From NCBI RefSeq assembly GCF_002163585.1, contig NZ_CP015579.1, positions 3,782,001 through 3,846,000 on the forward strand: a DNA stretch of 64,000 nucleotides, written 5' to 3'. The notes beneath the pieces were generated by a model that did not search any database, had not been told where the DNA came from, and saw nothing but the letters and a program-made list of their open reading frames with translations. Below are positions 1 through 64,000 of the stretch, piece after piece. The stretch is from Tatumella citrea. Its GTDB lineage: Bacteria; Pseudomonadota; Gammaproteobacteria; Enterobacterales; Enterobacteriaceae. Position 1 is the stretch's first letter; each line of letters opens with the position of its first letter. Position numbers and translations under genes: made by a program.

Positions 1-1208
<1,208 letters not shown>

Positions 1209-1222
1209 TCGCCTGAAAATAT

Positions 1223-1249
1223 CAGGGGCGGGTTCTCTGCCCCTGTTTT
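1223..1249 (+). terminator. Hairpin after acs, possible attenuator
   Basis: CAGGGGC and GCCCCTG form a 7-bp GC-rich stem with a 9-nt loop, followed by TTTTC. It lies just after the acs stop and before yjcH. It may stop part of the transcription and lower yjcH-actP relative to acs, or mainly protect the acs mRNA end. Confidence 0.6.
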
Positions 1250-1403
1250 CAGCCCACCCGCCCCGCTTTCCCCGTATTCCGTTCCAAAGATATGCCCGCT
1301 CTGAAAATGCAGTCCATCACCGGCTAACGGCCAGCCATGGCACGTAACACCGGATAATAAAACAGACAGACCTGCAAACTATTTTACCTCCGGAGACATA
1401 GCG

Positions 1404-1715
1404 ATGAACGATATCTTGTGTCAGAAAATTGCAGATAACCCTACCTTTCGCGAGCTGGTAAAGAAGAGACAACATTTTGCCACTCTGCTCTCTCTAATCA
1501 TGCTGGCGCTCTACATCGGTTTTATATTGCTGATTGCTTTCGCTCCTGGCTGGCTGGGAACCCCATTGTCAGCAACCAGTAGCGTGACCCGCGGCATCCC
1601 CATCGGCGTGGGGCTAATTGTGATCTCTTTCCTGCTGACCGGGCTGTATGTCTGGCGGGCAAACGGGGAATATGACCGGTTAACCCGCCAGGTGATCAGG
1701 GAGTGCGAATCATGA
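1404..1715 (+). CDS. yjcH: DUF485 inner-membrane protein YjcH
   Basis: A 103-aa small membrane protein of the DUF485 family. It has two hydrophobic segments, roughly residues 25-48 and 63-85, separated by a short loop containing SVTRGIPIG, which is highly conserved in E. coli YjcH. Its exact role is unknown; it is co-transcribed with acs and actP and is presumed to support acetate uptake. A GGAG ribosome binding site lies eight bases before the ATG. Its stop overlaps the actP start (ATGA), suggesting translational coupling. Confidence 0.95.
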
Positions 1716-3364
1716 AAAAACTCAGCTTACTCGCGGTACTCTGTTATGCCCCGTCATTACTGGCCACCGACGCCCTGACCGGTGAGGTTCACCGCCAGCC
1801 AGTGAACTATCAGGCAATCGCCATGTTTGTTGTTTTTGTGGCTTTTACCCTGGGAATTACCTGGTGGGCATCACGCCGGACCCGTTCGCGCAGTGATTAC
1901 TATACCGCCGGGGGGAATATCACCGGTTTTCAGAACGGCCTGGCCATGGCGGGTGATTTTATGTCTGCCGCCTCATTTCTCGGTATTTCGGCACTGGTTT
2001 ACACCTCAGGATATGACGGTCTTATCTACTCGCTGGGTTTCCTGGTGGGCTGGCCGATGATTCTGTTTCTTATCGCCGAACGGCTGAGGAACCTTGGGCG
2101 TTATACGTTTGCTGATGTCGCCTCCTACCGTTTACAACAAAAACCTATCCGCATTCTGTCAGCCTGCGGTTCACTGGTGGTAGTCGCGCTGTACCTGATT
2201 GCCCAGATGGTCGGGGCCGGAAAACTCATTCAGTTGCTGTTCGGCCTGAACTACCCTGTAGCGGTAGTTATGGTCGGGATACTGATGGTGTTGTATGTAC
2301 TGTTCGGCGGCATGCTGGCAACGACCTGGGTACAGATTATCAAAGCAGTGTTGTTGCTGTTTGGTGCCACTTTTATGGCTGTAATGGTGATGAAAGCTGC
2401 CGGATTCAGTTTCAGCAGCCTGTTTAGCCAGGCCATGGCGGTCCATCCTAAAGGCGCGGCAATCATGCGGCCTGGCGGTCTGGTCAGTGATCCGATATCG
2501 GCACTGTCTCTGGGGCTGGGATTAATGTTTGGTACAGCGGGCCTGCCACACATCCTGATGCGCTTTTTCACCGTGGCCGACGCGAAAGAAGCCCGTAAGA
2601 GCGTATTCTGGGCTACCGGGTTTATGGGTTACTTCTACTTTCTGACCTTTATTATTGGTTTTGGCGCCATTCTACTGGTCAGTGCCAACCCGGAATTCAG
2701 GGATGCGTCAGGCGCACTGGCTGGCGGAACTAACATGGCCGCGGTTCATCTGGCGAACGCAGTGGGTGGCAGTACCTTCCTCGGATTTATTTCTGCCGTT
2801 GCCTTCGCCACTATTCTGGCGGTTGTAGCCGGACTGACCCTGGCAGGCGCTTCTGCGGTTTCGCATGATATCTATGCCAGTGTAATACGCAATGGTAACG
2901 CCAGCGAACAGCAGGAGTTGCGGGTATCGAGGATCACAGTACTGTTATTGGGAGTTGTTGCGATCGCACTCGGTATTCTGTTTGAAAAACAGAATATTGC
3001 CTTTATGGTCGGCCTGGCATTCTCTATCGCAGCCAGCTGTAATTTCCCAATCATTCTGCTGTCAATGTACTGGCGGGGATTGACTACCCGTGGAGCGGTC
3101 ACTGGTGGCTGGCTGGGCTTACTCACCGCCATTGTGTTGATGATCCTCGGCCCGACTATCTGGGTGCAGGTACTGGGACACGATAAACCCGTTTATCCCT
3201 ATGAATATCCAGCGCTGTTTTCCATGCTGGTTGCGTTTGTCTGCTGCTGGCTGTTTTCGGTCACCGACCATTCGGTGGCGGGAAGAAGTGAGCGGGAACG
3301 TTTCACTGCGCAGTTTATCCGGTCACAGACCGGTATTGGGATAGATCAGGGCAAAGCACACTAA
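1712..3364 (+). CDS. actP: Cation/acetate symporter ActP
   Basis: Sodium:solute symporter family permease that takes up acetate and glycolate across the inner membrane. The 550-aa product begins with a signal-like hydrophobic segment ending near LLATDA, followed by about 13 membrane segments. Family landmarks visible are [15 protein letters not shown] near residue 65 and a long stretch from [16 protein letters not shown] to [13 protein letters not shown] that is almost identical to E. coli ActP. I chose the ATG that overlaps the yjcH stop by 4 bp rather than a GTG three codons earlier, because the AGGGAG upstream is well spaced and E. coli uses the same overlap. It is the last gene of the acs operon and ends at a strong hairpin. 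Confidence 0.96.
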
Positions 3365-3371
3365 GCAGGTA

Positions 3372-3395
3372 CCCCCGCAGGCTTACCTGCGGGGG
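3372..3395. terminator. Bidirectional terminator between actP and yfaZ-like gene
   Basis: CCCCCGCAGG, loop CTTA, then CCTGCGGGGG: a perfect 10-bp GC-rich stem between two convergent genes. There is no long T-run on either side, so efficiency is uncertain, but position and stem strength suit a shared terminator. Confidence 0.7.
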
Positions 3396-3402
3396 AGAAG
3401 AC

Positions 3403-3945
3403 TCAGAAGTTCACTGAGGCACTTATGTACGGGCCATCAACCAGTACATTATTTTTATTGTCGCCTTTATTGTTCAGCTCAACATACTGATAACCAGCCC
3501 GCAGGCTCAGCATAGAGATAGGAGAAAAGCTGACACCACCGGCGGCTTCCTGGTAGTTTTGCAGATGAGTAGAGAACGATTTTGGTGCGTAATAATATTC
3601 ACCATACACGCCCCACATGTTATTCAGTTGATAGCTGACACCGGAACCAACGGCAACGGCAAAACCATCTTTACTGTCTTCAGGATGAGTAAACAGTGCT
3701 TTGGCTGTCGGGGAGAAATTTAACGGACCTACGGACAGGTTATAGCCCAGTGCTGCGCCGGTGACGCTTCCGTCATCATTACTGCGCAGCCAGTTGCCTT
3801 TAACAAACAACCCTGGCGATGCGGTACCCAGACCAAGATTCAGGTTGGTGCTCTTTCTGCCAATGTCCACTCCACCTTCAATCGCCTGGGCCATACCGCT
3901 GACCAGTAAACCTGCTACTCCTGCAGCGAGGATAATTTTTTTCAT
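3403..3945 (-). CDS. YfaZ-family outer membrane beta-barrel protein
   Basis: A 180-aa predicted outer-membrane protein. It has a clear Sec signal peptide (MKKIILAAGVAGLLVSGMAQA, cleaved after AQA) and then alternating short hydrophobic strands rich in glycine and aromatic residues. It ends in phenylalanine (SASVNF), the usual C-terminal signature recognised by the BAM complex. Length and the motifs GNWLRSNDDG, GEYYYAPKS and AGYQY fit the YfaZ family, of unknown function. It stands alone, convergent with actP, and its own promoter lies in the gap before cidB. I am fairly sure of the outer-membrane class and less sure of the YfaZ name. Confidence 0.72.
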   Translation of the reverse strand: MKKIILAAGVAGLLVSGMAQAIEGGVDIGRKSTNLNLGLGTASPGLFVKGNWLRSNDDGSVTGAALGYNLSVGPLNFSPTAKALFTHPEDSKDGFAVAVGSGVSYQLNNMWGVYGEYYYAPKSFSTHLQNYQEAAGGVSFSPISMLSLRAGYQYVELNNKGDNKNNVLVDGPYISASVNF

Positions 3946-4065
3946 TGTGATACTCCTGGTTAATAAAAACGCGCACCCGGTATTGGAACAGCATAAAATA
4001 GGGGCGGCAACCTGTTTATAGGTAAGCAGAAGTATATTTCGTCATATTCTGAAATCAGCGGGGGA

Positions 4066-4761
4066 TTAAGCCCGCCACATCACATGACCAATAATCGGTG
4101 CAGCCAGTACGGTAACAACACCCGCCAGCATCATCACCAGGCTGGAAACCACGCCTTCCTGAGGTCCCAGTTGATAAGCCTTCGCCGTACCGGCACCGTG
4201 AGATGCAGCCCCGAGGCCAGCGCCTTTTGCCAGGCTTTGTTTAATCGCCAGCCGGAGAAACATAAAGTCCCCAATCGCCATGCCAAATACGCCAGTCAGA
4301 ACCACAAACAACGCGACTAAATCGGGCTGTCCTCCTTCCTGCTGCGCGGCAGCCAGAGCAAACGGAGTGGTAATAGAGCGAACGGCAAGGCTGCGCTGAA
4401 TCTCTTCCGGCAAAGTAAACAGCCGTGCCAGCCAGACCGAACTGCATACCGCGACCAGGGTTGCAGTTATCACCCCGGCACTGAGTGACATCCAGTGACG
4501 GCGGATAATGTAGATATTCTCATACACCGGCACCGCAAATGCTAAGGTCGCCGGGCCCAACAACCATAACAGCCAGTGGCTTTGAGCAATATAGTCACTC
4601 CAGCTGATATGGGTCACCAGCAGCAGAACTACCAGAACCAACGGAGTCATCACCAGTGGCATCAACAGCAGAGTACGCCAGCGGCGGTAGAGCCGTTTAT
4701 TCAGGTAATAGACCAGAACAGTGACTACCGCACATAACAGACTAATCACTAAATCATTCAT
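4066..4761 (-). CDS. CidB/LrgB-family membrane protein
   Basis: A 231-aa polytopic inner-membrane protein of the LrgB/CidB/YohK family, partner of CidA/LrgA in holin-like systems linked to murein hydrolase activity and to export of pyruvate or by-products in overflow metabolism. About six to seven hydrophobic segments are visible, with the family-conserved VRSITTPFAL near the middle and the small-residue stretch GLGAASHGAGTAKA. The start MNDLVISL overlaps the end of the upstream cidA-like gene by 8 bp (ATGAATGA); a longer reading frame running back into that gene is not credible. The pair forms a translationally coupled operon, transcribed away from a LysR-type regulator. Confidence 0.9.
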   Translation of the reverse strand: MNDLVISLLCAVVTVLVYYLNKRLYRRWRTLLLMPLVMTPLVLVVLLLVTHISWSDYIAQSHWLLWLLGPATLAFAVPVYENIYIIRRHWMSLSAGVITATLVAVCSSVWLARLFTLPEEIQRSLAVRSITTPFALAAAQQEGGQPDLVALFVVLTGVFGMAIGDFMFLRLAIKQSLAKGAGLGAASHGAGTAKAYQLGPQEGVVSSLVMMLAGVVTVLAAPIIGHVMWRA

Positions 4762-5182
4762 CACGGCCCTGCCTGCGTTCTGCACGCTGTGTTTCATAAC
4801 GATAGATGCGCTCAACCACAAAGGAGGTCGCTGACAGGACCAATACGGTACTGATAGCAATCACCAGGCAGATACGCACACCATCCTCACGGAGTAATGT
4901 TCCATAGTTAATCACTGCCACGACCGCCGGGACGAAAAACAACAGCATTTCGGCCAGTAGCCAGTTGGAACCGGCTTTTACCCACTTCACGGGTAAAACT
5001 TTGGTCACAATCAATATCAGCATCAATATCATACCGACAATATTTGCTGGCAAAGGAATATGCAGCCACACTACCAGTTGTTGGGAAAACAGAAAAAAAA
5101 CGATATAAATCAGTACCTGCACAGGCAACTGCAACAACCGTGGTAATTTTGTCAGCCGCTGTGAACGAAGGGCTGCAAGCAT
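4754..5182 (-). CDS. CidA/LrgA-family holin-like protein
   Basis: A 142-aa protein with four hydrophobic segments and the CidA/LrgA signature around IPLPANIVGMILMLILI and LLFFVPAVVAVINYG. Family members oligomerise in the inner membrane like phage holins and affect cell lysis or by-product export. It is the first gene of a two-gene operon with the LrgB/CidB partner. The N-terminus is basic (RSQRLTKLPRL), as expected for a cytosolic start. The divergent LysR gene 100 bp away makes CidR-like control by weak-acid or pyruvate-related signals likely, by analogy with cid systems. Confidence 0.88.
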   Translation of the reverse strand: MLAALRSQRLTKLPRLLQLPVQVLIYIVFFLFSQQLVVWLHIPLPANIVGMILMLILIVTKVLPVKWVKAGSNWLLAEMLLFFVPAVVAVINYGTLLREDGVRICLVIAISTVLVLSATSFVVERIYRYETQRAERRQGRDE

Positions 5183-5284
5183 GGCGAATTCCTCCAGGAA
5201 AATTAATGAAATTAGTATACAGCCTGACCACAGGGTGAATAAAATGAACTAAAATTATCCCAACCATGCCATTTAGGAATAGTT
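5183..5284. promoter_or_regulatory. Divergent promoter region, cidAB operon and LysR gene
   Basis: A 102-bp AT-rich gap between divergent genes, the usual site for LysR-type operators. An AGGA-type ribosome binding site precedes the cidA-like gene. A weak dyad ATAA/TTAT separated by 12 bases lies near 5242-5261; it is too short to call an operator with confidence. Confidence 0.5.
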
Positions 5285-6187
5285 ATGGATGTGAGAGCGA
5301 TTCGTTACTTTACTGAGGTGGTACGTCAACAAAGCTTCACCCGTGCGGCAGAAAAACTGTATGTCACTCAACCGACTATCAGCAAAATGCTGCGGCAACT
5401 GGAGGAAGAACTGGGCTGCACCTTGCTGTTGAGGGAAGGACGAAAACTGTACCTGACCGACAGCGGCAAAGCGGTCTACCAGCGCGGCAATGCAATTTTG
5501 CAGGAGTTTCGCCAGCTGGAGGCCGAAATCAGTGATATTAACCAGCTGACCACCGGTGAATTACGGCTGGGGATCCCACCGATGGTAGGCATGCAGATTG
5601 TCGGTTCTATTTCCGCTTTTCATAAACGTTATCCGGGTGTCGAACTTAAAATTTCTGAATTTGGCGGCCTGGCAGCGCAACAGGCGGTGCTGCAGGGGCG
5701 TCTTGATATAGCCATGACCGCGCTGCCCGCCGAGAGTGAATTCCCGTTGCAGGTGTTGCCGCTCATGGAACATCCGTTATGTGTGCTGGTCCCTCGCACC
5801 GAAGAGTGGTTACAGCGGAAAAGCCTGACGCTGCAGGATGTCGCCCGTTACCCGCTACTGGTATTTAACGAAGAGTTTTCGCTGAACCGCCAGTTACATA
5901 AAACTTTTCAGCGTCTGGGGTTGTCGCCGACGATTGCTATTCGCAGCGGACAGTGGGATTTTCTGGCCGCCATGGTACAGGCGGATATGGGGGTGGCAAT
6001 TCTGCCGGAACCGATTTGCCAGAGACTGGACCCCACTTCGTTACTGTGGATCCCGCTGGAATCAGAGCTAACGTGGACGTTGGGATTAGTCTGGCGTGAA
6101 GGGAATTACATTTCCAGCAGCACCAGGGCATGGATCGATTGCTGCCGGAAATTCTGGCCCGGAGACTCTCCGGTACTGTCTATTTAA
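5285..6187 (+). CDS. LysR-family regulator, CidR-like
   Basis: A 300-aa transcription regulator. Residues 1-60 hold the winged helix-turn-helix (AAEKLYVTQPTISKMLRQLEEELG), followed by the linker helix and a periplasmic-binding-protein-like effector domain from about residue 90 (LRLGIPPMVG onward). It is divergent from the cidA/cidB-like operon and therefore probably its regulator, as CidR is elsewhere. The effector is unknown; CidR-type proteins respond to acetate or pyruvate overflow. The start ATG follows a weak purine-rich stretch. Length is normal for the family and no defect is seen. Confidence 0.85.
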   Translation: MDVRAIRYFTEVVRQQSFTRAAEKLYVTQPTISKMLRQLEEELGCTLLLREGRKLYLTDSGKAVYQRGNAILQEFRQLEAEISDINQLTTGELRLGIPPMVGMQIVGSISAFHKRYPGVELKISEFGGLAAQQAVLQGRLDIAMTALPAESEFPLQVLPLMEHPLCVLVPRTEEWLQRKSLTLQDVARYPLLVFNEEFSLNRQLHKTFQRLGLSPTIAIRSGQWDFLAAMVQADMGVAILPEPICQRLDPTSLLWIPLESELTWTLGLVWREGNYISSSTRAWIDCCRKFWPGDSPVLSI

Positions 6188-6229
6188 ACGGCCGAAGTCA
6201 CCTGTGCTGCCAGGTGACTCCAACAGTGA

Positions 6230-7879
6230 TCACTCTTCTTTTTCGATCAGCAATGCTTCCAACAGGTCGAGATCGCGCAGAAGCTTCTGCATCGACTCAT
6301 TGCTGATTTGTTGAGTCGCACGCATATGATAAACCTCTGCCCGTTCAGCGCGCAGGGCCGCCAGACGGAAACGCCGTTCAAGGTTTTCGGCAAACATCGC
6401 CCGCTCTACATCTTCTTTGCCGTCAATTCTGCGTCGCAGATTTCCGGTCACCCGGGAGCTGACCTCTTTCAGGACATCAGGATCGATATTTTCTTCGCTA
6501 TCTTTCCCCAGGCGCTCTTCCATTTTATACAAACTGTCGATAGCGACCTTCGCCATTACCGCACGGGCAGTCCTCAGTTCACGGGCATTCTCACTCTTAT
6601 CCATACCCGGAATGCCACGTAACAGTATCGGCAGAATAATCACGCCCACGATCAGCGAGAACATGATGACTCCGGTGGCAAGGAACACCAGTTCATAACG
6701 CGCGGGAAAGGCATCGCCATTTGCCAGATATAAAGGAACTGACAGCACACCGGCGAGGGTCACCGCTCCACGAACTCCGGCGAAAGTAGCAATCAGCAAC
6801 TCACGGAACGAATAGTTGCTGAACTCCATTGGGTTTTTCTTCAGTAACCGGACACTCAGCCGTTGCATGATAAACAACCAGCCAAAACGTACCACCAGCA
6901 AAGCGACATACACCAGGCCTACATCGGCAAACAATGTCCAGATATTAACGTTGGCATCGGCATTAGCCTGCTGAATCGATGTTTCGAGAATGCTGGGCAG
7001 TTGAAGCCCCAACATTAAAAACACCATGCCGTTAAACACGAATTCCAGCATCTGCCAGACGCTGTTTGCTCTCAGACGCATCGCCAGCGGAGCCTGACGA
7101 ATAATTCCGGAACGGGTAATGGTCATCCCTGCGGCCACCGCGGCCAGGATGCCGGAAAAACCGAAATGTTCAGCGATAATATAAGAAGCAAAAGGTAACA
7201 ACAGCAATAATACCGTCTGGGTTGCAGGGTCATCACCGCTCCAGCGGCTTAGCAAACGCAGAGATTTACCGTACAACCAGCAAATAATTACCCCGGCGGC
7301 TAATCCGCCTATAGCTACTTTTAAAAATTCGAGGGTGGCTCCGGACCAGCTAAACACCATGGTACCCATGGCAACTGCCACCGCAAACTTCAGCGACACC
7401 AGGCCGGATGCATCATTCATCAGGGCTTCACCCTGAACTATCGACATGATTTTTTTAGGAATTCGCCCTTCCCCGACAATCCCGGATAAGGCGACGGCAT
7501 CGGTTGGCGACAGAACGGCAGCCAGGGCAAACGCCGGAATCAACGGAATACCAGGTACTGCCCAGTAAATAAGATAACCAATACCCACGACTGTAATCAG
7601 TACCAGCACCAGTGCCAGCCCGATAATTTCACGCCCATGATGCAAAAACTCACTGGTCGGAGTTTTCCAGCCATCAGCGAACAGCAATGGCGGAATAAAC
7701 AGGACCAGGAATAGCTCCGGATCAAAATCGACATGCAGTCCGATTGAAGGCCATGCCAGTATCGCCCCGGAGATAATCTGCACCAGTGGCAGGGGAATAT
7801 GAAACGGGAGTAACCGGCCTGCAACTCCAGACAGGGATACCACTAATGTCATGATCAAAATGGTAAAAAAGATTTCCAT
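6230..7879 (-). CDS. yjcE: CPA1-family Na+/H+ antiporter YjcE
   Basis: A 549-aa monovalent cation:proton antiporter of the CPA1 family, the same length as E. coli YjcE and, as recalled, very similar from the first residue (MEIFFTILIMTLVVSLSG). About 12 membrane segments fill the first 420 residues. The catalytic region GEALMNDASGLVSLKFA carries the conserved ND pair, and SPTDAVALSGIVGEGRIPKK the upstream helix motif. A hydrophilic C-terminal tail of about 130 residues with coiled-coil character (ERRFRLAALRAERAEVYHMRATQ) is cytosolic. It should exchange cytoplasmic sodium or potassium for protons. It is convergent with the LysR gene and stands upstream of soxR in the same order as in E. coli. 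Confidence 0.95.
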   Translation of the reverse strand: MEIFFTILIMTLVVSLSGVAGRLLPFHIPLPLVQIISGAILAWPSIGLHVDFDPELFLVLFIPPLLFADGWKTPTSEFLHHGREIIGLALVLVLITVVGIGYLIYWAVPGIPLIPAFALAAVLSPTDAVALSGIVGEGRIPKKIMSIVQGEALMNDASGLVSLKFAVAVAMGTMVFSWSGATLEFLKVAIGGLAAGVIICWLYGKSLRLLSRWSGDDPATQTVLLLLLPFASYIIAEHFGFSGILAAVAAGMTITRSGIIRQAPLAMRLRANSVWQMLEFVFNGMVFLMLGLQLPSILETSIQQANADANVNIWTLFADVGLVYVALLVVRFGWLFIMQRLSVRLLKKNPMEFSNYSFRELLIATFAGVRGAVTLAGVLSVPLYLANGDAFPARYELVFLATGVIMFSLIVGVIILPILLRGIPGMDKSENARELRTARAVMAKVAIDSLYKMEERLGKDSEENIDPDVLKEVSSRVTGNLRRRIDGKEDVERAMFAENLERRFRLAALRAERAEVYHMRATQQISNESMQKLLRDLDLLEALLIEKEE

Positions 7880-8185
7880 GCTTTCCTTTAAGCCTCTTCC
7901 ACAGGCGTTTTATGAACCAGGAACAAATCAGATACAGTAATAGTGTAAAACAAAATAAGGGAGTTAAATGCATCCTGGTGTGCGAAAATGCGGCCAAACC
8001 GGTCCTTTACGGATTTCTCCAGGTTTCTGCCTGTGCCCGGCGCTCACCGTAACCACCGCAATCCGGCCCGGACAGAAGCCCGGTTGCCCGGCAACAGCAA
8101 CCCACCCATCGACGGATTTCAGTCAGCCCCCTGATAAATCACTCAGTGCAAGCTGCCAGATTGTTTCCGGAAAACCCGGCGCTCA
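7880..8185. other. Intergenic, yjcE to soxR
   Basis: I see no credible gene in this 306-bp stretch. An open frame that starts in the middle and runs antisense into the end of soxR is proline- and cysteine-rich and resembles no protein. The left part should hold the yjcE promoter and the right part the 3' end of the soxR transcript. Confidence 0.6.
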
Positions 8186-8725
8186 TTATTCTGAGGATGG
8201 GGAGCGACGCTTTCTCACCGAAGGAGTCAAATCATCGGTATCGGTGATGGCAAGTGTTTCCCCCGCAGGGCCTCGTTCCAGTAATACGGCGCCCTGCCCA
8301 CTGGCCGCCAGCTGATCCCCCGGATTTCGTAACGGACAATCGCGCATTGAAAGGCAGCCACAACCAATACATCCGTTCAAATCATCCCGTAAATGAGTCA
8401 GGGTAGCGATTCTTTTATCCAGTTCTTCACGCCAGTGCAGGGTTAAAGCCTCCCATTCACCGGCAGACATCCGCTTATTCGGCGGCAGTTGCGCCAGATT
8501 TTCGCTGACCGACGCCAGAGGAATACCAATACGCTGTGCCACTTTAATAATTGCCACCCGACGCAGTACATCACGGCTGTACCGCCGCTGATTTCCACTG
8601 TTGCGGGTACTGGAAATGAGCCCTTTGCTTTCATAAAAATGCAGGGCAGAGACTGCGACCCCACTTCGGCGGGCAACTTCGCCGGGTGTCAGGACCGGTT
8701 TTGGATAGTTTCTCTCTTTTTTCAT
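8186..8725 (-). CDS. soxR: Redox-sensing transcriptional activator SoxR
   Basis: MerR-family homodimer carrying a [2Fe-2S] cluster; oxidation by redox-cycling compounds makes it activate soxS. The MerR helix-turn-helix is at residues 12-55 ([25 protein letters not shown]) and the dimerisation helix at about 80-115. The cluster is bound by the motif [12 protein letters not shown], giving C119, C122, C124 and C130, the same numbering as in E. coli. The protein is 179 aa against 154 in E. coli; the extra 25 residues form a polar C-terminal tail ending in basic RKRRSPSSE, so oxidation sensing itself should be unaffected. It is divergent from soxS and shares a 100-bp control region with it. Confidence 0.97.
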
Positions 8726-8733
8726 TTTCGGCC

Positions 8734-8764
8734 TTTACCTCAAGTTAACTTGAGGAATTATACT
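8734..8764 (+). promoter_or_regulatory. soxS promoter with SoxR operator
   Basis: The 18-bp perfect palindrome CCTCAAGTTAACTTGAGG (8738-8755) is the classic SoxR box. It sits between a -35-like TTTACC (8734-8739) and a -10 TATACT (8759-8764). The spacer is 19 bp, the over-long spacing that MerR-family activators correct by distorting DNA. The arrangement matches the E. coli soxS promoter as recalled. Confidence 0.93.
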
Positions 8765-8827
8765 CCACTCCGACGCAAAAATCCCGAACCACTCCCGGTG
8801 ATAATATTCGCCGTACAGGACAGAACT

Positions 8828-9238
8828 ATGATGCAAGAAGAAATCATTCATTCGTTAACCCAGTGGATCAATCAGAACCTTGGGAAACATTTATCGATCG
8901 ATGAAGTCGCTGCTAAATCAGGATATTCGAAATGGCATCTGCAACGTATGTTCCGGGCAGTGACACAGCAGACGCTGGGTGATTATATTCGCGAACGCCG
9001 GCTGGAAATGGCCGCAGATGCACTTTGCAAAACCCGCCGCCCGGTGTTTGATATTGCTCTGCAGTATGGCTATGAATCACAGCAAACCTTTTCACGGGTG
9101 TTTCGCCGTCAGTTTGATCAAACCCCTACCGCTTATCGTCAGGCGATGCGCTGCCGCGAACTCAGCCCGGCTGAGAGTATTAACCGCGAGTCCCGGTTAT
9201 CTTCAGCTCGCCCGGCGTCCGTATCGGGGATGATGTAA
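8828..9238 (+). CDS. soxS: Superoxide-response activator SoxS
   Basis: A small AraC/XylS-family activator that binds soxboxes as a monomer and switches on oxidative-stress genes. Two helix-turn-helix motifs are visible: IDEVAAKSGYSKWHLQRMFRAVT near residues 23-45 and VFDIALQYGYESQQTFSRVFRRQF near 72-96, both almost identical to E. coli SoxS. I start at the ATGATG at 8828; a longer open frame reaching back across the SoxR box is not credible. The product is 136 aa against 107 in E. coli because of a serine- and arginine-rich C-terminal tail of about 28 residues of unknown effect. A 7-bp GC hairpin without a T-run (9249-9268) follows and may mark the transcript end. Confidence 0.95.
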   Translation: MMQEEIIHSLTQWINQNLGKHLSIDEVAAKSGYSKWHLQRMFRAVTQQTLGDYIRERRLEMAADALCKTRRPVFDIALQYGYESQQTFSRVFRRQFDQTPTAYRQAMRCRELSPAESINRESRLSSARPASVSGMM

Positions 9239-9366
9239 GTCGTCATGTTGCCGCCCTCACCGGCGGCACCCTGCATGTTCAGATAATTTCCCGCCTGCCT
9301 GTTGCCCTGTTGCCACAAAAACTTACACAGCGTGTATTTTTCGTTCGATTTTCTTACAAAAAAGCC

Positions 9367-9387
9367 TATAATGTGACCTGCATCACA
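9367..9387 (+). promoter_or_regulatory. Promoter -10 abutting a perfect CRP-type site upstream of yjcB
   Basis: A consensus TATAAT (9367-9372) is directly followed by TGTGA-CCTGCA-TCACA (9372-9387), a perfect CRP half-site pair with the standard 6-bp spacer. A possible -35 TTCGAT lies 17 bp upstream of the -10. If this -10 is used, bound CRP would sit on the start site and repress; if a later promoter is used, it could activate. Confidence 0.6.
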
Positions 9388-9490
9388 AAATTCCGTCCCC
9401 GCCAGGTACAGCTCCCGCTGCAGTTTTCCCGGATGACGGAGTTTATGTCACTCGAAAAATTGTTATAAGCATCTGTCACGGGTAGAAAAA

Positions 9491-9772
9491 ATGGGCACAT
9501 TAACTGCAGGTTTTCTCATCATGCGCTGGGGGTTGCTCAGTGCTATCGTAATGTTTCTCGCCAGCACAGTGAAAATTAAATGCCGGCAGAACAGTCACTA
9601 TTTCTTTAGCTTTGTTTGCAGCAGCATTGGTGTCGTTATGTCATGCTGGTTTGTCACTGGTCTGATGGGCATCACACTGAGCATGCAGCAATGGCATTTG
9701 TTTGTCAGCAGTGCTCAGGAAGCGTTTATTAATGTGATGGAAATGACACCGTCAAGCTGGCCAACCTACTAA
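9491..9772 (+). CDS. yjcB: Small membrane protein YjcB
   Basis: A 93-aa protein with two or three hydrophobic segments, close to E. coli YjcB as recalled (shared features LTxG, RWxLLSAxxMFLAST, GVVxxCWFxxGLxGIT). Function is unknown. In E. coli yjcB lies between ssb and the soxS region; here it is still next to soxS but is separated from ssb by about 50 kb of added DNA, which makes it a useful synteny marker. It has its own promoter region with a CRP-type site. Confidence 0.85.
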   Translation: MGTLTAGFLIMRWGLLSAIVMFLASTVKIKCRQNSHYFFSFVCSSIGVVMSCWFVTGLMGITLSMQQWHLFVSSAQEAFINVMEMTPSSWPTY

Positions 9773-9788
9773 TCAGTGCCATACGGTC

Positions 9789-10613
9789 TTAGTGGCCGAC
9801 AGGAAGACATATCATTGCCACCAGTACCGGGCTAAGCAGCCACGGATAGAGCCGTGCGTGTAACTGATCCGGTACCTGCGAGGCCATATGACCAGCCAGC
9901 CACATTCCGACAAAGCTGGCAGCCATCAGGATAATAGCGGCCTGCACATCGATATAGCCCACAAATCCTGGCATCGAAGGTGCTGAGTAATACAGCGATG
10001 TGATTGCATAGGTCAGGGTGGCAGTCAGCGCCATCGGCAGGGTGAGTGGATTTGCTAACGCTGCGGCCTGTACCATGGTCGCTCCCCGTCGCCGCATCAG
10101 CGGAACCGTCATCACACTACCGCCAACACCGAGAAACGCAGCAATTACACCGATCAGCCCCCCTGCCAGCGCAGAATGTTTCAGTGGCTGAATCCCTGCT
10201 TCTCCGGCAGGCGCCGTGCGTAAAAAACCAGGCCGAAACAGGCAATCCAGCAATGTTAGTAGCAGATAGACCACAAATCCCGCACGAATCCACTGCCCGC
10301 TGCTGAACTGTGCCGCCACAGCTCCGACAACGCCACCTACCGCAATCATCAGCCACAAAGGTTTTAATACCCCGGCCAGTTGCCTGAGTAACTGTCTCTG
10401 ACGCAGACTGGCCACCAGGGATGAGAACAGCATCACTGCAGCAGAAGTTGCCACCGCGATTTGCATCACCTCTCCTCCCCCGGCATCAGTGGGTAAATGC
10501 TGTGCCGCCAGTACCGATACCAACAGCGGCACGGTAATAAACCCGCCACCAAATCCAAATAGCACCGTGGTGATCCCTGAAATAACTCCGGCAATCGCTA
10601 AAAAAACCATCAT
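9789..10613 (-). CDS. TauE/SafE-family sulfite or organosulfur exporter
   Basis: A 274-aa inner-membrane protein of the TauE/SafE (DUF81) family. It shows the internal duplication typical of the family: GxxxGxxxxxFGxGGGFITVPLL near residue 12 and again GxIAAFLGVGGSVMTVPLMRRRGA near 155, each opening a four-helix half, for about eight membrane segments. Members export sulfite, sulfoacetate or related anions; the substrate here is not shown by sequence. The gene is divergent from an AraC-family gene, which is the obvious candidate regulator. It could equally be annotated only as a permease of unknown substrate. Confidence 0.85.
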   Translation of the reverse strand: MMVFLAIAGVISGITTVLFGFGGGFITVPLLVSVLAAQHLPTDAGGGEVMQIAVATSAAVMLFSSLVASLRQRQLLRQLAGVLKPLWLMIAVGGVVGAVAAQFSSGQWIRAGFVVYLLLTLLDCLFRPGFLRTAPAGEAGIQPLKHSALAGGLIGVIAAFLGVGGSVMTVPLMRRRGATMVQAAALANPLTLPMALTATLTYAITSLYYSAPSMPGFVGYIDVQAAIILMAASFVGMWLAGHMASQVPDQLHARLYPWLLSPVLVAMICLPVGH

Positions 10614-10722
10614 AAATATTTACCTGTCCGCTACTGTGGGTCAGAGTATACAAACTTCAGGGAATGACTTAATTACGGGTTCAGGACAATCATTAACGAA
10701 TTCGGGCCATCTGAGACAGGTC

Positions 10723-11517
10723 ATGCGTAACACACCGATTAACAACGTCGATCATATTCCACGCACAGTACTGGCTCTGGCGACCGACTATCCCCCCGAT
10801 ACCTGGCTGGCTCCGCACCAGCATCGCAGAGCGCAATTTCTCTACAGCATCAGCGGTCTGATGGAAGTTAACAGTGAAGAAGGCCAATGGATGGTGTTGC
10901 CTGGCAATGGGGTCTGGATACCTGCAGGTAAGACTCATGCGGTGAGAATGCTCGGGGCCAGTACCCGCAGCCTGTATATTGAGCCGGCCGCAGCACCACG
11001 CCCTGCAACCCAATGTGAGGTGCTGAATGTCAGCTCGTTGCTGCACCAGCTATTGCTCACTTCTGCAGACATTCCTCTGGATTATCCGGCCGGGAGCCGG
11101 AATGATTTGGTGATACTGTTAATCATGCAGGAGTTGGCGCTGGCCGGGATTAACCCGCTGTTTACCCCGCTTCCCTACGATCCGACCCTGAAAGCACTGT
11201 GCAGTGCATTTAACCGGCACCCCGATATACGCCAGCGTCCGGAGCAGTGGGCAGCCGTGTTACATAAAAGTCCGCGCACATTCAGCCGCTTTTTTCGACA
11301 GCAAACCGGGTTGTCATTCGGTCTTTGGAGACAGCGTGCCTGCCTTAATTACAGTTTCCTGGCACTAAGCCGGGGTGAGTCAGTTACTGCCACAGCACTG
11401 ACTCTTGGCTATCAGAATATCAGCGCCTTCTCGGCCATGTTCCGTCAGGCGACCGGGCAAACTCCCGGCATGTTTACTACTACGCCATCACAGGTGAATT
11501 CCCTGCCCGACAGATAA
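10723..11517 (+). CDS. AraC-family regulator with cupin N-domain
   Basis: A 264-aa regulator. Residues 25-95 form an AraC-type cupin (HQHRRAQFLYSISGLMEV, GNGVWIPAGKTHAVRM) and residues 160-255 the two helix-turn-helix units (PRTFSRFFRQQTGLSFGLWRQR and VTATALTLGYQNISAFSAMFRQATG). The layout is that of NimR-like regulators. I start at the ATG preceded by GAGACAGG; an upstream extension into the divergent exporter gene is rejected. It is divergent from the TauE-like gene with about 110 bp between, and probably controls it; the inducer is unknown. Confidence 0.85.
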   Translation: MRNTPINNVDHIPRTVLALATDYPPDTWLAPHQHRRAQFLYSISGLMEVNSEEGQWMVLPGNGVWIPAGKTHAVRMLGASTRSLYIEPAAAPRPATQCEVLNVSSLLHQLLLTSADIPLDYPAGSRNDLVILLIMQELALAGINPLFTPLPYDPTLKALCSAFNRHPDIRQRPEQWAAVLHKSPRTFSRFFRQQTGLSFGLWRQRACLNYSFLALSRGESVTATALTLGYQNISAFSAMFRQATGQTPGMFTTTPSQVNSLPDR

Positions 11518-11521
11518 AAAA

Positions 11522-11553
11522 ATCCCCGCCGGTAGCTGACTACCGGCGGGGAT
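11522..11553 (-). terminator. Strong terminator at the end of gcd
   Basis: ATCCCCGCCGGTAG, loop, CTACCGGCGGGGAT: a perfect 14-bp stem with a 4-nt loop. Read on the minus strand it is followed by seven T residues, so it terminates gcd; it may also stop the convergent AraC transcript. Confidence 0.92.
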
Positions 11554-11607
11554 GATGATTACCCCGGGATAATCCGAAAGCTGATAACAGCCTCCGGAAC
11601 TCACCTG

Positions 11608-13980
11608 TTAAGGTAATTTATAAGCAACAATATAATCGCCCATTTTAGTACCGAACGAACCGTGTCCGCCCGCAACAATCACCAGATACTGCTTACCGTC
11701 TACTTCATAGGTCATTGGCGTTGCCTGACCACCTGCTGGCAGACGTGCCTGCCACAACAGTTTACCGTCACGCACACTGTAAGCACGGATGTAGTCATCC
11801 AGTGTCGCTGCGATAAAGAAGATATTACCGGCTGTGGTCATCGGTGCACCCAGCATCGGGGTACCTACAGTAATTGGTGGTAATGGAATCGGGCCGCCGC
11901 TGTCACGGATAGTACCGATACGTTTTTTCCACACAATCTGGTTAGTTTTCAGGTTAACCGCAGAGACAAAGCCCCATGACGGTTGCATACATGGCAGACC
12001 GAACGGTGACAGGAACGGATTCAGTTCCACACCAAAAGGTACGCCATACATGTGTTGCAGACCTGCCTCACCACCTGAACCGCCGGCACCGTTTTTACCC
12101 GGTTCCATTGGGTTGTTCGGACCACGTGGGATCAGTTTTGAAACAAATGGCAGTTGCATTGGGTTAGCAATAGCAAACTCGCTACCACTGTTAACTGAAA
12201 TACCACCCCACTCAAACATCCCCAGGTTGCCCGGGAATACCAGGGTGCCCTGCTCTGATGGTGGTGTGAACGTTCCATTGTAATGCAGACGTTTGAACAT
12301 GATACGACAGATCATCTGATCAAACATCGTACCGCCCCACATCTTACTGTCGGTCAGTTTCGCTTCCGGACGGAAGGTCAGTTCAGAGAACGGCTGAGTC
12401 GCAGAAGTGTGATCGCCTTTCGCTGCACCTTGCGGTACCGGACGCTCAGGAGCCGGAACTACCAGCTGACCAGTCACACGGTTCAGAACAAAGATATTAC
12501 CTACTTTGGTCGGAACGTAGATGACAGGAACTTTGTTACCGTCTTTATCGGTAATGTCTGCCAGTGAAGGCTGCGCCGGAATATCCATATCCCACAGATC
12601 GTGGTGGACAGTCTGATAGAACCAGACTTCTTTACCGGTAGTCGCGTTCAGCGCCAGGATACCACTCGCATAATGTTCCTGCTCAGGAGTACGGTTTCCG
12701 CCCCAGATATCCGGAGTAGTCACGCCCATTGGCAGGTACACCATATCCAGTTTCGGATCGTAGGCTGAAGGAGCCCAGGAGTTTGGCGAGTTAGCAGTAT
12801 AGTGCTGACCATCCGCAGGAATTGCGTTTGGATCTTTAGCACCCGGATCGAATGCCCACAGCAGTTTACCGGTTTTCACGTCGAAACCACGGATAACACC
12901 TGACGGCTCGCGGGTTGAGTAGTTATCGGTAACCGCACCGGCAATCACAATCACTTTATCGGTAATCACCGGAGGTGAGGTTGGCTCATAGCCACCCGGG
13001 AAAGCATTTGGCTGCTGATGCTGCAGATCCAGCTCACCGTTGTTACCAAAGTCTTTACACAGCTGACCACTTTCAGCATCAACCGCAATCAGACGACCAT
13101 CATTGACCGGCAGATAGATGCGGCGTGAACAGGCTGCCGGTGAAACCGGAGCACTCTGAGGATCAGTCGCAGTATTAAAGTCATGATAAGAAACACCACG
13201 ACAGGTCATGTGCTGGAAGGTCGGGTCGTATTTGATTTTTGGGTCAAAACGCCATTTTTCTTTACCTGTTGCAGCATCAATAGCAACCAGAATCTGGTGC
13301 GCAGTACAGGTATACAGCAGGTTACCGACTTTCAGCGGAGTTGATTCATTAGTAATCTCACCCGGATCATCAGGGCGTTTTACATCACCAGACTGGTAGA
13401 CCCATGCTACCTGCAGGTTTTTAACATTACTTTCATTGATCTGACTTAATGAAGAGTAACGGTCACCGGCTTGAGTACCACCATATGCGGTCCAGTCATT
13501 GCCGGCAGAAGCAGGCTGAGTTGCCGGAGCTTCAACATTCAGGTTACCGTAGATTGCCTGAGGGTCTTTACCGAAGAAAGCACCAACGACCATCGCCAGG
13601 TTGATTACGATAGCAACCACCATCAGTGAAGTCGCTTTGCGATTTGGTGCCGCCAGTTGGCGATAAACAAACGGCAAAATCATCCAGATACCAAACAGTA
13701 CCCAGATATCAAGACGAGGTGCCAGGGCCCAGAAATCAAGGCCAGATTCGAAGTAGGCCCAGATTGCGGTGCCTAACAGAATGAGTGAGTAAAGATAAAA
13801 AGCACAGCTTCTTTTCTTCATCAGCATCACAGTGAACACCGCCATAACGATGCCGCTGATGAGATAGTAAGCGCTGCCGCCAATTGCCAGTAACCAGCCA
13901 CCGCCGATTATCAGCCACAAGGTGCAGAATACTGATATTGCTAGTGTGATGAGGCGCAGGCCTCTGGATTCCTGTGACAT
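11608..13980 (-). CDS. gcd: Membrane-bound PQQ-dependent glucose dehydrogenase
   Basis: A 790-aa quinoprotein that oxidises D-glucose to gluconolactone on the periplasmic face and passes electrons to ubiquinone. The N-terminal 140 residues contain five membrane segments. From residue 160 (WTAYGGTQAGDRYSSLSQINESNVKNL) the eight-bladed PQQ propeller begins, with repeated W-motif sheets such as VWKKRIGTIRDSGG. Length and sequence are close to E. coli Gcd (796 aa). E. coli has the apoenzyme only; no pqq genes lie in this window, so cofactor supply cannot be judged. Its product gluconate is the expected substrate of the three-subunit dehydrogenase operon about 3 kb further on, so the two could act in series in the periplasm. 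Confidence 0.95.
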   Translation of the reverse strand: MSQESRGLRLITLAISVFCTLWLIIGGGWLLAIGGSAYYLISGIVMAVFTVMLMKKRSCAFYLYSLILLGTAIWAYFESGLDFWALAPRLDIWVLFGIWMILPFVYRQLAAPNRKATSLMVVAIVINLAMVVGAFFGKDPQAIYGNLNVEAPATQPASAGNDWTAYGGTQAGDRYSSLSQINESNVKNLQVAWVYQSGDVKRPDDPGEITNESTPLKVGNLLYTCTAHQILVAIDAATGKEKWRFDPKIKYDPTFQHMTCRGVSYHDFNTATDPQSAPVSPAACSRRIYLPVNDGRLIAVDAESGQLCKDFGNNGELDLQHQQPNAFPGGYEPTSPPVITDKVIVIAGAVTDNYSTREPSGVIRGFDVKTGKLLWAFDPGAKDPNAIPADGQHYTANSPNSWAPSAYDPKLDMVYLPMGVTTPDIWGGNRTPEQEHYASGILALNATTGKEVWFYQTVHHDLWDMDIPAQPSLADITDKDGNKVPVIYVPTKVGNIFVLNRVTGQLVVPAPERPVPQGAAKGDHTSATQPFSELTFRPEAKLTDSKMWGGTMFDQMICRIMFKRLHYNGTFTPPSEQGTLVFPGNLGMFEWGGISVNSGSEFAIANPMQLPFVSKLIPRGPNNPMEPGKNGAGGSGGEAGLQHMYGVPFGVELNPFLSPFGLPCMQPSWGFVSAVNLKTNQIVWKKRIGTIRDSGGPIPLPPITVGTPMLGAPMTTAGNIFFIAATLDDYIRAYSVRDGKLLWQARLPAGGQATPMTYEVDGKQYLVIVAGGHGSFGTKMGDYIVAYKLP

Positions 13981-14449
13981 TGAATTAACCTTAGAATCAA
14001 CAACTTTATAGATATGTAAAGAACCGCATAAGGTTAGTCCTTTTTAGTTGTCTTTAATATCGTTTTTTGTGATCCAGATCCGTTGACAATAACATTTGTT
14101 CATAGAAATCGTGACACGGCACCAACAAAAATGTTCATTTGTTCGCACAATTTTCGTAAAAAAATCCATAAATTAGCGGCAAAATTCGGAATATTACTTT
14201 AATCGCGGATATACCAGGATTGCAGATAAACCAAATTTTAGAGAATAAATTGGCATAAAAAAACAGTAAAAATAATCTTTATATAGGTTTATGCTGAGGA
14301 GTGGTAACGTTTACAGTGAAATAACACACCTTTGTGAAATTCACATTTTGGCAAATTTTGTCTTTCTGTTCACAAATTACCAGCGGGAAATCGCGGAGTG
14401 CTGATGTAAAACCCGGACCCTGTCAGCGGCACAAGGTCCGTAAACGACA
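13981..14449. other. Intergenic, gcd upstream region and end of ipdC-like gene
   Basis: An AT-rich 469-bp region with no credible gene. It must hold the gcd promoter, read leftward. TGTGATCCAGATCCGT near 14070 has one good CRP half-site and a poor second half; E. coli gcd is under cAMP-CRP control, so this is a weak candidate only. I see no clear terminator for the ipdC-like gene. Confidence 0.55.
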
Positions 14450-16093
14450 TCAGGCGGAGTAAAGAGCAGTGAGTGACTGATGCAGTTTAGTTGCAAGTTC
14501 CGGAGCTTCATATCTGCCGGTGACAATCTCGATATAGCTGCCGTGTTGTGCATTTTCTGCCTGCAATAAAGCATCGTCCAGTTCATCACAGCGGGTCACC
14601 CGGCAACAAAACCACTGTTTGCACCCCAAAGCCTCCGGCAGTTTGCTGTATTCCCAGCCAGCCAGATTGTTATAACTGGCCTCCGGTTGTTTACACAGCA
14701 GTCTTTCGATCAGATAACCGTTATTGTTCAACACCAGAATAATAGGTTTCAGGCCCATACGACCAAACTGACTTATTTCCTGAACAGTTAACTGATGGGA
14801 GCCTTCTCCGGTCAGCAAAATCACCCGGCGTTGTGGTGCCGCGACAGCAGCCCCAAAAGCGGCGGGTGTTGCCCAGCCAATAGAACCCCATAATGTCTGG
14901 TTATGAAACTGCACATTGGTGGGCAAGCGGGCAAATCCCAACCCCATTGAGCAGGTACCGGTTTCCGCAATAATAATGTCATCTGATTTCAGCATTTGCT
15001 CCAGGCGCGGATAAAGGTAACCGACACTGATTTCACCGGATGCAGGAATCTCTGGTTTCCCGCACCCTGTCGCCTGTGGTGCATTCACCTGCATCGGCCG
15101 GATTTGCCGGTTGAGCCCGTCGAGCACATCTTTCATAAATACATTCGGAAAACTCACTTCTCCGACGTCAACAGATTCTGAGTGAATATTAATGGTGTTT
15201 TCTACAGCCAGTCGGGCGGTGAAACAGCCGGAGTTAAAGTCGGTCATGACCACACCAATCCCCAGTACGCAGTCGCAATTTTCGACAAACTCCCTGACCG
15301 GTTCATTCATCAGTTGTCCGTCGTACATCCCAAGATAATTAGGGAGGGATTCATCCAGCACACTTTTATCCATAAACATGGTGGCGAACGGCAACCCGCT
15401 GCGTTCTGCCAGACAGGTGACTTCTTCCCGCAGACCACGTCTTGCTACTATTACTCCGGGCAGAATGCAGGCACTCCGGCAGTGACTGAGCCGCTGATGG
15501 ATAGCAGTCAGCGCGGCATCCAGCGCCAGTGGATCGCTTTTCGGTGTTGGCAGAGAAATAGCCTCACCGGTTACCGGCATTTCCGCATGATCTGAGGCAA
15601 TCCCCAAATAGACCGGGCGTCGTTCACGTAAAGCGCAGGCAATCACCCGTTCCGTTTCAGCGATACAGTTGTCCGGGGTCAGAAGCGCATGGGCACAGAC
15701 CACTCCCTGAGACATTTTATAGAACACCGAAAAATCGCCATCTCCCAAAGTATGGTGAACCAGGCGCCGCTTATTCTGCACCGCGCTGGCCGGCATACCT
15801 ACCAGGTGGATCACCGGCAGGTTCTCGGCATATGAACCGGCAATACCATTCAGAGCGCTGAGTTCACCAACACCAAACGTAGTCGCTAATGCTGCCACCC
15901 CGTTAACCCGGGCATAGCCGTCAGCGGCATAAGCAGCATTTAATTCATTACAGTTACCGACCCAGCGCAATGTAGTACTGGCACATATTGCGTCTTCTAT
16001 CGGAAAGGCATAATCACCGGCAACACCAAAAATATCGCGGATCCCTAAATCAGCAATCCGCTCAAGCACATATTCAATCACTGTTTGTTTCAT
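14450..16093 (-). CDS. Indolepyruvate/phenylpyruvate decarboxylase-like ThDP enzyme
   Basis: A 547-aa thiamine-diphosphate 2-oxo-acid decarboxylase of the pyruvate/indolepyruvate decarboxylase group. Residues diagnostic of the decarboxylases are in place: D27 in AGDYAF, the cofactor-activating E50 in NCNELNAAYAADGYAR, the catalytic pair H113-H114 in RRLVHHTLGDG, and E463 in GYLIER. The ThDP-binding motif reads GEGSHQL...LNN (429 to about 458), with GEG in place of the usual GDG. The substrate cannot be decided: indole-3-pyruvate (auxin route), phenylpyruvate or pyruvate are all possible. The ATG chosen has GGAG six bases upstream. A LysR-type regulator is divergent from it. Confidence 0.8.
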   Translation of the reverse strand: MKQTVIEYVLERIADLGIRDIFGVAGDYAFPIEDAICASTTLRWVGNCNELNAAYAADGYARVNGVAALATTFGVGELSALNGIAGSYAENLPVIHLVGMPASAVQNKRRLVHHTLGDGDFSVFYKMSQGVVCAHALLTPDNCIAETERVIACALRERRPVYLGIASDHAEMPVTGEAISLPTPKSDPLALDAALTAIHQRLSHCRSACILPGVIVARRGLREEVTCLAERSGLPFATMFMDKSVLDESLPNYLGMYDGQLMNEPVREFVENCDCVLGIGVVMTDFNSGCFTARLAVENTINIHSESVDVGEVSFPNVFMKDVLDGLNRQIRPMQVNAPQATGCGKPEIPASGEISVGYLYPRLEQMLKSDDIIIAETGTCSMGLGFARLPTNVQFHNQTLWGSIGWATPAAFGAAVAAPQRRVILLTGEGSHQLTVQEISQFGRMGLKPIILVLNNNGYLIERLLCKQPEASYNNLAGWEYSKLPEALGCKQWFCCRVTRCDELDDALLQAENAQHGSYIEIVTGRYEAPELATKLHQSLTALYSA

Positions 16094-16181
16094 GACATTC
16101 TCCACTCAGAATAAAGGGGTGTAACGTCGTCAACGTCGCGGGGATAAAAACGGCCAAATCTGTTTTATCGCTCTGTCACCG

Positions 16182-16199
16182 ATAATGGAAATGCATTAT
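16182..16199. promoter_or_regulatory. Candidate LysR operator
   Basis: Perfect inverted repeat ATAATG-GAAATG-CATTAT in the 150-bp gap between the divergent ipdC-like and LysR genes. Position and dyad form suit a LysR-type recognition site; this is inference from location. Confidence 0.5.
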
Positions 16200-16244
16200 G
16201 ATCATCCCGCCCATTACCTATGGTTATTAACAACCGGAGTGTGT

Positions 16245-17153
16245 ATGGATATCCGCGAATTACGCTGTTTCACTGAAGTGGTTCGTCTTAACGGGTTTGG
16301 CCGGGCCGCAGAAGCCCTGCATCTGACACAACCCGCCGTCAGCCGTAATATTCAGCGCCTGGAAACTCAGCTGGGAAAAACACTGCTGATTCGTGATCCT
16401 CATGGGATCAGCCTGACCTCTGACGGGGAAATTCTGCTGCGGCACGCACAACTGATTCTCTGTCAGTTCAATAATCTCTCCCGCGAAATCAAAGACAATT
16501 CATCTTCTGTGTCCGGAGAACTACGGGTCGGGCTGCCGCCGGTAGTTGGTTCCAGTTATTTTGCCGATATTATTATGGCGTTTCGCAGCCGTTTTCCGGC
16601 TGTAGAGCTAAAGATTATTGAGCTGGGTTCGAATCAGATGGCTGAGGCATTGCAAGCCGGCAGGGTGGAAACGGCAGCGGTGATGTTGCCGTTTGACGGT
16701 GAACAATTCAGCTTACAGCCTTTCGCCCGTGATCAGTTGTTTTTACTGGCAGCGAAACAACACAGTCTGGCCAGTCGCCAGACAGTCCGGATAAAAGAAC
16801 TGCTGCATGAAGCGTTTATCTTTTTTGCTGAAGAATTCCGGATTAATAACCTGATTAACAGCGCCTGCGGATTATACGGCGTTAAACCTGTAGTCGCCGG
16901 ACGGACCTGCCATCTGGACCTGATGATGGCAATGGTTCATGCCGGAGTGGGTATTACTTTGCTACCACGCAGCGTTCGTATTAATAACTTATCGGAAGAT
17001 TTTGTAGCCATTCCGCTGATCGAACCTGAACTCAGCTATGAGCTGGCACTGGTGCACGCCAAAGATCGTTATCTTAGCCACAGCTGCCAGCAATGGAATC
17101 AACTGGCCGCCGAAATGCTGGGTATCAGTTCTGCTTCATCTTCGGTCCCTTGA
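16245..17153 (+). CDS. LysR-family regulator next to ipdC-like gene
   Basis: A 302-aa LysR-type regulator: helix-turn-helix at residues 16-40 (FGRAAEALHLTQPAVSRNIQRLETQLG) and effector domain from about residue 90 (LRVGLPPVVG). It resembles the CidR-like regulator earlier in the window in both the LRxGxPPxVG entry to the effector domain and overall length, so the two may be distant paralogues. The start ATG follows CCGGAG at the right distance; a longer frame beginning 20 codons earlier lacks a ribosome site. It is divergent from the decarboxylase gene and is its probable regulator. Confidence 0.85.
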   Translation: MDIRELRCFTEVVRLNGFGRAAEALHLTQPAVSRNIQRLETQLGKTLLIRDPHGISLTSDGEILLRHAQLILCQFNNLSREIKDNSSSVSGELRVGLPPVVGSSYFADIIMAFRSRFPAVELKIIELGSNQMAEALQAGRVETAAVMLPFDGEQFSLQPFARDQLFLLAAKQHSLASRQTVRIKELLHEAFIFFAEEFRINNLINSACGLYGVKPVVAGRTCHLDLMMAMVHAGVGITLLPRSVRINNLSEDFVAIPLIEPELSYELALVHAKDRYLSHSCQQWNQLAAEMLGISSASSSVP

Positions 17154-17160
17154 AACAACA

Positions 17161-17184
17161 GGCCACTGCCTGACAGCAGTGGCC
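17161..17184. terminator. Shared terminator between convergent genes
   Basis: GGCCACTGC, loop CTGACA, GCAGTGGCC: a perfect 9-bp stem between the LysR gene and the cytochrome gene. The minus-strand side is followed by TGTTGTTT, so it probably ends the dehydrogenase operon. Confidence 0.7.
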
Positions 17185-17205
17185 CGGGTCAGGCCATCGA
17201 AATAA

Positions 17206-18630
17206 CTACGACGGATCCCTGACGTTTTTTTTGCGGCGAACCACCCAGAATCCCAGCAGAATCAAAACAACTACCACTCCGGCAGCTATTCCAAACCGGG
17301 CGAGAAGCACCAGACTGGAACCCGGCCCTCCCTGGCGTACGGTGGCAACCATCGCCGCAGTCACCGGTTTCGACGGTTTACCATAGGTTGTGAGCACATA
17401 GTTTGCCAGCGACGCTATCTGCTCGTCAGTCAGATTATTGATATCATTTGGATGATGACCAAAACCTGGCATAAATACCTGACCGTCCCGGGTGGTACGG
17501 TTAACGCCATTCAGAATGGTAGCAATCAGGTTATTACTGTTCTCTGCGCCGGTCACTGAATTGTGGAACAGGCTCGGATAATAACTATCCCTGCTTCCCT
17601 GCCCGCCAGCTTCATGACAGGAGGCACAATTGCCCTGGAACAACGCCAGCCCTTGCTGTTTAGCATCAGTGACCTGTTGCTGACTCAGACCACGAATTTT
17701 TCCGGTAGCATCGTGGCTGTCACCCTGCATAAATCTTGAACCGGCGTTTTCGGGCGTTGCCACTGGCTTCACGGTACGAATATAGGTAGCAATCGCATTC
17801 AGGTCATCATCTGTCAGATGCTGGAAGCTATGCTCTACCGCTTCTCCCATACTACCGGCAGCCTGGGCTTTACCTGGCAGATTACCAGTGCGCAGATACT
17901 GTACAATATCAGCCTGGCTCCAGCGGCCAATCCCTGACTGTGGATCCGAAGTAATATTTGGCGCGTACCATGCCCCGACCTGACCACCGCTCAGGAACTG
18001 ACTGCTTTCCTCTTCCATCAGTGGCCCTCTGGGTGTATGACAGGTACTACAGTGCGCTGCACCAGTTACCAGATATTTACCCCGGTTCCACGCAGCGCTT
18101 TGTGATGCATCCGGGCTGAATGGTTTATCGTTGAGGAACAGTAAATTCCAGGCCTTCATCATCATGCGGATGTTCATCGGGAACGGTAACTCAGTCTCCG
18201 CGGCCGGATGATCCACCGGTTTTACGCCCTGCATAAAGTACTGGTACAGATCATGAATATCCTGATCTGTCATCACCGAGTACGCTGTATAAGGCATGGC
18301 CGGGTAAAGGTTAGCACCATCGGCACGAATCCCTTTACGCACCGCATCCGCAAACTGCTGTTCAGTATAATGACCAATCCCAGCGGTTAAGGAGGGAGTA
18401 ATATTACTGGCAATAATCGTCCCGACCGGGGATTCAATTTTTAATCCACCGGCAAACGGCAGACCGCCTTTATCAGTATGACAGGCAGCACAGTCCGAAG
18501 CCGTCGCCAGATATTCACCACGGCTAATGGCCGCCGCGGCATCGCCAGTTGCGGCTGCAGCGGAACCAGCCCACAACATGCTTCCGGCAAACATTAGCGA
18601 CAGGGAAAACTTTATGGCATGTTTTTTCAT
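17206..18630 (-). CDS. Gluconate-type dehydrogenase, cytochrome c subunit
   Basis: A 474-aa tri-haem c-type cytochrome that accepts electrons from the flavoprotein subunit and passes them to ubiquinone at the periplasmic membrane surface. It has a signal peptide (cleavage near AGSAAAA), three haem-binding motifs CAACH, CSTCH and CASCH at the start of three cytochrome domains of about 130 residues each, and one C-terminal membrane anchor (about 445-465) followed by positive RRKK. This is the architecture of cytochrome subunits of gluconate 2-dehydrogenase, 2-ketogluconate dehydrogenase and related alcohol or sorbitol dehydrogenases. It is the last gene of the operon; its ATG overlaps the preceding stop by one base (TAATG). 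Confidence 0.92.
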   Translation of the reverse strand: MKKHAIKFSLSLMFAGSMLWAGSAAAATGDAAAAISRGEYLATASDCAACHTDKGGLPFAGGLKIESPVGTIIASNITPSLTAGIGHYTEQQFADAVRKGIRADGANLYPAMPYTAYSVMTDQDIHDLYQYFMQGVKPVDHPAAETELPFPMNIRMMMKAWNLLFLNDKPFSPDASQSAAWNRGKYLVTGAAHCSTCHTPRGPLMEEESSQFLSGGQVGAWYAPNITSDPQSGIGRWSQADIVQYLRTGNLPGKAQAAGSMGEAVEHSFQHLTDDDLNAIATYIRTVKPVATPENAGSRFMQGDSHDATGKIRGLSQQQVTDAKQQGLALFQGNCASCHEAGGQGSRDSYYPSLFHNSVTGAENSNNLIATILNGVNRTTRDGQVFMPGFGHHPNDINNLTDEQIASLANYVLTTYGKPSKPVTAAMVATVRQGGPGSSLVLLARFGIAAGVVVVLILLGFWVVRRKKNVRDPS

Positions 18631-20255
18631 TATGCTTTCCCTAATTGTGCATGAATGGCATCTGCGGCTTTCAGTGCTAAGGCAGACATTGTCAGGGTAC
18701 TGTTACCACATCCTCCGGTAGTCATCGCAGCTCCACCCGGTAAAAACAGGTTTTCATGGTCATGAGCCCGGCAATCCACATCCACCACCGAGACTGCAGG
18801 ATCGGTCCCCATAATGCAGCCGCCCATAATATGGTCACTGTTGGTATATTCGGTCGAAATATCTACTTTGGTCGCTCCCATCGCTTTTGCCAGTTGGCGG
18901 GCGATAGGTAAAGAATGGCGCTGCGATCCCTGGCGTACATAGTCACCGACATCGTAGTAAATGTTGGGTTTAGGTAATCCCAGCCAGTCTTTTTTAGCCG
19001 ATAAAGTTAAGCGGTTATTGGCATCCGGCATCAGCTCATGTTCAATAGCAATTTCGGTGGTACAGGCTGACAGACGACGAATTTCAGTATCCAGTGCTTT
19101 ACCCACCAGACCTTTTTCCAGCGCCGCCATAGCACCAATCCGGCTGCGAGCCATATTGTTGAAACGGAACAACGCCCCGCAATATTCAGAACGGAAACTG
19201 CCCTGAGAGGTTTCCATAATACTGCTTCCCTGCACCGGTCCAACGCCGGTCCAGGCGGGTTCAGCCAGCTCAAGTTCTACTACCAGCTTCGGTTGGTCCA
19301 TCATATTGCGTCCCACCTGATCTGAGCTGTTTGCTACACCGTGCGGGTTTCTGCTGTCCGCAGACATCAGTAGTAGTTTCGGAGTTTCAATACCGTTACA
19401 GGCAATAACAAAGACAGACCCGGTCACCCGGTGAGTCTGTTTGTTATTGTCAAAATAGTGAACTGCCTGGACTTTATTATCCGCACCGGTTTCTATTTTA
19501 TAGACCACCGCATTTGGCTGAATTTTGCCGCCTTTGGATTCAATACGTGTCAGTGAAGTTGCTGCATCGTACTTCGCACCAATCGGGCAGACCGGAATGC
19601 AGTTATTATTACCGCAACAGGCAGGACGATCCCCGTAAGCAATACCGCTATTACGCGCCTGAGCTGAAGGCAGATTTGTCAGGCCAATAGAGGCAGCCGC
19701 GTCGGTAAAGCGTTGCTCACCCGGCCCGAAAGGCAGACGGCCCATCGGATAAGGTTTGGAACGAACCGGGGGCCATTGCAGTTCCGGCTCAGAAGGTCCA
19801 CAGACCCCAAGAGCATATTCGGCACGGGTGTAATAAGGTTCCAGGGTGGCATAATCAAAAGCCCAGTCACGGCCAACACCGTAGAGCGTTTTTAGCTGCA
19901 TATCTTCCGGAGTTAACCGCCAACAAATTCCAGCCCAGTGCCATGTTGCTCCGCCGGCATAACGAACATATCCCTGCTGATAGGCCCGGGCATTAGGACC
20001 TTCCAGTTGCAGATATTCAGCGGCCTGCTCAGGCGTGGCCGACATCAGATGAGGAGCCCAGGGCTCCGGTGGATAAGGGGCATTAAAATGTAACCGGGAA
20101 ACCGGTGGTAAATTTCGGTAGTTTTCGACAATCTGCCAACGTTCGACCCGCGGGCCAGCTTCCAGCATCACAACGGAGTGGCCACTATCGAGTAACTGTT
20201 CAGCAATCAGGCAACCGACAACCCCGGTGCCAACCACAATCACATCTGCATTCAT
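18630..20255 (-). CDS. Gluconate-type dehydrogenase, GMC flavoprotein subunit
   Basis: A 541-aa FAD-binding catalytic subunit of the GMC oxidoreductase family. The Rossmann motif VVGTGVVGCLIAEQLLDSG with following E (LEAGP) lies at residues 6-38; RYAGGATWHWAGICWR near residue 100 and the C-terminal GGxxMTTGGCGNSTLTMSALA complete the family pattern. The cluster CCGNNNCIPVCPIGAKYDA is typical of membrane gluconate and ketogluconate dehydrogenases. Probable reaction: D-gluconate to 2-keto-D-gluconate in the periplasm; 2-ketogluconate or another polyol is possible. No signal peptide is visible, which fits export as a complex with the Tat-targeted small subunit. Start chosen at the ATG after GGAAAA. 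Confidence 0.9.
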   Translation of the reverse strand: MNADVIVVGTGVVGCLIAEQLLDSGHSVVMLEAGPRVERWQIVENYRNLPPVSRLHFNAPYPPEPWAPHLMSATPEQAAEYLQLEGPNARAYQQGYVRYAGGATWHWAGICWRLTPEDMQLKTLYGVGRDWAFDYATLEPYYTRAEYALGVCGPSEPELQWPPVRSKPYPMGRLPFGPGEQRFTDAAASIGLTNLPSAQARNSGIAYGDRPACCGNNNCIPVCPIGAKYDAATSLTRIESKGGKIQPNAVVYKIETGADNKVQAVHYFDNNKQTHRVTGSVFVIACNGIETPKLLLMSADSRNPHGVANSSDQVGRNMMDQPKLVVELELAEPAWTGVGPVQGSSIMETSQGSFRSEYCGALFRFNNMARSRIGAMAALEKGLVGKALDTEIRRLSACTTEIAIEHELMPDANNRLTLSAKKDWLGLPKPNIYYDVGDYVRQGSQRHSLPIARQLAKAMGATKVDISTEYTNSDHIMGGCIMGTDPAVSVVDVDCRAHDHENLFLPGGAAMTTGGCGNSTLTMSALALKAADAIHAQLGKA

Positions 20256-20344
20256 GATATTTTCCAGCAAAGTTCCGGCCGTAATTCCCCTTGTCGCGCC
20301 TGCGCCACAAAAGAAGTTACGTATTAACCGGTAATATTATTGAT

Positions 20345-20893
20345 TTAGAAGTCCGGCATATCGGCCAGCGGAGCTGCATGGGAGCTCCAGCCATTAGGGC
20401 CGGTAATGGCATAGGTCGGAATGGTCATCACATCGATAGTCGGCTGATACATTAAGGCTTTTTCATAAGCAAACACCTCAGCCCCGGGTGCATCAATCAG
20501 TACACCTTTATACCAGGCAGAGATAATGCTGAGAGCCGCATTTTTCAGCTCACCCTGTGGAATATCTGAGAAAAAATCCTCAACCACTTTTGCCTGACGG
20601 GCCTGAGCTACAGCCAGCAGACTGGTTATCTGTTGCCGTGTAATCATGTTGCCACTGATCATCGCAGCAGCCAGACGCTGCCCTGTTACCGGATCAAGCT
20701 GATGATTAACAAGTAATTGTGATAACTGCATAAACTGGTCGATGGTAGCCTGGTCATTTAACGTATCTGCCCAGGCCGGAAGCGATGGGCCCAGATAACT
20801 ACTGCCTAATAAAATAAGACCACCAAGCAGCACCTTTCTGCGGGACAAATTGTATTCAGCAGGAGAGTCATCCCGAATAATTTCATTTTTCAT
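20345..20893 (-). CDS. Gluconate-type dehydrogenase, small (gamma) subunit
   Basis: A 182-aa protein of the FAD-dependent sorbitol/gluconate dehydrogenase small-subunit family. The N-terminus carries a twin-arginine signal (SRRKVLLGG then a hydrophobic stretch to LPAWA), and the mature part ends with the conserved tail around AITGPNGWSSHAAPL. In related enzymes this subunit brings the folded flavoprotein across the membrane through the Tat system and stabilises it. It is the first gene of a three-gene operon (small, large, cytochrome) with short gaps. The ATG chosen has GGAG nine bases upstream; an earlier TTG five codons up is less likely. Confidence 0.88.
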   Translation of the reverse strand: MKNEIIRDDSPAEYNLSRRKVLLGGLILLGSSYLGPSLPAWADTLNDQATIDQFMQLSQLLVNHQLDPVTGQRLAAAMISGNMITRQQITSLLAVAQARQAKVVEDFFSDIPQGELKNAALSIISAWYKGVLIDAPGAEVFAYEKALMYQPTIDVMTIPTYAITGPNGWSSHAAPLADMPDF

Positions 20894-21630
20894 TGACAAT
20901 TGCTCCAAAAATTAAAAGCAGAAAAGATGTTATTGATTTAATCATCCGCATGATTGCTGATAATTCATTTAATAAAAAACCAACATCAATTCAACATTGC
21001 AGAATGTTATACCCAATTTTAAGGATGCGTAAATTCAGATGTAACAAATGTTTTTGATATGAAATTAAATGTTAAGGTTCAGTATTATTCGTAGAATATT
21101 TAACAGAGAATAAATTTAAAAATAACTTAAAATACATATAGTTATGAAATTGATTTCATCAAAGATAACACCAAAAACCACAGTTTAACTGTTGAGATAA
21201 CAATAAGAATTTATTGAGTTTTATGATTAAATCAGCGTTCAAAAAGACCTGAACTCAGTATTTAAAATCAATAAAAGCACTTTTTGATTGTGGGGTAAAA
21301 TAACCATCCGGAAATCCGAACGGTTTATTTATCATTATCCGGAAAATCGAACACAATTAACTTAATGGCAAGTGATATATATAATACTCATTATCAGAAA
21401 GTACAGAAACGCAGGCGATTTAATTCCCAACAAATTGATAATGTTGTTGCAAACTACCCCGGGGTCACGGAAGGAAAACAGAGGTTGTTTTGGTGAGCAA
21501 TACCGGTAATGAAACCAAATAAAAACAAAATACAAACACAAAGGCTACAAATGGCCGGTATAATCCACTACCCTGCTCAATGCACAGCCCCTTTCTTAAT
21601 CTGGTAACCAACAACTGAAAAGGTCCCCCC
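20894..21630. other. Long AT-rich control region between dehydrogenase operon and sensor kinase
   Basis: A 737-bp stretch without a credible gene, clearly more AT-rich than its neighbours. It must hold the divergent promoters of the dehydrogenase operon and of the DctB-like kinase. I found no convincing sigma-54 promoter (GG-N10-GC) by eye. A pair of direct repeats is listed separately. Confidence 0.6.
21306..21352. repeat. Paired direct repeats in the control region
   Basis: ATCCGGAAATCCGAAC (21306-21321) and ATCCGGAAAATCGAAC (21337-21352) match at 14 of 16 positions, with starts 31 bp apart, about three helical turns. Regular phasing suggests two operators for one dimeric regulator, most simply the adjacent response regulator. 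Confidence 0.5.
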
Positions 21631-23484
21631 TTGAAACAGGAACGCAGGCATCTTGAAACCGATCCGCAAACGCTTCGTCACTTCAGGTGGCTGGCAGGAA
21701 TATTTATTCTTTGCATGACCGGTATCACCGTGCTCAGCTTTCTGTACGCACAGAATAAAGTCTCAGCACAGACAGAGTTGATTAACCAGGCGCTATCGCG
21801 GGCAGGACATGAACTGTCACTCAATATTCACCGCTATGAATTTATCCCTTATGCCCTGTCTCTGGATGAAACCATCCGGCATTTTCTCTCTCAGCAGAAT
21901 GACGCAGGGTTGCAGGCGGAAGTGGTCAGAAAAATCAGTTCAATACAGAACAAAGTCGGGGCGTTGTCGGTATTTATCACGAATGCCGACGGCAAAATTA
22001 TCGCGGCCAGCCAGCAGGATCTTACCGGCCACGATGTTCAGTTCCGTCCCTACTTTGTTAATAGTATCAGCACCACAACTGAACACTTTTTCGGTATCGG
22101 AACCACCGGGTCGGTGGCAGGCTACTACCAGGCAAATGCAGTGTTCTCGCAGGGAAAAAAACTGGGGGTAGTGGTGGTAAAAATTGATATCGAAGCGCTG
22201 GCAAACAGCAAATCTAACTACCTTAATAAAATGTTTTTACTGGATAATAATAATATTATTGTCAGCTCTTCCGATGAATCCATGTTGTTTCACTCGCTCG
22301 GGCCTCTCAGCCCGCAACAAATTGCTGCCAGCGAAAAAACACATCAGTACAATAATAAAGTCATTCCTCCTCTCACCGGCTACCGCGGAGAAAAAATCGC
22401 AGCTGACAGCTATCATGTCAGGTTTAACGGTCGCGATTATATTCAGATTAATCAGTATCTTCCTCAGCTAAATCTGACCCTTGCTCAGTTGTCCCCGGTA
22501 GATTCGGTTTACTCATCAGCCGCGATTATTGTGGCGCTGACGGGAGTGACTCTGGCAATAATATTTACCGTCATCTCTTTATTTATTCAGCGTCAGCATA
22601 TCATCCGTCTGAAACTCGATAACCAGCAGGCACTGGAGAGCGCCTATGGTCATCTGGAAGAGCTGGTGCAGGAACGTAGCCAGCAACTGGAAATTCAGAA
22701 TGCCTCGCTGGCCAGAGAAATTCAGGAGCGCATTCTGTCGGTACAAAAAATGGAGGCAATGCAGCAGGAGCTGATCAGAACCGAAAAACTGGCAGTGATC
22801 GGCCAGTTGTCAGCCGGTATTGCTCACGAAATTAATCAGCCGCTTTCCGCCATTAGTGTGCTTTCTGCAAACTCAGTACGTTTTCTGGCGCAAGGGCAGA
22901 CGGACATCCTTAAAAGCAACCTGAACCGAATCGTAGAGCTGGTTGGTTTTATTGGCAGGATCAGTCAGCAATTACGTTCATTTTCCCGTAATAGTGATGA
23001 CCTGACCCGGCCAGTTTCTGTCTCAGCCAGTATTGATAATGCACTGATTATGCTTACTCACCGTATCAATCAGCAGCAGATCCATTTTGAACGGCAGGCG
23101 CCGTCCGGAGAGGTGTGGTGTCTGTGTAACAGCACCCGCCTGGAACAGGTATTGGTCAATCTGATCAGCAACAGCATTGAAGCAATTGGCAGCCAGCGCA
23201 AAGATGGCACCATTACGGTACGCTGGTCTCAGCAGGACGACCAGGCGTTGCTTGCTGTTGAAGATAACGGGCCGGGAATTGCACCAGATCTTCTGAAGCA
23301 TATTTTTGAGCCGTTTTTTACGACCAGAACCCATAACGGACTAGGGTTGGGTCTGGCCATTTCGGCAGATATCGTTCGTTCCTATGGTGGTACCTTACAG
23401 GCCGAAAACCTCAGTTGCGGGGCTTGTTTTACCCTGCGGTTGCCACTGGCTTCCCCGAATGACAAGGAAACAATTGATGAGTAA
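21631..23484 (+). CDS. DctB-like sensor histidine kinase
   Basis: A 617-aa membrane sensor kinase of the DctB type. A membrane segment at about 20-40, a large periplasmic double-PAS (dCache-like) sensor at about 45-295, and a second segment at 297-322 are followed by a long coiled coil and the kinase core. H399 in GIAHEINQPLSAI is the phosphorylation site; the ATP lid shows DNGPGIAP and GLGLGLAIS. DctB proteins sense C4-dicarboxylates, but no dicarboxylate transporter is nearby, so a sugar acid may be the ligand. Translation starts at TTG, since an in-frame stop lies five codons upstream and the next methionine is inside the first membrane segment. It overlaps the regulator gene by 8 bp. Confidence 0.88.
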   Translation: MKQERRHLETDPQTLRHFRWLAGIFILCMTGITVLSFLYAQNKVSAQTELINQALSRAGHELSLNIHRYEFIPYALSLDETIRHFLSQQNDAGLQAEVVRKISSIQNKVGALSVFITNADGKIIAASQQDLTGHDVQFRPYFVNSISTTTEHFFGIGTTGSVAGYYQANAVFSQGKKLGVVVVKIDIEALANSKSNYLNKMFLLDNNNIIVSSSDESMLFHSLGPLSPQQIAASEKTHQYNNKVIPPLTGYRGEKIAADSYHVRFNGRDYIQINQYLPQLNLTLAQLSPVDSVYSSAAIIVALTGVTLAIIFTVISLFIQRQHIIRLKLDNQQALESAYGHLEELVQERSQQLEIQNASLAREIQERILSVQKMEAMQQELIRTEKLAVIGQLSAGIAHEINQPLSAISVLSANSVRFLAQGQTDILKSNLNRIVELVGFIGRISQQLRSFSRNSDDLTRPVSVSASIDNALIMLTHRINQQQIHFERQAPSGEVWCLCNSTRLEQVLVNLISNSIEAIGSQRKDGTITVRWSQQDDQALLAVEDNGPGIAPDLLKHIFEPFFTTRTHNGLGLGLAISADIVRSYGGTLQAENLSCGACFTLRLPLASPNDKETIDE

Positions 23485-24796
23485 TTATTCGGTGCTGTTA
23501 ATTGAAGACGATCCTGATGTGCGGCTGGCCTGTATGCAGGCTTTGCAACTGGAAGGTATTGAGATTCTGGGTGTAGCTTCAGTCGAGGATGCCAGGGTAC
23601 ACCTTGCCCATTTTCGTCACCAGGGGATTATTGTCACCGACATGCGGTTGCCTGGTATCGGTGGCTTTGAATTTCAGAAGGAACTTAACCGGCGGGTACC
23701 GGAAATCCCGGTGATCATCATTACCGGTCATGGTGATATTGAAACTGCTGTGACCGCAATGCATAACGGTGCTTATGATTTCCTGCCAAAACCTTTTAAT
23801 GCACAGCAATTTACTAATGTCGTAAAACGGGCACTGGATAAACGTCGTCTGGAACAGGAGATCCGTCAGCTCCGCAGGCAACTGGCCAATACACGTCTGC
23901 CTGAGCATGCTTTGCTGGGTAATTCACTGGTAATGACCGAAATCAGAAACACATTGACTGATATCGCCACAACACCGGCGAATGTCATGATTTACGGTGC
24001 ATCAGGGACAGGAAAAGCTCTGGCCGCCCATTGCCTGCATGAAATGAGTGGCCGGACAGGCCCGTTTGTTACGGTAGACTGCTCGGCCCTGCCTGCGGGG
24101 CTGTTTGACAGCGAATTATTTGGCAATGAGGCTGGTTTTTCAACGGAGTCGCCCGCCGCCCGAATCGGTAAACTGGAATTTGCCCGCGGGGGAACACTGT
24201 TCCTTGATAAAGTTGAATACCTCCCGGCAGCTATCCAGAGCAAACTCAGCCGTGCATTGCAGGAAAGAGCCTTTGAGCGGCCGGGAGCCCACCAGCGGAT
24301 AGCGATTGATCTGCGGGTGATCGGCTCAGGAAAACCTGAACTGGCAGCAATGAAGAACGACACTAATCTTCGCCCGGAATTGCACTTCCTGCTGAATATG
24401 GCCAGCATCTCGTTGCCGCAACTGTGTGAACGTCCGGAAGATATTCCTTTGCTGTTCAGCCATTTCGTTGCCAAAGCCGCAGAGCTTTTTGACCGCGAGC
24501 CACGGGAAATTCGTGAATCAGAACTGACCCGGTTAATGGTCAGAGAGTGGCCTGGTAATATCCGTGAGCTGCGAAACGAAGCAGAACGATTTGTACTTGG
24601 GATTAACCGCCAGCAGGAACAGGATGAAGATCTGCAAAATCTGTCACTGACCGATATTGTCGAAAGTTTCGAATGCCGCCTGATAGTTTCGGAATTGAAT
24701 AATCAGAAAGGCAATTTAACCCAGGCCGCAAAAAAACTTCACATTGCCAAGAGCACACTGTTCGATAAGCTAAAAAAGTACAACATCAAATACTGA
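23477..24796 (+). CDS. DctD/NtrC-like response regulator with degenerate AAA+ domain
   Basis: A 439-aa regulator with receiver (phospho-acceptor D55, T83, K105), AAA+ domain (about 145-380) and a Fis-type helix-turn-helix at the end (GNLTQAAKKLHIAKSTLFDKL). Walker A is intact (GASGTGK, 174-180). Two hallmarks of sigma-54 activators are missing: the Walker B motif reads LFLDKVE (K245 where a glutamate is expected), and the GAFTGA loop is replaced by AGFSTESP. It is therefore unlikely to hydrolyse ATP normally or to remodel sigma-54 polymerase; like TyrR or PgtA it may act at sigma-70 promoters. It is coupled to the DctB-like kinase and faces the dehydrogenase operon across the long control region. 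Confidence 0.88.
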   Translation: MSNYSVLLIEDDPDVRLACMQALQLEGIEILGVASVEDARVHLAHFRHQGIIVTDMRLPGIGGFEFQKELNRRVPEIPVIIITGHGDIETAVTAMHNGAYDFLPKPFNAQQFTNVVKRALDKRRLEQEIRQLRRQLANTRLPEHALLGNSLVMTEIRNTLTDIATTPANVMIYGASGTGKALAAHCLHEMSGRTGPFVTVDCSALPAGLFDSELFGNEAGFSTESPAARIGKLEFARGGTLFLDKVEYLPAAIQSKLSRALQERAFERPGAHQRIAIDLRVIGSGKPELAAMKNDTNLRPELHFLLNMASISLPQLCERPEDIPLLFSHFVAKAAELFDREPREIRESELTRLMVREWPGNIRELRNEAERFVLGINRQQEQDEDLQNLSLTDIVESFECRLIVSELNNQKGNLTQAAKKLHIAKSTLFDKLKKYNIKY

Positions 24797-24816
24797 CCCG
24801 TTCCCGCCCACTATTG

Positions 24817-26028
24817 TCAGCCAATGGTGCGGTTACGGCCTGCCAGTACCGAGATCACTATCTGCACCGACGCGAGCCCCATCAGCAGAGTAAACGGGAC
24901 AGCCCATTGATGGGTATATTGCACCGCAACTCCGACCAGAGCAGGGCCTGCCGCTGCCATCAGATAGCCGATACATTGCGCCATACCTGACAACGCAGTT
25001 GCCTGACTGTGACCCTGACTGCGTAAATTAAATAATGACAGACAGACGACCATGGCAATACCTGCCCCTGTTCCGGCCAGCACCAGCCACAGCATTGCCA
25101 GACCCGGCTGATAATACAAACCACTGACCCCGGCCAGAATGAGAACCGAACAGAGTAATCCCAGTCCGCGCTGATCCTGCACCCTTGGCATAATAACCGT
25201 CATACTCAGATTGGCCAGTACTGCAATACACTGATAAATGAACAGGCAACGACCGGCCATTGCAGCAGAAATACCGACGGTTTGTGCATAAGCAGGGAAC
25301 CAGTCGACCAGCACATAGAATACTGTCGAATGTAACCCCATAAACAAGGCAACCTGCCAGCCGGTACTGCTTTTCCAGGGGGAACGGTACTGTTCCGGAT
25401 GGGGATCCAGTGCCGCCAGGCGGCTGTGCGCTGGACGGGTACGGGTGCGCAGCTGTGGCAGCCAGACCAGTAAGGCGATAACAGCCAGCACAGCCCATGC
25501 GCCCAGCGCCCGACGCCAGCCTTCAGGCTCACCGTTTGCCAGCATGACCGCGGCCCCGGAAGCAACCGCTGCAATCACCCCCATCATCGCTGCATAGCCA
25601 CCGATCACTCTCGCGGCTTTCGAGGGAAAACTCCGTTTTGCCAGCGCCGGCAGTAAGACATTACATAGTGCGATGGCAGCCCCGAGGATACAGGTTCCCC
25701 CCCACAGGGCGACACTACCTCCGGCTGAACGCCAGGCAATACCTGCCACCAGCACTGCCAGAGCCAGCCCGATAACTCTTTCCATCCCCCACTTTGCAGC
25801 CATCTTTGGGGCTGCCGGAGCCAACAGAGCAAAAATCAGTAACGGTAATGCATTCAGCCAGCCCGCCGCAGAATCTGATATTCCGGTACTGTTGCGGATA
25901 TCAGACAGCACCGGGCCGACCACCGTGATCGCAGCGCGGAGATTAGCACCAACCAGAATGATCCCCGCGAAAAGCAGGGTTGATGAGAGTGTCCTTTCTG
26001 AAGAGAGGGCCAGAGGTGACTGCGACAT
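24817..26028 (-). CDS. MFS exporter of the CynX/NimT family
   Basis: A 403-aa major-facilitator protein with 12 predicted membrane segments. It resembles E. coli NimT (YeaN), the 2-nitroimidazole exporter, and the cyanate transporter CynX: shared features include LRAAITVVGPVL near residue 30, KMAAKWGMERVIGLAL near 75 and ALSGMAQCIGYLMAAAGPALVG near 345. The true substrate is unknown. It is divergent from an AraC gene of NimR type, the same arrangement as nimR-nimT in E. coli, which supports export of a small toxic compound under that regulator. Confidence 0.85.
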   Translation of the reverse strand: MSQSPLALSSERTLSSTLLFAGIILVGANLRAAITVVGPVLSDIRNSTGISDSAAGWLNALPLLIFALLAPAAPKMAAKWGMERVIGLALAVLVAGIAWRSAGGSVALWGGTCILGAAIALCNVLLPALAKRSFPSKAARVIGGYAAMMGVIAAVASGAAVMLANGEPEGWRRALGAWAVLAVIALLVWLPQLRTRTRPAHSRLAALDPHPEQYRSPWKSSTGWQVALFMGLHSTVFYVLVDWFPAYAQTVGISAAMAGRCLFIYQCIAVLANLSMTVIMPRVQDQRGLGLLCSVLILAGVSGLYYQPGLAMLWLVLAGTGAGIAMVVCLSLFNLRSQGHSQATALSGMAQCIGYLMAAAGPALVGVAVQYTHQWAVPFTLLMGLASVQIVISVLAGRNRTIG

Positions 26029-26106
26029 GGTTTTATTTCCAGAGAAAAGTGATTACCCGCTAACAAGCCGCTAAAATAAACAGCTGGTTAACGTCAGGAG
26101 TTCACA

Positions 26107-26976
26107 GTGTACCCGGCCCCCGAAAACGCGGCTAACGCCAACCCGTCAGAGAATTGCTCAGAATCGTCACCGGTACTGCGGCTGGAGACGCCAATGATCG
26201 ATAAAGATCTGCCGGTCACTCCGTTGCGATTAACCGGAAAACGCCGGGAACAAGGTACTTTTCTGGAGCAGCACCGGCATCCGCAGGGATTAATTATTGC
26301 GATCCACCATGGGCTGGTCATCCTGCACACTGGCGATGAGGTCACGTGCGTACTGCCGGGGCAGTTTTGTTGGATTCCCGGCGAACTGGATCACGGTACC
26401 CATTGGTTTGGAGCTATTGAGGGAATTTGTCTGTACCTGCAACCTGCTCTTAGCGATGCATTTCCGGAGGTTCCGGCAATTTTTACCCAGACTCTGCTGA
26501 CCGATGCGATGATCTGCCGGCTGGCAGATGCTCCGTTTCTGGAACCCGGGCATGTTCTCAGTCTGCTGGACAGTCTGACCCATGAAGTCACATTACTTAA
26601 ACAAGGCGGTTTTCATTTACCCATGCCCTCCGAACCCAGATTACAGCAACTTGCCCATCGGCTGCTGGACAGACCTGATCTTAACAACAGTATCGAAGAG
26701 TGGGCTCATCAGGCCGGTATGTCACTGAGTACCTTATCGCGCCGCTTCCGGCAACAAACCGGAATCACCCCGGGCCAGTGGCGGCAGCAAGCCCGAATGC
26801 TGCATGCTCTGGAATTACTGTTTACCGGTCAAAGTGTTACCGAAGTTTCCCTTGCTGTAGGCTATGACAGCCTGAGCGCCTTTATTCATGGGTTTCGTAA
26901 GACATTTGGTATCACCCCCTCCCGCTATTTTTCCTCACCCTCTTCCCCCTCTGCTCCGCAGACAGAGAAATCGTAA
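26107..26976 (+). CDS. NimR-like AraC-family regulator
   Basis: A 289-aa regulator with an N-terminal cupin (EQHRHPQGLIIAIHHGLVIL, WIPGELDHGTHW) and a C-terminal AraC DNA-binding domain (MSLSTLSRRFRQQTGITPGQWRQ and VTEVSLAVGYDSLSAFIHGFRKTFGITPSRYF). The start is GTG, chosen because AGGAG lies exactly six bases before it; an internal ATG 29 codons later would still leave the cupin whole. The tail is rich in serine and proline. It is divergent from the NimT-like exporter with about 80 bp between them, so it probably represses or activates that gene. Confidence 0.85.
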   Translation: MYPAPENAANANPSENCSESSPVLRLETPMIDKDLPVTPLRLTGKRREQGTFLEQHRHPQGLIIAIHHGLVILHTGDEVTCVLPGQFCWIPGELDHGTHWFGAIEGICLYLQPALSDAFPEVPAIFTQTLLTDAMICRLADAPFLEPGHVLSLLDSLTHEVTLLKQGGFHLPMPSEPRLQQLAHRLLDRPDLNNSIEEWAHQAGMSLSTLSRRFRQQTGITPGQWRQQARMLHALELLFTGQSVTEVSLAVGYDSLSAFIHGFRKTFGITPSRYFSSPSSPSAPQTEKS

Positions 26977-27127
26977 CTGCGTATACTCCCGGCAAGACTC
27001 CCGGCGCAATTATTTCCAATACCTTATTAGTGGCTTGTGATGAGATTGCCACTTCGCGGCGTTAACAGCGCCTGCAGCAAGATTTTGGCAGCTATCACAC
27101 TCTAAATTTTAATCAGGGACTGACCCA

Positions 27128-27766
27128 ATGCTTCAGTTTTCTAATGGCTTTTTACTCAGCCTTTCGTTGTGCCTGGATATTGGAATTGCCAATATCGCTA
27201 TGATGACGCTGGCAATGCAGCGCGGTTATTTTCATGGCTTCTGGCTGGGGATTGGTACCTGCTTCGGTGATCTGGCTTATGCCATTCTGGCACTGGCAGG
27301 TATGGCGGTACTCTTGCAGTTCAGCGCCGTACGCTGGGTATTGTGGATTGGTGGCGGTGCGATGCTGGTATGGTTTGCGGTAAAAATGCTAATGGCGGCC
27401 TTCCGTCAGTCAACAGCCTTAAACAGTGGCGAAGCTCCTCAGTCACGTTCGCTCAGTCGGGAATTTGGCCGTGGCGTAATGCTGGCCATGTCTTCTCCTT
27501 CAGCTATCCTCTGGTTCGCTACCGTCGGCGGAGCACTGATTTCAAGGATGGGGCAGCACAGTGTGGCATCTTCAGGATGGTTTCTTAGCGGCTTTTTTAT
27601 TGCAGGAGTCCTCTGGACCTGCGCACTTTGTCTGGTCGGGAGTCTGGGTGGCAAACTAATGGGAAACCGTTTACTGAAGTTTTCTTATATCGCCTCTGCC
27701 ATTATTTTCAGTTACTTCGCCCTCACCGTTATTGTCTCCGGCTACCACGAATTTATCACCGACTAA
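27128..27766 (+). CDS. LysE/RhtB-family amino-acid exporter
   Basis: A 212-aa inner-membrane exporter with about six hydrophobic segments. The N-terminal family pattern is visible (SLSLCLDIGIANIAMMTLAMQRGY, then GIGTCFGDLAYAILALAG), as is the later MLAMSSPSAILWFATVGGAL. Members export lysine, threonine, homoserine or other amino acids and analogues; the substrate is not evident. It has its own promoter region and a ribosome site (CAGGGACTGACCCA). Its 3' end overlaps the convergent AraC gene by 11 bp. Confidence 0.87.
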   Translation: MLQFSNGFLLSLSLCLDIGIANIAMMTLAMQRGYFHGFWLGIGTCFGDLAYAILALAGMAVLLQFSAVRWVLWIGGGAMLVWFAVKMLMAAFRQSTALNSGEAPQSRSLSREFGRGVMLAMSSPSAILWFATVGGALISRMGQHSVASSGWFLSGFFIAGVLWTCALCLVGSLGGKLMGNRLLKFSYIASAIIFSYFALTVIVSGYHEFITD

Positions 27767-28553
27767 GACCTAACAGAGCAATATAGTGACCAGGAGTGAT
27801 TCCCATTACTTTCCGAAATGCATTGATAAAATGGCTCTGATCGTAAAATCCGAGACTGATCGCGGCCTCCAGCGGATGAACATTGCGGCGTAACAGATTA
27901 CGGGCCTGATGCAGCCGGAGTTGCATGTGATACTGCAAGGGCGGCAGCCCTGTATAGCAGGTAAACGACCGGATAAAATGATACTTACTTAATCCGGCAA
28001 TCTGCGCCAGGGTTTCCAGAGAGGGCTTTTCAGTCAGATGGCAACGCAGGTAGTCAATCACTTTGTTGATTTGCAGTTCTTCATTTCCCGCCAGAGAAGC
28101 TGAGGGTTCCAGCAATTCGCTACACAATCGCAACAACTCCTGCTGTTGCAGCAGGTCGTTATCTTCGCGAGCCGAATCCGCAAACCGGCAGATAGCATTA
28201 AACAGCTGCGGATCATCAAACACACCTTCCCGCAGCACAGGGACATGGGAGTGACTACTCAGATTTTCCTGTGTCATCAGGTTTTTGATAACCGATTGTG
28301 GCAAATGAATACTGATAAATTCTACACTCTGCTGTGCAAATTTTGAGGACTGGATAGAGGCAGGGTTATACAGGGTGACCTGTCCGCTTTTTGCGGTTAA
28401 GTTTTTTCCTGACAGCCAGATCTCCTCAATGCCGCTAAGATTGGCACTGATCACATACTCATCGTGAGAATGTCTGGGAAACCCGTCATCACAGGCAATC
28501 ACCCGGGAACATTCGATGCCATTCCGGCTGAACCATTCGCTGAACTGTAACAC
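27756..28553 (-). CDS. AraC-family regulator next to LysE exporter
   Basis: A 265-aa regulator: AraC-binding cupin at about 15-100 (RHSHDEYVISANLSGIEEIWL) and two helix-turn-helix units at about 175-260 (LETLAQIAGLSKYHFIRSFTCYTGLPPLQYHMQ and LEAAISLGFYDQSHFINAFRKVMGITPGHYI). Fusions of this type are common beside LysE exporters and often control them. It is convergent with and overlaps the exporter gene, so regulation would act at a distance or through antisense overlap. The start ATG is also the 5' boundary toward the aldolase gene. Confidence 0.85.
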   Translation of the reverse strand: MLQFSEWFSRNGIECSRVIACDDGFPRHSHDEYVISANLSGIEEIWLSGKNLTAKSGQVTLYNPASIQSSKFAQQSVEFISIHLPQSVIKNLMTQENLSSHSHVPVLREGVFDDPQLFNAICRFADSAREDNDLLQQQELLRLCSELLEPSASLAGNEELQINKVIDYLRCHLTEKPSLETLAQIAGLSKYHFIRSFTCYTGLPPLQYHMQLRLHQARNLLRRNVHPLEAAISLGFYDQSHFINAFRKVMGITPGHYIALLGLSR

Positions 28554-28823
28554 TAGTGCATTCCCCTGCTTTTCTCGTTGCTGTCAGGATTTATAACAGC
28601 ATTTAGCGATGATGATTTCAACACCCCGCCTCCTGTTTCTGGTATCGTCACCTACCGGGCTCAGGGAGTAAGCAACGTGAGTTCTTAGGGTTTACAGGCT
28701 TACAGGACAACCGGCAATCTGCTGACTAGCGAGATTAACAGATCGCCAGTAAAAGTGGCCCCGTTACCGGGTCCCCTGCTGATAACCGTATTAAGCGACA
28801 AACTTACACTCAGGAGTATTTCT

Positions 28824-29717
28824 ATGTTCAGTGGGTTATGTGCTTTCCCGTTAACGCCGTTAAGTAATGGCCAACTGGATGAAGAGAGTTTCTCCCGGAT
28901 TATGGCGCGCCTGACCGCTGCCGGGGTAGATTCACTGGGTATTTTAGGGTCAACAGGCAGTTACGCCTATCTGACCCGACAGCAGCGCCAGCGCGTGATA
29001 CAACTCGCGCGCCAGCTGGCCGGAGATATTCCTCTGATGGCCTGTGTTGGTTCTGTCAGTGGCGATGAAATTTTGCGGCTGGCAGAAGATGCACAGCAGG
29101 CTGGAGCTGATGCATTACTGCTATCGGTGATTTGCTACCAGTCTCTGCGCGACGAAGAAGTCTACCGGTTGTTTGAAACAGTCACCCAACAGGTTTCACT
29201 TCCTGTCTGTATTTATGATAATCCCTCAACCACCCACTTTCGCTATTCAGACCAGCTACTCGGACAGCTCTCGGCATTGCCAGGAGTACGCTCAGTGAAA
29301 ATTCCCGGCATCTCCGGGGATCACGATACAGTGAAACAACGGATCAGCCAGTTGCGTAGCCAGCTTGACCCCGGCACCGTTATCGGTATCAGTGGAGATG
29401 CTTTTGCGGCGAGTGGTTTAACTGCTGGTTGTGAAGTCTGGTATTCGGTATGCGGCGGCCTGTTCCCGCGCATCAGCAAACAAATAACCCGGGCAGCGGT
29501 AGCCGGTGATACTCAACAGGTCATGGCACTGAGTGCCAGGCTGGAACCTTTATGGGCGCTGTTTCGCAAGCATGGCGGCAGCCTGCGGGTTATCGCTGCT
29601 GCAGCCGGAATTCTTGGCCTGACTGCCCGCGACAACCTGCCACGCCCTTTGTTACCACTACCAGAGAGCGATTTACCGGAAATTGCTGAGGTGATTGAGC
29701 CGTTGGCTTTGGAGTAG
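28824..29717 (+). CDS. Dihydrodipicolinate synthase/N-acetylneuraminate lyase family aldolase
   Basis: A 297-aa class I aldolase of the DapA/NanA family. The Schiff-base lysine is K159 in RSVKIPG; the carboxylate-binding motif is GSTGS (42-46) and the proton-relay tyrosine Y131 lies in CIYDNP. Because the canonical DapA motifs GTTGE and YNVP are altered, this is probably not the biosynthetic lysine enzyme but a catabolic member acting on a 2-keto-3-deoxy sugar acid or similar; the exact substrate is unknown. The ATG follows AGGAG; longer frames upstream lack support. In the island-free chromosome it would have been convergent with ssb, sharing the next terminator. Confidence 0.85.
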   Translation: MFSGLCAFPLTPLSNGQLDEESFSRIMARLTAAGVDSLGILGSTGSYAYLTRQQRQRVIQLARQLAGDIPLMACVGSVSGDEILRLAEDAQQAGADALLLSVICYQSLRDEEVYRLFETVTQQVSLPVCIYDNPSTTHFRYSDQLLGQLSALPGVRSVKIPGISGDHDTVKQRISQLRSQLDPGTVIGISGDAFAASGLTAGCEVWYSVCGGLFPRISKQITRAAVAGDTQQVMALSARLEPLWALFRKHGGSLRVIAAAAGILGLTARDNLPRPLLPLPESDLPEIAEVIEPLALE

Positions 29718-29758
29718 TCCGACTTTTACACCAAAGCGTAATGGAATCCCCTAAACAC

Positions 29759-29782
29759 AAAACCCTGCCTAAGCAGGGTTTT
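29759..29782. terminator. Bidirectional terminator, last core feature before the island
   Basis: AAAACCCTGC, loop CTAA, GCAGGGTTTT: a perfect 10-bp stem with T-runs on both strands. It ends the aldolase gene. It is symmetrical, so it could also have ended ssb before the island was inserted. Confidence 0.88.
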
Positions 29783-29810
29783 ATCAGGTACGGATAGCCG
29801 GAAAGGCCAA

Positions 29811-29819
29811 TCAGAACGG
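29811..29819. repeat. Candidate left attachment core
   Basis: TCAGAACGG, identical and in the same orientation as the last nine bases of ssb at the other end of the island. The repeat is short, so the call depends on its position 30 bp after the core terminator. Confidence 0.55.
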
Positions 29820-30131
29820 TAGTTCACATAAAGTAAGAAAAAATAATACAACCAATTGAAAACATTCATTTTTATCATAACAAAAGGATAAAATGTCAAT
29901 TTATCCCCAATATTGTTCACTTTCTGGACAGAAACTGTGGTACTACTATCCGCTAAGTGTAAAGTTAGAATATTAACACTTTCAGCGATATCATCTGAGC
30001 AACTCAAGTGGATCCAACACCCGAAATCAATAAGGCGGCTCTTCAAAGGCTGGTTATTTCGATCAAACATTGATTCGCATTTTAGCAAGATCTTGGCGAA
30101 ATAAAATTCATTAATTCTATTGCTATCAACT
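29820..30131. other. Left end of island, no gene
   Basis: AT-rich sequence without a credible coding region. A leftward open frame across it runs through the core terminator and the putative attachment core and resembles no protein. Confidence 0.55.
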
Positions 30132-30280
30132 CTATATCAAACCTTGGTATTTACACCGTTTCGAGCTGTAATTGGCCAAAAACTTGTCAGACCAAGGATC
30201 TATTCCGTAGACAGGCACCCAGTCTCCCGGTAATCCCCCCATAAAACCGGTATGTTCATAAGTAGAATTTTCTCGTAATC
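30132..30280 (-). pseudogene. C-terminal remnant of an unrecognised gene
   Basis: About 48 codons ending in TAG, reading STYEHTGFMGGLPGD then WVPVYGIDPWSDKFLANY in one frame. The composition is protein-like (aromatic, W, G, D and P in ordered spacing) and unlike the low-complexity noise around it. Upstream the frame runs antisense into an IS3-type orfA remnant, so the 5' part was probably removed by that insertion. I do not recognise the family. Confidence 0.35.
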
Positions 30281-30299
30281 TGAACTGAGGGGAAATTCT

Positions 30300-30548
30300 T
30301 TGAAAAAATCTCGTTTTACTGACAGCCAGATTATCGCCATTCTTAAAACAAACCGAAGCAGGCACACCTTTCTCGGAGCTTTATCGGGAGCACGGCATCA
30401 GTAGTGCCAGCTTTTATCAATGGCATTTGTAGTTTGGCAGGATGGATGCTGCCCGCATCTCTTAGCCGAAAGAGCTGGAAGAGGAAAACTGTCGTTTCAA
30501 AAATGTATGCCGAAGAGCGGCTGAAATCATTCAAGAAGCCATGGCAAG
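30300..30548 (+). pseudogene. Decayed IS3-family orfA
   Basis: Pieces in shifting frames spell an IS3-family (IS407-like) OrfA: KKSRFTDSQIIAILK, then ELYREHGISSASFYQWH, then MDAARIS, KELEEEN, MYAEERLK and IIQEAM. At least three small deletions and two in-frame stops break it, and the start codon reads TTG. No orfB follows. It marks an old insertion at the left end of the island. Confidence 0.8.
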
Positions 30549-30559
30549 ATGTGAGGGTG

Positions 30560-30625
30560 CGTAATCGCACTTGATCTGGACCCCCTTTCGCATATTACTT
30601 GGCGACCGTTCGCAAATTACTTGAC
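30560..30625. repeat. IS21-like terminal repeat array (remnant end)
   Basis: Three imperfect copies of one motif, read on the minus strand: GTCAAGTAATTTGCGAA, CCAAGTAATATGCGAA and TCAAGTGCGATTACGCA, with the ACTTG cores at 30569, 30597 and 30619. Multiple copies of a CAAGT-type transposase-binding repeat near the tip are typical of IS21-family ends. No istA or istB genes are present. Confidence 0.5.
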
Positions 30626-30770
30626 CATTGCCAACAAGTTCTGACTGTAAACATTCGATGTGTGAAATGGGTTCATCTGAATGTCTGCTGCGTGCCAGGA
30701 GCTGACATTACAAACATCTGAACATGCGGATCTACGGGGGAGCAGGACACCTCTCTAAAAACACATAAAA

Positions 30771-30792
30771 AAACCGCCATAAATGGCGGTTT
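30771..30792 (-). terminator. Terminator-like hairpin upstream of HEPN gene
   Basis: AAACCGCCAT/ATGGCGGTTT with a short loop, followed on the minus strand by seven T residues. It would stop leftward transcription; no gene on that strand clearly needs it, so it may shield the next gene from antisense reading. Confidence 0.65.
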
Positions 30793-30945
30793 CAAAAGGG
30801 ACGACCCTAACCAGTCCGGGAACAAAGCCACAGGCGAGCAAGTAAGGGTCTTATTTTTCGGTAACGGCCGCTGCCAGTACAACAACGGCTAGAAATTATG
30901 TAATATTGACCTATTATAACATCCCAACGCAGGGACGCAACACGC

Positions 30946-32775
30946 ATGAGAATCGATAAGCAACTCAATAAGCAAGGCTGTACGCCTAGGCAGGTCTTTT
31001 TCATTGAATGTTGGGGGAATCTTTCCCACAAAAATAGCATTGATACAGATAGGGTCAGCTTCAACAACCCGTTGAACGCCTCAAACGAGTTACTTTTTCT
31101 CTACCAGTTTGGTGACAAATACAAAGGGATCGATAAACGTGCCCGGGCAGCCGAAGAGTTGCTGGAACTGCTAAAAAAAGATGTGGTCGCCGCGCAACCG
31201 ATATTTGAAGACATCCCTCAAACTCTGATAAGTCTTCTTGAAACTAAAGAGCTTCTCCGAGACTCGGGCAGAAGCCCAGTTGAAAAAAAACAGAAGCTCA
31301 TTCAGAGCATGGTCAATCAGTTAGTTGATAGTTTTGAAACTTATTATATTGAAAAAGCCATTGAACTCATTGAGATTGAGCTAAATTTGACTTCGAAACC
31401 TAGTGATCTTGATTATGAGAAAATTGCTAATTTATCAAATGGGTTGATGAGTGTTGTTCTTACCCTTGGCATGCCTATTTCAGAATGCTATCTTTTATAT
31501 AAGCGCATTCTATTAGGTAAAAATGGAGAATTATTTTCTTCAAGATTTTCTTCATGGCGGTCAAAATTATGTAATCAACCAACAGAATATGATGTAAAAA
31601 TCACGATAGAGAGTAATAAATTACATGACATGTTCCAATCCACGCAGCAGTCAGTAACTTTCAATGGATGTATTTATCAACCGGTAATAACAGGAAAAAA
31701 TAAAAAGGCTGTAGAAATAAATATAAATACCATTGCTCGCTCGGTATTATCTGCGAGAGTGAATGCCGAAGCCATCCTTGAAGAATCGTTAGATGTTGTA
31801 GCTTACATAATTGGCCGAAATGATATTAATACACATAGTTCATTTACAGTAAAAGATTCATCAGGTCATATTACTAATATAGCCAAATTTGAAAATGAAA
31901 TAAACGCCAACACAGATCGATTAACACTCAGTGAATTTTCATTTTTCATGAATTCCATGGGGAAAATATACACACAATCTCCCTCTAAATCTTTAAAGAA
32001 AATCAGTTCCGCATTCCATTTTTTAAGGAATGGAATTAGTAAAAGCTCAAAGGAAAGTCGTTACACCTCATACTGGTCAGCGCTGGAATCTCTAACACTT
32101 GGTGTATCTTCAAATGACCTAACGCATGATGAACACGTCATTTATTCCGTTGTACCCTGCATCGGGGTCGACTATATTGTTAAGCAGATGGCCTTGATGC
32201 GCGACATCATTTTATCAGAATCGATGATTGTCACTGATTCTGCGGGGTCGGCCATTGATTTTAACCATGCAAGCCTGGCTGATTTGTACACTTATTTTAA
32301 AGATAGAAGTATCAGTTCACAAATTGAATCTTGGCTGGTTAATTATCCATATTCAGCATATATGTTCAGGAAATTATTATTACTATGCAATAATCATAGG
32401 GAGATGGGAAGTAAGATTATTAAACATGCAGAGAAGGTAACATTGCAAATTCATAGGTTATATATATTAAGAAATTCTATCGTTCATAACGCTGAATCTA
32501 GTCCTTATATTGAAATGCTGACTGCAAATCTAGAACATTATTTGCGAGGGACTATAAACGCTATGTTCTATATGGCATCAACCCTTCCGAGAGTAAGTTC
32601 ATCCGAAGAGGCATTTATTAGATATCATCATATGTTTGAAAAAATGATTGTCGATCTCGAGCCAACTCATGGCGCGAAACATAACAAAATAGATGGAATT
32701 AACAAACAAATAGAAAAAAGACAAATAGTAACCTCAGATGCAGTATTGGTTAAGTGGTTGAAGTTGCACTCATAA
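30946..32775 (+). CDS. Large orphan protein with C-terminal HEPN (Apea-like) domain
   Basis: A 609-aa soluble protein with no signal peptide or membrane segment. I recognise only the C-terminal third: YTSYWSALESLTLG near 375-388 and the motif RNSIVH (R509 to H514) in RLYILRNSIVHNAESSP, the Rx4H signature of HEPN domains, here of the Apea-like type found in many phage-defence proteins, where R and H form an RNase active site. The first 350 residues, with several acidic helical stretches (AAEELLELLKKD, EKAIELIEIELN), match nothing I can name. The gene is strikingly AT-rich compared with flanking core genes. It has no operon partner: IS21-like remnants lie on both sides. A single-gene abortive-infection RNase is a reasonable guess, unproven. 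Confidence 0.6.
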   Translation: MRIDKQLNKQGCTPRQVFFIECWGNLSHKNSIDTDRVSFNNPLNASNELLFLYQFGDKYKGIDKRARAAEELLELLKKDVVAAQPIFEDIPQTLISLLETKELLRDSGRSPVEKKQKLIQSMVNQLVDSFETYYIEKAIELIEIELNLTSKPSDLDYEKIANLSNGLMSVVLTLGMPISECYLLYKRILLGKNGELFSSRFSSWRSKLCNQPTEYDVKITIESNKLHDMFQSTQQSVTFNGCIYQPVITGKNKKAVEININTIARSVLSARVNAEAILEESLDVVAYIIGRNDINTHSSFTVKDSSGHITNIAKFENEINANTDRLTLSEFSFFMNSMGKIYTQSPSKSLKKISSAFHFLRNGISKSSKESRYTSYWSALESLTLGVSSNDLTHDEHVIYSVVPCIGVDYIVKQMALMRDIILSESMIVTDSAGSAIDFNHASLADLYTYFKDRSISSQIESWLVNYPYSAYMFRKLLLLCNNHREMGSKIIKHAEKVTLQIHRLYILRNSIVHNAESSPYIEMLTANLEHYLRGTINAMFYMASTLPRVSSSEEAFIRYHHMFEKMIVDLEPTHGAKHNKIDGINKQIEKRQIVTSDAVLVKWLKLHS

Positions 32776-32863
32776 AATGTTATTTGATGAATCCGAGCTA
32801 CTCGCAATGGTCAATCCAACCTATCTATTAGTTGTTCCTACTTAGAATACATTTTCAGCTTTA

Positions 32864-32998
32864 GAGCCTATCCCAATAGATAATAGGGTTCAGCTTGCAA
32901 CGGGTATTATGCCTGTTGGTTGAACCCATGATAACAGGGTTGGCGCATCAAAACTGGCAGCTTTAAAAACGGTTTTTATCGCCTATTGAGATAGGTTC
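32864..32998. mobile_element. 135-bp MITE with IS5-type inverted repeats
   Basis: The ends are GAGCCTATCCCAATAG on the left and the inverse of GAACCTATCTCAATAG on the right (14 of 16 matching), flanked directly on both sides by TTA. A 3-bp TNA target duplication and GAxCCTATC-type ends fit the IS5 family (IS427/IS1031-like groups). The inside is too short to code and holds a GGGTTCA/TGAACCC dyad. It is non-autonomous. Confidence 0.72.
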
Positions 32999-33119
32999 TT
33001 AATATCGCCTTATAAAGTTCAATGGATCGGTTAAACTTGAAACGCTAACTTCCGCTCCTCGCTCACAACTGCCTGTCAGCATAGTAGGTGACTTGCCTTC
33101 ATTTTTTGTTAGAGATATC

Positions 33120-33184
33120 CAAGTGAAATGCAAACAGGTAGTCAAGTAAAATGCAAATGGGCTGTCAAGTGAATGCAAATACTC
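33120..33184. repeat. Three tandem 23-bp repeats, IS21-like end
   Basis: CAAGTGAAATGCAAA, CAAGTAAAATGCAAA and CAAGTGAATGCAAA occur at 33120, 33143 and 33166, an exact 23-bp period. They resemble in inverted orientation the array near 30.6 kb. They may be the multiple transposase-binding repeats of an IS21-family end, or iterons. Confidence 0.6.
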
Positions 33185-33346
33185 AGAGGGAGAAGCTAAC
33201 TAAACCTGTAGGATGACAGAAGACACTCGGTCTGATGCTTTTCAACAGAGCGCTTTTGCTCTGAACCCCACACTTAGGGGAGGAATTCCTCAAGAAGATG
33301 GTGATATCTTAAGAAATATTGTACAACTATATGTAGTAAATAATTT

Positions 33347-33393
33347 TACCCCGTAATGTCGGGCGCTCGATGCTGGCCAGACATTACGGGGTA
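33347..33393. repeat. Perfect 14-bp inverted repeat with 19-nt loop
   Basis: TACCCCGTAATGTC (33347-33360) is exactly mirrored by GACATTACGGGGTA (33380-33393). There is no strong T-run, so it is not an obvious terminator. It could be an IS terminus, a recombination site or an RNA stem; it is unexplained. Confidence 0.6.
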
Positions 33394-33694
33394 GTGGTGG
33401 GGTGTCTGAGACAATCATCAGGACGAGTCTCGAAAAGACTGCAGACGGACAACGGAAGCTAATTTAGCTCAAAACTAATGGAGAAGATGAGCTAAAAGAA
33501 CGAGGAGCACTATGGACTTCTCTGGACTGGGAAAACCCTACGGATAATGTACTTTTCGAGTCTTTTAATAGCACAGCCTGAGGCTGAACTGCCATTTGTT
33601 CCTGCCTCTTGAATATGCACAGGAGAAAATCGAGTACTGCCGATAGTAAAATAATCATTACCAATGCACTATTAAATACATACTGGAGTTGTAT

Positions 33695-33868
33695 ATGAAC
33701 GCGTTTATACAAAAAAAATCTGACAAAAAAATCGATGTTCGCCATCCGCGTGGGAGTAAAATTATTGAGGAGTTACTTAATGGTATTGACCTTGATGAAA
33801 TTAAAGAGTCGAACGAAAAAATGAAGGATTATTTGAATCAAAAGCCGGTTGGCAATGAGCTTCTCTGA
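33695..33868 (+). CDS. Small hypothetical protein, 57 aa
   Basis: A short charged protein (MNAFIQKKSDKKIDVRHPRG at the start, then IIEELLNGIDLDEIKESNEK). It has a basic N-terminal third and an acidic, helix-prone remainder. The ribosome site is excellent: GGAG six bases before the ATG. Such a layout is common in small antitoxins and DNA-binding proteins, but I recognise no family and no partner toxin gene is adjacent. It is isolated in an otherwise non-coding, AT-rich part of the island. Confidence 0.5.
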   Translation: MNAFIQKKSDKKIDVRHPRGSKIIEELLNGIDLDEIKESNEKMKDYLNQKPVGNELL

Positions 33869-34459
33869 AGAATATTGTTAGAGTTAACACTTTGCTGATT
33901 TTTATGGTAGTAACCTACTGATATAACAGTCTTTGATACTCAACTGATTCGCTAAGATGGTGTCGATAACATGTGAAGGTGTGCGTCAGGGGGATAAAAG
34001 CATATTGAACTATAAATCATTAAAATCTGGGTGATGATAAATAATCAAATAAAATCAATGCAATATAATAAAATCCCATGTTATAAATTTTGATTTTTCA
34101 GTTTCCCTGTGACTCGTAACGTAACAATCCCCTCAAATATCGTTTAAAGTCCCCCCTAGCACCCACCAAATCCAGTTCTTTTAAGGATCCATGCTAGAGA
34201 TTAAGTGGTATCCAGAGCAAATATCAGAATGATTAATGATTAAGGAAGTATCTTCCGATACTCCTTCCATCTGTGTAACGACTGCCGCTATCAGTAAAAC
34301 GTGATCGTTGAGCCTCGCTGCCATTCGGGTCATCGAGATACTCCTAAATTCAGGCTAGTAGAGAATTTCACTTATGAACACACTGGTTTACGGGGAAATT
34401 ACCATTACCTTTATTTCAGAAAGTTATACTTACTGAATAAACATACACCATCGCTAGAA
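33869..34459. other. Intergenic, island, no certain gene
   Basis: Mostly AT-rich non-coding sequence. A leftward 50-codon frame (34333 to 34181, beginning MTRMAARLNDHVLLIAAVV) has a good AGGAG seven bases upstream but no recognisable homology; it may be a real small gene or chance. No terminator for the RND gene to the right is obvious. Confidence 0.45.
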
Positions 34460-37400
34460 TCAATGCCGTACTAAACACCGTTTGTCTGACCATGACTGTT
34501 CTTTCTGCATAACCAGGCTCATTGCAGCCGGAAGAACCGTCAGCGTCACCAGTGTTGCCACCAATAATCCACCAATAATTGCATACGCCATTGGCCCCCA
34601 GAATACCTGCTCTGAAATCGGCAGCATCCCGAGTATCGCCGCACAGGCAGTCAGTAGTATCGGCCGAGCACGGTGCCCAGCTGCGGAGATGATCGCCGCA
34701 TCATACATCATTCCCTCCCGTACATAGTTGTCAGCTTCACTGATAAGAATCACCGAGTTACGGATTATCATCCCCGCCAGCGCGATAATGCCCAGCAGTG
34801 CGACGAACCCTAGAGGGGTGCCAGTTGGCAACATCGCCAGCACGATACCAATCAGACCAAAGGGCGCCATCAGTAGAGCCAGCAGCATCCGGGAAAACAG
34901 CTGAAGCTGTATCATCAGCAACACCATCATCACCATCAGAGTCACCGGCAGCATGACGTACACAGAGTTGTTGCCTTTCTCTGATTCTGCCACCGTCCCG
35001 CCCTCCTCTACCTGATAACCAGGTGGCAGTGTGGCACGTAGCCGGTTAACCGATGGCAGCAGTTGTTTTGAGACAGTCTCCGCACGCATCCCAGGTGCCA
35101 CATCGGTCTGTACGGTAATATAAGGCAGCCGCTGACGCCTCCATATGACCGGGTCACCCACCCCCCATTCAGGTGTCGCAATCTGGCTCAGCGGGATTTT
35201 CTGCCCCAGGTCATTTGTCAGGAGCAGACCGGACAACGTCGTTAAATCCTGACGTTCCGCGTCATTCGCGCGCAGCACCACATCAATCAGACGATTGCCA
35301 TCACGCACCTTCGTCACCACCGACCCTGACCATACGGTGTTCAGCATCTGAGCAATAAGCTGCGAAGATACACCCGCTGCCCTGGCGGCCGTCTGATTAA
35401 CGTTGAGTGTGATGACCCGTTCCGGCTCTCCCGCGCTGAGGTTAACCTCACGTGTACAGGGACACATACCCAGCACTGACGCCAGCTTATGCGCAATCGC
35501 TTTCACCTGTCCGTAATCAGGTCCGGTGATGCGGTATTTCACCGGCCAGCCCACCGGAGGACCGAGTTCCAGCGGGGAAACACGGCTGATGATGTCTCTG
35601 AACTGACTGGAGAGCAAATCATTCAGCGTTTTTTTCAGCCTGTCACGTGACCGCAAGTCCTTCGCCACCACCACCAGTTGGGCGGTATTTTCATTATCTA
35701 GCAGGACATCCATCGGCAGGTAAAAGCGTATTGCACCTGACCCGATGTAACTTGAAAAATGATCAACATCCGGGTCACGGATTAACGCTTTTTCTAATCG
35801 TGTAACCTGACGCCCGGTTTCGCTCTGAGAAGCGTCAGCTTCCAGCGTCAGGCTGACCAGCAGTTCGGGCCGGTCAGAGGCAGGGAAAAATTCACCCTGC
35901 ATAAATGTCGTGCCATACGCGGCCAACCCCAGCAGAACCAGTGCAACCCCGACAGTCATTGCCCGGTGGTGTAGAATCATGGTCAGCAGACGATGATATC
36001 CCGCCCGAAGCCTACTCGGAGACCTCCTGTCCGGATGAGTTTTTAGTTTTACAGGTAAAATCCTCACACCGATAAGCGGCGAAAACAGGATGGCAACCCC
36101 CCATGAACAGAGCAGCGCAATCAGCATCACAGCAAACAACGTGTAGCAGTATTCCCCCGCGCTGGAGGCCGCAAATCCGACAGGAATAAACCCGGCAATC
36201 ATCACCAGCGTCCCGGTCAGCATCGGAAACGCAGTTGTTCTGAAGGCATACGTGGCCGCCTCGCGGCGTGAATCACCCGCTTCAAGCCTGGATATCATGG
36301 TTTCAACCGTTATCATGGCATCGTCAACCAGCAGCCCGAGCGCGATAATCAACGCACCGAGCGAGATACGTTGCAGACCGATACCGGCAAGCAGCATGCC
36401 GGTAAAGGTCAGCGCCAGAACCAGTGGTATCGCTGCGGCCACCACCATTCCGGCGCGCAGGCCCAACGACACAAAAGACACGGCAAGTACAATGGCGACC
36501 GCCTCAGCCAGCACGCGAACAAATCCGCTGATAGCGTTGGCGACCACGGCCGACTGGTCGGCGACCTTAACCATTTCAATACCGTGGGGCAGCTGCTGGC
36601 TGAGCAGCCCAATGCGGGCCTTCAGGGCCAGACCGAAGTCGATCATATTCCCGGTTGCAGCCATGGAAATAGCCAGACCGATGGCCGGTTTTCCGTTAAC
36701 GCGGAACTCCGGCGACGGAGGCTCTGCCGTTTCGCGCCGGACGGTGGCGATAGCGGTCAAAGGAATATAACGACCATCGATATGCAGCGTGACCGCCTGC
36801 AGGCTTTTTTCCGACGTCAGCGCGCCGCTGACGCGAAGCAAGACCTTTTCGCGGGCCGTGCGCAGCGTGCCGGCAGGCTCGACCGCATTCTGCGCCTTCA
36901 GGGCATCGCTGACCTGTTGCAGAGTGATCCCCATGCCCGCCAACTGGCGCGGGGAGAAAGCGATAACGAGTTGTTCGTCCTGCTCCCCGATCAAGCGAAT
37001 TTTCCCCACGTCCGGCAGCGACATCAGGTCGCGGCGAATATCCTCCACCCGGTCGCGCAGTTCCTGCAGAGTAAAACCCTCGGCGGTAAACCCATAGATA
37101 GTGCCAAAGGTATCCTCAAATTCGTCATCAACCGACGGTCCCTGTACGCCGGAGGGCAGTGATGAGGCAATATCCTGCATTTTCTTTCGCACCTGATACC
37201 AGATGCCGGGCACCTGCCTGGGCGGGGTATCATCTCTCAGGTTGACAAAGATCACCGACTGACCGGCATGTGTATCACTTTCCACATAATCCAGATACGG
37301 AATTTCCTGCAGCTTTTTCTCCAGCGTGTCCGTCACCAGGTTGACCGTATCCTGTACGGTAGCTCCCGGCCAAGAGGCTGAGACTACCGCCGTCTTAATC

Positions 37401-37537
37401 GTAAAGGACGGATCTTCGTTACGTGGCAGCTTTTCATAGCTCAGGATGCCTGCGGCCATCACCAGCAGCATAAAAAAGGTGATGAGTTGCTGATGATTCA
37501 GCGTCCAGGCCGAGAGATTGAAGGAGATGCGCCTCAT
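34460..37537 (-). CDS. RND efflux pump inner-membrane subunit (cassette 1)
   Basis: A 1025-aa resistance-nodulation-division transporter of the HAE1/AcrB superfamily, driven by proton influx. The family fold is evident: a first membrane segment at about 15-35, two large periplasmic loops, and the proton-relay helix with paired aspartates in GLLVDDAMITVETM near residue 405. The sequence differs clearly from AcrB in its N-terminus (NLSAWTLNHQQLITFFMLL) and belongs to the branch with VESDTHAGQSVIFVNL loops, whose substrates are varied. It overlaps the adaptor gene by 4 bp and forms an operon led by an AdeRS-like two-component system. No outer-membrane channel gene is present, so TolC or another channel must serve. 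Confidence 0.92.
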   Translation of the reverse strand: MRRISFNLSAWTLNHQQLITFFMLLVMAAGILSYEKLPRNEDPSFTIKTAVVSASWPGATVQDTVNLVTDTLEKKLQEIPYLDYVESDTHAGQSVIFVNLRDDTPPRQVPGIWYQVRKKMQDIASSLPSGVQGPSVDDEFEDTFGTIYGFTAEGFTLQELRDRVEDIRRDLMSLPDVGKIRLIGEQDEQLVIAFSPRQLAGMGITLQQVSDALKAQNAVEPAGTLRTAREKVLLRVSGALTSEKSLQAVTLHIDGRYIPLTAIATVRRETAEPPSPEFRVNGKPAIGLAISMAATGNMIDFGLALKARIGLLSQQLPHGIEMVKVADQSAVVANAISGFVRVLAEAVAIVLAVSFVSLGLRAGMVVAAAIPLVLALTFTGMLLAGIGLQRISLGALIIALGLLVDDAMITVETMISRLEAGDSRREAATYAFRTTAFPMLTGTLVMIAGFIPVGFAASSAGEYCYTLFAVMLIALLCSWGVAILFSPLIGVRILPVKLKTHPDRRSPSRLRAGYHRLLTMILHHRAMTVGVALVLLGLAAYGTTFMQGEFFPASDRPELLVSLTLEADASQSETGRQVTRLEKALIRDPDVDHFSSYIGSGAIRFYLPMDVLLDNENTAQLVVVAKDLRSRDRLKKTLNDLLSSQFRDIISRVSPLELGPPVGWPVKYRITGPDYGQVKAIAHKLASVLGMCPCTREVNLSAGEPERVITLNVNQTAARAAGVSSQLIAQMLNTVWSGSVVTKVRDGNRLIDVVLRANDAERQDLTTLSGLLLTNDLGQKIPLSQIATPEWGVGDPVIWRRQRLPYITVQTDVAPGMRAETVSKQLLPSVNRLRATLPPGYQVEEGGTVAESEKGNNSVYVMLPVTLMVMMVLLMIQLQLFSRMLLALLMAPFGLIGIVLAMLPTGTPLGFVALLGIIALAGMIIRNSVILISEADNYVREGMMYDAAIISAAGHRARPILLTACAAILGMLPISEQVFWGPMAYAIIGGLLVATLVTLTVLPAAMSLVMQKEQSWSDKRCLVRH

Positions 37538-38682
37538 TCTGCAGCCTCCCCGAAGGCAACTGTTTCCCCCTGTCGCAGTTGATTGACACCGGCAGTCACT
37601 ACCGCATCGCCGGACACGACGCCGGTAGACACCAGGATAGCGCTGGTGGTATATCCGCCAAGGGTAACGGGTCTAAGTTCCAACTGGTGCGAGAGTCTGT
37701 TGACCACGAACACCGCCGGTTTACCGCCCGTCCAGGTCAACGCCGAAGCCGGCAGGGATATCAGACCCGGCCCGGATGCAGCCTGCCTGACCTGCACGCT
37801 GGCCCCCAGCATCATGCTGACTGGCGGGTCGATGAGGTGAATACGCACGCGCCAGGTGCGGGTCTGCGGGTCTGCCTGCGGGCTGATATTCCGCAGCTCG
37901 CCGGTACATTTCACTACCGGGTCCCGGGTGAGAGAAATGATGAATACGCCGGTATGGCGGGAAAACTGCTGCGGGTCCACAACATCGATCACGGCATCCC
38001 GGCCACCACTGACAGCCAGCGTGACCAGTGGCTGGCCGGCCATCAGCACCTGCCCTGGCTGAGCGCTGACCTGCGTGACCACACCTGCGGCCGGTGCGGT
38101 CAGACGCGTCCAGCTGAGATTCTCCTGCGCCGTCTTCAGGGCGGCCTCACTGCTCTGACGCCGTGACGCTGCAGTCTGCCAGTCTGAACGGGCGGTATCA
38201 AGCTGAACGCGAGCAATAGCTCCGGAGGGCATAAGCTGGATCATGCGTTTCAGGTTCAGTGCTGCCAGACGTTCAGTGGCCAGCGCACTGGTAAAGTCGG
38301 CGCGGGCACTCTCGAACTGATTCTGTTGCGTATCGCTTTCCAGCGTTCCCAGCAGTTGCCCCGCCGTCACGCTGTCACCCACGTCTACCGCGCGCATCAG
38401 CAGGCGCCCATCAAGCCGGAAGCCAAGGGCCACTTCGTCCTGCGGACGGATTTCACCGGTTCGGATCAGCAGACCAGTACCTGCCGCCACGGGGGCCGTG
38501 ATAGTACGAACCGGTCGTGGCGGAGCCGTCTGTTTTTCCGGCTTTCCGTCGCAGGCAGTCAGCAGCAGCACAACCGGCAGCGCCAGCAGGCAGTATCCCG
38601 GTAGCGCCAACCGGTGAAACGTAAAGAGATGGCGCATTACCTGCCGAACGCAGTCGGTCAGGTCAGAAATATTTTCCGTCAT
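37534..38682 (-). CDS. RND efflux periplasmic adaptor lipoprotein (cassette 1)
   Basis: A membrane-fusion protein that links the RND pump to an outer-membrane channel. A lipoprotein signal ends in the lipobox LLTAC, after which come the lipoyl/barrel-sandwich halves (GFRLDGRLLMRAVDVGDSVTAG and TAPAAGVVTQVSAQPGQVLMAGQPL) around an alpha-hairpin (about 115-200) and beta-barrel domains. The start is uncertain: the ATG used here has AGGA eight bases upstream and gives 382 aa, while an ATG 15 codons later would give a more usual signal-peptide length. It lies 63 bp or more after the sensor kinase gene and overlaps the pump gene. Confidence 0.85.
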   Translation of the reverse strand: MTENISDLTDCVRQVMRHLFTFHRLALPGYCLLALPVVLLLTACDGKPEKQTAPPRPVRTITAPVAAGTGLLIRTGEIRPQDEVALGFRLDGRLLMRAVDVGDSVTAGQLLGTLESDTQQNQFESARADFTSALATERLAALNLKRMIQLMPSGAIARVQLDTARSDWQTAASRRQSSEAALKTAQENLSWTRLTAPAAGVVTQVSAQPGQVLMAGQPLVTLAVSGGRDAVIDVVDPQQFSRHTGVFIISLTRDPVVKCTGELRNISPQADPQTRTWRVRIHLIDPPVSMMLGASVQVRQAASGPGLISLPASALTWTGGKPAVFVVNRLSHQLELRPVTLGGYTTSAILVSTGVVSGDAVVTAGVNQLRQGETVAFGEAAE

Positions 38683-38775
38683 GGCAGTGTTCCTGAACAA
38701 GGTTCCGGTCATTCAACCGGAACAGTGTCAGGATTTACCCCTGCTTTCTGTCAGGAGTCTGTCAAGACGGCAGAT

Positions 38776-39957
38776 TTATGCGTGGACATTTCCGGCAGGC
38801 AACGTGATGGTGATAACCAGCCCCTGCGACTCCCCCCGGGAGGCATGAATGCTACCCCCGTGAGCCTTGCAGATGCCGCGCGCGATGGACAGGCCTAGTC
38901 CGCTGCCGCCGGAATGCCGCGCCCGTGAAGAGTCGGCGCGAGTGAAGCGTTCAAACATCACCGAGAGAAATGCTTCAGGTACGCCCGGACCACAGTCGCA
39001 GAAAACCATTTCACATCCTGTCGGCACTTTACGGGCCACGGCGGTCAGCACGCCCCCTTCTGCGGCATAGCGCAGGGCGTTTTCCATCACGATGGTCACG
39101 GCCTGCCCCAGACGGACTGGGTCAGCTTCACAGATACAGGGGACATCAGCGGTAACGCTGAAGCGCATCCCCGCGTCTTGTGCCTGCGGAGCCAGCCACG
39201 CCGCCCGCTCGCACAGAAGCCCCGTCAGGTCCGTCACCGATTTATTCAGACTGAGCTGACCGGCATCAGCCAGCGACAGCAGGTGCAGTTCATCCGTCAG
39301 CCGGCTGAGGAGCTGCAGTTGTTTCATGACCATCGCCAGTTGCCGGGGTTCAGGGGTAAACACGCCGTCCATCATTCCCTGCAGACGACCAATCGCCGCC
39401 GTCAGTGGCGAACGCAACTCATGGGCCATCGCCACATGGGACGCCCGCAGTTCACGCTCATAGCGCGCCAGCTGCTGAGTCATAGTATTGAAATCACGGG
39501 TAAAGCGGCCCATCTCCAACGGAGCATTATCCACCTGCGCAGCCTGGGCACTGAAATTACCCGAGGATACAGCGCTGGCGGCCGCCGTCAGGTGGCCGAA
39601 CTGCGCCGCCAATGGCCGCGCAGAACGTAACCCCAGCACCACAATGAACGGGATAATGACTACCACCAGAATCCCGACAGTCAGCCAGTCCGCCGACGCG
39701 ATGGAGGGGTCTGAGTAGCTGATACCCCACCATGCATCCACAATCTGATGAAAGCGGGCCGGGTCCGATGCCGGATGTGCGCGCAGTAGGACAAACTCCT
39801 CACGTAGGGCCGGTGGCATCCGGTACTGTATCCACAGGCTTTCAACGGCAAAACGCAGCCACATACACAGCGCAATCACCACCACGGAACCCACTGCCAG
39901 CGCCAGGATCCGTAAGCAAATCCAGCGCCACAGGGTCTGCTGCTGTAGCGTCTTCAT
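38776..39957 (-). CDS. AdeS-like sensor histidine kinase (cassette 1)
   Basis: A 393-aa kinase with two membrane segments (about 15-35 and 92-112) framing a 55-residue periplasmic loop, a HAMP region, and H179 in VAMAHELRSPLTAAIGRLQG as the phosphorylation site. The ATP-binding part shows MENALRYA, DCGPGVPE and GSGLGLSIA. The H-box resembles AdeS, which with AdeR controls an RND pump in Acinetobacter. It overlaps the response regulator by 4 bp (ATGA), and the adaptor and pump genes follow on the same strand, so it most likely controls the pump. Confidence 0.88.
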   Translation of the reverse strand: MKTLQQQTLWRWICLRILALAVGSVVVIALCMWLRFAVESLWIQYRMPPALREEFVLLRAHPASDPARFHQIVDAWWGISYSDPSIASADWLTVGILVVVIIPFIVVLGLRSARPLAAQFGHLTAAASAVSSGNFSAQAAQVDNAPLEMGRFTRDFNTMTQQLARYERELRASHVAMAHELRSPLTAAIGRLQGMMDGVFTPEPRQLAMVMKQLQLLSRLTDELHLLSLADAGQLSLNKSVTDLTGLLCERAAWLAPQAQDAGMRFSVTADVPCICEADPVRLGQAVTIVMENALRYAAEGGVLTAVARKVPTGCEMVFCDCGPGVPEAFLSVMFERFTRADSSRARHSGGSGLGLSIARGICKAHGGSIHASRGESQGLVITITLPAGNVHA

Positions 39958-40646
39958 GGCTGACGGAACCGGTAGCCGACACCGCGCACATTTACCAGCA
40001 CTTCAGAAATTCCGGCAGCTTCAAGTTTTTTACGCAGGTTATAGACATGGGTATCGACCGCCCTCTCCAGCGCGTCACTTTCCGGCAGGCAGCGTTCCAG
40101 CAGGGTCTGGCGTGAAAAGGGGCGTACTGGTGCACCCATCAGTGTGGTCAACAGACTGAATTCGGTAGGAGTCAGCTCAAGGCTGGTAAGCTTGCCATCG
40201 CTATGACTGACCCCCGCCGTCATCATGGTGGTATCCACCTCCAGCCCCTGCCAGCGTAATGACTGCACCTCCTGTACCTGCGAGGCACGTCGTAATACCG
40301 CCTGGACACGTGCCACCACTTCACCGGGATTATAAGGTTTAACGACATAGTCATCGGCACCGTAGCGCAGGGCACCAATTTTATCCGGCATATCATTCAT
40401 GGCGGTTACCATGATAACCGGAGTGTTCCCTTTACGCCGAACGGCGGCAAGGATTTCAGTGCCATTCATACCTGGGAGCATCACATCAAGCAGGATAAGA
40501 TCAGGTCGCAGACGCTGGCACATCTCTAGTCCTGACGGACCATCGTGCGCCATAGACACATCATAGTTTTCCCGTCGTAAATACGCACCCAGCACATCCG
40601 CTGCATCCGCATCGTCTTCAATAATCAGTATTCGTTTCCCGGACAT
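39954..40646 (-). CDS. OmpR-family response regulator (cassette 1)
   Basis: A 230-aa regulator: receiver with D54 and K103, then a winged-helix DNA-binding domain (about 130-228, ending VDTHVYNLRKKLEAAGISEVLVNVRGVGYRFRQP). It is the first gene of the regulator-kinase-adaptor-pump operon. Divergent from it is a MipA/OmpV gene, and the intergenic gap holds a direct repeat suited to an OmpR-type dimer. It probably controls both directions in response to an envelope signal detected by its kinase. Confidence 0.9.
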   Translation of the reverse strand: MSGKRILIIEDDADAADVLGAYLRRENYDVSMAHDGPSGLEMCQRLRPDLILLDVMLPGMNGTEILAAVRRKGNTPVIMVTAMNDMPDKIGALRYGADDYVVKPYNPGEVVARVQAVLRRASQVQEVQSLRWQGLEVDTTMMTAGVSHSDGKLTSLELTPTEFSLLTTLMGAPVRPFSRQTLLERCLPESDALERAVDTHVYNLRKKLEAAGISEVLVNVRGVGYRFRQP

Positions 40647-40677
40647 TCAGGCCACCTTGACCGTTTCTTCATAAATC

Positions 40678-40695
40678 ACTGACAGTTTACTGACA
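40678..40695. promoter_or_regulatory. Direct-repeat operator between regulator gene and mipA
   Basis: ACTGACA-GTTT-ACTGACA: two identical 7-mers with an 11-bp period, the arrangement bound head-to-tail by OmpR-family dimers. It lies in the 124-bp divergent control region. Confidence 0.6.
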
Positions 40696-40770
40696 CTGCC
40701 TTCGTATATTAACCAGGCATACGCGGGCCTTGGCAACCGCTTACTAACGATTCAGGTAAGGAGAAGCACA

Positions 40771-41559
40771 ATGATAACCAGAAAACTCACATTGTATATG
40801 ACCTGTTTAGCACTAACGGGTACTGCAGGTGTAGCACGGGCAGATGATACCGCATCATCACAGAAGAATTTTTCTATCGGGATGGCAGGTCAGAGCCTGC
40901 CCCGTTACAGCGGGTCAGATAAGCAACGCTGGCAGTTGGTTCCGCTGGTGCAGGCTCGGGACGGGGCATTTTTTATTGATTCGCAGAAAGGAATTGGCTA
41001 TGACCTGCAGAGCGACAGCGGACTCTACTTCGAACATACTCTTGGCTATGATCTGGGACGCTCAGAACGGAATTCGGATTGGCGGGACGGCAGCGACAGG
41101 CTGAAAGGCATGGGAAACATTAAAGCCACGGTTAACACGGCTCTTGCTATTGGCTGGTCGGTCACTCCATGGCTAACACTGGAAGGTAAAGCAACCCTGC
41201 CGCTGAACGATAGCCAGGGCGTGAATTACCAGACCTCCGCCACTCTGATCCCTCTCCAGACCAGCACCGACACGATGGCATTCAATACTGCTGCATTATT
41301 TGGCGATAGCCGGTATATGAACACCTTATATGGTGTAACTGCTGCGCAAAGCCGCCGCACAGACTATGCGCGGTATCATGCACCTGGTGGGTTTTATGGT
41401 GCGGATATCAGCCTAACCTGGAGTCATCAGTTCACCCCGCACTGGGGATGGCTGGCTAGCACCGACTATATCTGGCTGGATAAGCATGCTGAAGAGAGTC
41501 CGTTCGTGTTCCGGCGTGATGAAGCGGCACTCACTCTCGGCATATTGTATTCATTTTGA
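40771..41559 (+). CDS. MipA/OmpV-family outer-membrane protein
   Basis: A 262-aa precursor with a Sec signal (to about GVARA) and a beta-barrel-type mature part that ends in phenylalanine (LTLGILYSF). The motifs SLPRYSGSDKQRWQLVPLVQARDGAFFID and YGADISLTWSHQF are typical of the MipA/OmpV family. MipA in E. coli is a scaffold for murein synthesis; other members act in osmotic or antimicrobial responses. Divergent from the two-component/RND operon, it is probably co-regulated. AAGGAG lies nine bases before the ATG. Confidence 0.88.
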   Translation: MITRKLTLYMTCLALTGTAGVARADDTASSQKNFSIGMAGQSLPRYSGSDKQRWQLVPLVQARDGAFFIDSQKGIGYDLQSDSGLYFEHTLGYDLGRSERNSDWRDGSDRLKGMGNIKATVNTALAIGWSVTPWLTLEGKATLPLNDSQGVNYQTSATLIPLQTSTDTMAFNTAALFGDSRYMNTLYGVTAAQSRRTDYARYHAPGGFYGADISLTWSHQFTPHWGWLASTDYIWLDKHAEESPFVFRRDEAALTLGILYSF

Positions 41560-41597
41560 GTAAATAGTTGTGTCTTCAAAAAGATGGCTTTTGTTTC

Positions 41598-41882
41598 TGA
41601 TCCTACCCGTCTAGTACCTCTACACTTCTATCTGGCTATGTTTACTCCCGAGAAACAGATTGGAGGTTTCCATAAAATGGCGTACTTTTCCTAGTAACTA
41701 CCACATTGAACGGTATTGGTGGTTACGGGTTATAATATCGTGCAGCGCCTGCCATAATCGTTCGACGTGATTTATCCACGGTGATTAAACCGGCTGATAA
41801 ATAATGATCAATCCTTACTGTTGCCGCCCACATAGCAGACCTTTCCTGACCCACGCTGCAGGGCACCGGCCGGGTAGGATCA
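41598..41882. mobile_element. 285-bp remnant bounded by IS3-type ends
   Basis: TGATCCTACCCG opens the interval and its exact inverse closes it. TGATCCTACCC is the tip of IS3-group elements and recurs at 45.6 kb beside an IS3 orfA. The interior has no frame and no transposase recognisable to me, and no target duplication is visible. It could be an internally deleted element or two unrelated half-ends. Confidence 0.45.
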
Positions 41883-42327
41883 ATTTTCGTTCCGGCCTGA
41901 TGGGGATGCGTTTCTGTTGTCCGGGAACCTGCTAGTCATCGCCTCACGGATTGCTGCCATTTTTCATCCTTGTTTTGGGCGCGTAGATGCAAAGTGGGAG
42001 CCGATCTACGCCATACCAGGCCTGCCGAAGGCAAACAGAGACGGACTGTCCCAGGATGAAGTATTCATCCGGTTATATCATTAATTTTTATGGCAAGAAG
42101 CTCACAGCTCCAGCGGGAGCGTTGATAGCCAAAATTATCGAGTGAACGGCTGACAAGCAGTACCAGCAGCCTGCATATCAGTTCAAATGGCCACTTGTGC
42201 TCACGGCCGGTGCGCAGCGATGATAAATAACATCATGGGATATTCAGACCTCATCAATATAATGGAGGTCTGACGCCGAATGAATCAGAACGATTGTTCC
42301 GGAAAAACTCTAAAGCCATGGTAAGTT
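41883..42327. other. Intergenic, island, broken sequence
   Basis: No intact gene. Short open pieces in several frames suggest decayed insertion sequences. A hairpin CAGACCTC/GAGGTCTG with a 12-nt loop lies at 42245-42272. The right end joins the broken gamma-carbonic-anhydrase gene. Confidence 0.5.
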
Positions 42328-42459
42328 TCAGTTAACCACTACAGGTCCGACATACACATCATCACGGATGATAACCCGACCACAAATAATAGCAGTTGGA
42401 TCAATGTAGGCTTTCGTTGAAACCTGAGGAACCTGTCCTGATGGATTTTTACGTAACAT
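42328..42459 (-). pseudogene. Truncated gamma-class carbonic anhydrase (YrdA-like)
   Basis: Only the first 43 codons survive: MLRKNPSGQVPQV, then IDPTAIICGRVIIRDDVYVG, the first left-handed beta-helix turns of a gamma-carbonic-anhydrase-like hexapeptide protein normally of about 180 aa. The frame then ends in foreign sequence. Its start overlaps the folE2 stop by 11 bp, so it was the downstream gene of that operon. Gamma-CA paralogues are known members of zinc-starvation (Zur) gene sets. Confidence 0.75.
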
Positions 42460-43375
42460 TTTTGTTTCCTTTGCGGTAAATACGGGCAACGGCATTGTGT
42501 GGGTGTAAACTTTCCTGATGCTCGACGTAAATTTCAAAGTCCTCACAGAATGGTGCAGTCTGAAAAGCTTTAGATAACCGGCGTACGGCATCTTCACAGA
42601 ACATAAGATTCTTGCCATTAGCGACGGCAAAAGCCTGTTCATCACTGCGCTTTACTACGGTCTGAACAGCAGTGCCCAGTGCGGTTTCAGTATAATCAAT
42701 CACTTCTTCGATAGGATATGAATCCGCAGCTGGCGATAACACAATGGTTATCCAGGCCCAGCTACGCTGGCTGTGGGGTGTTGCTGGCATACCCCTCTCT
42801 GTTAACCACTCAACGACTTCGTCAACAGGAACATCATCGGTACGGTTGGCAAAGTCGTCCCTGAACTGTGAGGCGGCAACTTGCCGACTCAGTGCAGCAG
42901 ACGCCGGACAGGTTGAGGAATAAGGGATACCCACTTTCAGAGTGGTGGCAAGGCCCTTATTTAACTCTGCACTCAGATGTATCGGGTACGCCTTCCATCC
43001 ATACAGATTGGAAGTTAATGATTTTCTTGAAAGGAGGATATCGCCATAAACGTCAATATTAGCCTCGTCACTCTGGCCGTGATGTGATTTCAGAAATTTA
43101 TTCAACACCCTTTCCAGTAACTTAGGCGTAATTTCATGTTGAGTCAGCTCATCAAGTAACAAGTAAAGGCGTGACATATGAATGCCTTTCTCAGCATCAG
43201 GAGAACTCAGTAGATTGATACCCGCATTGACCTTTGCTGAAACAGGCCTTCCTGAGATTTCTACCGGCAGATCTATCTGCTCCATACCCACCCGGGAGAG
43301 TGATTCTGTTGCTTCTCCTTTTTCAGACTGAACATCCGGCAGGTCTGTTGGGGATAATTTTGTTTTTATCGTCAT
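42449..43375 (-). CDS. folE2: GTP cyclohydrolase FolE2 (zinc-independent type)
   Basis: A 308-aa GTP cyclohydrolase of type IB, which opens the folate pathway by making dihydroneopterin triphosphate without a strict need for zinc. Conserved features are present: KGIHMSRLYLLLDEL near residues 63-77 and YSSTCPASAALSRQ near 152-165, whose cysteine is the metal-binding catalytic residue. The usual enterobacterial enzyme is zinc-dependent FolE; FolE2 is a known substitute induced under zinc limitation. It sits between a zinc-free DksA paralogue and a gamma-carbonic-anhydrase fragment, which strongly supports Zur control. The ORF appears complete. Confidence 0.9.
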   Translation of the reverse strand: MTIKTKLSPTDLPDVQSEKGEATESLSRVGMEQIDLPVEISGRPVSAKVNAGINLLSSPDAEKGIHMSRLYLLLDELTQHEITPKLLERVLNKFLKSHHGQSDEANIDVYGDILLSRKSLTSNLYGWKAYPIHLSAELNKGLATTLKVGIPYSSTCPASAALSRQVAASQFRDDFANRTDDVPVDEVVEWLTERGMPATPHSQRSWAWITIVLSPAADSYPIEEVIDYTETALGTAVQTVVKRSDEQAFAVANGKNLMFCEDAVRRLSKAFQTAPFCEDFEIYVEHQESLHPHNAVARIYRKGNKNVT

Positions 43376-43429
43376 TGCATAACACCCTTATTTTAATCAG
43401 AACAAATAATACCAATTAAAATGATATGG

Positions 43430-43855
43430 TTATTTATTCTTCCGATAATGTAATTCTGCCTTTTCTTCTTTGCTTTTTGCTTCAATACTCAACTCTGTCG
43501 TCGGTCTCAGTAACAATCTCGGAAGACCAATCGGGTCTCCGGTTTCAATACAAAAACCATATTTGCCATTTTCCAGACGTAACAATGCAGCATCGTATTT
43601 TGGCAGTAAGCGACTCTCACGATCGATTTGTCTGAGAATCAGGCGCAGAGATTCTTCTCTGAGAGCAATATCACCCTCATCCCCCGTATCCTCTTGCTCG
43701 AGCAGTTGTATTTTTGCTCGTTCTATATGTTCCAAAAGCTCTTGTCTTTCATGCCAGAGTAAACGACGGAGAAACTCCTGCTGCTGTGGGTTCATATAGT
43801 GCTCTGCTGCCATCTCCAGAATTTGCTGTTTTTCGGCACTTGTAGGTTTGGTCAT
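43430..43855 (-). CDS. dksA2: DksA2-type transcription factor lacking zinc ligands
   Basis: A 141-aa DksA-family protein that enters the RNA polymerase secondary channel and acts with ppGpp. The coiled-coil tip keeps two aspartates (D59, D62, in GDEGDIALREE). The four cysteines that hold zinc in DksA are replaced: the pattern is C102-x2-T105-x17-S123-x2-A126, at exactly canonical spacing. P. aeruginosa DksA2 is of similar type and replaces DksA when zinc is scarce. I start at the ATG 65 codons inside a longer frame, because that frame runs back through the Zur-like box and into the COG0523 fragment. It is the first intact gene of the zinc-starvation cluster. Confidence 0.88.
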   Translation of the reverse strand: MTKPTSAEKQQILEMAAEHYMNPQQQEFLRRLLWHERQELLEHIERAKIQLLEQEDTGDEGDIALREESLRLILRQIDRESRLLPKYDAALLRLENGKYGFCIETGDPIGLPRLLLRPTTELSIEAKSKEEKAELHYRKNK

Positions 43856-43881
43856 TCGAGGGTACCTGAGATCATTTACTG

Positions 43882-43902
43882 CAATGTTATAACATAACAA
43901 TA
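43882..43902 (-). promoter_or_regulatory. Zur-type operator upstream of dksA2
   Basis: CAATGTTATAACATAACAATA contains TGTTATAACATAACA, close to the gamma-proteobacterial Zur consensus (GAAATGTTATANTATAACATTTC). It lies about 30 bp before the dksA2 start, placing dksA2-folE2 under zinc-dependent repression. Confidence 0.75.
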
Positions 43903-43925
43903 TCGAATTAAAGTAGAAAACAGCC

Positions 43926-44250
43926 TTACTCCAGCCGGGAAATCCTGGTTGGCCAGGGATCTTCAATAACTTCACCATTCTCCCAGTCAGTGATTTCCTG
44001 CTCTGTAAGAAAACATCGTTCCAGCACCAGGACAAAATCATCAATTTCATTCACATGACCAATCACAGTTAACCGACAATGTCTGTCACCAAACCGCCCC
44101 GGGGTATTTTCCACTTGTTGTTGTAACGCGCAACGTTCCTCATCAGTTAATGAATTTACCTTATGTTCCAGCACTCCGGCTTTCCAGTAACTGATAAACT
44201 CCAACGTTATACTTCCGGCAGACTGATTCCAGAGTAGCGCAAGGTCATCT
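43926..44250 (-). pseudogene. C-terminal fragment of a COG0523 (CobW/ZigA-type) GTPase
   Basis: About 107 codons open from the insertion-sequence junction: ALLWNQSAGSITLEF, then RFGDRHCRLTVIGHV, LERCFLTEQEITDW and EDPWP. This matches the CobW C-terminal domain of COG0523 metallochaperones (pattern GDRxxxLVFIG, CLLTxEE, LPDPFP). The GTPase domain is missing, removed by the IS3-type element that abuts it. COG0523 proteins are classic Zur-regulon members, so this gene once belonged to the same cluster as dksA2, folE2 and the gamma-CA. Confidence 0.75.
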
Positions 44251-45420
44251 TGTAAGTAGACCTGTTTTAGTTACATACTCTTTTTGAGGTTTCCGGTATT
44301 TCAGCCAGCAATCTATAATTCCCCTTACTTCATTCAGTGTTCTGAACAGATAAAAATTTAGTATTTCAGTCCTGTATGTCCGGTTAAATCGTTCAATAAA
44401 AACATTCTGAGTGGGTTGTCCCGGCTGAATAAAATCTAGCTGTACATCATGATCTTCGTTCCATTGGGCCAATCCAGTCAGTGAGATAAATTCCGGTCCG
44501 TGAAACCTATTGAGCGCATCCGACTAGCATTTGAGTTAGCTATTCTCTACAACTTGTAATGTCTGTATCCGTCACAAGTGGAGAAAACCAATGAATACAG
44601 CGACACTGATAGCCCTGGATATAGCTAAAAAACATCTCGATACAAAGATTCGTCATCTGGATGGACAAATATATTACCTCCGAATTGAAAATACCCGGAA
44701 GGATTCAACCGATTACTTGCACTTACAACTTCACCTCATGGCAGTATTATCACTGCCTTTGAACCAGCAGCTGATTATCATAGTAATATTGCATGGTGGT
44801 TACATAAGCAAGGAGTTCAGTGCCATCTTGTTTCTTCTGTCAGATGAGCGCGAACTCGTGATATGTTGTTCAAGACTAGGGATAAGAATAACCAGGAAAA
44901 GCTTCTTAAAATCCTATCGCGGATAGCGCTCAGCGAGTTCTGTGAGGGCTTCTACGACAGCGTCATTACGCCGTGTATTCGGTTTGTAGAAAAATAATGT
45001 CTTGGATACCTGATGTGTGCTCATTGTGAACTGGGAGATCAGATAATGGGCGTTCTCACGCTTTATCACTGGTTTTAAAGCATTTTTTCTATAACCACTT
45101 TCAGTGCTCGGTTCTCAAGACTCAGATCAGCGAATATCTGTTTGAGACGCTGGTTTTCATCTTCCAGATCCTTGATTTTTCGGATATCAGAAGCTTCCAT
45201 CTCGCCATATTTCGCTTTCCGTTGTAATAGCTGGCTTGTGAAATTGCGGCCTTGCGGCAGACATCGTTCACCGTACGACCGGCTTTAACAGACTTCAGAA
45301 CGGCGATGATCAGGTGTTCAGTAAATCGAACTTTACGCATAGCGATCTCCTTCAGGGAACCTATTCAGTAGGTCGGAAAATCTCTAAAAGCTAATGGTTC
45401 TTTTTGCAAGTATGCTTACA
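44251..45420 (-). mobile_element. Decayed IS3-family element interrupted by an IS110 fragment
   Basis: The tips TGTAAGTAGACCTGTTTTAG (44251) and, inverted, TGTAAGCATACTTGCAAAAA (45420) match the ends of the better-preserved copy at 52.8-54.0 kb. On the minus strand, orfA (about 45340-45060) is frameshifted after SYYN, the orfB start follows to about 44896, and the orfB 3' part (FIQPGQPTQNVFIERFNRTY) lies at 44500-44262. The middle of orfB is missing and replaced by foreign IS110 sequence. Confidence 0.8.
44501..44895 (+). pseudogene. IS110-family transposase fragment
   Basis: From MNTATLIALDIAKKH the sequence gives the N-terminal DEDD (RuvC-like) part of an IS110-type transposase. A shift of frame then gives FEPAADYHSNIAWWLHKQGV, QCHLVSSV and MLFKTRDKN. 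A frameshift and an in-frame TGA break it, and the rest is absent. It sits inside the IS3-family remnant, so it inserted later, with loss of about 345 bp of orfB. Confidence 0.78.
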
Positions 45421-45595
45421 CGGGCGGCAACAGCCACACCGATGCGCTCAGCAAGTCTAAGAACTTCATTGCGAAATTCTGGGGAATGTTGCTTACTCGG
45501 TTTCTTACTGGTTGATACGGACTTTGACATATGAGTCACCTCTGGTTAAGAGTTTGCTCACTTAGTCGCGTGCCCACTATCGGCGGGTAGGATCA
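45421..45595 (-). pseudogene. IS3-group orfA 5' remnant with left end
   Basis: Read leftward: the tip TGATCCTACCCGCCGATAG, then ATG and about 38 codons MSKSVSTSKKPSKQHSPEFR and LRLAERIGVAVAAR, matching IS3 OrfA. It is cut at its right-hand coding end by the other IS3-family element, giving a nested order of insertions. Confidence 0.8.
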
Positions 45596-45750
45596 CTGAC
45601 GAAGGCATGCATGGCAGAAAGCGTGTGTATCGCCTGGGCGATCTGATCCATAAAAAAACCAATGTCAAGTTAATTTTTAATAAATCATCAAATAGCCAAA
45701 GACATAATATCATGTTCACGAAATTCTTCCTTACTCATTAGGAATTGAAC

Positions 45751-46029
45751 ATGAAAATATCAACACTTGCCATTACCGCAATACTTATTTCCCCCAGTTT
45801 TAGTCTGTTTGCCGCACAGTTGGGTTCCGAACCCTCAGGTCCCTTTGGTAGAGAACTCGGTACTATCTCTATATCCGGTATTAACGGGGACATGGATGAT
45901 ACTATTCATGTTCTTAAGATAAAAAGAACTGTGTTAGCTGCCCATCAAATAAACATCATCTCGCTGGATTCTCCAGGTAAATCTGATGCTTATTTAGGTG
46001 CTACAAAAATATTTTCAAGGTACTGCTGA
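45751..46029 (+). CDS. BhsA/McbA-like periplasmic protein (DUF1471)
   Basis: A 92-aa secreted protein with a signal peptide cleaved near LFAA. The mature part GTISISGINGDMDD and the tail AYLGATKIFSRYC follow the DUF1471 pattern (GxISVSG...DDL...GTAxIYK) of BhsA, McbA and YhcN, stress-induced periplasmic proteins affecting biofilm and envelope permeability. Its stop overlaps the next start by one base, so it is the first gene of the second RND operon, which is unusual for this family. The ATG follows AGGA seven bases upstream. The family call rests on a short match. Confidence 0.6.
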   Translation: MKISTLAITAILISPSFSLFAAQLGSEPSGPFGRELGTISISGINGDMDDTIHVLKIKRTVLAAHQINIISLDSPGKSDAYLGATKIFSRYC

Positions 46030-47141
46030 TGTCTGAAATGAAATTCACTTATCTGATAGTCCTGTGTGCTGCTTTGATGGGGTGCAAACAGGAGCAGGCA
46101 TCATCCAGTAGCGAAAAAAAAGCTGTTTTCGCTCAGTTAATCCACCTTCAACCCGTATCAACATCAGTAACATTGACTGGACGAACCAGTGAAACACTCA
46201 TCTCACAGGTTAGGCCTCAGGTTACAGGTATTATTGAGAAACGGGCCTTCAGGGAAGGAGAGTTTGTACATGCAGGCCAAGTACTCTATCTGGTGGATCC
46301 CGCGTCTTATAAAGCAGCTTATGATCAGGCTATTGCTGCTGTGGACAGTGCTAAAGCGGAACTGTTTTCTGCAAAGCTGAAGTACCTGCGCTATAACCGC
46401 TTACTAAGCAGCAATGTTATTTCCCAACAGGATGTTGATGATGCATTGTCAACATACAAGCAAGACACCGCAAATATTGAAGAGAAAAAGGCCGATCTTG
46501 AGACTGCTGCAATAAATCTTGATAGAACCACAATTCGCTCACCGATTTCCGGTATTGCGGGAGTATCGACGGTGACGCCCGGAGCCCTAGTAACGGCTAA
46601 TCAATCCGATTCATTGACCGACGTTCGCAAACTGGATCCGATATATGTCGATCTTCAGGAGCCATCAGACCAATGGCATAAGCTGAGAATGGATAATGGT
46701 GGTAAGGAAGAACAGGTTAGGCTGATGTTGGGGAATAGCACTATTTATTCGCAGGCTGGAAAACTTGAACTTGCCGAAGCGGCTGTAGATCCTTCTACAG
46801 GTACTATTAAATTGCGAGCCGTCTTCCCTAATCCTATGCATAGTCTGCTTCCAGGTATGTTTGTTCGCGCGATATTGCCAGGGATACATTATCAAAGTGC
46901 CGCCCTGGTACCTCAGAGCGCTGTAACTTTTGACCATAATGGTCAGGCATCGGTGATGACTGTATCGCCTAACGGCAAAGTCAAAGAGGTAAATATCATC
47001 ACGGATGGAGATTATAAAGGGAACTGGATTGTTACACAGGGCCTCCGGAATGGTGACCGTGTTATAACAGCTGGAAATAATCGTGTATCTCCTGGTGATG
47101 ATGTCACCGTCAAAAAAATAAAGGAGTCAGGGGAATCATGA
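46029..47141 (+). CDS. RND efflux periplasmic adaptor lipoprotein (cassette 2)
   Basis: A 370-aa AcrA/MexA-type membrane-fusion protein with a lipobox LMGC at residue 19. The barrel-sandwich halves are VRPQVTGIIEKRAFREGEFVHAG and TIRSPISGIAGVSTVTPGALV, with the coiled-coil hairpin between (about 95-165, including the RYNRLLSSNVISQQDVDDA turn). It overlaps both neighbours (1 bp with the BhsA-like gene, 4 bp with the pump), so all three are translated together. Base composition is lower in GC than cassette 1. Confidence 0.92.
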   Translation: MSEMKFTYLIVLCAALMGCKQEQASSSSEKKAVFAQLIHLQPVSTSVTLTGRTSETLISQVRPQVTGIIEKRAFREGEFVHAGQVLYLVDPASYKAAYDQAIAAVDSAKAELFSAKLKYLRYNRLLSSNVISQQDVDDALSTYKQDTANIEEKKADLETAAINLDRTTIRSPISGIAGVSTVTPGALVTANQSDSLTDVRKLDPIYVDLQEPSDQWHKLRMDNGGKEEQVRLMLGNSTIYSQAGKLELAEAAVDPSTGTIKLRAVFPNPMHSLLPGMFVRAILPGIHYQSAALVPQSAVTFDHNGQASVMTVSPNGKVKEVNIITDGDYKGNWIVTQGLRNGDRVITAGNNRVSPGDDVTVKKIKESGES

Positions 47142-50100
47142 TTTCACGTTTCTTTATTCAAAGACCGATATTTGCATGGGTGATTGCCATCTTAATCATG
47201 GTGGCCGGAGCTATTTCCCTGCTTAATTTACCGATCGCTCAATATCCTGATATTGCGCCGCCTTCAATTAAGATCGCAATGACGTATCCTGGTGCTTCAG
47301 CTAAAACCCTGGAAGACAATGTTACTCAGGTCGTGGAACAGCAGTTAACCGGCCTTGATGGCATGCTCTATTTCACCAGTACAAGTAGTTCGACTAGTGG
47401 GGTTGAGATTGACGTCTACTTTGACCAGAAAACCAATCCAGACATCGCCCAGGTTCAAGTACAAAACCAGGTCGCACGTGTAGAGTCTCGTTTACCGGCT
47501 GCGGTTGTTTCTCAGGGGATCGTGGTGATTAAACGCCAACCTGATTATCTTTTGATGATGGCTGTATATGATAAAACACGCAAAGCGACGGCTTCAGATC
47601 TTAGCGACTGGGTCGCCAGTAACATGCAGGATACTCTTTCACGTTTACCCGGCGTTGGGGATGTAAGAATCTTTGGCTCGCAACATGCAATGAGAATATG
47701 GCTCAATCCAGCCAAACTAGCTGAGTACAGCCTAATGCCGTCGGATATTAAAACGGCTGTGCAGTCAATGAATACTGATGTATCAGGCGGGAGCATTGGA
47801 GCACAGCCTGCTGCTCCTGGGCAGGCAATGACAGCAACCGTCAACGTTATGTCCCGCTTACAAACTGCGGATCAGTTTAAAAATATCATTGTTAAAACGA
47901 ATTCCGACGGTTCGGTCGTCCGGCTTTCTGATGTGGCAAAAGTCAGTATTGGCAACGAACAGTACGGTACTCAGGCCGAAATGAATGGTTATCCGGCTGC
48001 GGGGATTGCGGTGATGCTGGCTCCGGGTGCAAATGCGCTCGATACTGCAACACTGATTAAAAATAGGGTTGCAGAATATCAGAAAAATATGCCGCAGGGG
48101 TATACTGTTGTCTATCCCAAAGACAATACAAAGTTTATAAAAATTTCTGTAGAAGAAGTGGTCAAAACTCTCTTTGAAGCGATTTTATTGGTAGTAGTAG
48201 TGATGTATGTTTTCCTGCAAAACATCCGAGCTACATTAATCCCCGCGCTGACAGTACCTGTTGTATTATTGGGGACTTTCGGCGTACTGGCAGCTTGTGG
48301 CTATTCTGTTAATACCCTGACGTTATTCGGTATGGTGCTTGCTATCGGCTTGTTAGTCGACGATGCAATTGTCGTGGTTGAAAACGTTGAAAGAGTCATG
48401 AAGTTCGAACATTTGTCGCCTAAAGAAGCAACAATTAAGGCCATGTCACAAATTTCAGGAGCACTTGTAGCCATTGCTGTGGTCCTTTCTTCTGTTTTTC
48501 TGCCGATGGTTTTTTTTGGTGGGTCAACGGGGGTTATTTACCGTCAGTTTTCTGTCACTGTTATCTCAGCCATGCTGTTGTCTGTCGTGGTTGCGTTAAT
48601 ATTCACACCTGCACTATGTGCAACATTTCTACGCCATGTAGACACACCATCAAAAGGTTTTTTCCATCTTTTCAATCGTGGATATAGCCGGTTGGAATCC
48701 CGTTACAGTCATCGTCTTGTTAAGCTATTTCGTAAACCTGCAAAACTGTGCGTGTTATACGGCGCGATCCTGGCTGGAGTTATTTTCATGTTCCACACTA
48801 TTCCTACCAGTTTTTTGCCTGAAGAAGATCAGGGCTATCTTACAGTTCAGTACACCTTACCGGCTGGCAGTCTATTACCTCAGACACAGAAGATTGGCGA
48901 TCAAATCCGAAACTATTTTGAAACCTCCGAAAAGAATAATATTACCAATGTTTTCAATGTTAATGGTTTCAACTACAGCGGTAGCGGTCAGAATGCTGGC
49001 ATCGCGGTTATACGCCTGAAAGACTGGGATCTGCGTGAAGGTGAACATAATACCGCTGGTGCTGTTGCTGCACGCGCAAAAAGAATGCTGGGAAATATTA
49101 TCAATGCACGAATTGTGGTCTCGACACCTCCTGCAGTAACAGGAATGGGGCAGGTAGATGGTTTCAGCTTCCAGCTTGAAGCAACCGATGGTACATCACG
49201 AGCCAAACTAGCTAGTCTGAGAGATATGTTGCTGAAAAAAGCACATCAGGATCCCCTGCTGTCCATGGTCAGAAGTAATTCTCTGCCAGATACTTCACAG
49301 CTCGATTTTAATGTCGATTTCACTAAAGCCCGTGTGCTCTCTCTAACAAACAGTGATGTTACTAGTACCATAAGTAATGCCTGGGGAGGGAGTTATATTG
49401 ATGATTTTCTCGACCACGGAAGGGTTAAGAAAGTGTATATGCAGGGGCAGCCTGATTCCCGTTCAGGGCCAGATGACTTAAACAAATGGTTTGTTCGAGG
49501 TAGTGGCGGGAAGATGGCACCATTATCAGCCTTCACTACAGCGAAATGGACACGAGGCTCAGATTCTCTTGTAAGGTTTAACGGTAACGCTGCTTATGAA
49601 ATTGACGGAACCGGAGCTAAGGGGATCAGTTCTGGCCGGGCGATGGCGGAAATAGAGAAACTTCAACAGTCACTTCCTCCAGGTACCATCGGTGAATGGA
49701 GCGCACTTTCACTTCAGGAAAAAATTGCATCAGGAAGTGGGCCAGCGTTGTATGGAATATCTATTCTGGTTGTGTTTCTCTGTCTTGCAGCTCTTTATGA
49801 GAGCTGGAGTGTGCCATTTTGTGTCATGCTGGTAATCCCATTGGGTGTAGTAGGAGCATTATGCGCTATTTTTCTCAGGGGCCTCTACAATGATGTCTAT
49901 TTTCAGGTCGCATTACTGACTATTATTGGTTTATCTTCCAAGAATGCGATCCTGATTGTCGAATTTGCTGAAAGTGAGTATCGCAGTGGAATGGACGCGG
50001 GTAAGTCGGCTTTGCGTGGTGCCTGTTCACGTCTTCGGCCGATCCTGATGACATCTCTAGCGTTTCTGGCGGGGGTATTTCCACTAGCGATAGCAACGGG

Positions 50101-50239
50101 TGCGGGAGCAAACAGTCGTATTGCTATAGGAACAGGTATTATCGGAGGGACGCTAAGTGCCACTATATTGGCTGTACTGTTCATCCCAGTGTTTTTCTGC
50201 CTGATGAAGAAATGGCTCCCGGGTAGAACCATGCTTTAA
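47138..50239 (+). CDS. AcrB-type RND multidrug pump (cassette 2)
   Basis: A 1033-aa inner-membrane RND transporter very similar in layout to AcrB: MISRFFIQRPIFAWVIAIL at the start, GLLVDDAIVVVENVERVM near residue 405 with the two proton-relay aspartates, and FFGGSTGVIYRQFSVTVISAM in the fourth to sixth helix region. It lacks the long AcrB tail. Adaptor and pump are co-transcribed, but no outer-membrane channel gene is present, so TolC is presumed. A two-component system follows on the same strand after 78 bp. Confidence 0.95.
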   Translation: MISRFFIQRPIFAWVIAILIMVAGAISLLNLPIAQYPDIAPPSIKIAMTYPGASAKTLEDNVTQVVEQQLTGLDGMLYFTSTSSSTSGVEIDVYFDQKTNPDIAQVQVQNQVARVESRLPAAVVSQGIVVIKRQPDYLLMMAVYDKTRKATASDLSDWVASNMQDTLSRLPGVGDVRIFGSQHAMRIWLNPAKLAEYSLMPSDIKTAVQSMNTDVSGGSIGAQPAAPGQAMTATVNVMSRLQTADQFKNIIVKTNSDGSVVRLSDVAKVSIGNEQYGTQAEMNGYPAAGIAVMLAPGANALDTATLIKNRVAEYQKNMPQGYTVVYPKDNTKFIKISVEEVVKTLFEAILLVVVVMYVFLQNIRATLIPALTVPVVLLGTFGVLAACGYSVNTLTLFGMVLAIGLLVDDAIVVVENVERVMKFEHLSPKEATIKAMSQISGALVAIAVVLSSVFLPMVFFGGSTGVIYRQFSVTVISAMLLSVVVALIFTPALCATFLRHVDTPSKGFFHLFNRGYSRLESRYSHRLVKLFRKPAKLCVLYGAILAGVIFMFHTIPTSFLPEEDQGYLTVQYTLPAGSLLPQTQKIGDQIRNYFETSEKNNITNVFNVNGFNYSGSGQNAGIAVIRLKDWDLREGEHNTAGAVAARAKRMLGNIINARIVVSTPPAVTGMGQVDGFSFQLEATDGTSRAKLASLRDMLLKKAHQDPLLSMVRSNSLPDTSQLDFNVDFTKARVLSLTNSDVTSTISNAWGGSYIDDFLDHGRVKKVYMQGQPDSRSGPDDLNKWFVRGSGGKMAPLSAFTTAKWTRGSDSLVRFNGNAAYEIDGTGAKGISSGRAMAEIEKLQQSLPPGTIGEWSALSLQEKIASGSGPALYGISILVVFLCLAALYESWSVPFCVMLVIPLGVVGALCAIFLRGLYNDVYFQVALLTIIGLSSKNAILIVEFAESEYRSGMDAGKSALRGACSRLRPILMTSLAFLAGVFPLAIATGAGANSRIAIGTGIIGGTLSATILAVLFIPVFFCLMKKWLPGRTML

Positions 50240-50317
50240 TATATCGGCCCGCAGTTCACTGGTCTGTGAAGTATGGCAGTCCAGTGACTGCTTCGACTGA
50301 CAGTATGGAGATAATTC

Positions 50318-51016
50318 ATGAGTAGTGTACTTTGCGTCGAAGATGATGAGTTCTTCGCTCGTGAAATAATACATGCGTTGGCTGAAGCAGGAATTTCGGC
50401 ACAACATGTGATTACAGCAGCAGAGGCGATAAGTTGTCTTGAGAACGAAAGCTATGATCTGATTACTCTTGATCGTGTGCTGCCGGACCTCGATGGTATT
50501 GAACTACTGAAAAAAATTCGTGCTATCAAGAGTGATACGCCGGTGATCATGATAAGTGGTATGAATTCAGTAGATGATCGTGTTTCAGGTATTTCAGCTG
50601 GTTGTCAGGATTACATTGTCAAACCTTTCTCATCTGAAGAAGTTGTCGCACGAATTCTTGTTCATCTACGCTTCAGTAAAGTAATCACTGATACCAGTAT
50701 GCTGAGCGTAGAAGGTATTCAACTTGATCTTATCGAGAAGACGCTCTGTTTTGGTAAGGTTTACATGCCACTCAAAAGTGTTGAGTTTAGGCTGATGAAC
50801 ATGTTAATGCGCAATCATGGTATTCTCATTACCCGACCGATGATCCTCGAAGCAGTCTGGGGATACAAATTCGATCCTGGTACGAAAGTGATCGATGTTC
50901 ATATAAATAATCTTCGAAAAAAACTTGATGCGTTGTCTTCATCTCTGCAAATTATAAATCTCAGAGGTGCTGGTTTCGTCCTTAAATCCCCGGATGATAA
51001 TGAAGAGTCTATTTAA
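50318..51016 (+). CDS. OmpR-family response regulator (cassette 2)
   Basis: A 232-aa regulator with receiver (D52 in ITLDRVLPDLDG, K102 in YIVKPFS) and a winged-helix output domain (MPLKSVEFRLMNMLMRNHGILITRP... VIDVHINNLRKKLDALSSSLQIINLRGAGFVL). It overlaps the kinase gene. The upstream 78-bp gap holds an imperfect stem (CAGTTCACTGG/CCAGTGACTG), possibly a partial terminator after the pump. Its likely target is the pump operon itself. Confidence 0.9.
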   Translation: MSSVLCVEDDEFFAREIIHALAEAGISAQHVITAAEAISCLENESYDLITLDRVLPDLDGIELLKKIRAIKSDTPVIMISGMNSVDDRVSGISAGCQDYIVKPFSSEEVVARILVHLRFSKVITDTSMLSVEGIQLDLIEKTLCFGKVYMPLKSVEFRLMNMLMRNHGILITRPMILEAVWGYKFDPGTKVIDVHINNLRKKLDALSSSLQIINLRGAGFVLKSPDDNEESI

Positions 51017-52358
51017 AACCACATACTTTAGAATGTCATTCATTGCGCTTTTGGTCTCGGCGTTATGTATTGTTATATTATCTCTTTCAGTTTACTACCA
51101 GGCAAGGAACATCCTCATTGTGCAGAACGATCAAGCCATATTTAATCAGGTGAATACAATTTCTATGCTACCGATAGATAAGATGATTCAGGCATTGAAT
51201 AATAGGCTAACGAACGATTATAGACAGGTTTTTTATGGAGGGGTTTTTGATTCGACAGGAGAATATATTGCTGGAAATATTACAACTGAACCTCCAAGAA
51301 ATGAATATTCCATAAAGCCTTACCGAGCAAGAATAGCAGGAATCCCCAATGAAATCAGGATGGTAAGGAAAGAGCTTGCAAATGGTGATGTTTTATATTT
51401 CGGTGTGTATATAAAACTCATTTCAGAAATGAAACTTATTATTTTTACTGCTACATTAACATGCCTGGCATTTATGTCACTCGGTGCTGGAATAATTGGA
51501 GTCATTCGTAGTGTAAAAACAGTTAGAGACCTAATGGATATTCAAGAGATTACCAGGGTTATTAGTCAGGGTGATTTTCGACAACGGATTCATAATATGA
51601 CTGGTAATAATGAAATTGATACACTAGTAGAACATATAAACATTATGCTGGAAGATATTGAAAAGTTAACTGGAGAAATCTATGCCATTAATAAGAATAT
51701 TTCCCACAACCTTTTTTCGCCTCTAATTAGGCTGCGAGGTGTAATCAGTGAAATATCTCAGCTAGCAGCTATCAATACTGGTAAAAAAGAGCAGGAAGTC
51801 CTGAGCATCGCCGAAAGTGAAATAGAAATGATCCTAAAAAGATTTTCTGCGCTTCAGAGAATTTCTTCCATTGAGAGTCGTACAAAATATTCTGGCATGT
51901 CCTTTTTTCATCTTTCTGAGCTAAAGAATGATATAGAGGAGATCTTCGAACCTTATAGTGTCGAAACAGGGACCAAATTTGAGGTTCTCGATAGTGATGG
52001 TTTTATCTATGCTGATAAGGGATTATTATTTGAAGCAATATTCAACCTTGTAGAGAACTCTTTTAAATATTGCCCTTCCGGAAGCATTATCACATTAATC
52101 TTTTCTTCCTCGAAGAATAAAACTAATATTGTGGTACAGGATAATGGCAATGGAATAACAGATGAAAATTACCTTGACATTATTAACCGATATTCCCGTG
52201 CAGACGGAGGGTATGATGTATCAGGAACTGGTATCGGGTTGTCAATTGTAAGTTCTGTTGCCAGGTTGCATGGTTTCGAATTACAAATTGAAAATCTCAA
52301 CCCAGGATTAAAGGTTGCACTCATTGCTGAAAATAGTAATTATCGTCCTTCTGTGTAA
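51000..52358 (+). CDS. Sensor histidine kinase with HN-type H-box (cassette 2)
   Basis: A 452-aa kinase with membrane segments at about 13-33 and 145-168, a periplasmic loop of about 110 residues, HAMP, and the phospho-acceptor H236 in NISHNLFSPLIRLRG. The residue after the histidine is N instead of the usual E or D that assists catalysis, so phosphotransfer or phosphatase balance may be altered. The ATP site looks intact (NLVENSFKYCP, DNGNGI, GTGIGLSIV). It overlaps the regulator gene by 17 bp; an ATG two codons earlier is equally possible. Codon use is AT-rich. Confidence 0.87.
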   Translation: MKSLFKTTYFRMSFIALLVSALCIVILSLSVYYQARNILIVQNDQAIFNQVNTISMLPIDKMIQALNNRLTNDYRQVFYGGVFDSTGEYIAGNITTEPPRNEYSIKPYRARIAGIPNEIRMVRKELANGDVLYFGVYIKLISEMKLIIFTATLTCLAFMSLGAGIIGVIRSVKTVRDLMDIQEITRVISQGDFRQRIHNMTGNNEIDTLVEHINIMLEDIEKLTGEIYAINKNISHNLFSPLIRLRGVISEISQLAAINTGKKEQEVLSIAESEIEMILKRFSALQRISSIESRTKYSGMSFFHLSELKNDIEEIFEPYSVETGTKFEVLDSDGFIYADKGLLFEAIFNLVENSFKYCPSGSIITLIFSSSKNKTNIVVQDNGNGITDENYLDIINRYSRADGGYDVSGTGIGLSIVSSVARLHGFELQIENLNPGLKVALIAENSNYRPSV

Positions 52359-52375
52359 AAATGCGATTTTATCAA

Positions 52376-52729
52376 TTATAAATTTTTTTCAAGGATAATT
52401 CTTCGGTATTCGGCTGGGGGGTAACCAGTAATTCGCTTGAATACACGCGTGAATTCCTGTTGACTGCTATAACCATATTTGATAGCAACGTCTAGTATTT
52501 TATATCTATTCTCTACAATATCTAATTTTGCCATTTCCAATCTCCGATGACGAATATAGGTAGCAAGAGAAATATCCATGTATTCTTTGAAAATTCGCTG
52601 GAGATACCAACGAGAGTAACCGGCACGACTAGCTACACTTTTAATGGAAAGATCATCGCTAAGATTATGCTCTATCCATACAATGAGATCGTCTATAACA
52701 CTGGAATAAATATTGGTTGGCCGATGCAT
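52376..52729 (-). CDS. RamA/SoxS/MarA-type AraC activator
   Basis: A 117-aa single-domain AraC-family activator. Two helix-turn-helix units are visible: IKSVASRAGYSRWYLQRIFKEYM near 28-50 and ILDVAIKYGYSSQQEFTRVFKRITGYPP near 78-105. There is no effector domain, so like RamA and MarA its activity is set by its own expression. It lies tail-to-tail with the kinase of the second RND cassette, and members of this group typically raise efflux and lower porins. It is clearly distinct from the core soxS in this window. Confidence 0.88.
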   Translation of the reverse strand: MHRPTNIYSSVIDDLIVWIEHNLSDDLSIKSVASRAGYSRWYLQRIFKEYMDISLATYIRHRRLEMAKLDIVENRYKILDVAIKYGYSSQQEFTRVFKRITGYPPAEYRRIILEKNL

Positions 52730-52915
52730 AGTAATACCTAGTAAAAAATGATTATCTACAGATTAATACAACTTCCTTATTGACTGGGTTAATACTAATT
52801 AACTTGACAATCAGATTATTTATCCCGCAAGGATGTGTAAGTATCCCTGCCAAAAGAACCATTCACTTTTAGAGATCTTCGGACATACTGAATATGTTCC
52901 CTGAAGGAGATCGCT

Positions 52916-53182
52916 ATGCGTAAAGCCCGATTTACTGAACACCAGATTATCGCCGTTCTGAAGTCTGTTGAAGCCGGCCGAACGGTGAAGGATGTCTGCC
53001 GCGAGGCCGCAATTTCAGAAGCCAGCTATTACAACTGGAAAGCGAAATATGGCGGAATGGAAGCTTCTGATATCCGCAAAATCAAAGACCTGGAAGACGA
53101 AAACCGGCGTCTTAAACAGATGTTCGCTGATCTGAGTCTTGAGAACCGTGCACTGAAAGACGTTATCGAAAAAAAGCTTTAA
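52916..53182 (+). CDS. IS3-family transposase OrfA
   Basis: An 88-aa DNA-binding protein: helix-turn-helix from ARFTEHQIIAVLK to DVCREAAISEASYYNWK and a C-terminal leucine-zipper-like region (DLEDENRRLKQMFADLSLENRALKD). The slippery heptamer A-AAA-AAG (53170-53176) lies in the zero frame just before the stop, allowing a -1 shift into orfB to make the OrfAB transposase. Confidence 0.92.
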   Translation: MRKARFTEHQIIAVLKSVEAGRTVKDVCREAAISEASYYNWKAKYGGMEASDIRKIKDLEDENRRLKQMFADLSLENRALKDVIEKKL

Positions 53183-53187
53183 AACCA

Positions 53188-54027
53188 GTGATAAAGCGTG
53201 AGCTCGCCCATTATCTGATCTCGCAGTTTACAATGAGCACACGTCAGGCATGCAGGACATTATCACTGAGCAGGACGGTATTTTTCTACAAACCGGATAC
53301 ACGGCGTAATGACGTTGTCATTGAAGCCCTCACAGAACTCGCTGAGCGCTATCCGCGATACGGTTTTAAGAAGCTTTTTCAGATCATTCGCCGGCAGGGC
53401 CATGTCTGGAACCATAAGCGGGTTCACCGGATTTACTGCCTGCTGAAACTGAATTTCAGACGCAAAGGAAAACAGCGTTTGCCGGTACGTAATCCGGCGC
53501 GGCTGGCGACACCAGAGGCAATAAACCAGAGCTGGTCGGTTTATTTTATGCACGATGCTCTGGTCAGTGGCAGACGTTTCCGGACATTCAATGTGGTGGA
53601 TGACTTTAACCGTGAAGCACTGGCCATAGAGATTGACCTGAATATTCCTGCTCAGCGGGTCATCAGAGTATTGGATCGAATTGTTGCTCACCGTGGCTAT
53701 CCGCTGAAACTGAGGATGGATAGCGGACCGGAATTTATCTCACTGATACTGTCCCAGTGGGCTGAAGATCACGGTGTGCAACTGGAGTTCATTCAGCCCG
53801 GAAAACCCACTCAGAATGCTTTTATTGAACGATTTAACCGGACATACAGGACTGAAATACTGGATTTTTATCTGTTCAGAACACTGAATGAAGTACGGGA
53901 AATTACAGAGCGCTGGCTGACAGAATATAACCGCGAGCGACCTCATGAATCCCTGAATAACCTGACGCCGGAAGAATACCGGTTGATGGCTGAAAAACCG
54001 GAAACCTCAAAAAGTGTCTGGAACTAA
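53188..54027 (+). CDS. IS3-family transposase OrfB with altered catalytic site
   Basis: A 279-aa integrase-core protein with HTH_21-like N-terminus and retroviral-type DDE domain. The second and third acidic residues are D178 (RMDSGPEF) and E214 (FIERFNRTYR), 35 residues apart as expected. At the first position, 58 residues before D178, the residue is Y119 (WSVYFMHDAL) where family members have D (WSxDFMHD). GAT to TAT is a single base change. This copy is therefore predicted inactive, although otherwise full length. It starts at GTG or, as fusion, through the frameshift. Confidence 0.9.
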   Translation: MIKRELAHYLISQFTMSTRQACRTLSLSRTVFFYKPDTRRNDVVIEALTELAERYPRYGFKKLFQIIRRQGHVWNHKRVHRIYCLLKLNFRRKGKQRLPVRNPARLATPEAINQSWSVYFMHDALVSGRRFRTFNVVDDFNREALAIEIDLNIPAQRVIRVLDRIVAHRGYPLKLRMDSGPEFISLILSQWAEDHGVQLEFIQPGKPTQNAFIERFNRTYRTEILDFYLFRTLNEVREITERWLTEYNRERPHESLNNLTPEEYRLMAEKPETSKSVWN

Positions 54028-54180
54028 AACAGGTATGCTTACACTGTAGCTGAGGGCTAGTGCCAAATCTACAATAAACATCTGAAATTTAATGCTTAAT
54101 CATGGTAAAGGATGGTCTTAAAATGAGTTCAAAATCCATATCTTGAAACACACGATTTCTTAGTCAATTTTTATCATTGC

Positions 54181-54657
54181 TTATCCTTTCCCAGAAGGTG
54201 GGATTTCCTTATCAAACGGTCGCAAAATTTGAGCTGTATCTCTATGAGAAGGTATCTCCACGCCTTCCGGTAGAATTTTATCAACGCTGTCCATTTGCAT
54301 GCCTTTCTGCCGCACATGGAAAGCGATCTGCTGCCAGCGGCGTAGCCATTGTTCTTCCTTTCGCTTGTAGGCCTCTAGCTCGGCTTTGAGGCGATCCACC
54401 TCTATCTGAAGTTCTTTCGCCTCTTTAGTTGCCTGATCTTTAGTTTTCACCAAGCCACCCGATAGTGACCGTTTGGCGTTGTCGTAAGCGGCTTTAATTT
54501 CGGACTTGGCCTGAAGCGACTGACGACTAAAGCCAAAACGCTCTTCCAACGCAGCCCAAGTGAGTTTTGCCCCAAGCTCGCCGAGTGCCCAGCGGTCCAA
54601 ATCGGTAACTATTGCATTGATGTCACTGTCGGACATTCTCCTGAAGCGATTAACCAT
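54181..54657 (-). CDS. Small coiled-coil protein of recombinase operon (GinD/TnpC-like)
   Basis: A 158-aa protein with an N-terminal part resembling a helix-turn-helix (LTWAALEERFGFSRQSLQAK, about 33-52) and a central coiled coil (TKEAKELQIEVDRLKAELEAYKRKEEQWL, about 78-106). Small proteins of this kind close the gin operon of GInt islands and, as TnpC, the Tn554 transposition operon, where they influence recombination. It overlaps the preceding recombinase gene by 8 bp. It is the gene furthest from the ssb junction. Confidence 0.72.
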   Translation of the reverse strand: MVNRFRRMSDSDINAIVTDLDRWALGELGAKLTWAALEERFGFSRQSLQAKSEIKAAYDNAKRSLSGGLVKTKDQATKEAKELQIEVDRLKAELEAYKRKEEQWLRRWQQIAFHVRQKGMQMDSVDKILPEGVEIPSHRDTAQILRPFDKEIPPSGKG

Positions 54658-56659
54658 GCTCTACCTCGTTTAAATATTTTTCGGGATCAAAGTGTTCCAC
54701 CCCGTTATCAGCCAGTTGCACAGCCAGAGTTTTGAGTTTTTTATCGTTATGAGCTAACCAATCTGCGCTCTTTTTGGGCTTGTTGCTAATTAATTGTTTC
54801 TCAGCATTTTTTCTGGCTAGCGCGGCCATTGCGTATTGGCGCTTTTGATCATCCAATCGCCCCTTATCATCTTTTACCCACACATAGTCTTTGCAATCTG
54901 CCGAACATTGCAAATGCCGCTCGCAGGGTGTTTGTGAGAAATTGTGGATACAGATACCCGTACCAACATCATGTACTGCCTGAATTCGCGCTTTCAGAAT
55001 AGCGTCCTGTACTTCTAACGGAATTACTTTGATTTGCTCAACTAACAGACCACCAACCAAGCCTTTTTTGATATCTTCACGGAGCATCAGTGCACGTTTT
55101 TCACGGGATGTATGCTGATAGGCTTTGGTGTCTCTTGGGTTGGTTCGACCAAACCATTCGGTTTGCAGTAGATCACTTAATCCACCTTCATCAAGCAGGG
55201 TATTGAGCGTGTGACGGAAATGATGACTGGTAAAATCTACCTCGATACGGCTGGATGCATATTCAGCGGCAAGCTCAGGGAAATAGCGGAGAAAGGTAGT
55301 AAACATGGACTGAGTACAGCTTGTGGCCATCCAATGAGCATAGCTCCCACTAGAAAGCCCAAGTGGTCGAATGAATAAAAGATCTTGTAGATAGTATTCT
55401 TTTCCAAATTGGTCCGTATGGAAAGCCGATAGATATTCTTCCGAGCAATTACGGCAACAGTATTCAACCAATCCACTTTTATAAGTGAAAAATATCGGGT
55501 TTGCAGGCTTAATTCCCCGCTTAGTTAACGCACTATGATCTGGCCACGTGAGGTTTCGCTTCCTGAGCCAGCCAGTAGCCCCCAAAACAGTATGACTGAT
55601 CCCCAATTCTTTTAAATCAGCCGCATATAGCTTTTCACCTTCCTGTATGGTATCCAAAAACCTAATGTCAGGCCCACCAACTTTGTGCATTTCTTCCGCT
55701 GTTGAACGCGCTTGATATGTGATTTCCTCTAACTCGACGAGCACATCTCTGACGATGAGAGTCACTTCGGACGGTAAATAAAGCCTGCGCTTTGGAGTGA
55801 AAGCATCTCCACGACTTGCTTTTCGCGGGAAGTATTCGATATAGCGGTTACCTTCATCATCAAAAGACAATTGCTGATTGGGTAGAAGTGAAATCTCACT
55901 GAATCGCCTTCCTGTACAAACAAGTAACGTCAACATCAGAATATAGAAACGATACTTATGATCTTTGGGAACCTTTGAGTAAAGTTCGCCAATGACTCGA
56001 AACACCGCGGGATCGACTAGCTTGTCCGACTTCGTCTCCAGAACCACAGGATCATCTAACCTTTTATGGCTTATACCTCCGGTACTAGCAGGACGCTTCA
56101 TTTTGGCGTATTTGTACTGTAATAAAACTCTGCATAAGCCATTGGCATCACAGTGTGCCGCGAACTCTGCAACATGCTTGTGTAGGTTATAGGCGGTAGT
56201 ATCACTGTAGTGTTTCGAAATTAGCACGCACGCATTATCCAGCGACTCTGGCGTCAGTCTGGCCAGCTCTTGACCGATCTGTTTCGCAGCAAATGAAACA
56301 TATCCAATAGCGGTAATGAAATTACGCTGATTGGGTGTTGATTGATGCTTTCTGTGGAACCTGAGAACGAATAGCGCTTTGGCAGCCAGCTCCCAGCAAC
56401 CGTCTAGTGACTCAGCGCCTAGCTTCGGGGATAGCGAAAAACCAAAAGACGCTGATTTCGTGTTTTTACCAGTCAACTTGACCAGGCGACCTGCTTCGAC
56501 TTGCCACTCGGGGTCATCCCAAACAACCGACTCAAACCCTACTAGCTTCATTAGCTTTGCTTTGCTGACTAAAGATTTGAGGTTTTCATTCCTGTCACGC
56601 TCAAGACGATCGACGAAAGGGACGACCTTAGTCTTGCGATTAGAGCGACCATCAGACAT
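54650..56659 (-). CDS. Tyrosine recombinase, large (GinC-like)
   Basis: A 669-aa tyrosine recombinase, third in the operon. Catalytic pieces are visible: the first arginine in CTGRRFSEISLLP (about 248), HHFRHTLN (about 478), W in EWFGRTNPRDTK and the nucleophile in KAYQH (about 513). After the catalytic domain comes a cysteine-rich stretch (ICIHNFSQTPCERHLQCSADC, about 567-590) resembling a metal-binding knuckle, then a lysine-rich tail. The ATG chosen follows a G-run (GGGGGGCACA) and overlaps the previous gene by 8 bp. Of the three recombinases it alone has the canonical HxxR. Confidence 0.85.
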   Translation of the reverse strand: MSDGRSNRKTKVVPFVDRLERDRNENLKSLVSKAKLMKLVGFESVVWDDPEWQVEAGRLVKLTGKNTKSASFGFSLSPKLGAESLDGCWELAAKALFVLRFHRKHQSTPNQRNFITAIGYVSFAAKQIGQELARLTPESLDNACVLISKHYSDTTAYNLHKHVAEFAAHCDANGLCRVLLQYKYAKMKRPASTGGISHKRLDDPVVLETKSDKLVDPAVFRVIGELYSKVPKDHKYRFYILMLTLLVCTGRRFSEISLLPNQQLSFDDEGNRYIEYFPRKASRGDAFTPKRRLYLPSEVTLIVRDVLVELEEITYQARSTAEEMHKVGGPDIRFLDTIQEGEKLYAADLKELGISHTVLGATGWLRKRNLTWPDHSALTKRGIKPANPIFFTYKSGLVEYCCRNCSEEYLSAFHTDQFGKEYYLQDLLFIRPLGLSSGSYAHWMATSCTQSMFTTFLRYFPELAAEYASSRIEVDFTSHHFRHTLNTLLDEGGLSDLLQTEWFGRTNPRDTKAYQHTSREKRALMLREDIKKGLVGGLLVEQIKVIPLEVQDAILKARIQAVHDVGTGICIHNFSQTPCERHLQCSADCKDYVWVKDDKGRLDDQKRQYAMAALARKNAEKQLISNKPKKSADWLAHNDKKLKTLAVQLADNGVEHFDPEKYLNEVEHG

Positions 56660-58235
56660 TGTGCCCCCCTTCTTCACAGAGTTTAGCTACTTGTGCGACC
56701 GCTGCGATCACCTCATCAAGCTGTATGCCCAGTCGCGCATTCTCGTACTTTTTTAAACGCTCTTCACGACCATTCAGCAAGCATTCCAGTACATGCTCGT
56801 GGTTAGCGTGCTGATAAGGCTGAAATTTGGGACACAAATAACATGAGTAAGGTGGATCAAGGTGGCAAACACTGGATTCGCCACACACGCCAATATCAGC
56901 CTGATCAGCAGGGTTTTGCTCATCGAAAAACATTAGATGCTTGTCATCTCGCTCACCATTGATAGCGTCTTCATCACTATTGATTAATCTACCTCTGAAA
57001 AAATTAAGGTACTTTGAGAATCCTTTCGCTATTGCCTTATCAAGGTGTTCAACTATTCTGGCTGCCATCTCAAAATAGACATTCACGTGCTGGGTATCAG
57101 TATGATCCAGTATTCTGGCCAGCTCACGCTTACTGATTCCTTCTGCAGCCAAGCCTGTTGCTAAGGTGTAGCGCAGCCGCCTTGGAGTAACGCGCATTAA
57201 TTCACCAGTGAGCGGTGAGATAATATTGTGGCGTTTTACGAACGCACTGAGTAAACGTGATATATCGCTGCTTGTCAGATTAAATGCGTTATCAAGATCT
57301 TTGGATAAAATGGCCGCTTTATTTCCATTCATATTAATTAGCAATGGTCGCTCTTCCGGATTAACAAAGGCCCTATCTGCAAAGCTCAACGGCACCAACT
57401 TACTGATTTCTATCAACTGCTCGATCATGACGCCAAAGTGTGGATCGAGATATTCAGCCAAAAGATCGTCTCTTGGATTCACAAATCGCTTTTTAATTCT
57501 CGGCATCCGAATGATGTAGCACGGGTCCTCACCTCCGGGAGCCAGCCGTTCAAAATCAGACTCACGCAGAAATGTTAGGTTAGCCGGGTTACGACCAATT
57601 GCTATGGAAAGAGCAACCACAACCCTCTGATGCAAATGTTCTAATGATCGCCCCTCATCCGACTTAAGTGCATTGACTAAGAGAGGTAGTTCAAGAGACT
57701 TGTGCAGAGGACCACTTTCGGGATCTTCCATCCGAACAGCTTCACCTTTCGGGTTCCCTGGTAACTCTAAGGCCTCGAGTTCTTGTGCATAAATTTCCGA
57801 AAAGCCATATTCTGGATTATTGTCCGCGTTCCAGATGTACCATTGTATGGGCCTGTACATTGCCCATAACCTTTTTTGTGAACGAGCACGATTGATAGCA
57901 ATTTCAAACAGGTCTATTAAGTGCGACTCTGTATCAATTTGAGGTGCTGGGTTATCCCAATGTCTCAGCACCTCTCTCCAGACATCCTGATACGCTGCAT
58001 AGCCCGCGTGGGTAGATATTCGCTTAAGTCGGTCGGCAACATGACCTTTGAACGATTCTCTGATTTCGGAGTTAATGATCTTAGTGAAATTCAGGGTTGA
58101 ATTATCCCGCGTTGAATACGGCAACCTCCAAATATCACCGGATATATCAACTTCCTTTCCTTCACGGGTAATTAATATCTCTATCTCAGACCAAAACTGC
58201 CCGACGGCCTGTGTTTTCGATAATCTTGTGTTCAC
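56652..58235 (-). CDS. Tyrosine recombinase (GinB-like)
   Basis: A 527-aa tyrosine recombinase, second in the operon, starting at GTG after GAGAGG. Active-site elements: R in AIGRNPANL (about 215), box II written RRLRYT (R where H is usual, about 352), H in ILDHTD (about 378) and Y in NVYFEMA (about 385). A C-terminal cysteine cluster (CGESSVCHLDPPYSCYLC) parallels that of the next gene. It starts 5 bp after the first recombinase gene ends, so the operon is tightly packed. In GInts and Tn554 all such recombinases act together. Confidence 0.85.
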   Translation of the reverse strand: MNTRLSKTQAVGQFWSEIEILITREGKEVDISGDIWRLPYSTRDNSTLNFTKIINSEIRESFKGHVADRLKRISTHAGYAAYQDVWREVLRHWDNPAPQIDTESHLIDLFEIAINRARSQKRLWAMYRPIQWYIWNADNNPEYGFSEIYAQELEALELPGNPKGEAVRMEDPESGPLHKSLELPLLVNALKSDEGRSLEHLHQRVVVALSIAIGRNPANLTFLRESDFERLAPGGEDPCYIIRMPRIKKRFVNPRDDLLAEYLDPHFGVMIEQLIEISKLVPLSFADRAFVNPEERPLLINMNGNKAAILSKDLDNAFNLTSSDISRLLSAFVKRHNIISPLTGELMRVTPRRLRYTLATGLAAEGISKRELARILDHTDTQHVNVYFEMAARIVEHLDKAIAKGFSKYLNFFRGRLINSDEDAINGERDDKHLMFFDEQNPADQADIGVCGESSVCHLDPPYSCYLCPKFQPYQHANHEHVLECLLNGREERLKKYENARLGIQLDEVIAAVAQVAKLCEEGGHNV

Positions 58236-58240
58236 TCCGG

Positions 58241-59413
58241 CTACCTCTCTGACATTATTTCAGCCTGGTAACGCTTCAACGACTTGATTGCCTGCTCTTC
58301 TACTTCTTGGGCTATGTAAGTATCTTGCGATTCCAAACTACTATCGCCACGCAGCAAGGCCAGCGCTTCTCTTCTGCGCTGTTCATCCATTCCTGAAGCA
58401 CGCAACACCCGCTCAAGCCGAGATGAAAATGTATGCCTAAGAGACTTGGCCGTTAAGTTGTCAGGAAGATGGTCAGCGTATTGCGATCGCAACAATTGAA
58501 AAAACTGTGTAATTGAGGATTGTGATAAAGGCGCCCCCTCATCACTCAAGATTAAATAATCTGATTCGTCTTGGCTTTTACTTTCAAGCACTTCACGCCA
58601 AGTAACAATGTACTCATTCAAAGCAAATGCAAATTGCTTATTTTCAATCGGAATGACTCGACCATTACGCTTTATTTGAGGCCTGGGTCGCCTTACATCT
58701 AGCGGATCCGCTGGTCTACGTTCAACCTTTATCGCCGAAATCGCACCAACCTGAATATCTTCTACCCTGAGGCTAAGCAGCTCACCAGGCCTTAAACCAC
58801 AAAATAGCATCAGCCCAACAGATACATAATTTCTAAACTTTACAGCAGAATCTCGTCCAAAACCCTGCTCAGTTTCGGGGTGCAATACCTCAAGTAAGAA
58901 ATCAACTTCAGCCTCATTTAGGCCCTTTCGAAGACTCTTTCTCATTGGTGTGGCAGACATAAAGCTACCATCCAACGTATTGAGCAAAAATGACTTCCTC
59001 TCCCTTAAACGCTCATAGTCCAAGGAAGATAGGGGCAACTGACTAGTCAGTACGTCCATGCACCAACTGATAAATTGCCGGATAGTTGTTAGCCGTTGAT
59101 TAAAGGTATTAGGCGCTACGGCACTTATACGTCCATTGGACTGATCGATTCTTAAAGCTTCGACCATACCACCTTTTAATTCAGCTTCGTTGAATGAGTT
59201 TTGAGCCAGTAATTTCGCAGATAGATCACAACTTGATTTATCCAGCCAACGATAGAGCACTGACAGCTCTCTCAAATTCCGAACCAATGTGTTGGTACTG
59301 AGGGATCGTCTGGCTAGGATAAACTCATTGGGCAAAACTACTGGCATACCAGAAGCATCCAGCATTATTGGTATCTGCTCACCCGTCTTATGTGTGACTA
59401 GCTCTATTTTCAT
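58241..59413 (-). CDS. Tyrosine recombinase (GinA-like)
   Basis: A 390-aa tyrosine recombinase, first gene of the operon. It has an N-terminal SAM-like core-binding domain (about 35-150) and a catalytic domain with R in CGLRPGELLSL (about 208), box II KSLRHTF (K where H is usual, about 324), and Y in QDTYIAQEVE (about 363). The start ATG follows GAGGGTGG; a longer frame upstream would cross the 18-bp palindrome and is not used. It is transcribed inward from the ssb junction. Confidence 0.85.
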   Translation of the reverse strand: MKIELVTHKTGEQIPIMLDASGMPVVLPNEFILARRSLSTNTLVRNLRELSVLYRWLDKSSCDLSAKLLAQNSFNEAELKGGMVEALRIDQSNGRISAVAPNTFNQRLTTIRQFISWCMDVLTSQLPLSSLDYERLRERKSFLLNTLDGSFMSATPMRKSLRKGLNEAEVDFLLEVLHPETEQGFGRDSAVKFRNYVSVGLMLFCGLRPGELLSLRVEDIQVGAISAIKVERRPADPLDVRRPRPQIKRNGRVIPIENKQFAFALNEYIVTWREVLESKSQDESDYLILSDEGAPLSQSSITQFFQLLRSQYADHLPDNLTAKSLRHTFSSRLERVLRASGMDEQRRREALALLRGDSSLESQDTYIAQEVEEQAIKSLKRYQAEIMSER

Positions 59414-59461
59414 TGCACCACCCTCATTGACAAAACAAGAATAGCCAAAGACTTCTAAGTT

Positions 59462-59479
59462 TACAATTTTTAAATTGTA
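59462..59479. promoter_or_regulatory. Palindrome upstream of ginA-like gene
   Basis: TACAATTT-TT-AAATTGTA, a perfect dyad about 50 bp before the first recombinase gene. It could be an operator for autoregulation or part of the recombination site, being near the island tip. Confidence 0.5.
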
Positions 59480-59512
59480 CGATTTTTTAAGGTTACAGGG
59501 GTGGACTATAAA

Positions 59513-59550
59513 CAAAAAAACCCTTCTAATGTTTACACATTAAAAGGGTT
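59513..59550 (-). terminator. Island-borne terminator after ssb
   Basis: AACCCTT-x-TAATG paired with CATTA-x-AAGGGTT around a 6-nt loop, followed on the minus strand by seven T residues. It lies inside the island, 84 bp after the ssb stop, and would now terminate ssb in place of the displaced core terminator. Confidence 0.88.
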
Positions 59551-59633
59551 ATGTTTTCCATTTATAGCCAGTAAAACCAACTAGTTAAATAAACCAGTTT
59601 GAAATTTACTTAACAATCTTAAATATATGTCAT

Positions 59634-59642
59634 TCAGAACGG
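59634..59642. repeat. Candidate right attachment core (ssb 3' end)
   Basis: TCAGAACGG, the complement of the last nine bases of ssb including its TGA. It is identical to the copy at the left boundary, so recombination leaves the SSB C-terminus unchanged. Confidence 0.55.
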
Positions 59643-60170
59643 GATATCGTCATCGAAATCCATTGGTGGTTCGCTGCTGGCCGGTGCACTGTTCTGCTGA
59701 GGGCGTGCTGCCGGAGCACTGCCGCCGCCGCTGAACTGGTTGCCGCCCTGAGGCTGCTGTGGCTGGCCCCAGCCATTGTTGTTCTGTCCGCCAGCCGGAG
59801 CGCCGCCGTTACCACCCTGCTGACGGCCGCCCAGCATTTGCATGGTGCCACCTACGTTAACCACAACTTCGGTAGTGTAACGATCCTGTCCACCCTGATC
59901 CTGCCATTTGCGGGTACGCAGCTGACCTTCGATATATACCTGAGAACCTTTACGCAGATATTCACCGGCAACTTCGGCCAGTTTGCCGAACAGAACCACA
60001 CGGTGCCATTCGGTGATCTCTTTGTTCTCACCAGTCTGCTTATCACGCCAGCTTTCCGACGTGGCCAGTGTAATGTTGGCAACCGCACCACCATTTGGCA
60101 TATAACGGATTTCCGGGTCCTGCCCCAGATTCCCGACAAGAATTACTTTGTTTACGCCGCGACTGGCCAT
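59634..60170 (-). CDS. ssb: Single-stranded DNA-binding protein SSB
   Basis: A 178-aa tetrameric SSB. Residues 1-113 form the OB fold ([60 protein letters not shown]), then comes a glycine/glutamine-rich flexible linker and the acidic tip MDFDDDIPF, which binds RecQ, exonuclease I, PriA and other partners. Length equals E. coli SSB. The gene is divergent from uvrA, as in E. coli, and a genomic island begins exactly at its stop codon without changing the essential tip. Confidence 0.98.
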
Positions 60171-60635
60171 ATAGGTCTCTCCTGAAGAATAATTGCTCTG
60201 AGTCTAAGCGGATAATCATACCACGTCACGTGATGTTATTGATACTTTCGAACCGGCTTCCATCTGCAGACCTCCTGGCCGTAAATTCCGACAGACAGAC
60301 GCTTGTGATGGCCCTCAACCCCGTGCCAGTGACACACTTTTTAATCACAATGTAACGGTCACTCTGTCGCCCACCGAAAGCCGAAAATAAAAAATACAAT
60401 CCCCTGTCCCTTAAGACGATAGCCGGGTTCCGGTACGATACCGCCACAGCACTACACTGCTCTCTTACCCGGCTTTCGTATCCTGGTGTTGTTTGTGCTA
60501 TCGGAACCCCGCACCGCTTTTTCTGTAAACCACTGGATATTTAATCAGTTTATTTTTTATGCCATAATGGTGTGTTTGATTCTCCCCATGTCTCGTCTGC
60601 AGGCATGGACGACGCTGATAATCCGGGAAAGGTGA
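60171..60635. promoter_or_regulatory. Divergent ssb/uvrA control region
   Basis: A 465-bp non-coding region holding the promoters of both genes. GAAGAATAATTG and CTGAGTCTAAGCGG lie on the ssb side. On the uvrA side is a LexA-like box (listed separately) followed by TTTATT and a possible -10 CATAAT near 60562. No small gene is supported. Confidence 0.7.
60533..60548. promoter_or_regulatory. LexA (SOS) box variant upstream of uvrA
   Basis: CTGGATATTTAATCAG resembles the E. coli uvrA SOS box core CTGTATATTCATTCAG. The left half-site has CTGG instead of CTGT, which should weaken LexA binding. It is about 90 bp before the uvrA start. Confidence 0.6.
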
Positions 60636-63467
60636 ATGGATAAGATCGAAGTACGGGGTGCCCGCACCCATAACCTGAAAAACATCAATCTGATTATCCC
60701 CCGTGACAAGCTGGTCGTAGTCACGGGTTTGTCTGGTTCAGGTAAATCGTCACTGGCCTTCGACACGCTGTATGCGGAAGGTCAGCGTCGGTATGTTGAA
60801 TCGCTGTCGGCTTACGCCCGTCAGTTTTTATCACTGATGGAAAAACCGGATGTCGATCATATCGAAGGTCTGTCTCCGGCTATTTCTATCGAACAGAAAT
60901 CGACATCACATAACCCGCGTTCGACAGTCGGTACTATTACCGAAATTCACGATTATCTGCGTTTGCTGTTTGCCCGCGTTGGTGAGCCACGCTGCCCGGA
61001 TCACGGTGTTCCACTGGCGGCACAAACCGTCAGCCAGATGGTTGACCAGGTCCTGCAACAACCTGAAGGCAACCGCCTGATGCTGCTGGCTCCGATTATC
61101 AAAGACCGTAAAGGTGAGCACAGCAAAACACTGGAAGGCCTGGCAGCCCAGGGATATATCCGCGCAAGGATCGACGGAGAAGTCTGCGATCTCTCTGATC
61201 CGCCAAAACTCGAATTACAGAAAAAACACACCATCGAAGTGGTGGTCGATCGTTTTAAAGTTCGTGATGATCTGGCCACCCGTCTGGCCGAGTCGTTCGA
61301 AACTACGCTGGAACTGTCCGGCGGAACTGCGATTGTCGCCGATATGGATGACAGTTCGGTGCCAGAGCTACTGTTTTCAGCTAATTTTGCCTGCCCTGTC
61401 TGTGGTTACAGCATGCGCGAACTGGAACCGCGGCTGTTTTCCTTTAACAACCCGGCCGGTGCCTGTCCGACCTGTGATGGCCTGGGCGTGCAGCAGTTTT
61501 TTGATCCGCAACGGGTGATCCAGAACGAAGAGATCTCTCTGGCCGGTGGAGCTATCCGTGGCTGGGATCGACGGAATTTCTACTATTTCCAGATGCTGCG
61601 CTCACTGAGCGAGCATTACCATTTCGATATCGAAGCTCCATTCAACACCCTGAGCGATAACATCCGGAAAGTGATCCTCAACGGTTCGGGCAAAGAAAAC
61701 ATCGAATTTAAGTATGTTAATGATCGTGGTGACACCTCGGTGCGTCGTCATCCGTTCGAAGGTGTGCTGCATAATATGGAGCGCCGTTACAAAGAAACGG
61801 AATCCAATGCAGTGCGCGAAGAGTTGGCGAAATATATTAGCAACCGTTCCTGTGCCAGCTGTGACGGCACCCGTCTGCGCAAAGAGGCTCGCAATGTGTT
61901 TGTTGCTGAGACTACCCTGCCGCAGATTTCGGAAATGAGTATCGGCCATGCGACAGAATTTTTTGGCTCACTGCAACTGACCGGCCAGCGGGCTGCGATT
62001 GCCGAGAAAGTACTGAAAGAGATCAGCGAACGACTCAGTTTTCTGGTGAATGTCGGCCTGAATTATCTGTCACTCTCCCGTTCAGCCGAAACACTGTCCG
62101 GTGGGGAAGCCCAGCGCATCCGTCTGGCCAGCCAGATTGGGGCCGGACTGGTTGGCGTGATGTATGTGCTGGATGAACCGTCCATTGGACTGCACCAGCG
62201 CGATAATGAACGTCTTCTGAGTACGCTGATTCATCTGCGTAATCTGGGAAATACCGTGATTGTGGTCGAGCATGACGAGGATGCTATCCGCGCCGCCGAT
62301 CATGTCATCGATATCGGTCCGGGAGCCGGGGTGCATGGTGGTCAGGTGGTGGCCGAGGGTGATGTTAACAGCATTATGGCCAACGAAAACTCTCTGACAG
62401 GCCAGTTCCTGAGTGGCAAACGGAAAATTGAAGTTCCGGCTGAGCGGGTCAAAGGCGATCCGGCTAAAGTGCTGAAACTGACCGGTGCACGGGGAAATAA
62501 CCTTAAAGATGTCACCCTGACCTTACCGGTCGGCTTGTTTACCTGTATTACCGGAGTTTCAGGTTCAGGTAAATCGACACTGATCAACGATACGTTATTC
62601 CCGATTGCCCAGCGCCAGTTAAATGGTGCAACGCTGTCAGAGCCAGCGCCTTACCGTGATATCAACGGCCTGGAGCATTTTGACAAAGTTATCGATATCG
62701 ACCAGAGCCCGATTGGACGTACTCCGCGTTCTAACCCGGCGACTTATACCGGTATCTTTACTCCGGTACGAGAATTATTTGCCGGAGTTCCTGAGGCACG
62801 TACCCGTGGTTACACCCCGGGACGCTTCAGTTTTAACGTTCGTGGAGGACGTTGTGAAGCCTGTCAGGGCGACGGGGTGATTAAAGTTGAAATGCACTTC
62901 CTGCCGGATATCTATGTGCCCTGTGATCAGTGCAAGGGGAAACGCTATAACCGTGAAACCCTGGAAGTGAAGTACAAAGGCAAGAATATCCACGAAGTAC
63001 TGGAAATGACTATCGAAGAAGCCCGTGATTTCTTTGAAGCTGTCCCTGCGTTATCACGTAAGCTGCAGACTTTGATGGATGTCGGGTTGTCCTATATTCG
63101 TCTGGGGCAATCTGCCACCACCCTGTCAGGCGGTGAGGCACAGCGTGTGAAACTGGCTCGTGAATTATCGAAACGGGGCACCGGTCAGACACTGTATATT
63201 CTGGATGAGCCGACCACCGGTCTGCACTTTGCCGATATTCAGCAACTGCTGGCAGTACTGCACCAACTGCGTGATCAGGGAAATACCATCGTGGTGATTG
63301 AACATAACCTCGATGTGATTAAAACAGCTGACTGGATTGTCGATCTGGGCCCTGAAGGCGGTAGTGGCGGAGGAGAGATTCTGATCGCTGGTACGCCGGA
63401 AACGGTGGTGGAATGTGCAGAATCACATACTGCGCGCTTCCTGAAACCGTTGCTTAAAACTAAATAA
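60636..63467 (+). CDS. uvrA: Excinuclease ABC subunit A
   Basis: A 943-aa damage-recognition ATPase of nucleotide-excision repair that loads UvrB at lesions. Both ABC halves are complete: Walker [10 protein letters not shown] near residue 31 and GVSGSGKST near 640, signature motifs [12 protein letters not shown] and [12 protein letters not shown], and the zinc-binding modules [13 protein letters not shown]...CPTCDG (about 253-282) and CEACQGDGV...CDQCKGK (about 740-770). Length is the same as in other enterobacteria within a few residues. It is divergent from ssb and preceded by a LexA-like box, so SOS induction is expected. Confidence 0.98.
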
Positions 63468-63505
63468 TTTCATCAGGTTATATTTAGTTCCCTTCTCCGC
63501 TGGAT

Positions 63506-63540
63506 TTGCCTGTTTCTCTCTGAATTGCAGAAACAGGCAA
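63506..63540 (+). terminator. Hairpin after uvrA
   Basis: TTGCCTGTTTCT paired perfectly with AGAAACAGGCAA around an 11-nt loop, 40 bp after the uvrA stop. There is no T-run behind it, so it may be an mRNA 3' stabiliser rather than a full terminator. Confidence 0.55.
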
Positions 63541-63605
63541 CATTCAGCGACAATCAGGCATACCTATTTTCCCTGTCAGAGACTATCCTGAAGTTCAGGT
63601 TCACT

Positions 63606-63630
63606 CTCCCGCACGATCCCCGTGCGGGAG
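63606..63630 (+). terminator. Second hairpin, before the alcohol dehydrogenase gene
   Basis: CTCCCGCACG, loop ATCCC, CGTGCGGGAG, then TGTTTGTTGT. A strong 10-bp GC stem with a T-rich tail, 30 bp before the next start codon. It could end uvrA transcription or act as a leader attenuator. Confidence 0.65.
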
Positions 63631-63659
63631 TGTTTGTTGTCTGTCTGACAGGAGAAATA

Positions 63660-64000
63660 ATGAATATTATCCATGCTTACGCCGCACAGAACGAAAAATC
63701 CCCTCTCGCTCCGTTCAGCTACCAGCCACGTCAGCTTCGCGAACATGATGTGCAGATTGAAGTTTTGTTTTGCGGAGTCTGCCATTCTGACCTTCACCAG
63801 GCGCGCAATGAGTGGCATAACACTGTTTTCCCGGTTGTTCCGGGGCACGAAATTGTTGGCCGTATTATTGCTACCGGCAGCGCCACCACCAAATTTAAAA
63901 CCGGTGATATTGTTGGTGTCGGCTGTATGGTTGATTCCTGTCGCAGTTGTCCAAGCTGTCAGGATGGCCTGGAGCAGTATTGTGAAAACGGATTTGTGTC
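63660..64000 (+). CDS. Zinc-dependent alcohol/aldehyde dehydrogenase, N-terminal part (cut by window end)
   Basis: The frame runs open to the last base, giving 113 codons of a medium-chain dehydrogenase usually near 350 aa. Visible features: the catalytic-zinc site CGVCHSDLHQ (about 38-47) and GHEIVGRI (about 63-70), and the start of the structural-zinc cluster (CRSCPSCQDGLEQYC). The pattern resembles E. coli YahK and other NADP-dependent cinnamyl-alcohol-type enzymes that reduce aldehydes. AGGAG lies five bases before the ATG. The cofactor domain is outside the window, so the specificity cannot be judged. Confidence 0.88.
   Translation, partial: MNIIHAYAAQNEKSPLAPFSYQPRQLREHDVQIEVLFCGVCHSDLHQARNEWHNTVFPVVPGHEIVGRIIATGSATTKFKTGDIVGVGCMVDSCRSCPSCQDGLEQYCENGFV

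Follow-up and report, generated by a model that had tools for sequence, protein, structure and literature searches.

Introduction

GInts, also called Tn6571-family elements (Bardaji et al. 2017, PMC5385486), are defined by a ginABCD operon at one end, with cargo that starts at the end of ginD and can reach about 70 kb; this cargo includes resistance, defence and virulence genes. The catalytic residues given there are RHRHY in GinA and GinB, with the first arginine missing in GinC, and a circular intermediate needing all four gin genes was demonstrated for a GInt other than ours (PMC5385486). Its authors could not show transfer between bacteria (PMC5385486), and no complete GInt had yet been shown to transpose (PMC10214605). 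In E. coli, GInts sit at defence hotspot 39 (PMC10121019), which lies between yjcB and ssb (PMC11728103). GInts at the ssb end are described in PMC5385486, and the family and its ssb target are therefore not new. In the accessible main text of PMC5385486 the word terminator is absent and stop codon is used once, for ginD; no CCNTTY core, element-borne ssb stop or terminator, or plasmid ssb gene was found there. A CCNTTY core followed by the element's own stop and terminator, and insertions of this type in plasmid ssb genes, are what our comparison adds to the published family at ssb.

Results

The window, a 64-kb stretch of Tatumella citrea DNA analysed here as a whole, contains an island beside ssb, an essential gene. 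The main features are as follows.

59634..60170, minus strand: target gene ssb, encoding single-stranded DNA-binding protein (NCBIfam NF006533 at 328 bits, with a cut-off of 260)
58241..59413, minus strand: ginA, tyrosine recombinase, 390 aa, ATG start (Pfam PF00589, 4e-13)
56652..58235, minus strand: ginB, tyrosine recombinase, 527 aa (Pfam PF00589, 1e-6)
54650..56677, minus strand: ginC, large tyrosine-recombinase-like, 675 aa (PF00589, 4e-5, below the curated cut-off)
54181..54657, minus strand: ginD, fourth operon gene, 158 aa (weak DUF6262 match below cut-off)
30946..54043, no strand: cargo block

As in the GInts of PMC5385486, the island has ginABCD at one end, a large cargo and short imperfect direct repeats, and its site-specific insertion at the ssb end leaves the product unaltered, as in 6 of the 11 examined there. 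The initial annotation had seen a site-specific island with its own terminator, which stands; the family it left unnamed is GInt, already known in print to target ssb. The operon beside ssb consists of three recombinase-type genes and one further small gene, all open, and homologs of all four occur in the same order in close relatives, where ginD homologs adjoin close ginC relatives; the ginC product is 87-88% identical to GinC of other orders. By eye, in the translations, the Arg, Arg and Tyr positions are seemingly present in GinA, GinB and GinC, and the middle His seemingly absent in GinA and GinB. GinC seemingly keeps its first arginine (GRRFSE; R258 is invariant in alignment A1), unlike the statement in PMC5385486. 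The TTG start given for ginA by the ORF finder falls inside the terminator behind ssb. By analogy with the GInt whose circle was demonstrated, GinABCD probably performs the exchange in the window island, which presumably still moves. Among the GinC relatives examined (the best 80 of 157, 12 of them not judgeable), ssb was directly upstream on the same strand in 54 of 68 assessable cases, and 14 of the 68 were not directly behind ssb.

The cargo, which occupies the roughly 24 kb from ginD to the right end, fits the GInt cargo rule. It comprises an unknown protein of 609 aa and two RND efflux systems, each with its own two-component system, and further MipA, FolE2, a DksA-like protein, an AraC-type regulator and IS3-type copies. 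These efflux and metabolic genes set it apart from the GInts at the defence hotspot; in PADLOC, 10 island proteins gave matches only for the two-component pair, and weak ones. The island could be a patchwork that is not one mobile unit now, having the ends of one GInt and cargo gathered by IS moves and by successive GInts at the tip. GC per kb ranges from 0.36 to 0.62, inverted IS3-type copies flank 45.4-52.8 kb, and a Thorsellia element (L049) abuts an apparent second GInt left end; the closest congener, G001, shares the right end of the window island and a cargo block at 97% identity, yet its ginA at ssb is degraded and belongs to a different lineage. All four gin genes of the window are open, however, and both its arms belong to one clade; we regard a composite origin as a serious possibility that falls somewhat short of probable.

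TCAGAACGG is present at 29811-29819 and at 59634-59642, the second copy being the 3' end of ssb. The initial annotation had reported this repeat at both island ends and had warned that it was weak by itself, and rightly: the window holds seven copies on both strands, against 0.4 expected; apart from the two at the element ends, IS copies contain two of them and other genes the remaining three. The nine bases were accordingly rejected as stand-alone evidence. The repeat lengthens imperfectly to CAnTCAGAACGG (11/12 matching), which is a flanking imperfect direct repeat of the GInt type (10-17 nt), and family-specific arms at both ends, found in many relatives, lift it above chance. The refined element spans 29820-59636 (29,817 bp), plus one copy of a 6-bp core, and has the short AT-rich 3' end of GInts (GC 0.366 in 29820-30240, against 0.462 for the whole island).

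59637..59642, minus strand: attL core CCGTTC, Pro-Phe codons of the SSB tip, putative 6-bp overlap (CCNTTY on both sides of 17 paired ends)
59634..59636, minus strand: ssb stop TGA, probably element-borne judging from relatives, in which the attL stop tracks the left arm and not the host
59621..59636, minus strand: element left arm, beginning TGAATGACATATA, imperfect inverted repeat of the right arm (8/13)
59610..59615, minus strand: TGTTAA, +18 from the ssb stop, one of a directly repeated TGTWAA series and a candidate recombinase arm site
59532..59537, minus strand: TGTAAA, +96, within the terminator hairpin loop
59511..59550, minus strand: intrinsic terminator, element-borne (hairpin 59519-59550, -17.6 kcal/mol, then a T-run)
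29820..29832, minus strand: element right arm TTTATGTGAACTA (from arms of relatives)
29814..29819, minus strand: attR core CCGTTC (paired-end comparison)
29811..29813, minus strand: probable displaced native ssb stop TGA, start of the host right flank (by analogy with relatives)

attL and attR were paired for 17 elements, two attR sites (L046, L056) lying on contigs other than that of attL. Every core was CCNTTY, and the arms around it were imperfect inverted repeats matching at 7-10 of 13 positions. The sequence comparison thus points to a crossover in six bases inside ssb, the Pro-Phe codons of the SSB tip. The attL and attR cores were unlike in 6 of the 17 pairs, so the overlap need not be identical. 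Insertion had been placed exactly at the ssb stop; the ssb end holds as the site, but the exchange takes place in the six bases that precede the stop. That the island occupies the end of the gene and keeps the DDIPF tip is borne out by the ssb translation, in which the tip is intact. At 3 mismatches the arm pattern matched no more commonly than its backward control, and we therefore kept a single best match for each genome, at 0-2 mismatches.

A pair of Providencia genomes shows an empty site decisively, with TAA replaced by TAG upon occupation:

Empty site, G427: CCATTC-TAA-TTTCTACATTAG
Occupied site, G155, attL: CCATTC-TAG-CCCTGATAAAT
Occupied site, G155, attR: CCATTT-TAA-TTTCTACATTAG

After the core, the two genomes agree at 1475 of 1500 bases. 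Across 24 Providencia genomes, non-TAA ssb stops occurred in 5 of 7 sites with an element arm and in 1 of 17 without (Fisher p 0.003), the arms being judged by eye and two doubtful TAA sites (L184, L192) counted as armless; counting these as arms gives 5/9 against 1/15 (p 0.015). The exceptions are two arm-bearing sites of the seven that keep TAA and one armless site of the 17 with TGA. Empty and occupied plasmid sites likewise show TGA -> TAG and TAA -> TAG, and in relatives the displaced stop is that of the empty site.

It might be argued that a GInt sits at ssb while the stop and 3' end are still the host's, the resemblance between stops and arms being coincidental. The stops are indeed the same at both ends in the window and in five further pairs of the 17, but attached and displaced stops differ in the other 11, and the four elements with a CCCTGATAA arm (L050, L051, L054, L058) have TAG at attL in 4/4 and at attR in 0/4. 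In relatives this account is contradicted directly by the exchanges seen in Providencia and on plasmids, and we consider it very improbable. Both window stops are TGA and both cores CCGTTC, so for the window itself we infer the replacement from these relatives; by that analogy its ssb stop (59634-59636) most likely belongs to the element.

The terminator hairpin begins 83 nt past the ssb stop and is followed by a T-run, in agreement with the 84 bp first noted for the island's own terminator. Of 56 members, the window among them, 51 fold into a hairpin of -10 kcal/mol or better within 160 nt of the ssb stop, whereas 98 of 2800 shuffles do so. A strict stem search (32/56 against 137/2800 shuffles) missed bulged stems and was set aside in favour of folding. 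The stem covaries, with 12 of 14 stem pairs altered on both sides in the alignment without G002. At -8 kcal/mol, hairpins were found on the forward strand in 52/56 and on the reverse strand in 30/56, so some may work in either direction and the strand used as control has hits of its own. The hairpin would be expected to terminate the ssb mRNA.

The right flank contains two further features.

29759..29782, no strand: symmetrical terminator behind the aldolase-like gene, before insertion possibly behind ssb
28824..29717, plus strand: DapA-family aldolase-like gene, right neighbour

The terminator is present as first described. The proposal that ssb once adjoined the aldolase gene fared less well: none of five congeners has a close copy of the gene (best partial matches 65-69% identical), and the gene as ancestral neighbour of ssb is not supported. 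G001 has a glucose-dehydrogenase paralog at that place, three other congeners have different genes, and in the fifth, G005, the contig ends about 150 bp past ssb. The empty site could nevertheless be reconstructed, as had been foreseen, by comparing G005 with G002 of the same genus and decisively from the two Providencia genomes. G003 was discarded as an empty site, its ssb end resembling a type-2 GInt left end (identity 0.78 against a shuffled maximum of 0.64). For the window's species the predicted empty ssb 3' end is GATATC-CCGTTC-TGATTGGCC, and the predicted circle junction of the island is TTTATGTGAACTA-CCGTTC-TGAATGACATATA. GInt circles are rare, and their empty sites are not always detected.

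Discussion

Our data make it highly probable that 29820-59636 is a GInt recombined by GinABCD across CCNTTY, bringing ssb a stop and a terminator. GinABCD would recombine the circular form with the ssb 3' tip across the 6-bp overlap, and host coding sequence would be kept up to Phe. The element would then add its stop codon and, 83 nt on, its terminator, giving ssb a complete new 3' end, and the old stop and 3' region would end up beyond the island's other end, from 29813 downwards. This anatomy explains how a large island can sit harmlessly on such a gene. With the rule (CCNTTY, element stop, terminator), ssb-type GInts can also be annotated to their exact ends, even where they have decayed and lost the gin genes.

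The imperfect inverted repeats around a 6-bp spacer in the 17 elements are also a trait of strand-biased circularizing elements (SEs; PMC10214605), as are an attL core that is host-like and an attR core that the element apparently brought along, a combination also seen in the Providencia pair. SEs differ in their core genes (intA, tfp, intB, srap) and are smaller, and ssb is not mentioned in the SE text (PMC10214605). Gene order and sizes appear to set our element apart as a GInt. That it is an SE, RIT or Tn554-type element is very unlikely. All share imperfect inverted arms, a 6-bp overlap and recombinases in tandem (PMC10214605), but gene order and sizes fit ginABCD, a RIT consists of three genes between inverted ends of 34 bp where our element has a fourth gene and arms of about 13 nt, and Tn554 has no counterpart of the GinC-like Tfp (PMC10214605).

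Insertions of the same kind were found in plasmid-borne ssb genes, in many cases on conjugative plasmids, and in that of one probable prophage; similar element ends follow ssb both in an E. coli plasmid and in chromosomes from other orders. This suggests how GInts, which have no known transfer genes, could travel, and turns their travel into a simply testable question. GinC had no match in the phage collection, which disfavours free phages as main carriers. The Pro-Phe tip codons would be common to the ssb genes that chromosomes, conjugative plasmids, phage-plasmids and prophages carry, so that a GInt could pass from one replicon to another at ssb and travel with any of them that is mobile, each landing being harmless to the essential gene through the element's own stop and terminator. 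After decay of the gin genes, selection might keep the element end as the permanent 3' end of ssb. We consider the case for such a travel strategy, with persisting fossil ends, evenly balanced; if it is true, part of the present ssb 3' regions are GInt fossils.

Judging from end patterns, the GInt clade of the window is rare in its host family: of 392 genomes, 5 had the left-end pattern and 9 that of the right arm, although four of these nine matches contained two mismatches and are probably due to chance. A wider GinC search in the same family matched 11 of 149 genomes.

The island is a GInt at the end of ssb

The island occupies positions 29820-59636 of the window, at the 3' tip of ssb (59634-60170, minus strand). 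The nine-base repeat described in the initial annotation after the aldolase terminator and at the end of ssb is present (TCAGAACGG, at 29811-29819 and, as the last bases of ssb, at 59634-59642). The window holds seven copies of it against 0.4 expected, with two of the others in IS copies and three in other genes, and the repeat therefore proves nothing alone. The proposed terminator in the right flank is real, and so are the hairpin and T-run behind the ssb stop, with the hairpin starting 83 nt past the stop. Mean GC is 0.462 in the island versus 0.508 and 0.519 in the flanks, and is mixed inside the island (0.36-0.62 per kb). Four genes on the same strand adjoin ssb (390, 527, 675 and 158 aa). 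The first three match a phage-integrase domain, the third below the curated cut-off. This layout is that of the ginABCD operon, which defines GInts (PMC5385486). The same paper places GInts at the end of ssb, with its product unaltered, in 6 of 11 cases examined. Two further papers report that hotspot 39 of E. coli holds GInts (PMC10121019) and lies between yjcB and ssb (PMC11728103), so the GInt family and its ssb target were already known.

The crossover point

The core is a six-base overlap, CCNTTY, which encodes the Pro-Phe of the SSB tip. It lies at 59637-59642 at the ssb end (attL) and at 29814-29819 at the far end (attR). The right arm, TTTATGTGAACTA, is conserved in the window's clade. 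When the loci and 12 whole genomes or records were searched with it, both ends could be paired for 17 elements. These include that of the window and two (L046, L056) with the right end on a different contig from the left; L072 had no convincing right end in this search. Matches with three mismatches were no commoner than those of a backward control, and for this reason only the best match per genome (0-2 mismatches) was used. CCNTTY was present on both sides in all 17 paired elements, the stop codon was unlike between attL and attR in 11, and the core itself was unlike in 6. Elements with a CCCTGATAA arm had TAG at attL in 4/4 cases regardless of host and at attR in 0/4. The arms around the core are imperfect inverted repeats (7-10 of 13 positions matching), as they are in SEs (PMC10214605). 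The arm-core-arm layout also agrees with the staggered cuts of 6 nt that have been proposed for GInts (PMC5385486). In the window, the host side ...GATATC-CCGTTC is followed by the element, TGA-ATGACATATA ... TTTATGTGAACTA, and then by CCGTTC and the displaced native TGATTGGCC. Because both stops are TGA, the swap that we infer for the window would be silent.

Empty sites

Among the congeners, G005 looks empty (CCGTTC-TGATCATCGTCTGATC). G002 has a 0.6-kb piece at the ssb end (L018:934-1530) followed by CCGTTC-TGATTATCGTCTGATC. This piece consists of an element left end, one ASCH-domain gene and the right arm, without gin genes, and is a miniature GInt or a remnant. The clearest case comes from Providencia. 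In Providencia rettgeri (G155, the L050 genome), attL is CCATTC-TAG-CCCTGATAAAT and attR is CCATTT-TAA-TTTCTACATTAG; G427, of the same genus, is empty with CCATTC-TAA-TTTCTACATTAG. Past the core, the first 238 bases of this empty site are identical to the right flank in G155, and 1475 of 1500 agree. Judged by this comparison, the native stop is replaced in G155, the host core is kept at attL and a slightly different core stands at attR. In 24 genomes of this genus, counted at the chromosomal ssb with arms judged by eye, a GInt arm followed the stop in 7 (TAG 4, TGA 1, TAA 2) and was absent from 17 (TAA 16, TGA 1), giving a Fisher p of 0.003 for stop type against arm, or 0.015 when the doubtful TAA sites L184 and L192 are taken as arms.

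The predicted terminator behind ssb

Within 160 nt past the ssb stop, a hairpin of -10 kcal/mol or lower followed by a T-run was found in 51 of 56 members (the window, L064, L066, L079, L094 and L107 included) versus 98 of 2800 dinucleotide shuffles. With the cut-off relaxed to -8 kcal/mol, 30 of the 56 score on the reverse strand. Stem covariation was assessed in 17 of the 23 window-clade members; L051, L054, L056 and L061, with the same or nearly the same hairpins, and L064 and L066 were dropped. Paired bases fill 90.8% of the stem cells, and both sides change in 12 of the 14 pairs. The observed values were reached by 0 of 500 shuffles on four of five measures and by 2 of 500 on the fifth, where the shuffles ignore kinship and the structure was drawn on those same sequences.

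The hairpin loop often contains TGTAAA, a member of a directly repeated TGTWAA series with sites at about +18 and +96 from the ssb stop. The 51 left ends hold 110 TGTWAA versus 21 expected; the opposite strand has 15. The repeats may serve as arm sites for the recombinases. Three relatives that lack a functional gin operon at ssb, G002, G400 and G152, keep the terminator. In G400 the ginA match is confined to residues 11-74, with IS genes inside and both arms present. In G002 and G152, read by eye, the +18 and +96 sites are changed and the stem survives, as expected if only the terminator were still useful. A degraded ginA of another lineage adjoins ssb in G001. The G003 ssb end and the G001 right flank resemble left ends of other GInts (identity 0.78; shuffled maxima 0.64 and 0.66).

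Distribution on chromosomes

A GinC profile run against GTDB, with each species represented by one genome, confirmed 157 stretches, of which the best 80 were kept. Among these 80, GinC is 87-88% identical to that of the window in Ewingella, Providencia, Chelonobacter and Advenella, with SSB identities of 79, 78, 59 and 54%, respectively. High GinC identity with lower SSB identity indicates that the element crosses orders and the target gene does not. Twelve of the 80 loci were not judgeable, owing to contig ends or the lack of a gin anchor (L047, L049, L068, L073, L080, L083, L090, L104, L105, L108, L109, L117). An ssb with an open tip lies directly upstream on the same strand in 54 of the 68 judgeable loci, 50 by a gap of <450 bp and L059, L079, L094 and L107 by eye. 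The other 14 are L048, L063, L064, L066, L067, L087, L089, L100, L101, L113, L116, L121, L122 and L123. In L064 and L066, ssb is upstream by 1.5 and 3 kb and is followed by a hairpin like that of the other members; L048 lies behind another gene, the product of which ends in DEMPF.

Thorsellia anophelis has four GInt loci (L047, L048, L049, L074) with equal gin identities to the window. One is behind ssb, one is behind the gene ending in DEMPF, which is repeat-rich, and one abuts the apparent left end of another GInt.

Plasmids and E. coli

The gin region of the window is 88% identical to that of a Serratia plasmid, where it lies directly behind the plasmid ssb. In all six opened plasmid loci of the window's clade (IncFIA/IncFII, IncC twice, IncFIA/IncFIC, IncY and IncFIA; typed as 3 conjugative, 1 mobilizable and 2 non-mobilizable), ssb directly precedes ginA. 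A second, distant GInt type matches 37 plasmid records (typed as 26 conjugative, 1 mobilizable and 10 non-mobilizable). A second-type query including the ssb end matched 37 records well past ssb. These are assumed to be identical with the first 37, seven of which had not been itemized. An SSB gene is annotated within the matched stretch in 34, ssb was seen in one more, one is an unannotated ssb DNA match and one is cut by the record start. In five second-type records opened, the element end TAG-AGTTAACTTG stands behind three different plasmid ssb genes. One of the three SSBs ends in DDAPF, an indication that Pro-Phe matters and not the SSB tip as a whole. Plasmid pairs show swapped stops, TGA to TAG (L212, L206) and TAA to TAG (L213, L203). 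The element end of L206, on an E. coli IncF plasmid, is like those on Chelonobacter and Advenella chromosomes. We hypothesize that plasmids transport GInts, which would fit the spread across orders, although plasmid copies are a minority.

On an IncF plasmid (L206, L212), a DUF905 gene is natively close behind ssb, and the GInt inserts a terminator-like hairpin between ssb and the former downstream sequence. This may change the expression of downstream plasmid genes.

The second type was found in 378 of 5426 complete E. coli genomes, at 379 chromosomal and 28 plasmid places. Of two chromosomal cases opened, one is behind the chromosomal ssb and the other behind an ssb beside a Rad52-type gene, probably in a prophage. 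The window's GinC had no match in the phage collection.

Proposed mechanism

We propose that a circular GInt would pair its joined arms with the ssb tip, that GinABCD would exchange strands across CCNTTY, and that the host ssb would gain the stop and terminator of the element and lose nothing. Products of such insertion events can be read in the genomes compared here. We infer the part of the enzymes, termination and present mobility. The window's element is new and its kind is known. Restoration of gene ends by integrating elements is an old principle, and the GInt stop and terminator mechanism would therefore be a new instance of it. No statement on stop and terminator replacement or on targeting of plasmid ssb was found in the excerpts of PMC5385486 and PMC10214605, or in wider literature listings excluding supplements and most subscription papers.

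Cargo and neighbourhood

The cargo of the island includes the following features.

30946-32775, 609-aa protein near the right end of the island
34460-41559, second RND system with a two-component system and MipA
42449-44050, FolE2-type GTP cyclohydrolase beside a DksA-like protein with an N-terminal extension
44251-45421 and 52835-54043, inverted IS3-type copies, 87-90% alike, the left one apparently broken

The 609-aa protein had no significant Pfam, NCBIfam or PADLOC match. It has 71 listed relatives, many in Enterobacterales, one of them named Apea-like HEPN domain-containing, and is possibly a defence gene. Between the IS3-type copies lies a 7.4-kb block that encodes an RND pump and a two-component system and is 97% identical in G001. 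GC in 34460-41559 reaches 0.62, above the rest of the island. The pairing of FolE2-type and DksA-like proteins is known from zinc-limitation regulons.

The initial annotation had predicted ssb next to the aldolase gene in relatives. This was not confirmed in the five congeners: none has a close copy of that gene, and its place is taken by a glucose-dehydrogenase paralog in G001, by a glucose dehydrogenase in G004 and by other genes in G002 and G003; the G005 contig ends there. Nothing contradicts the prediction for the window's own species. The right flank in G001 begins almost like that of the window (CCATTC-TGATTGACCT) and then diverges. The right neighbourhood in the window (11608-29717) is rich in genes of sugar-oxidation type, including a PQQ glucose dehydrogenase and a GMC-like oxidoreductase with cytochrome c, and the paralog at the aldolase place in G001 is a second glucose dehydrogenase.
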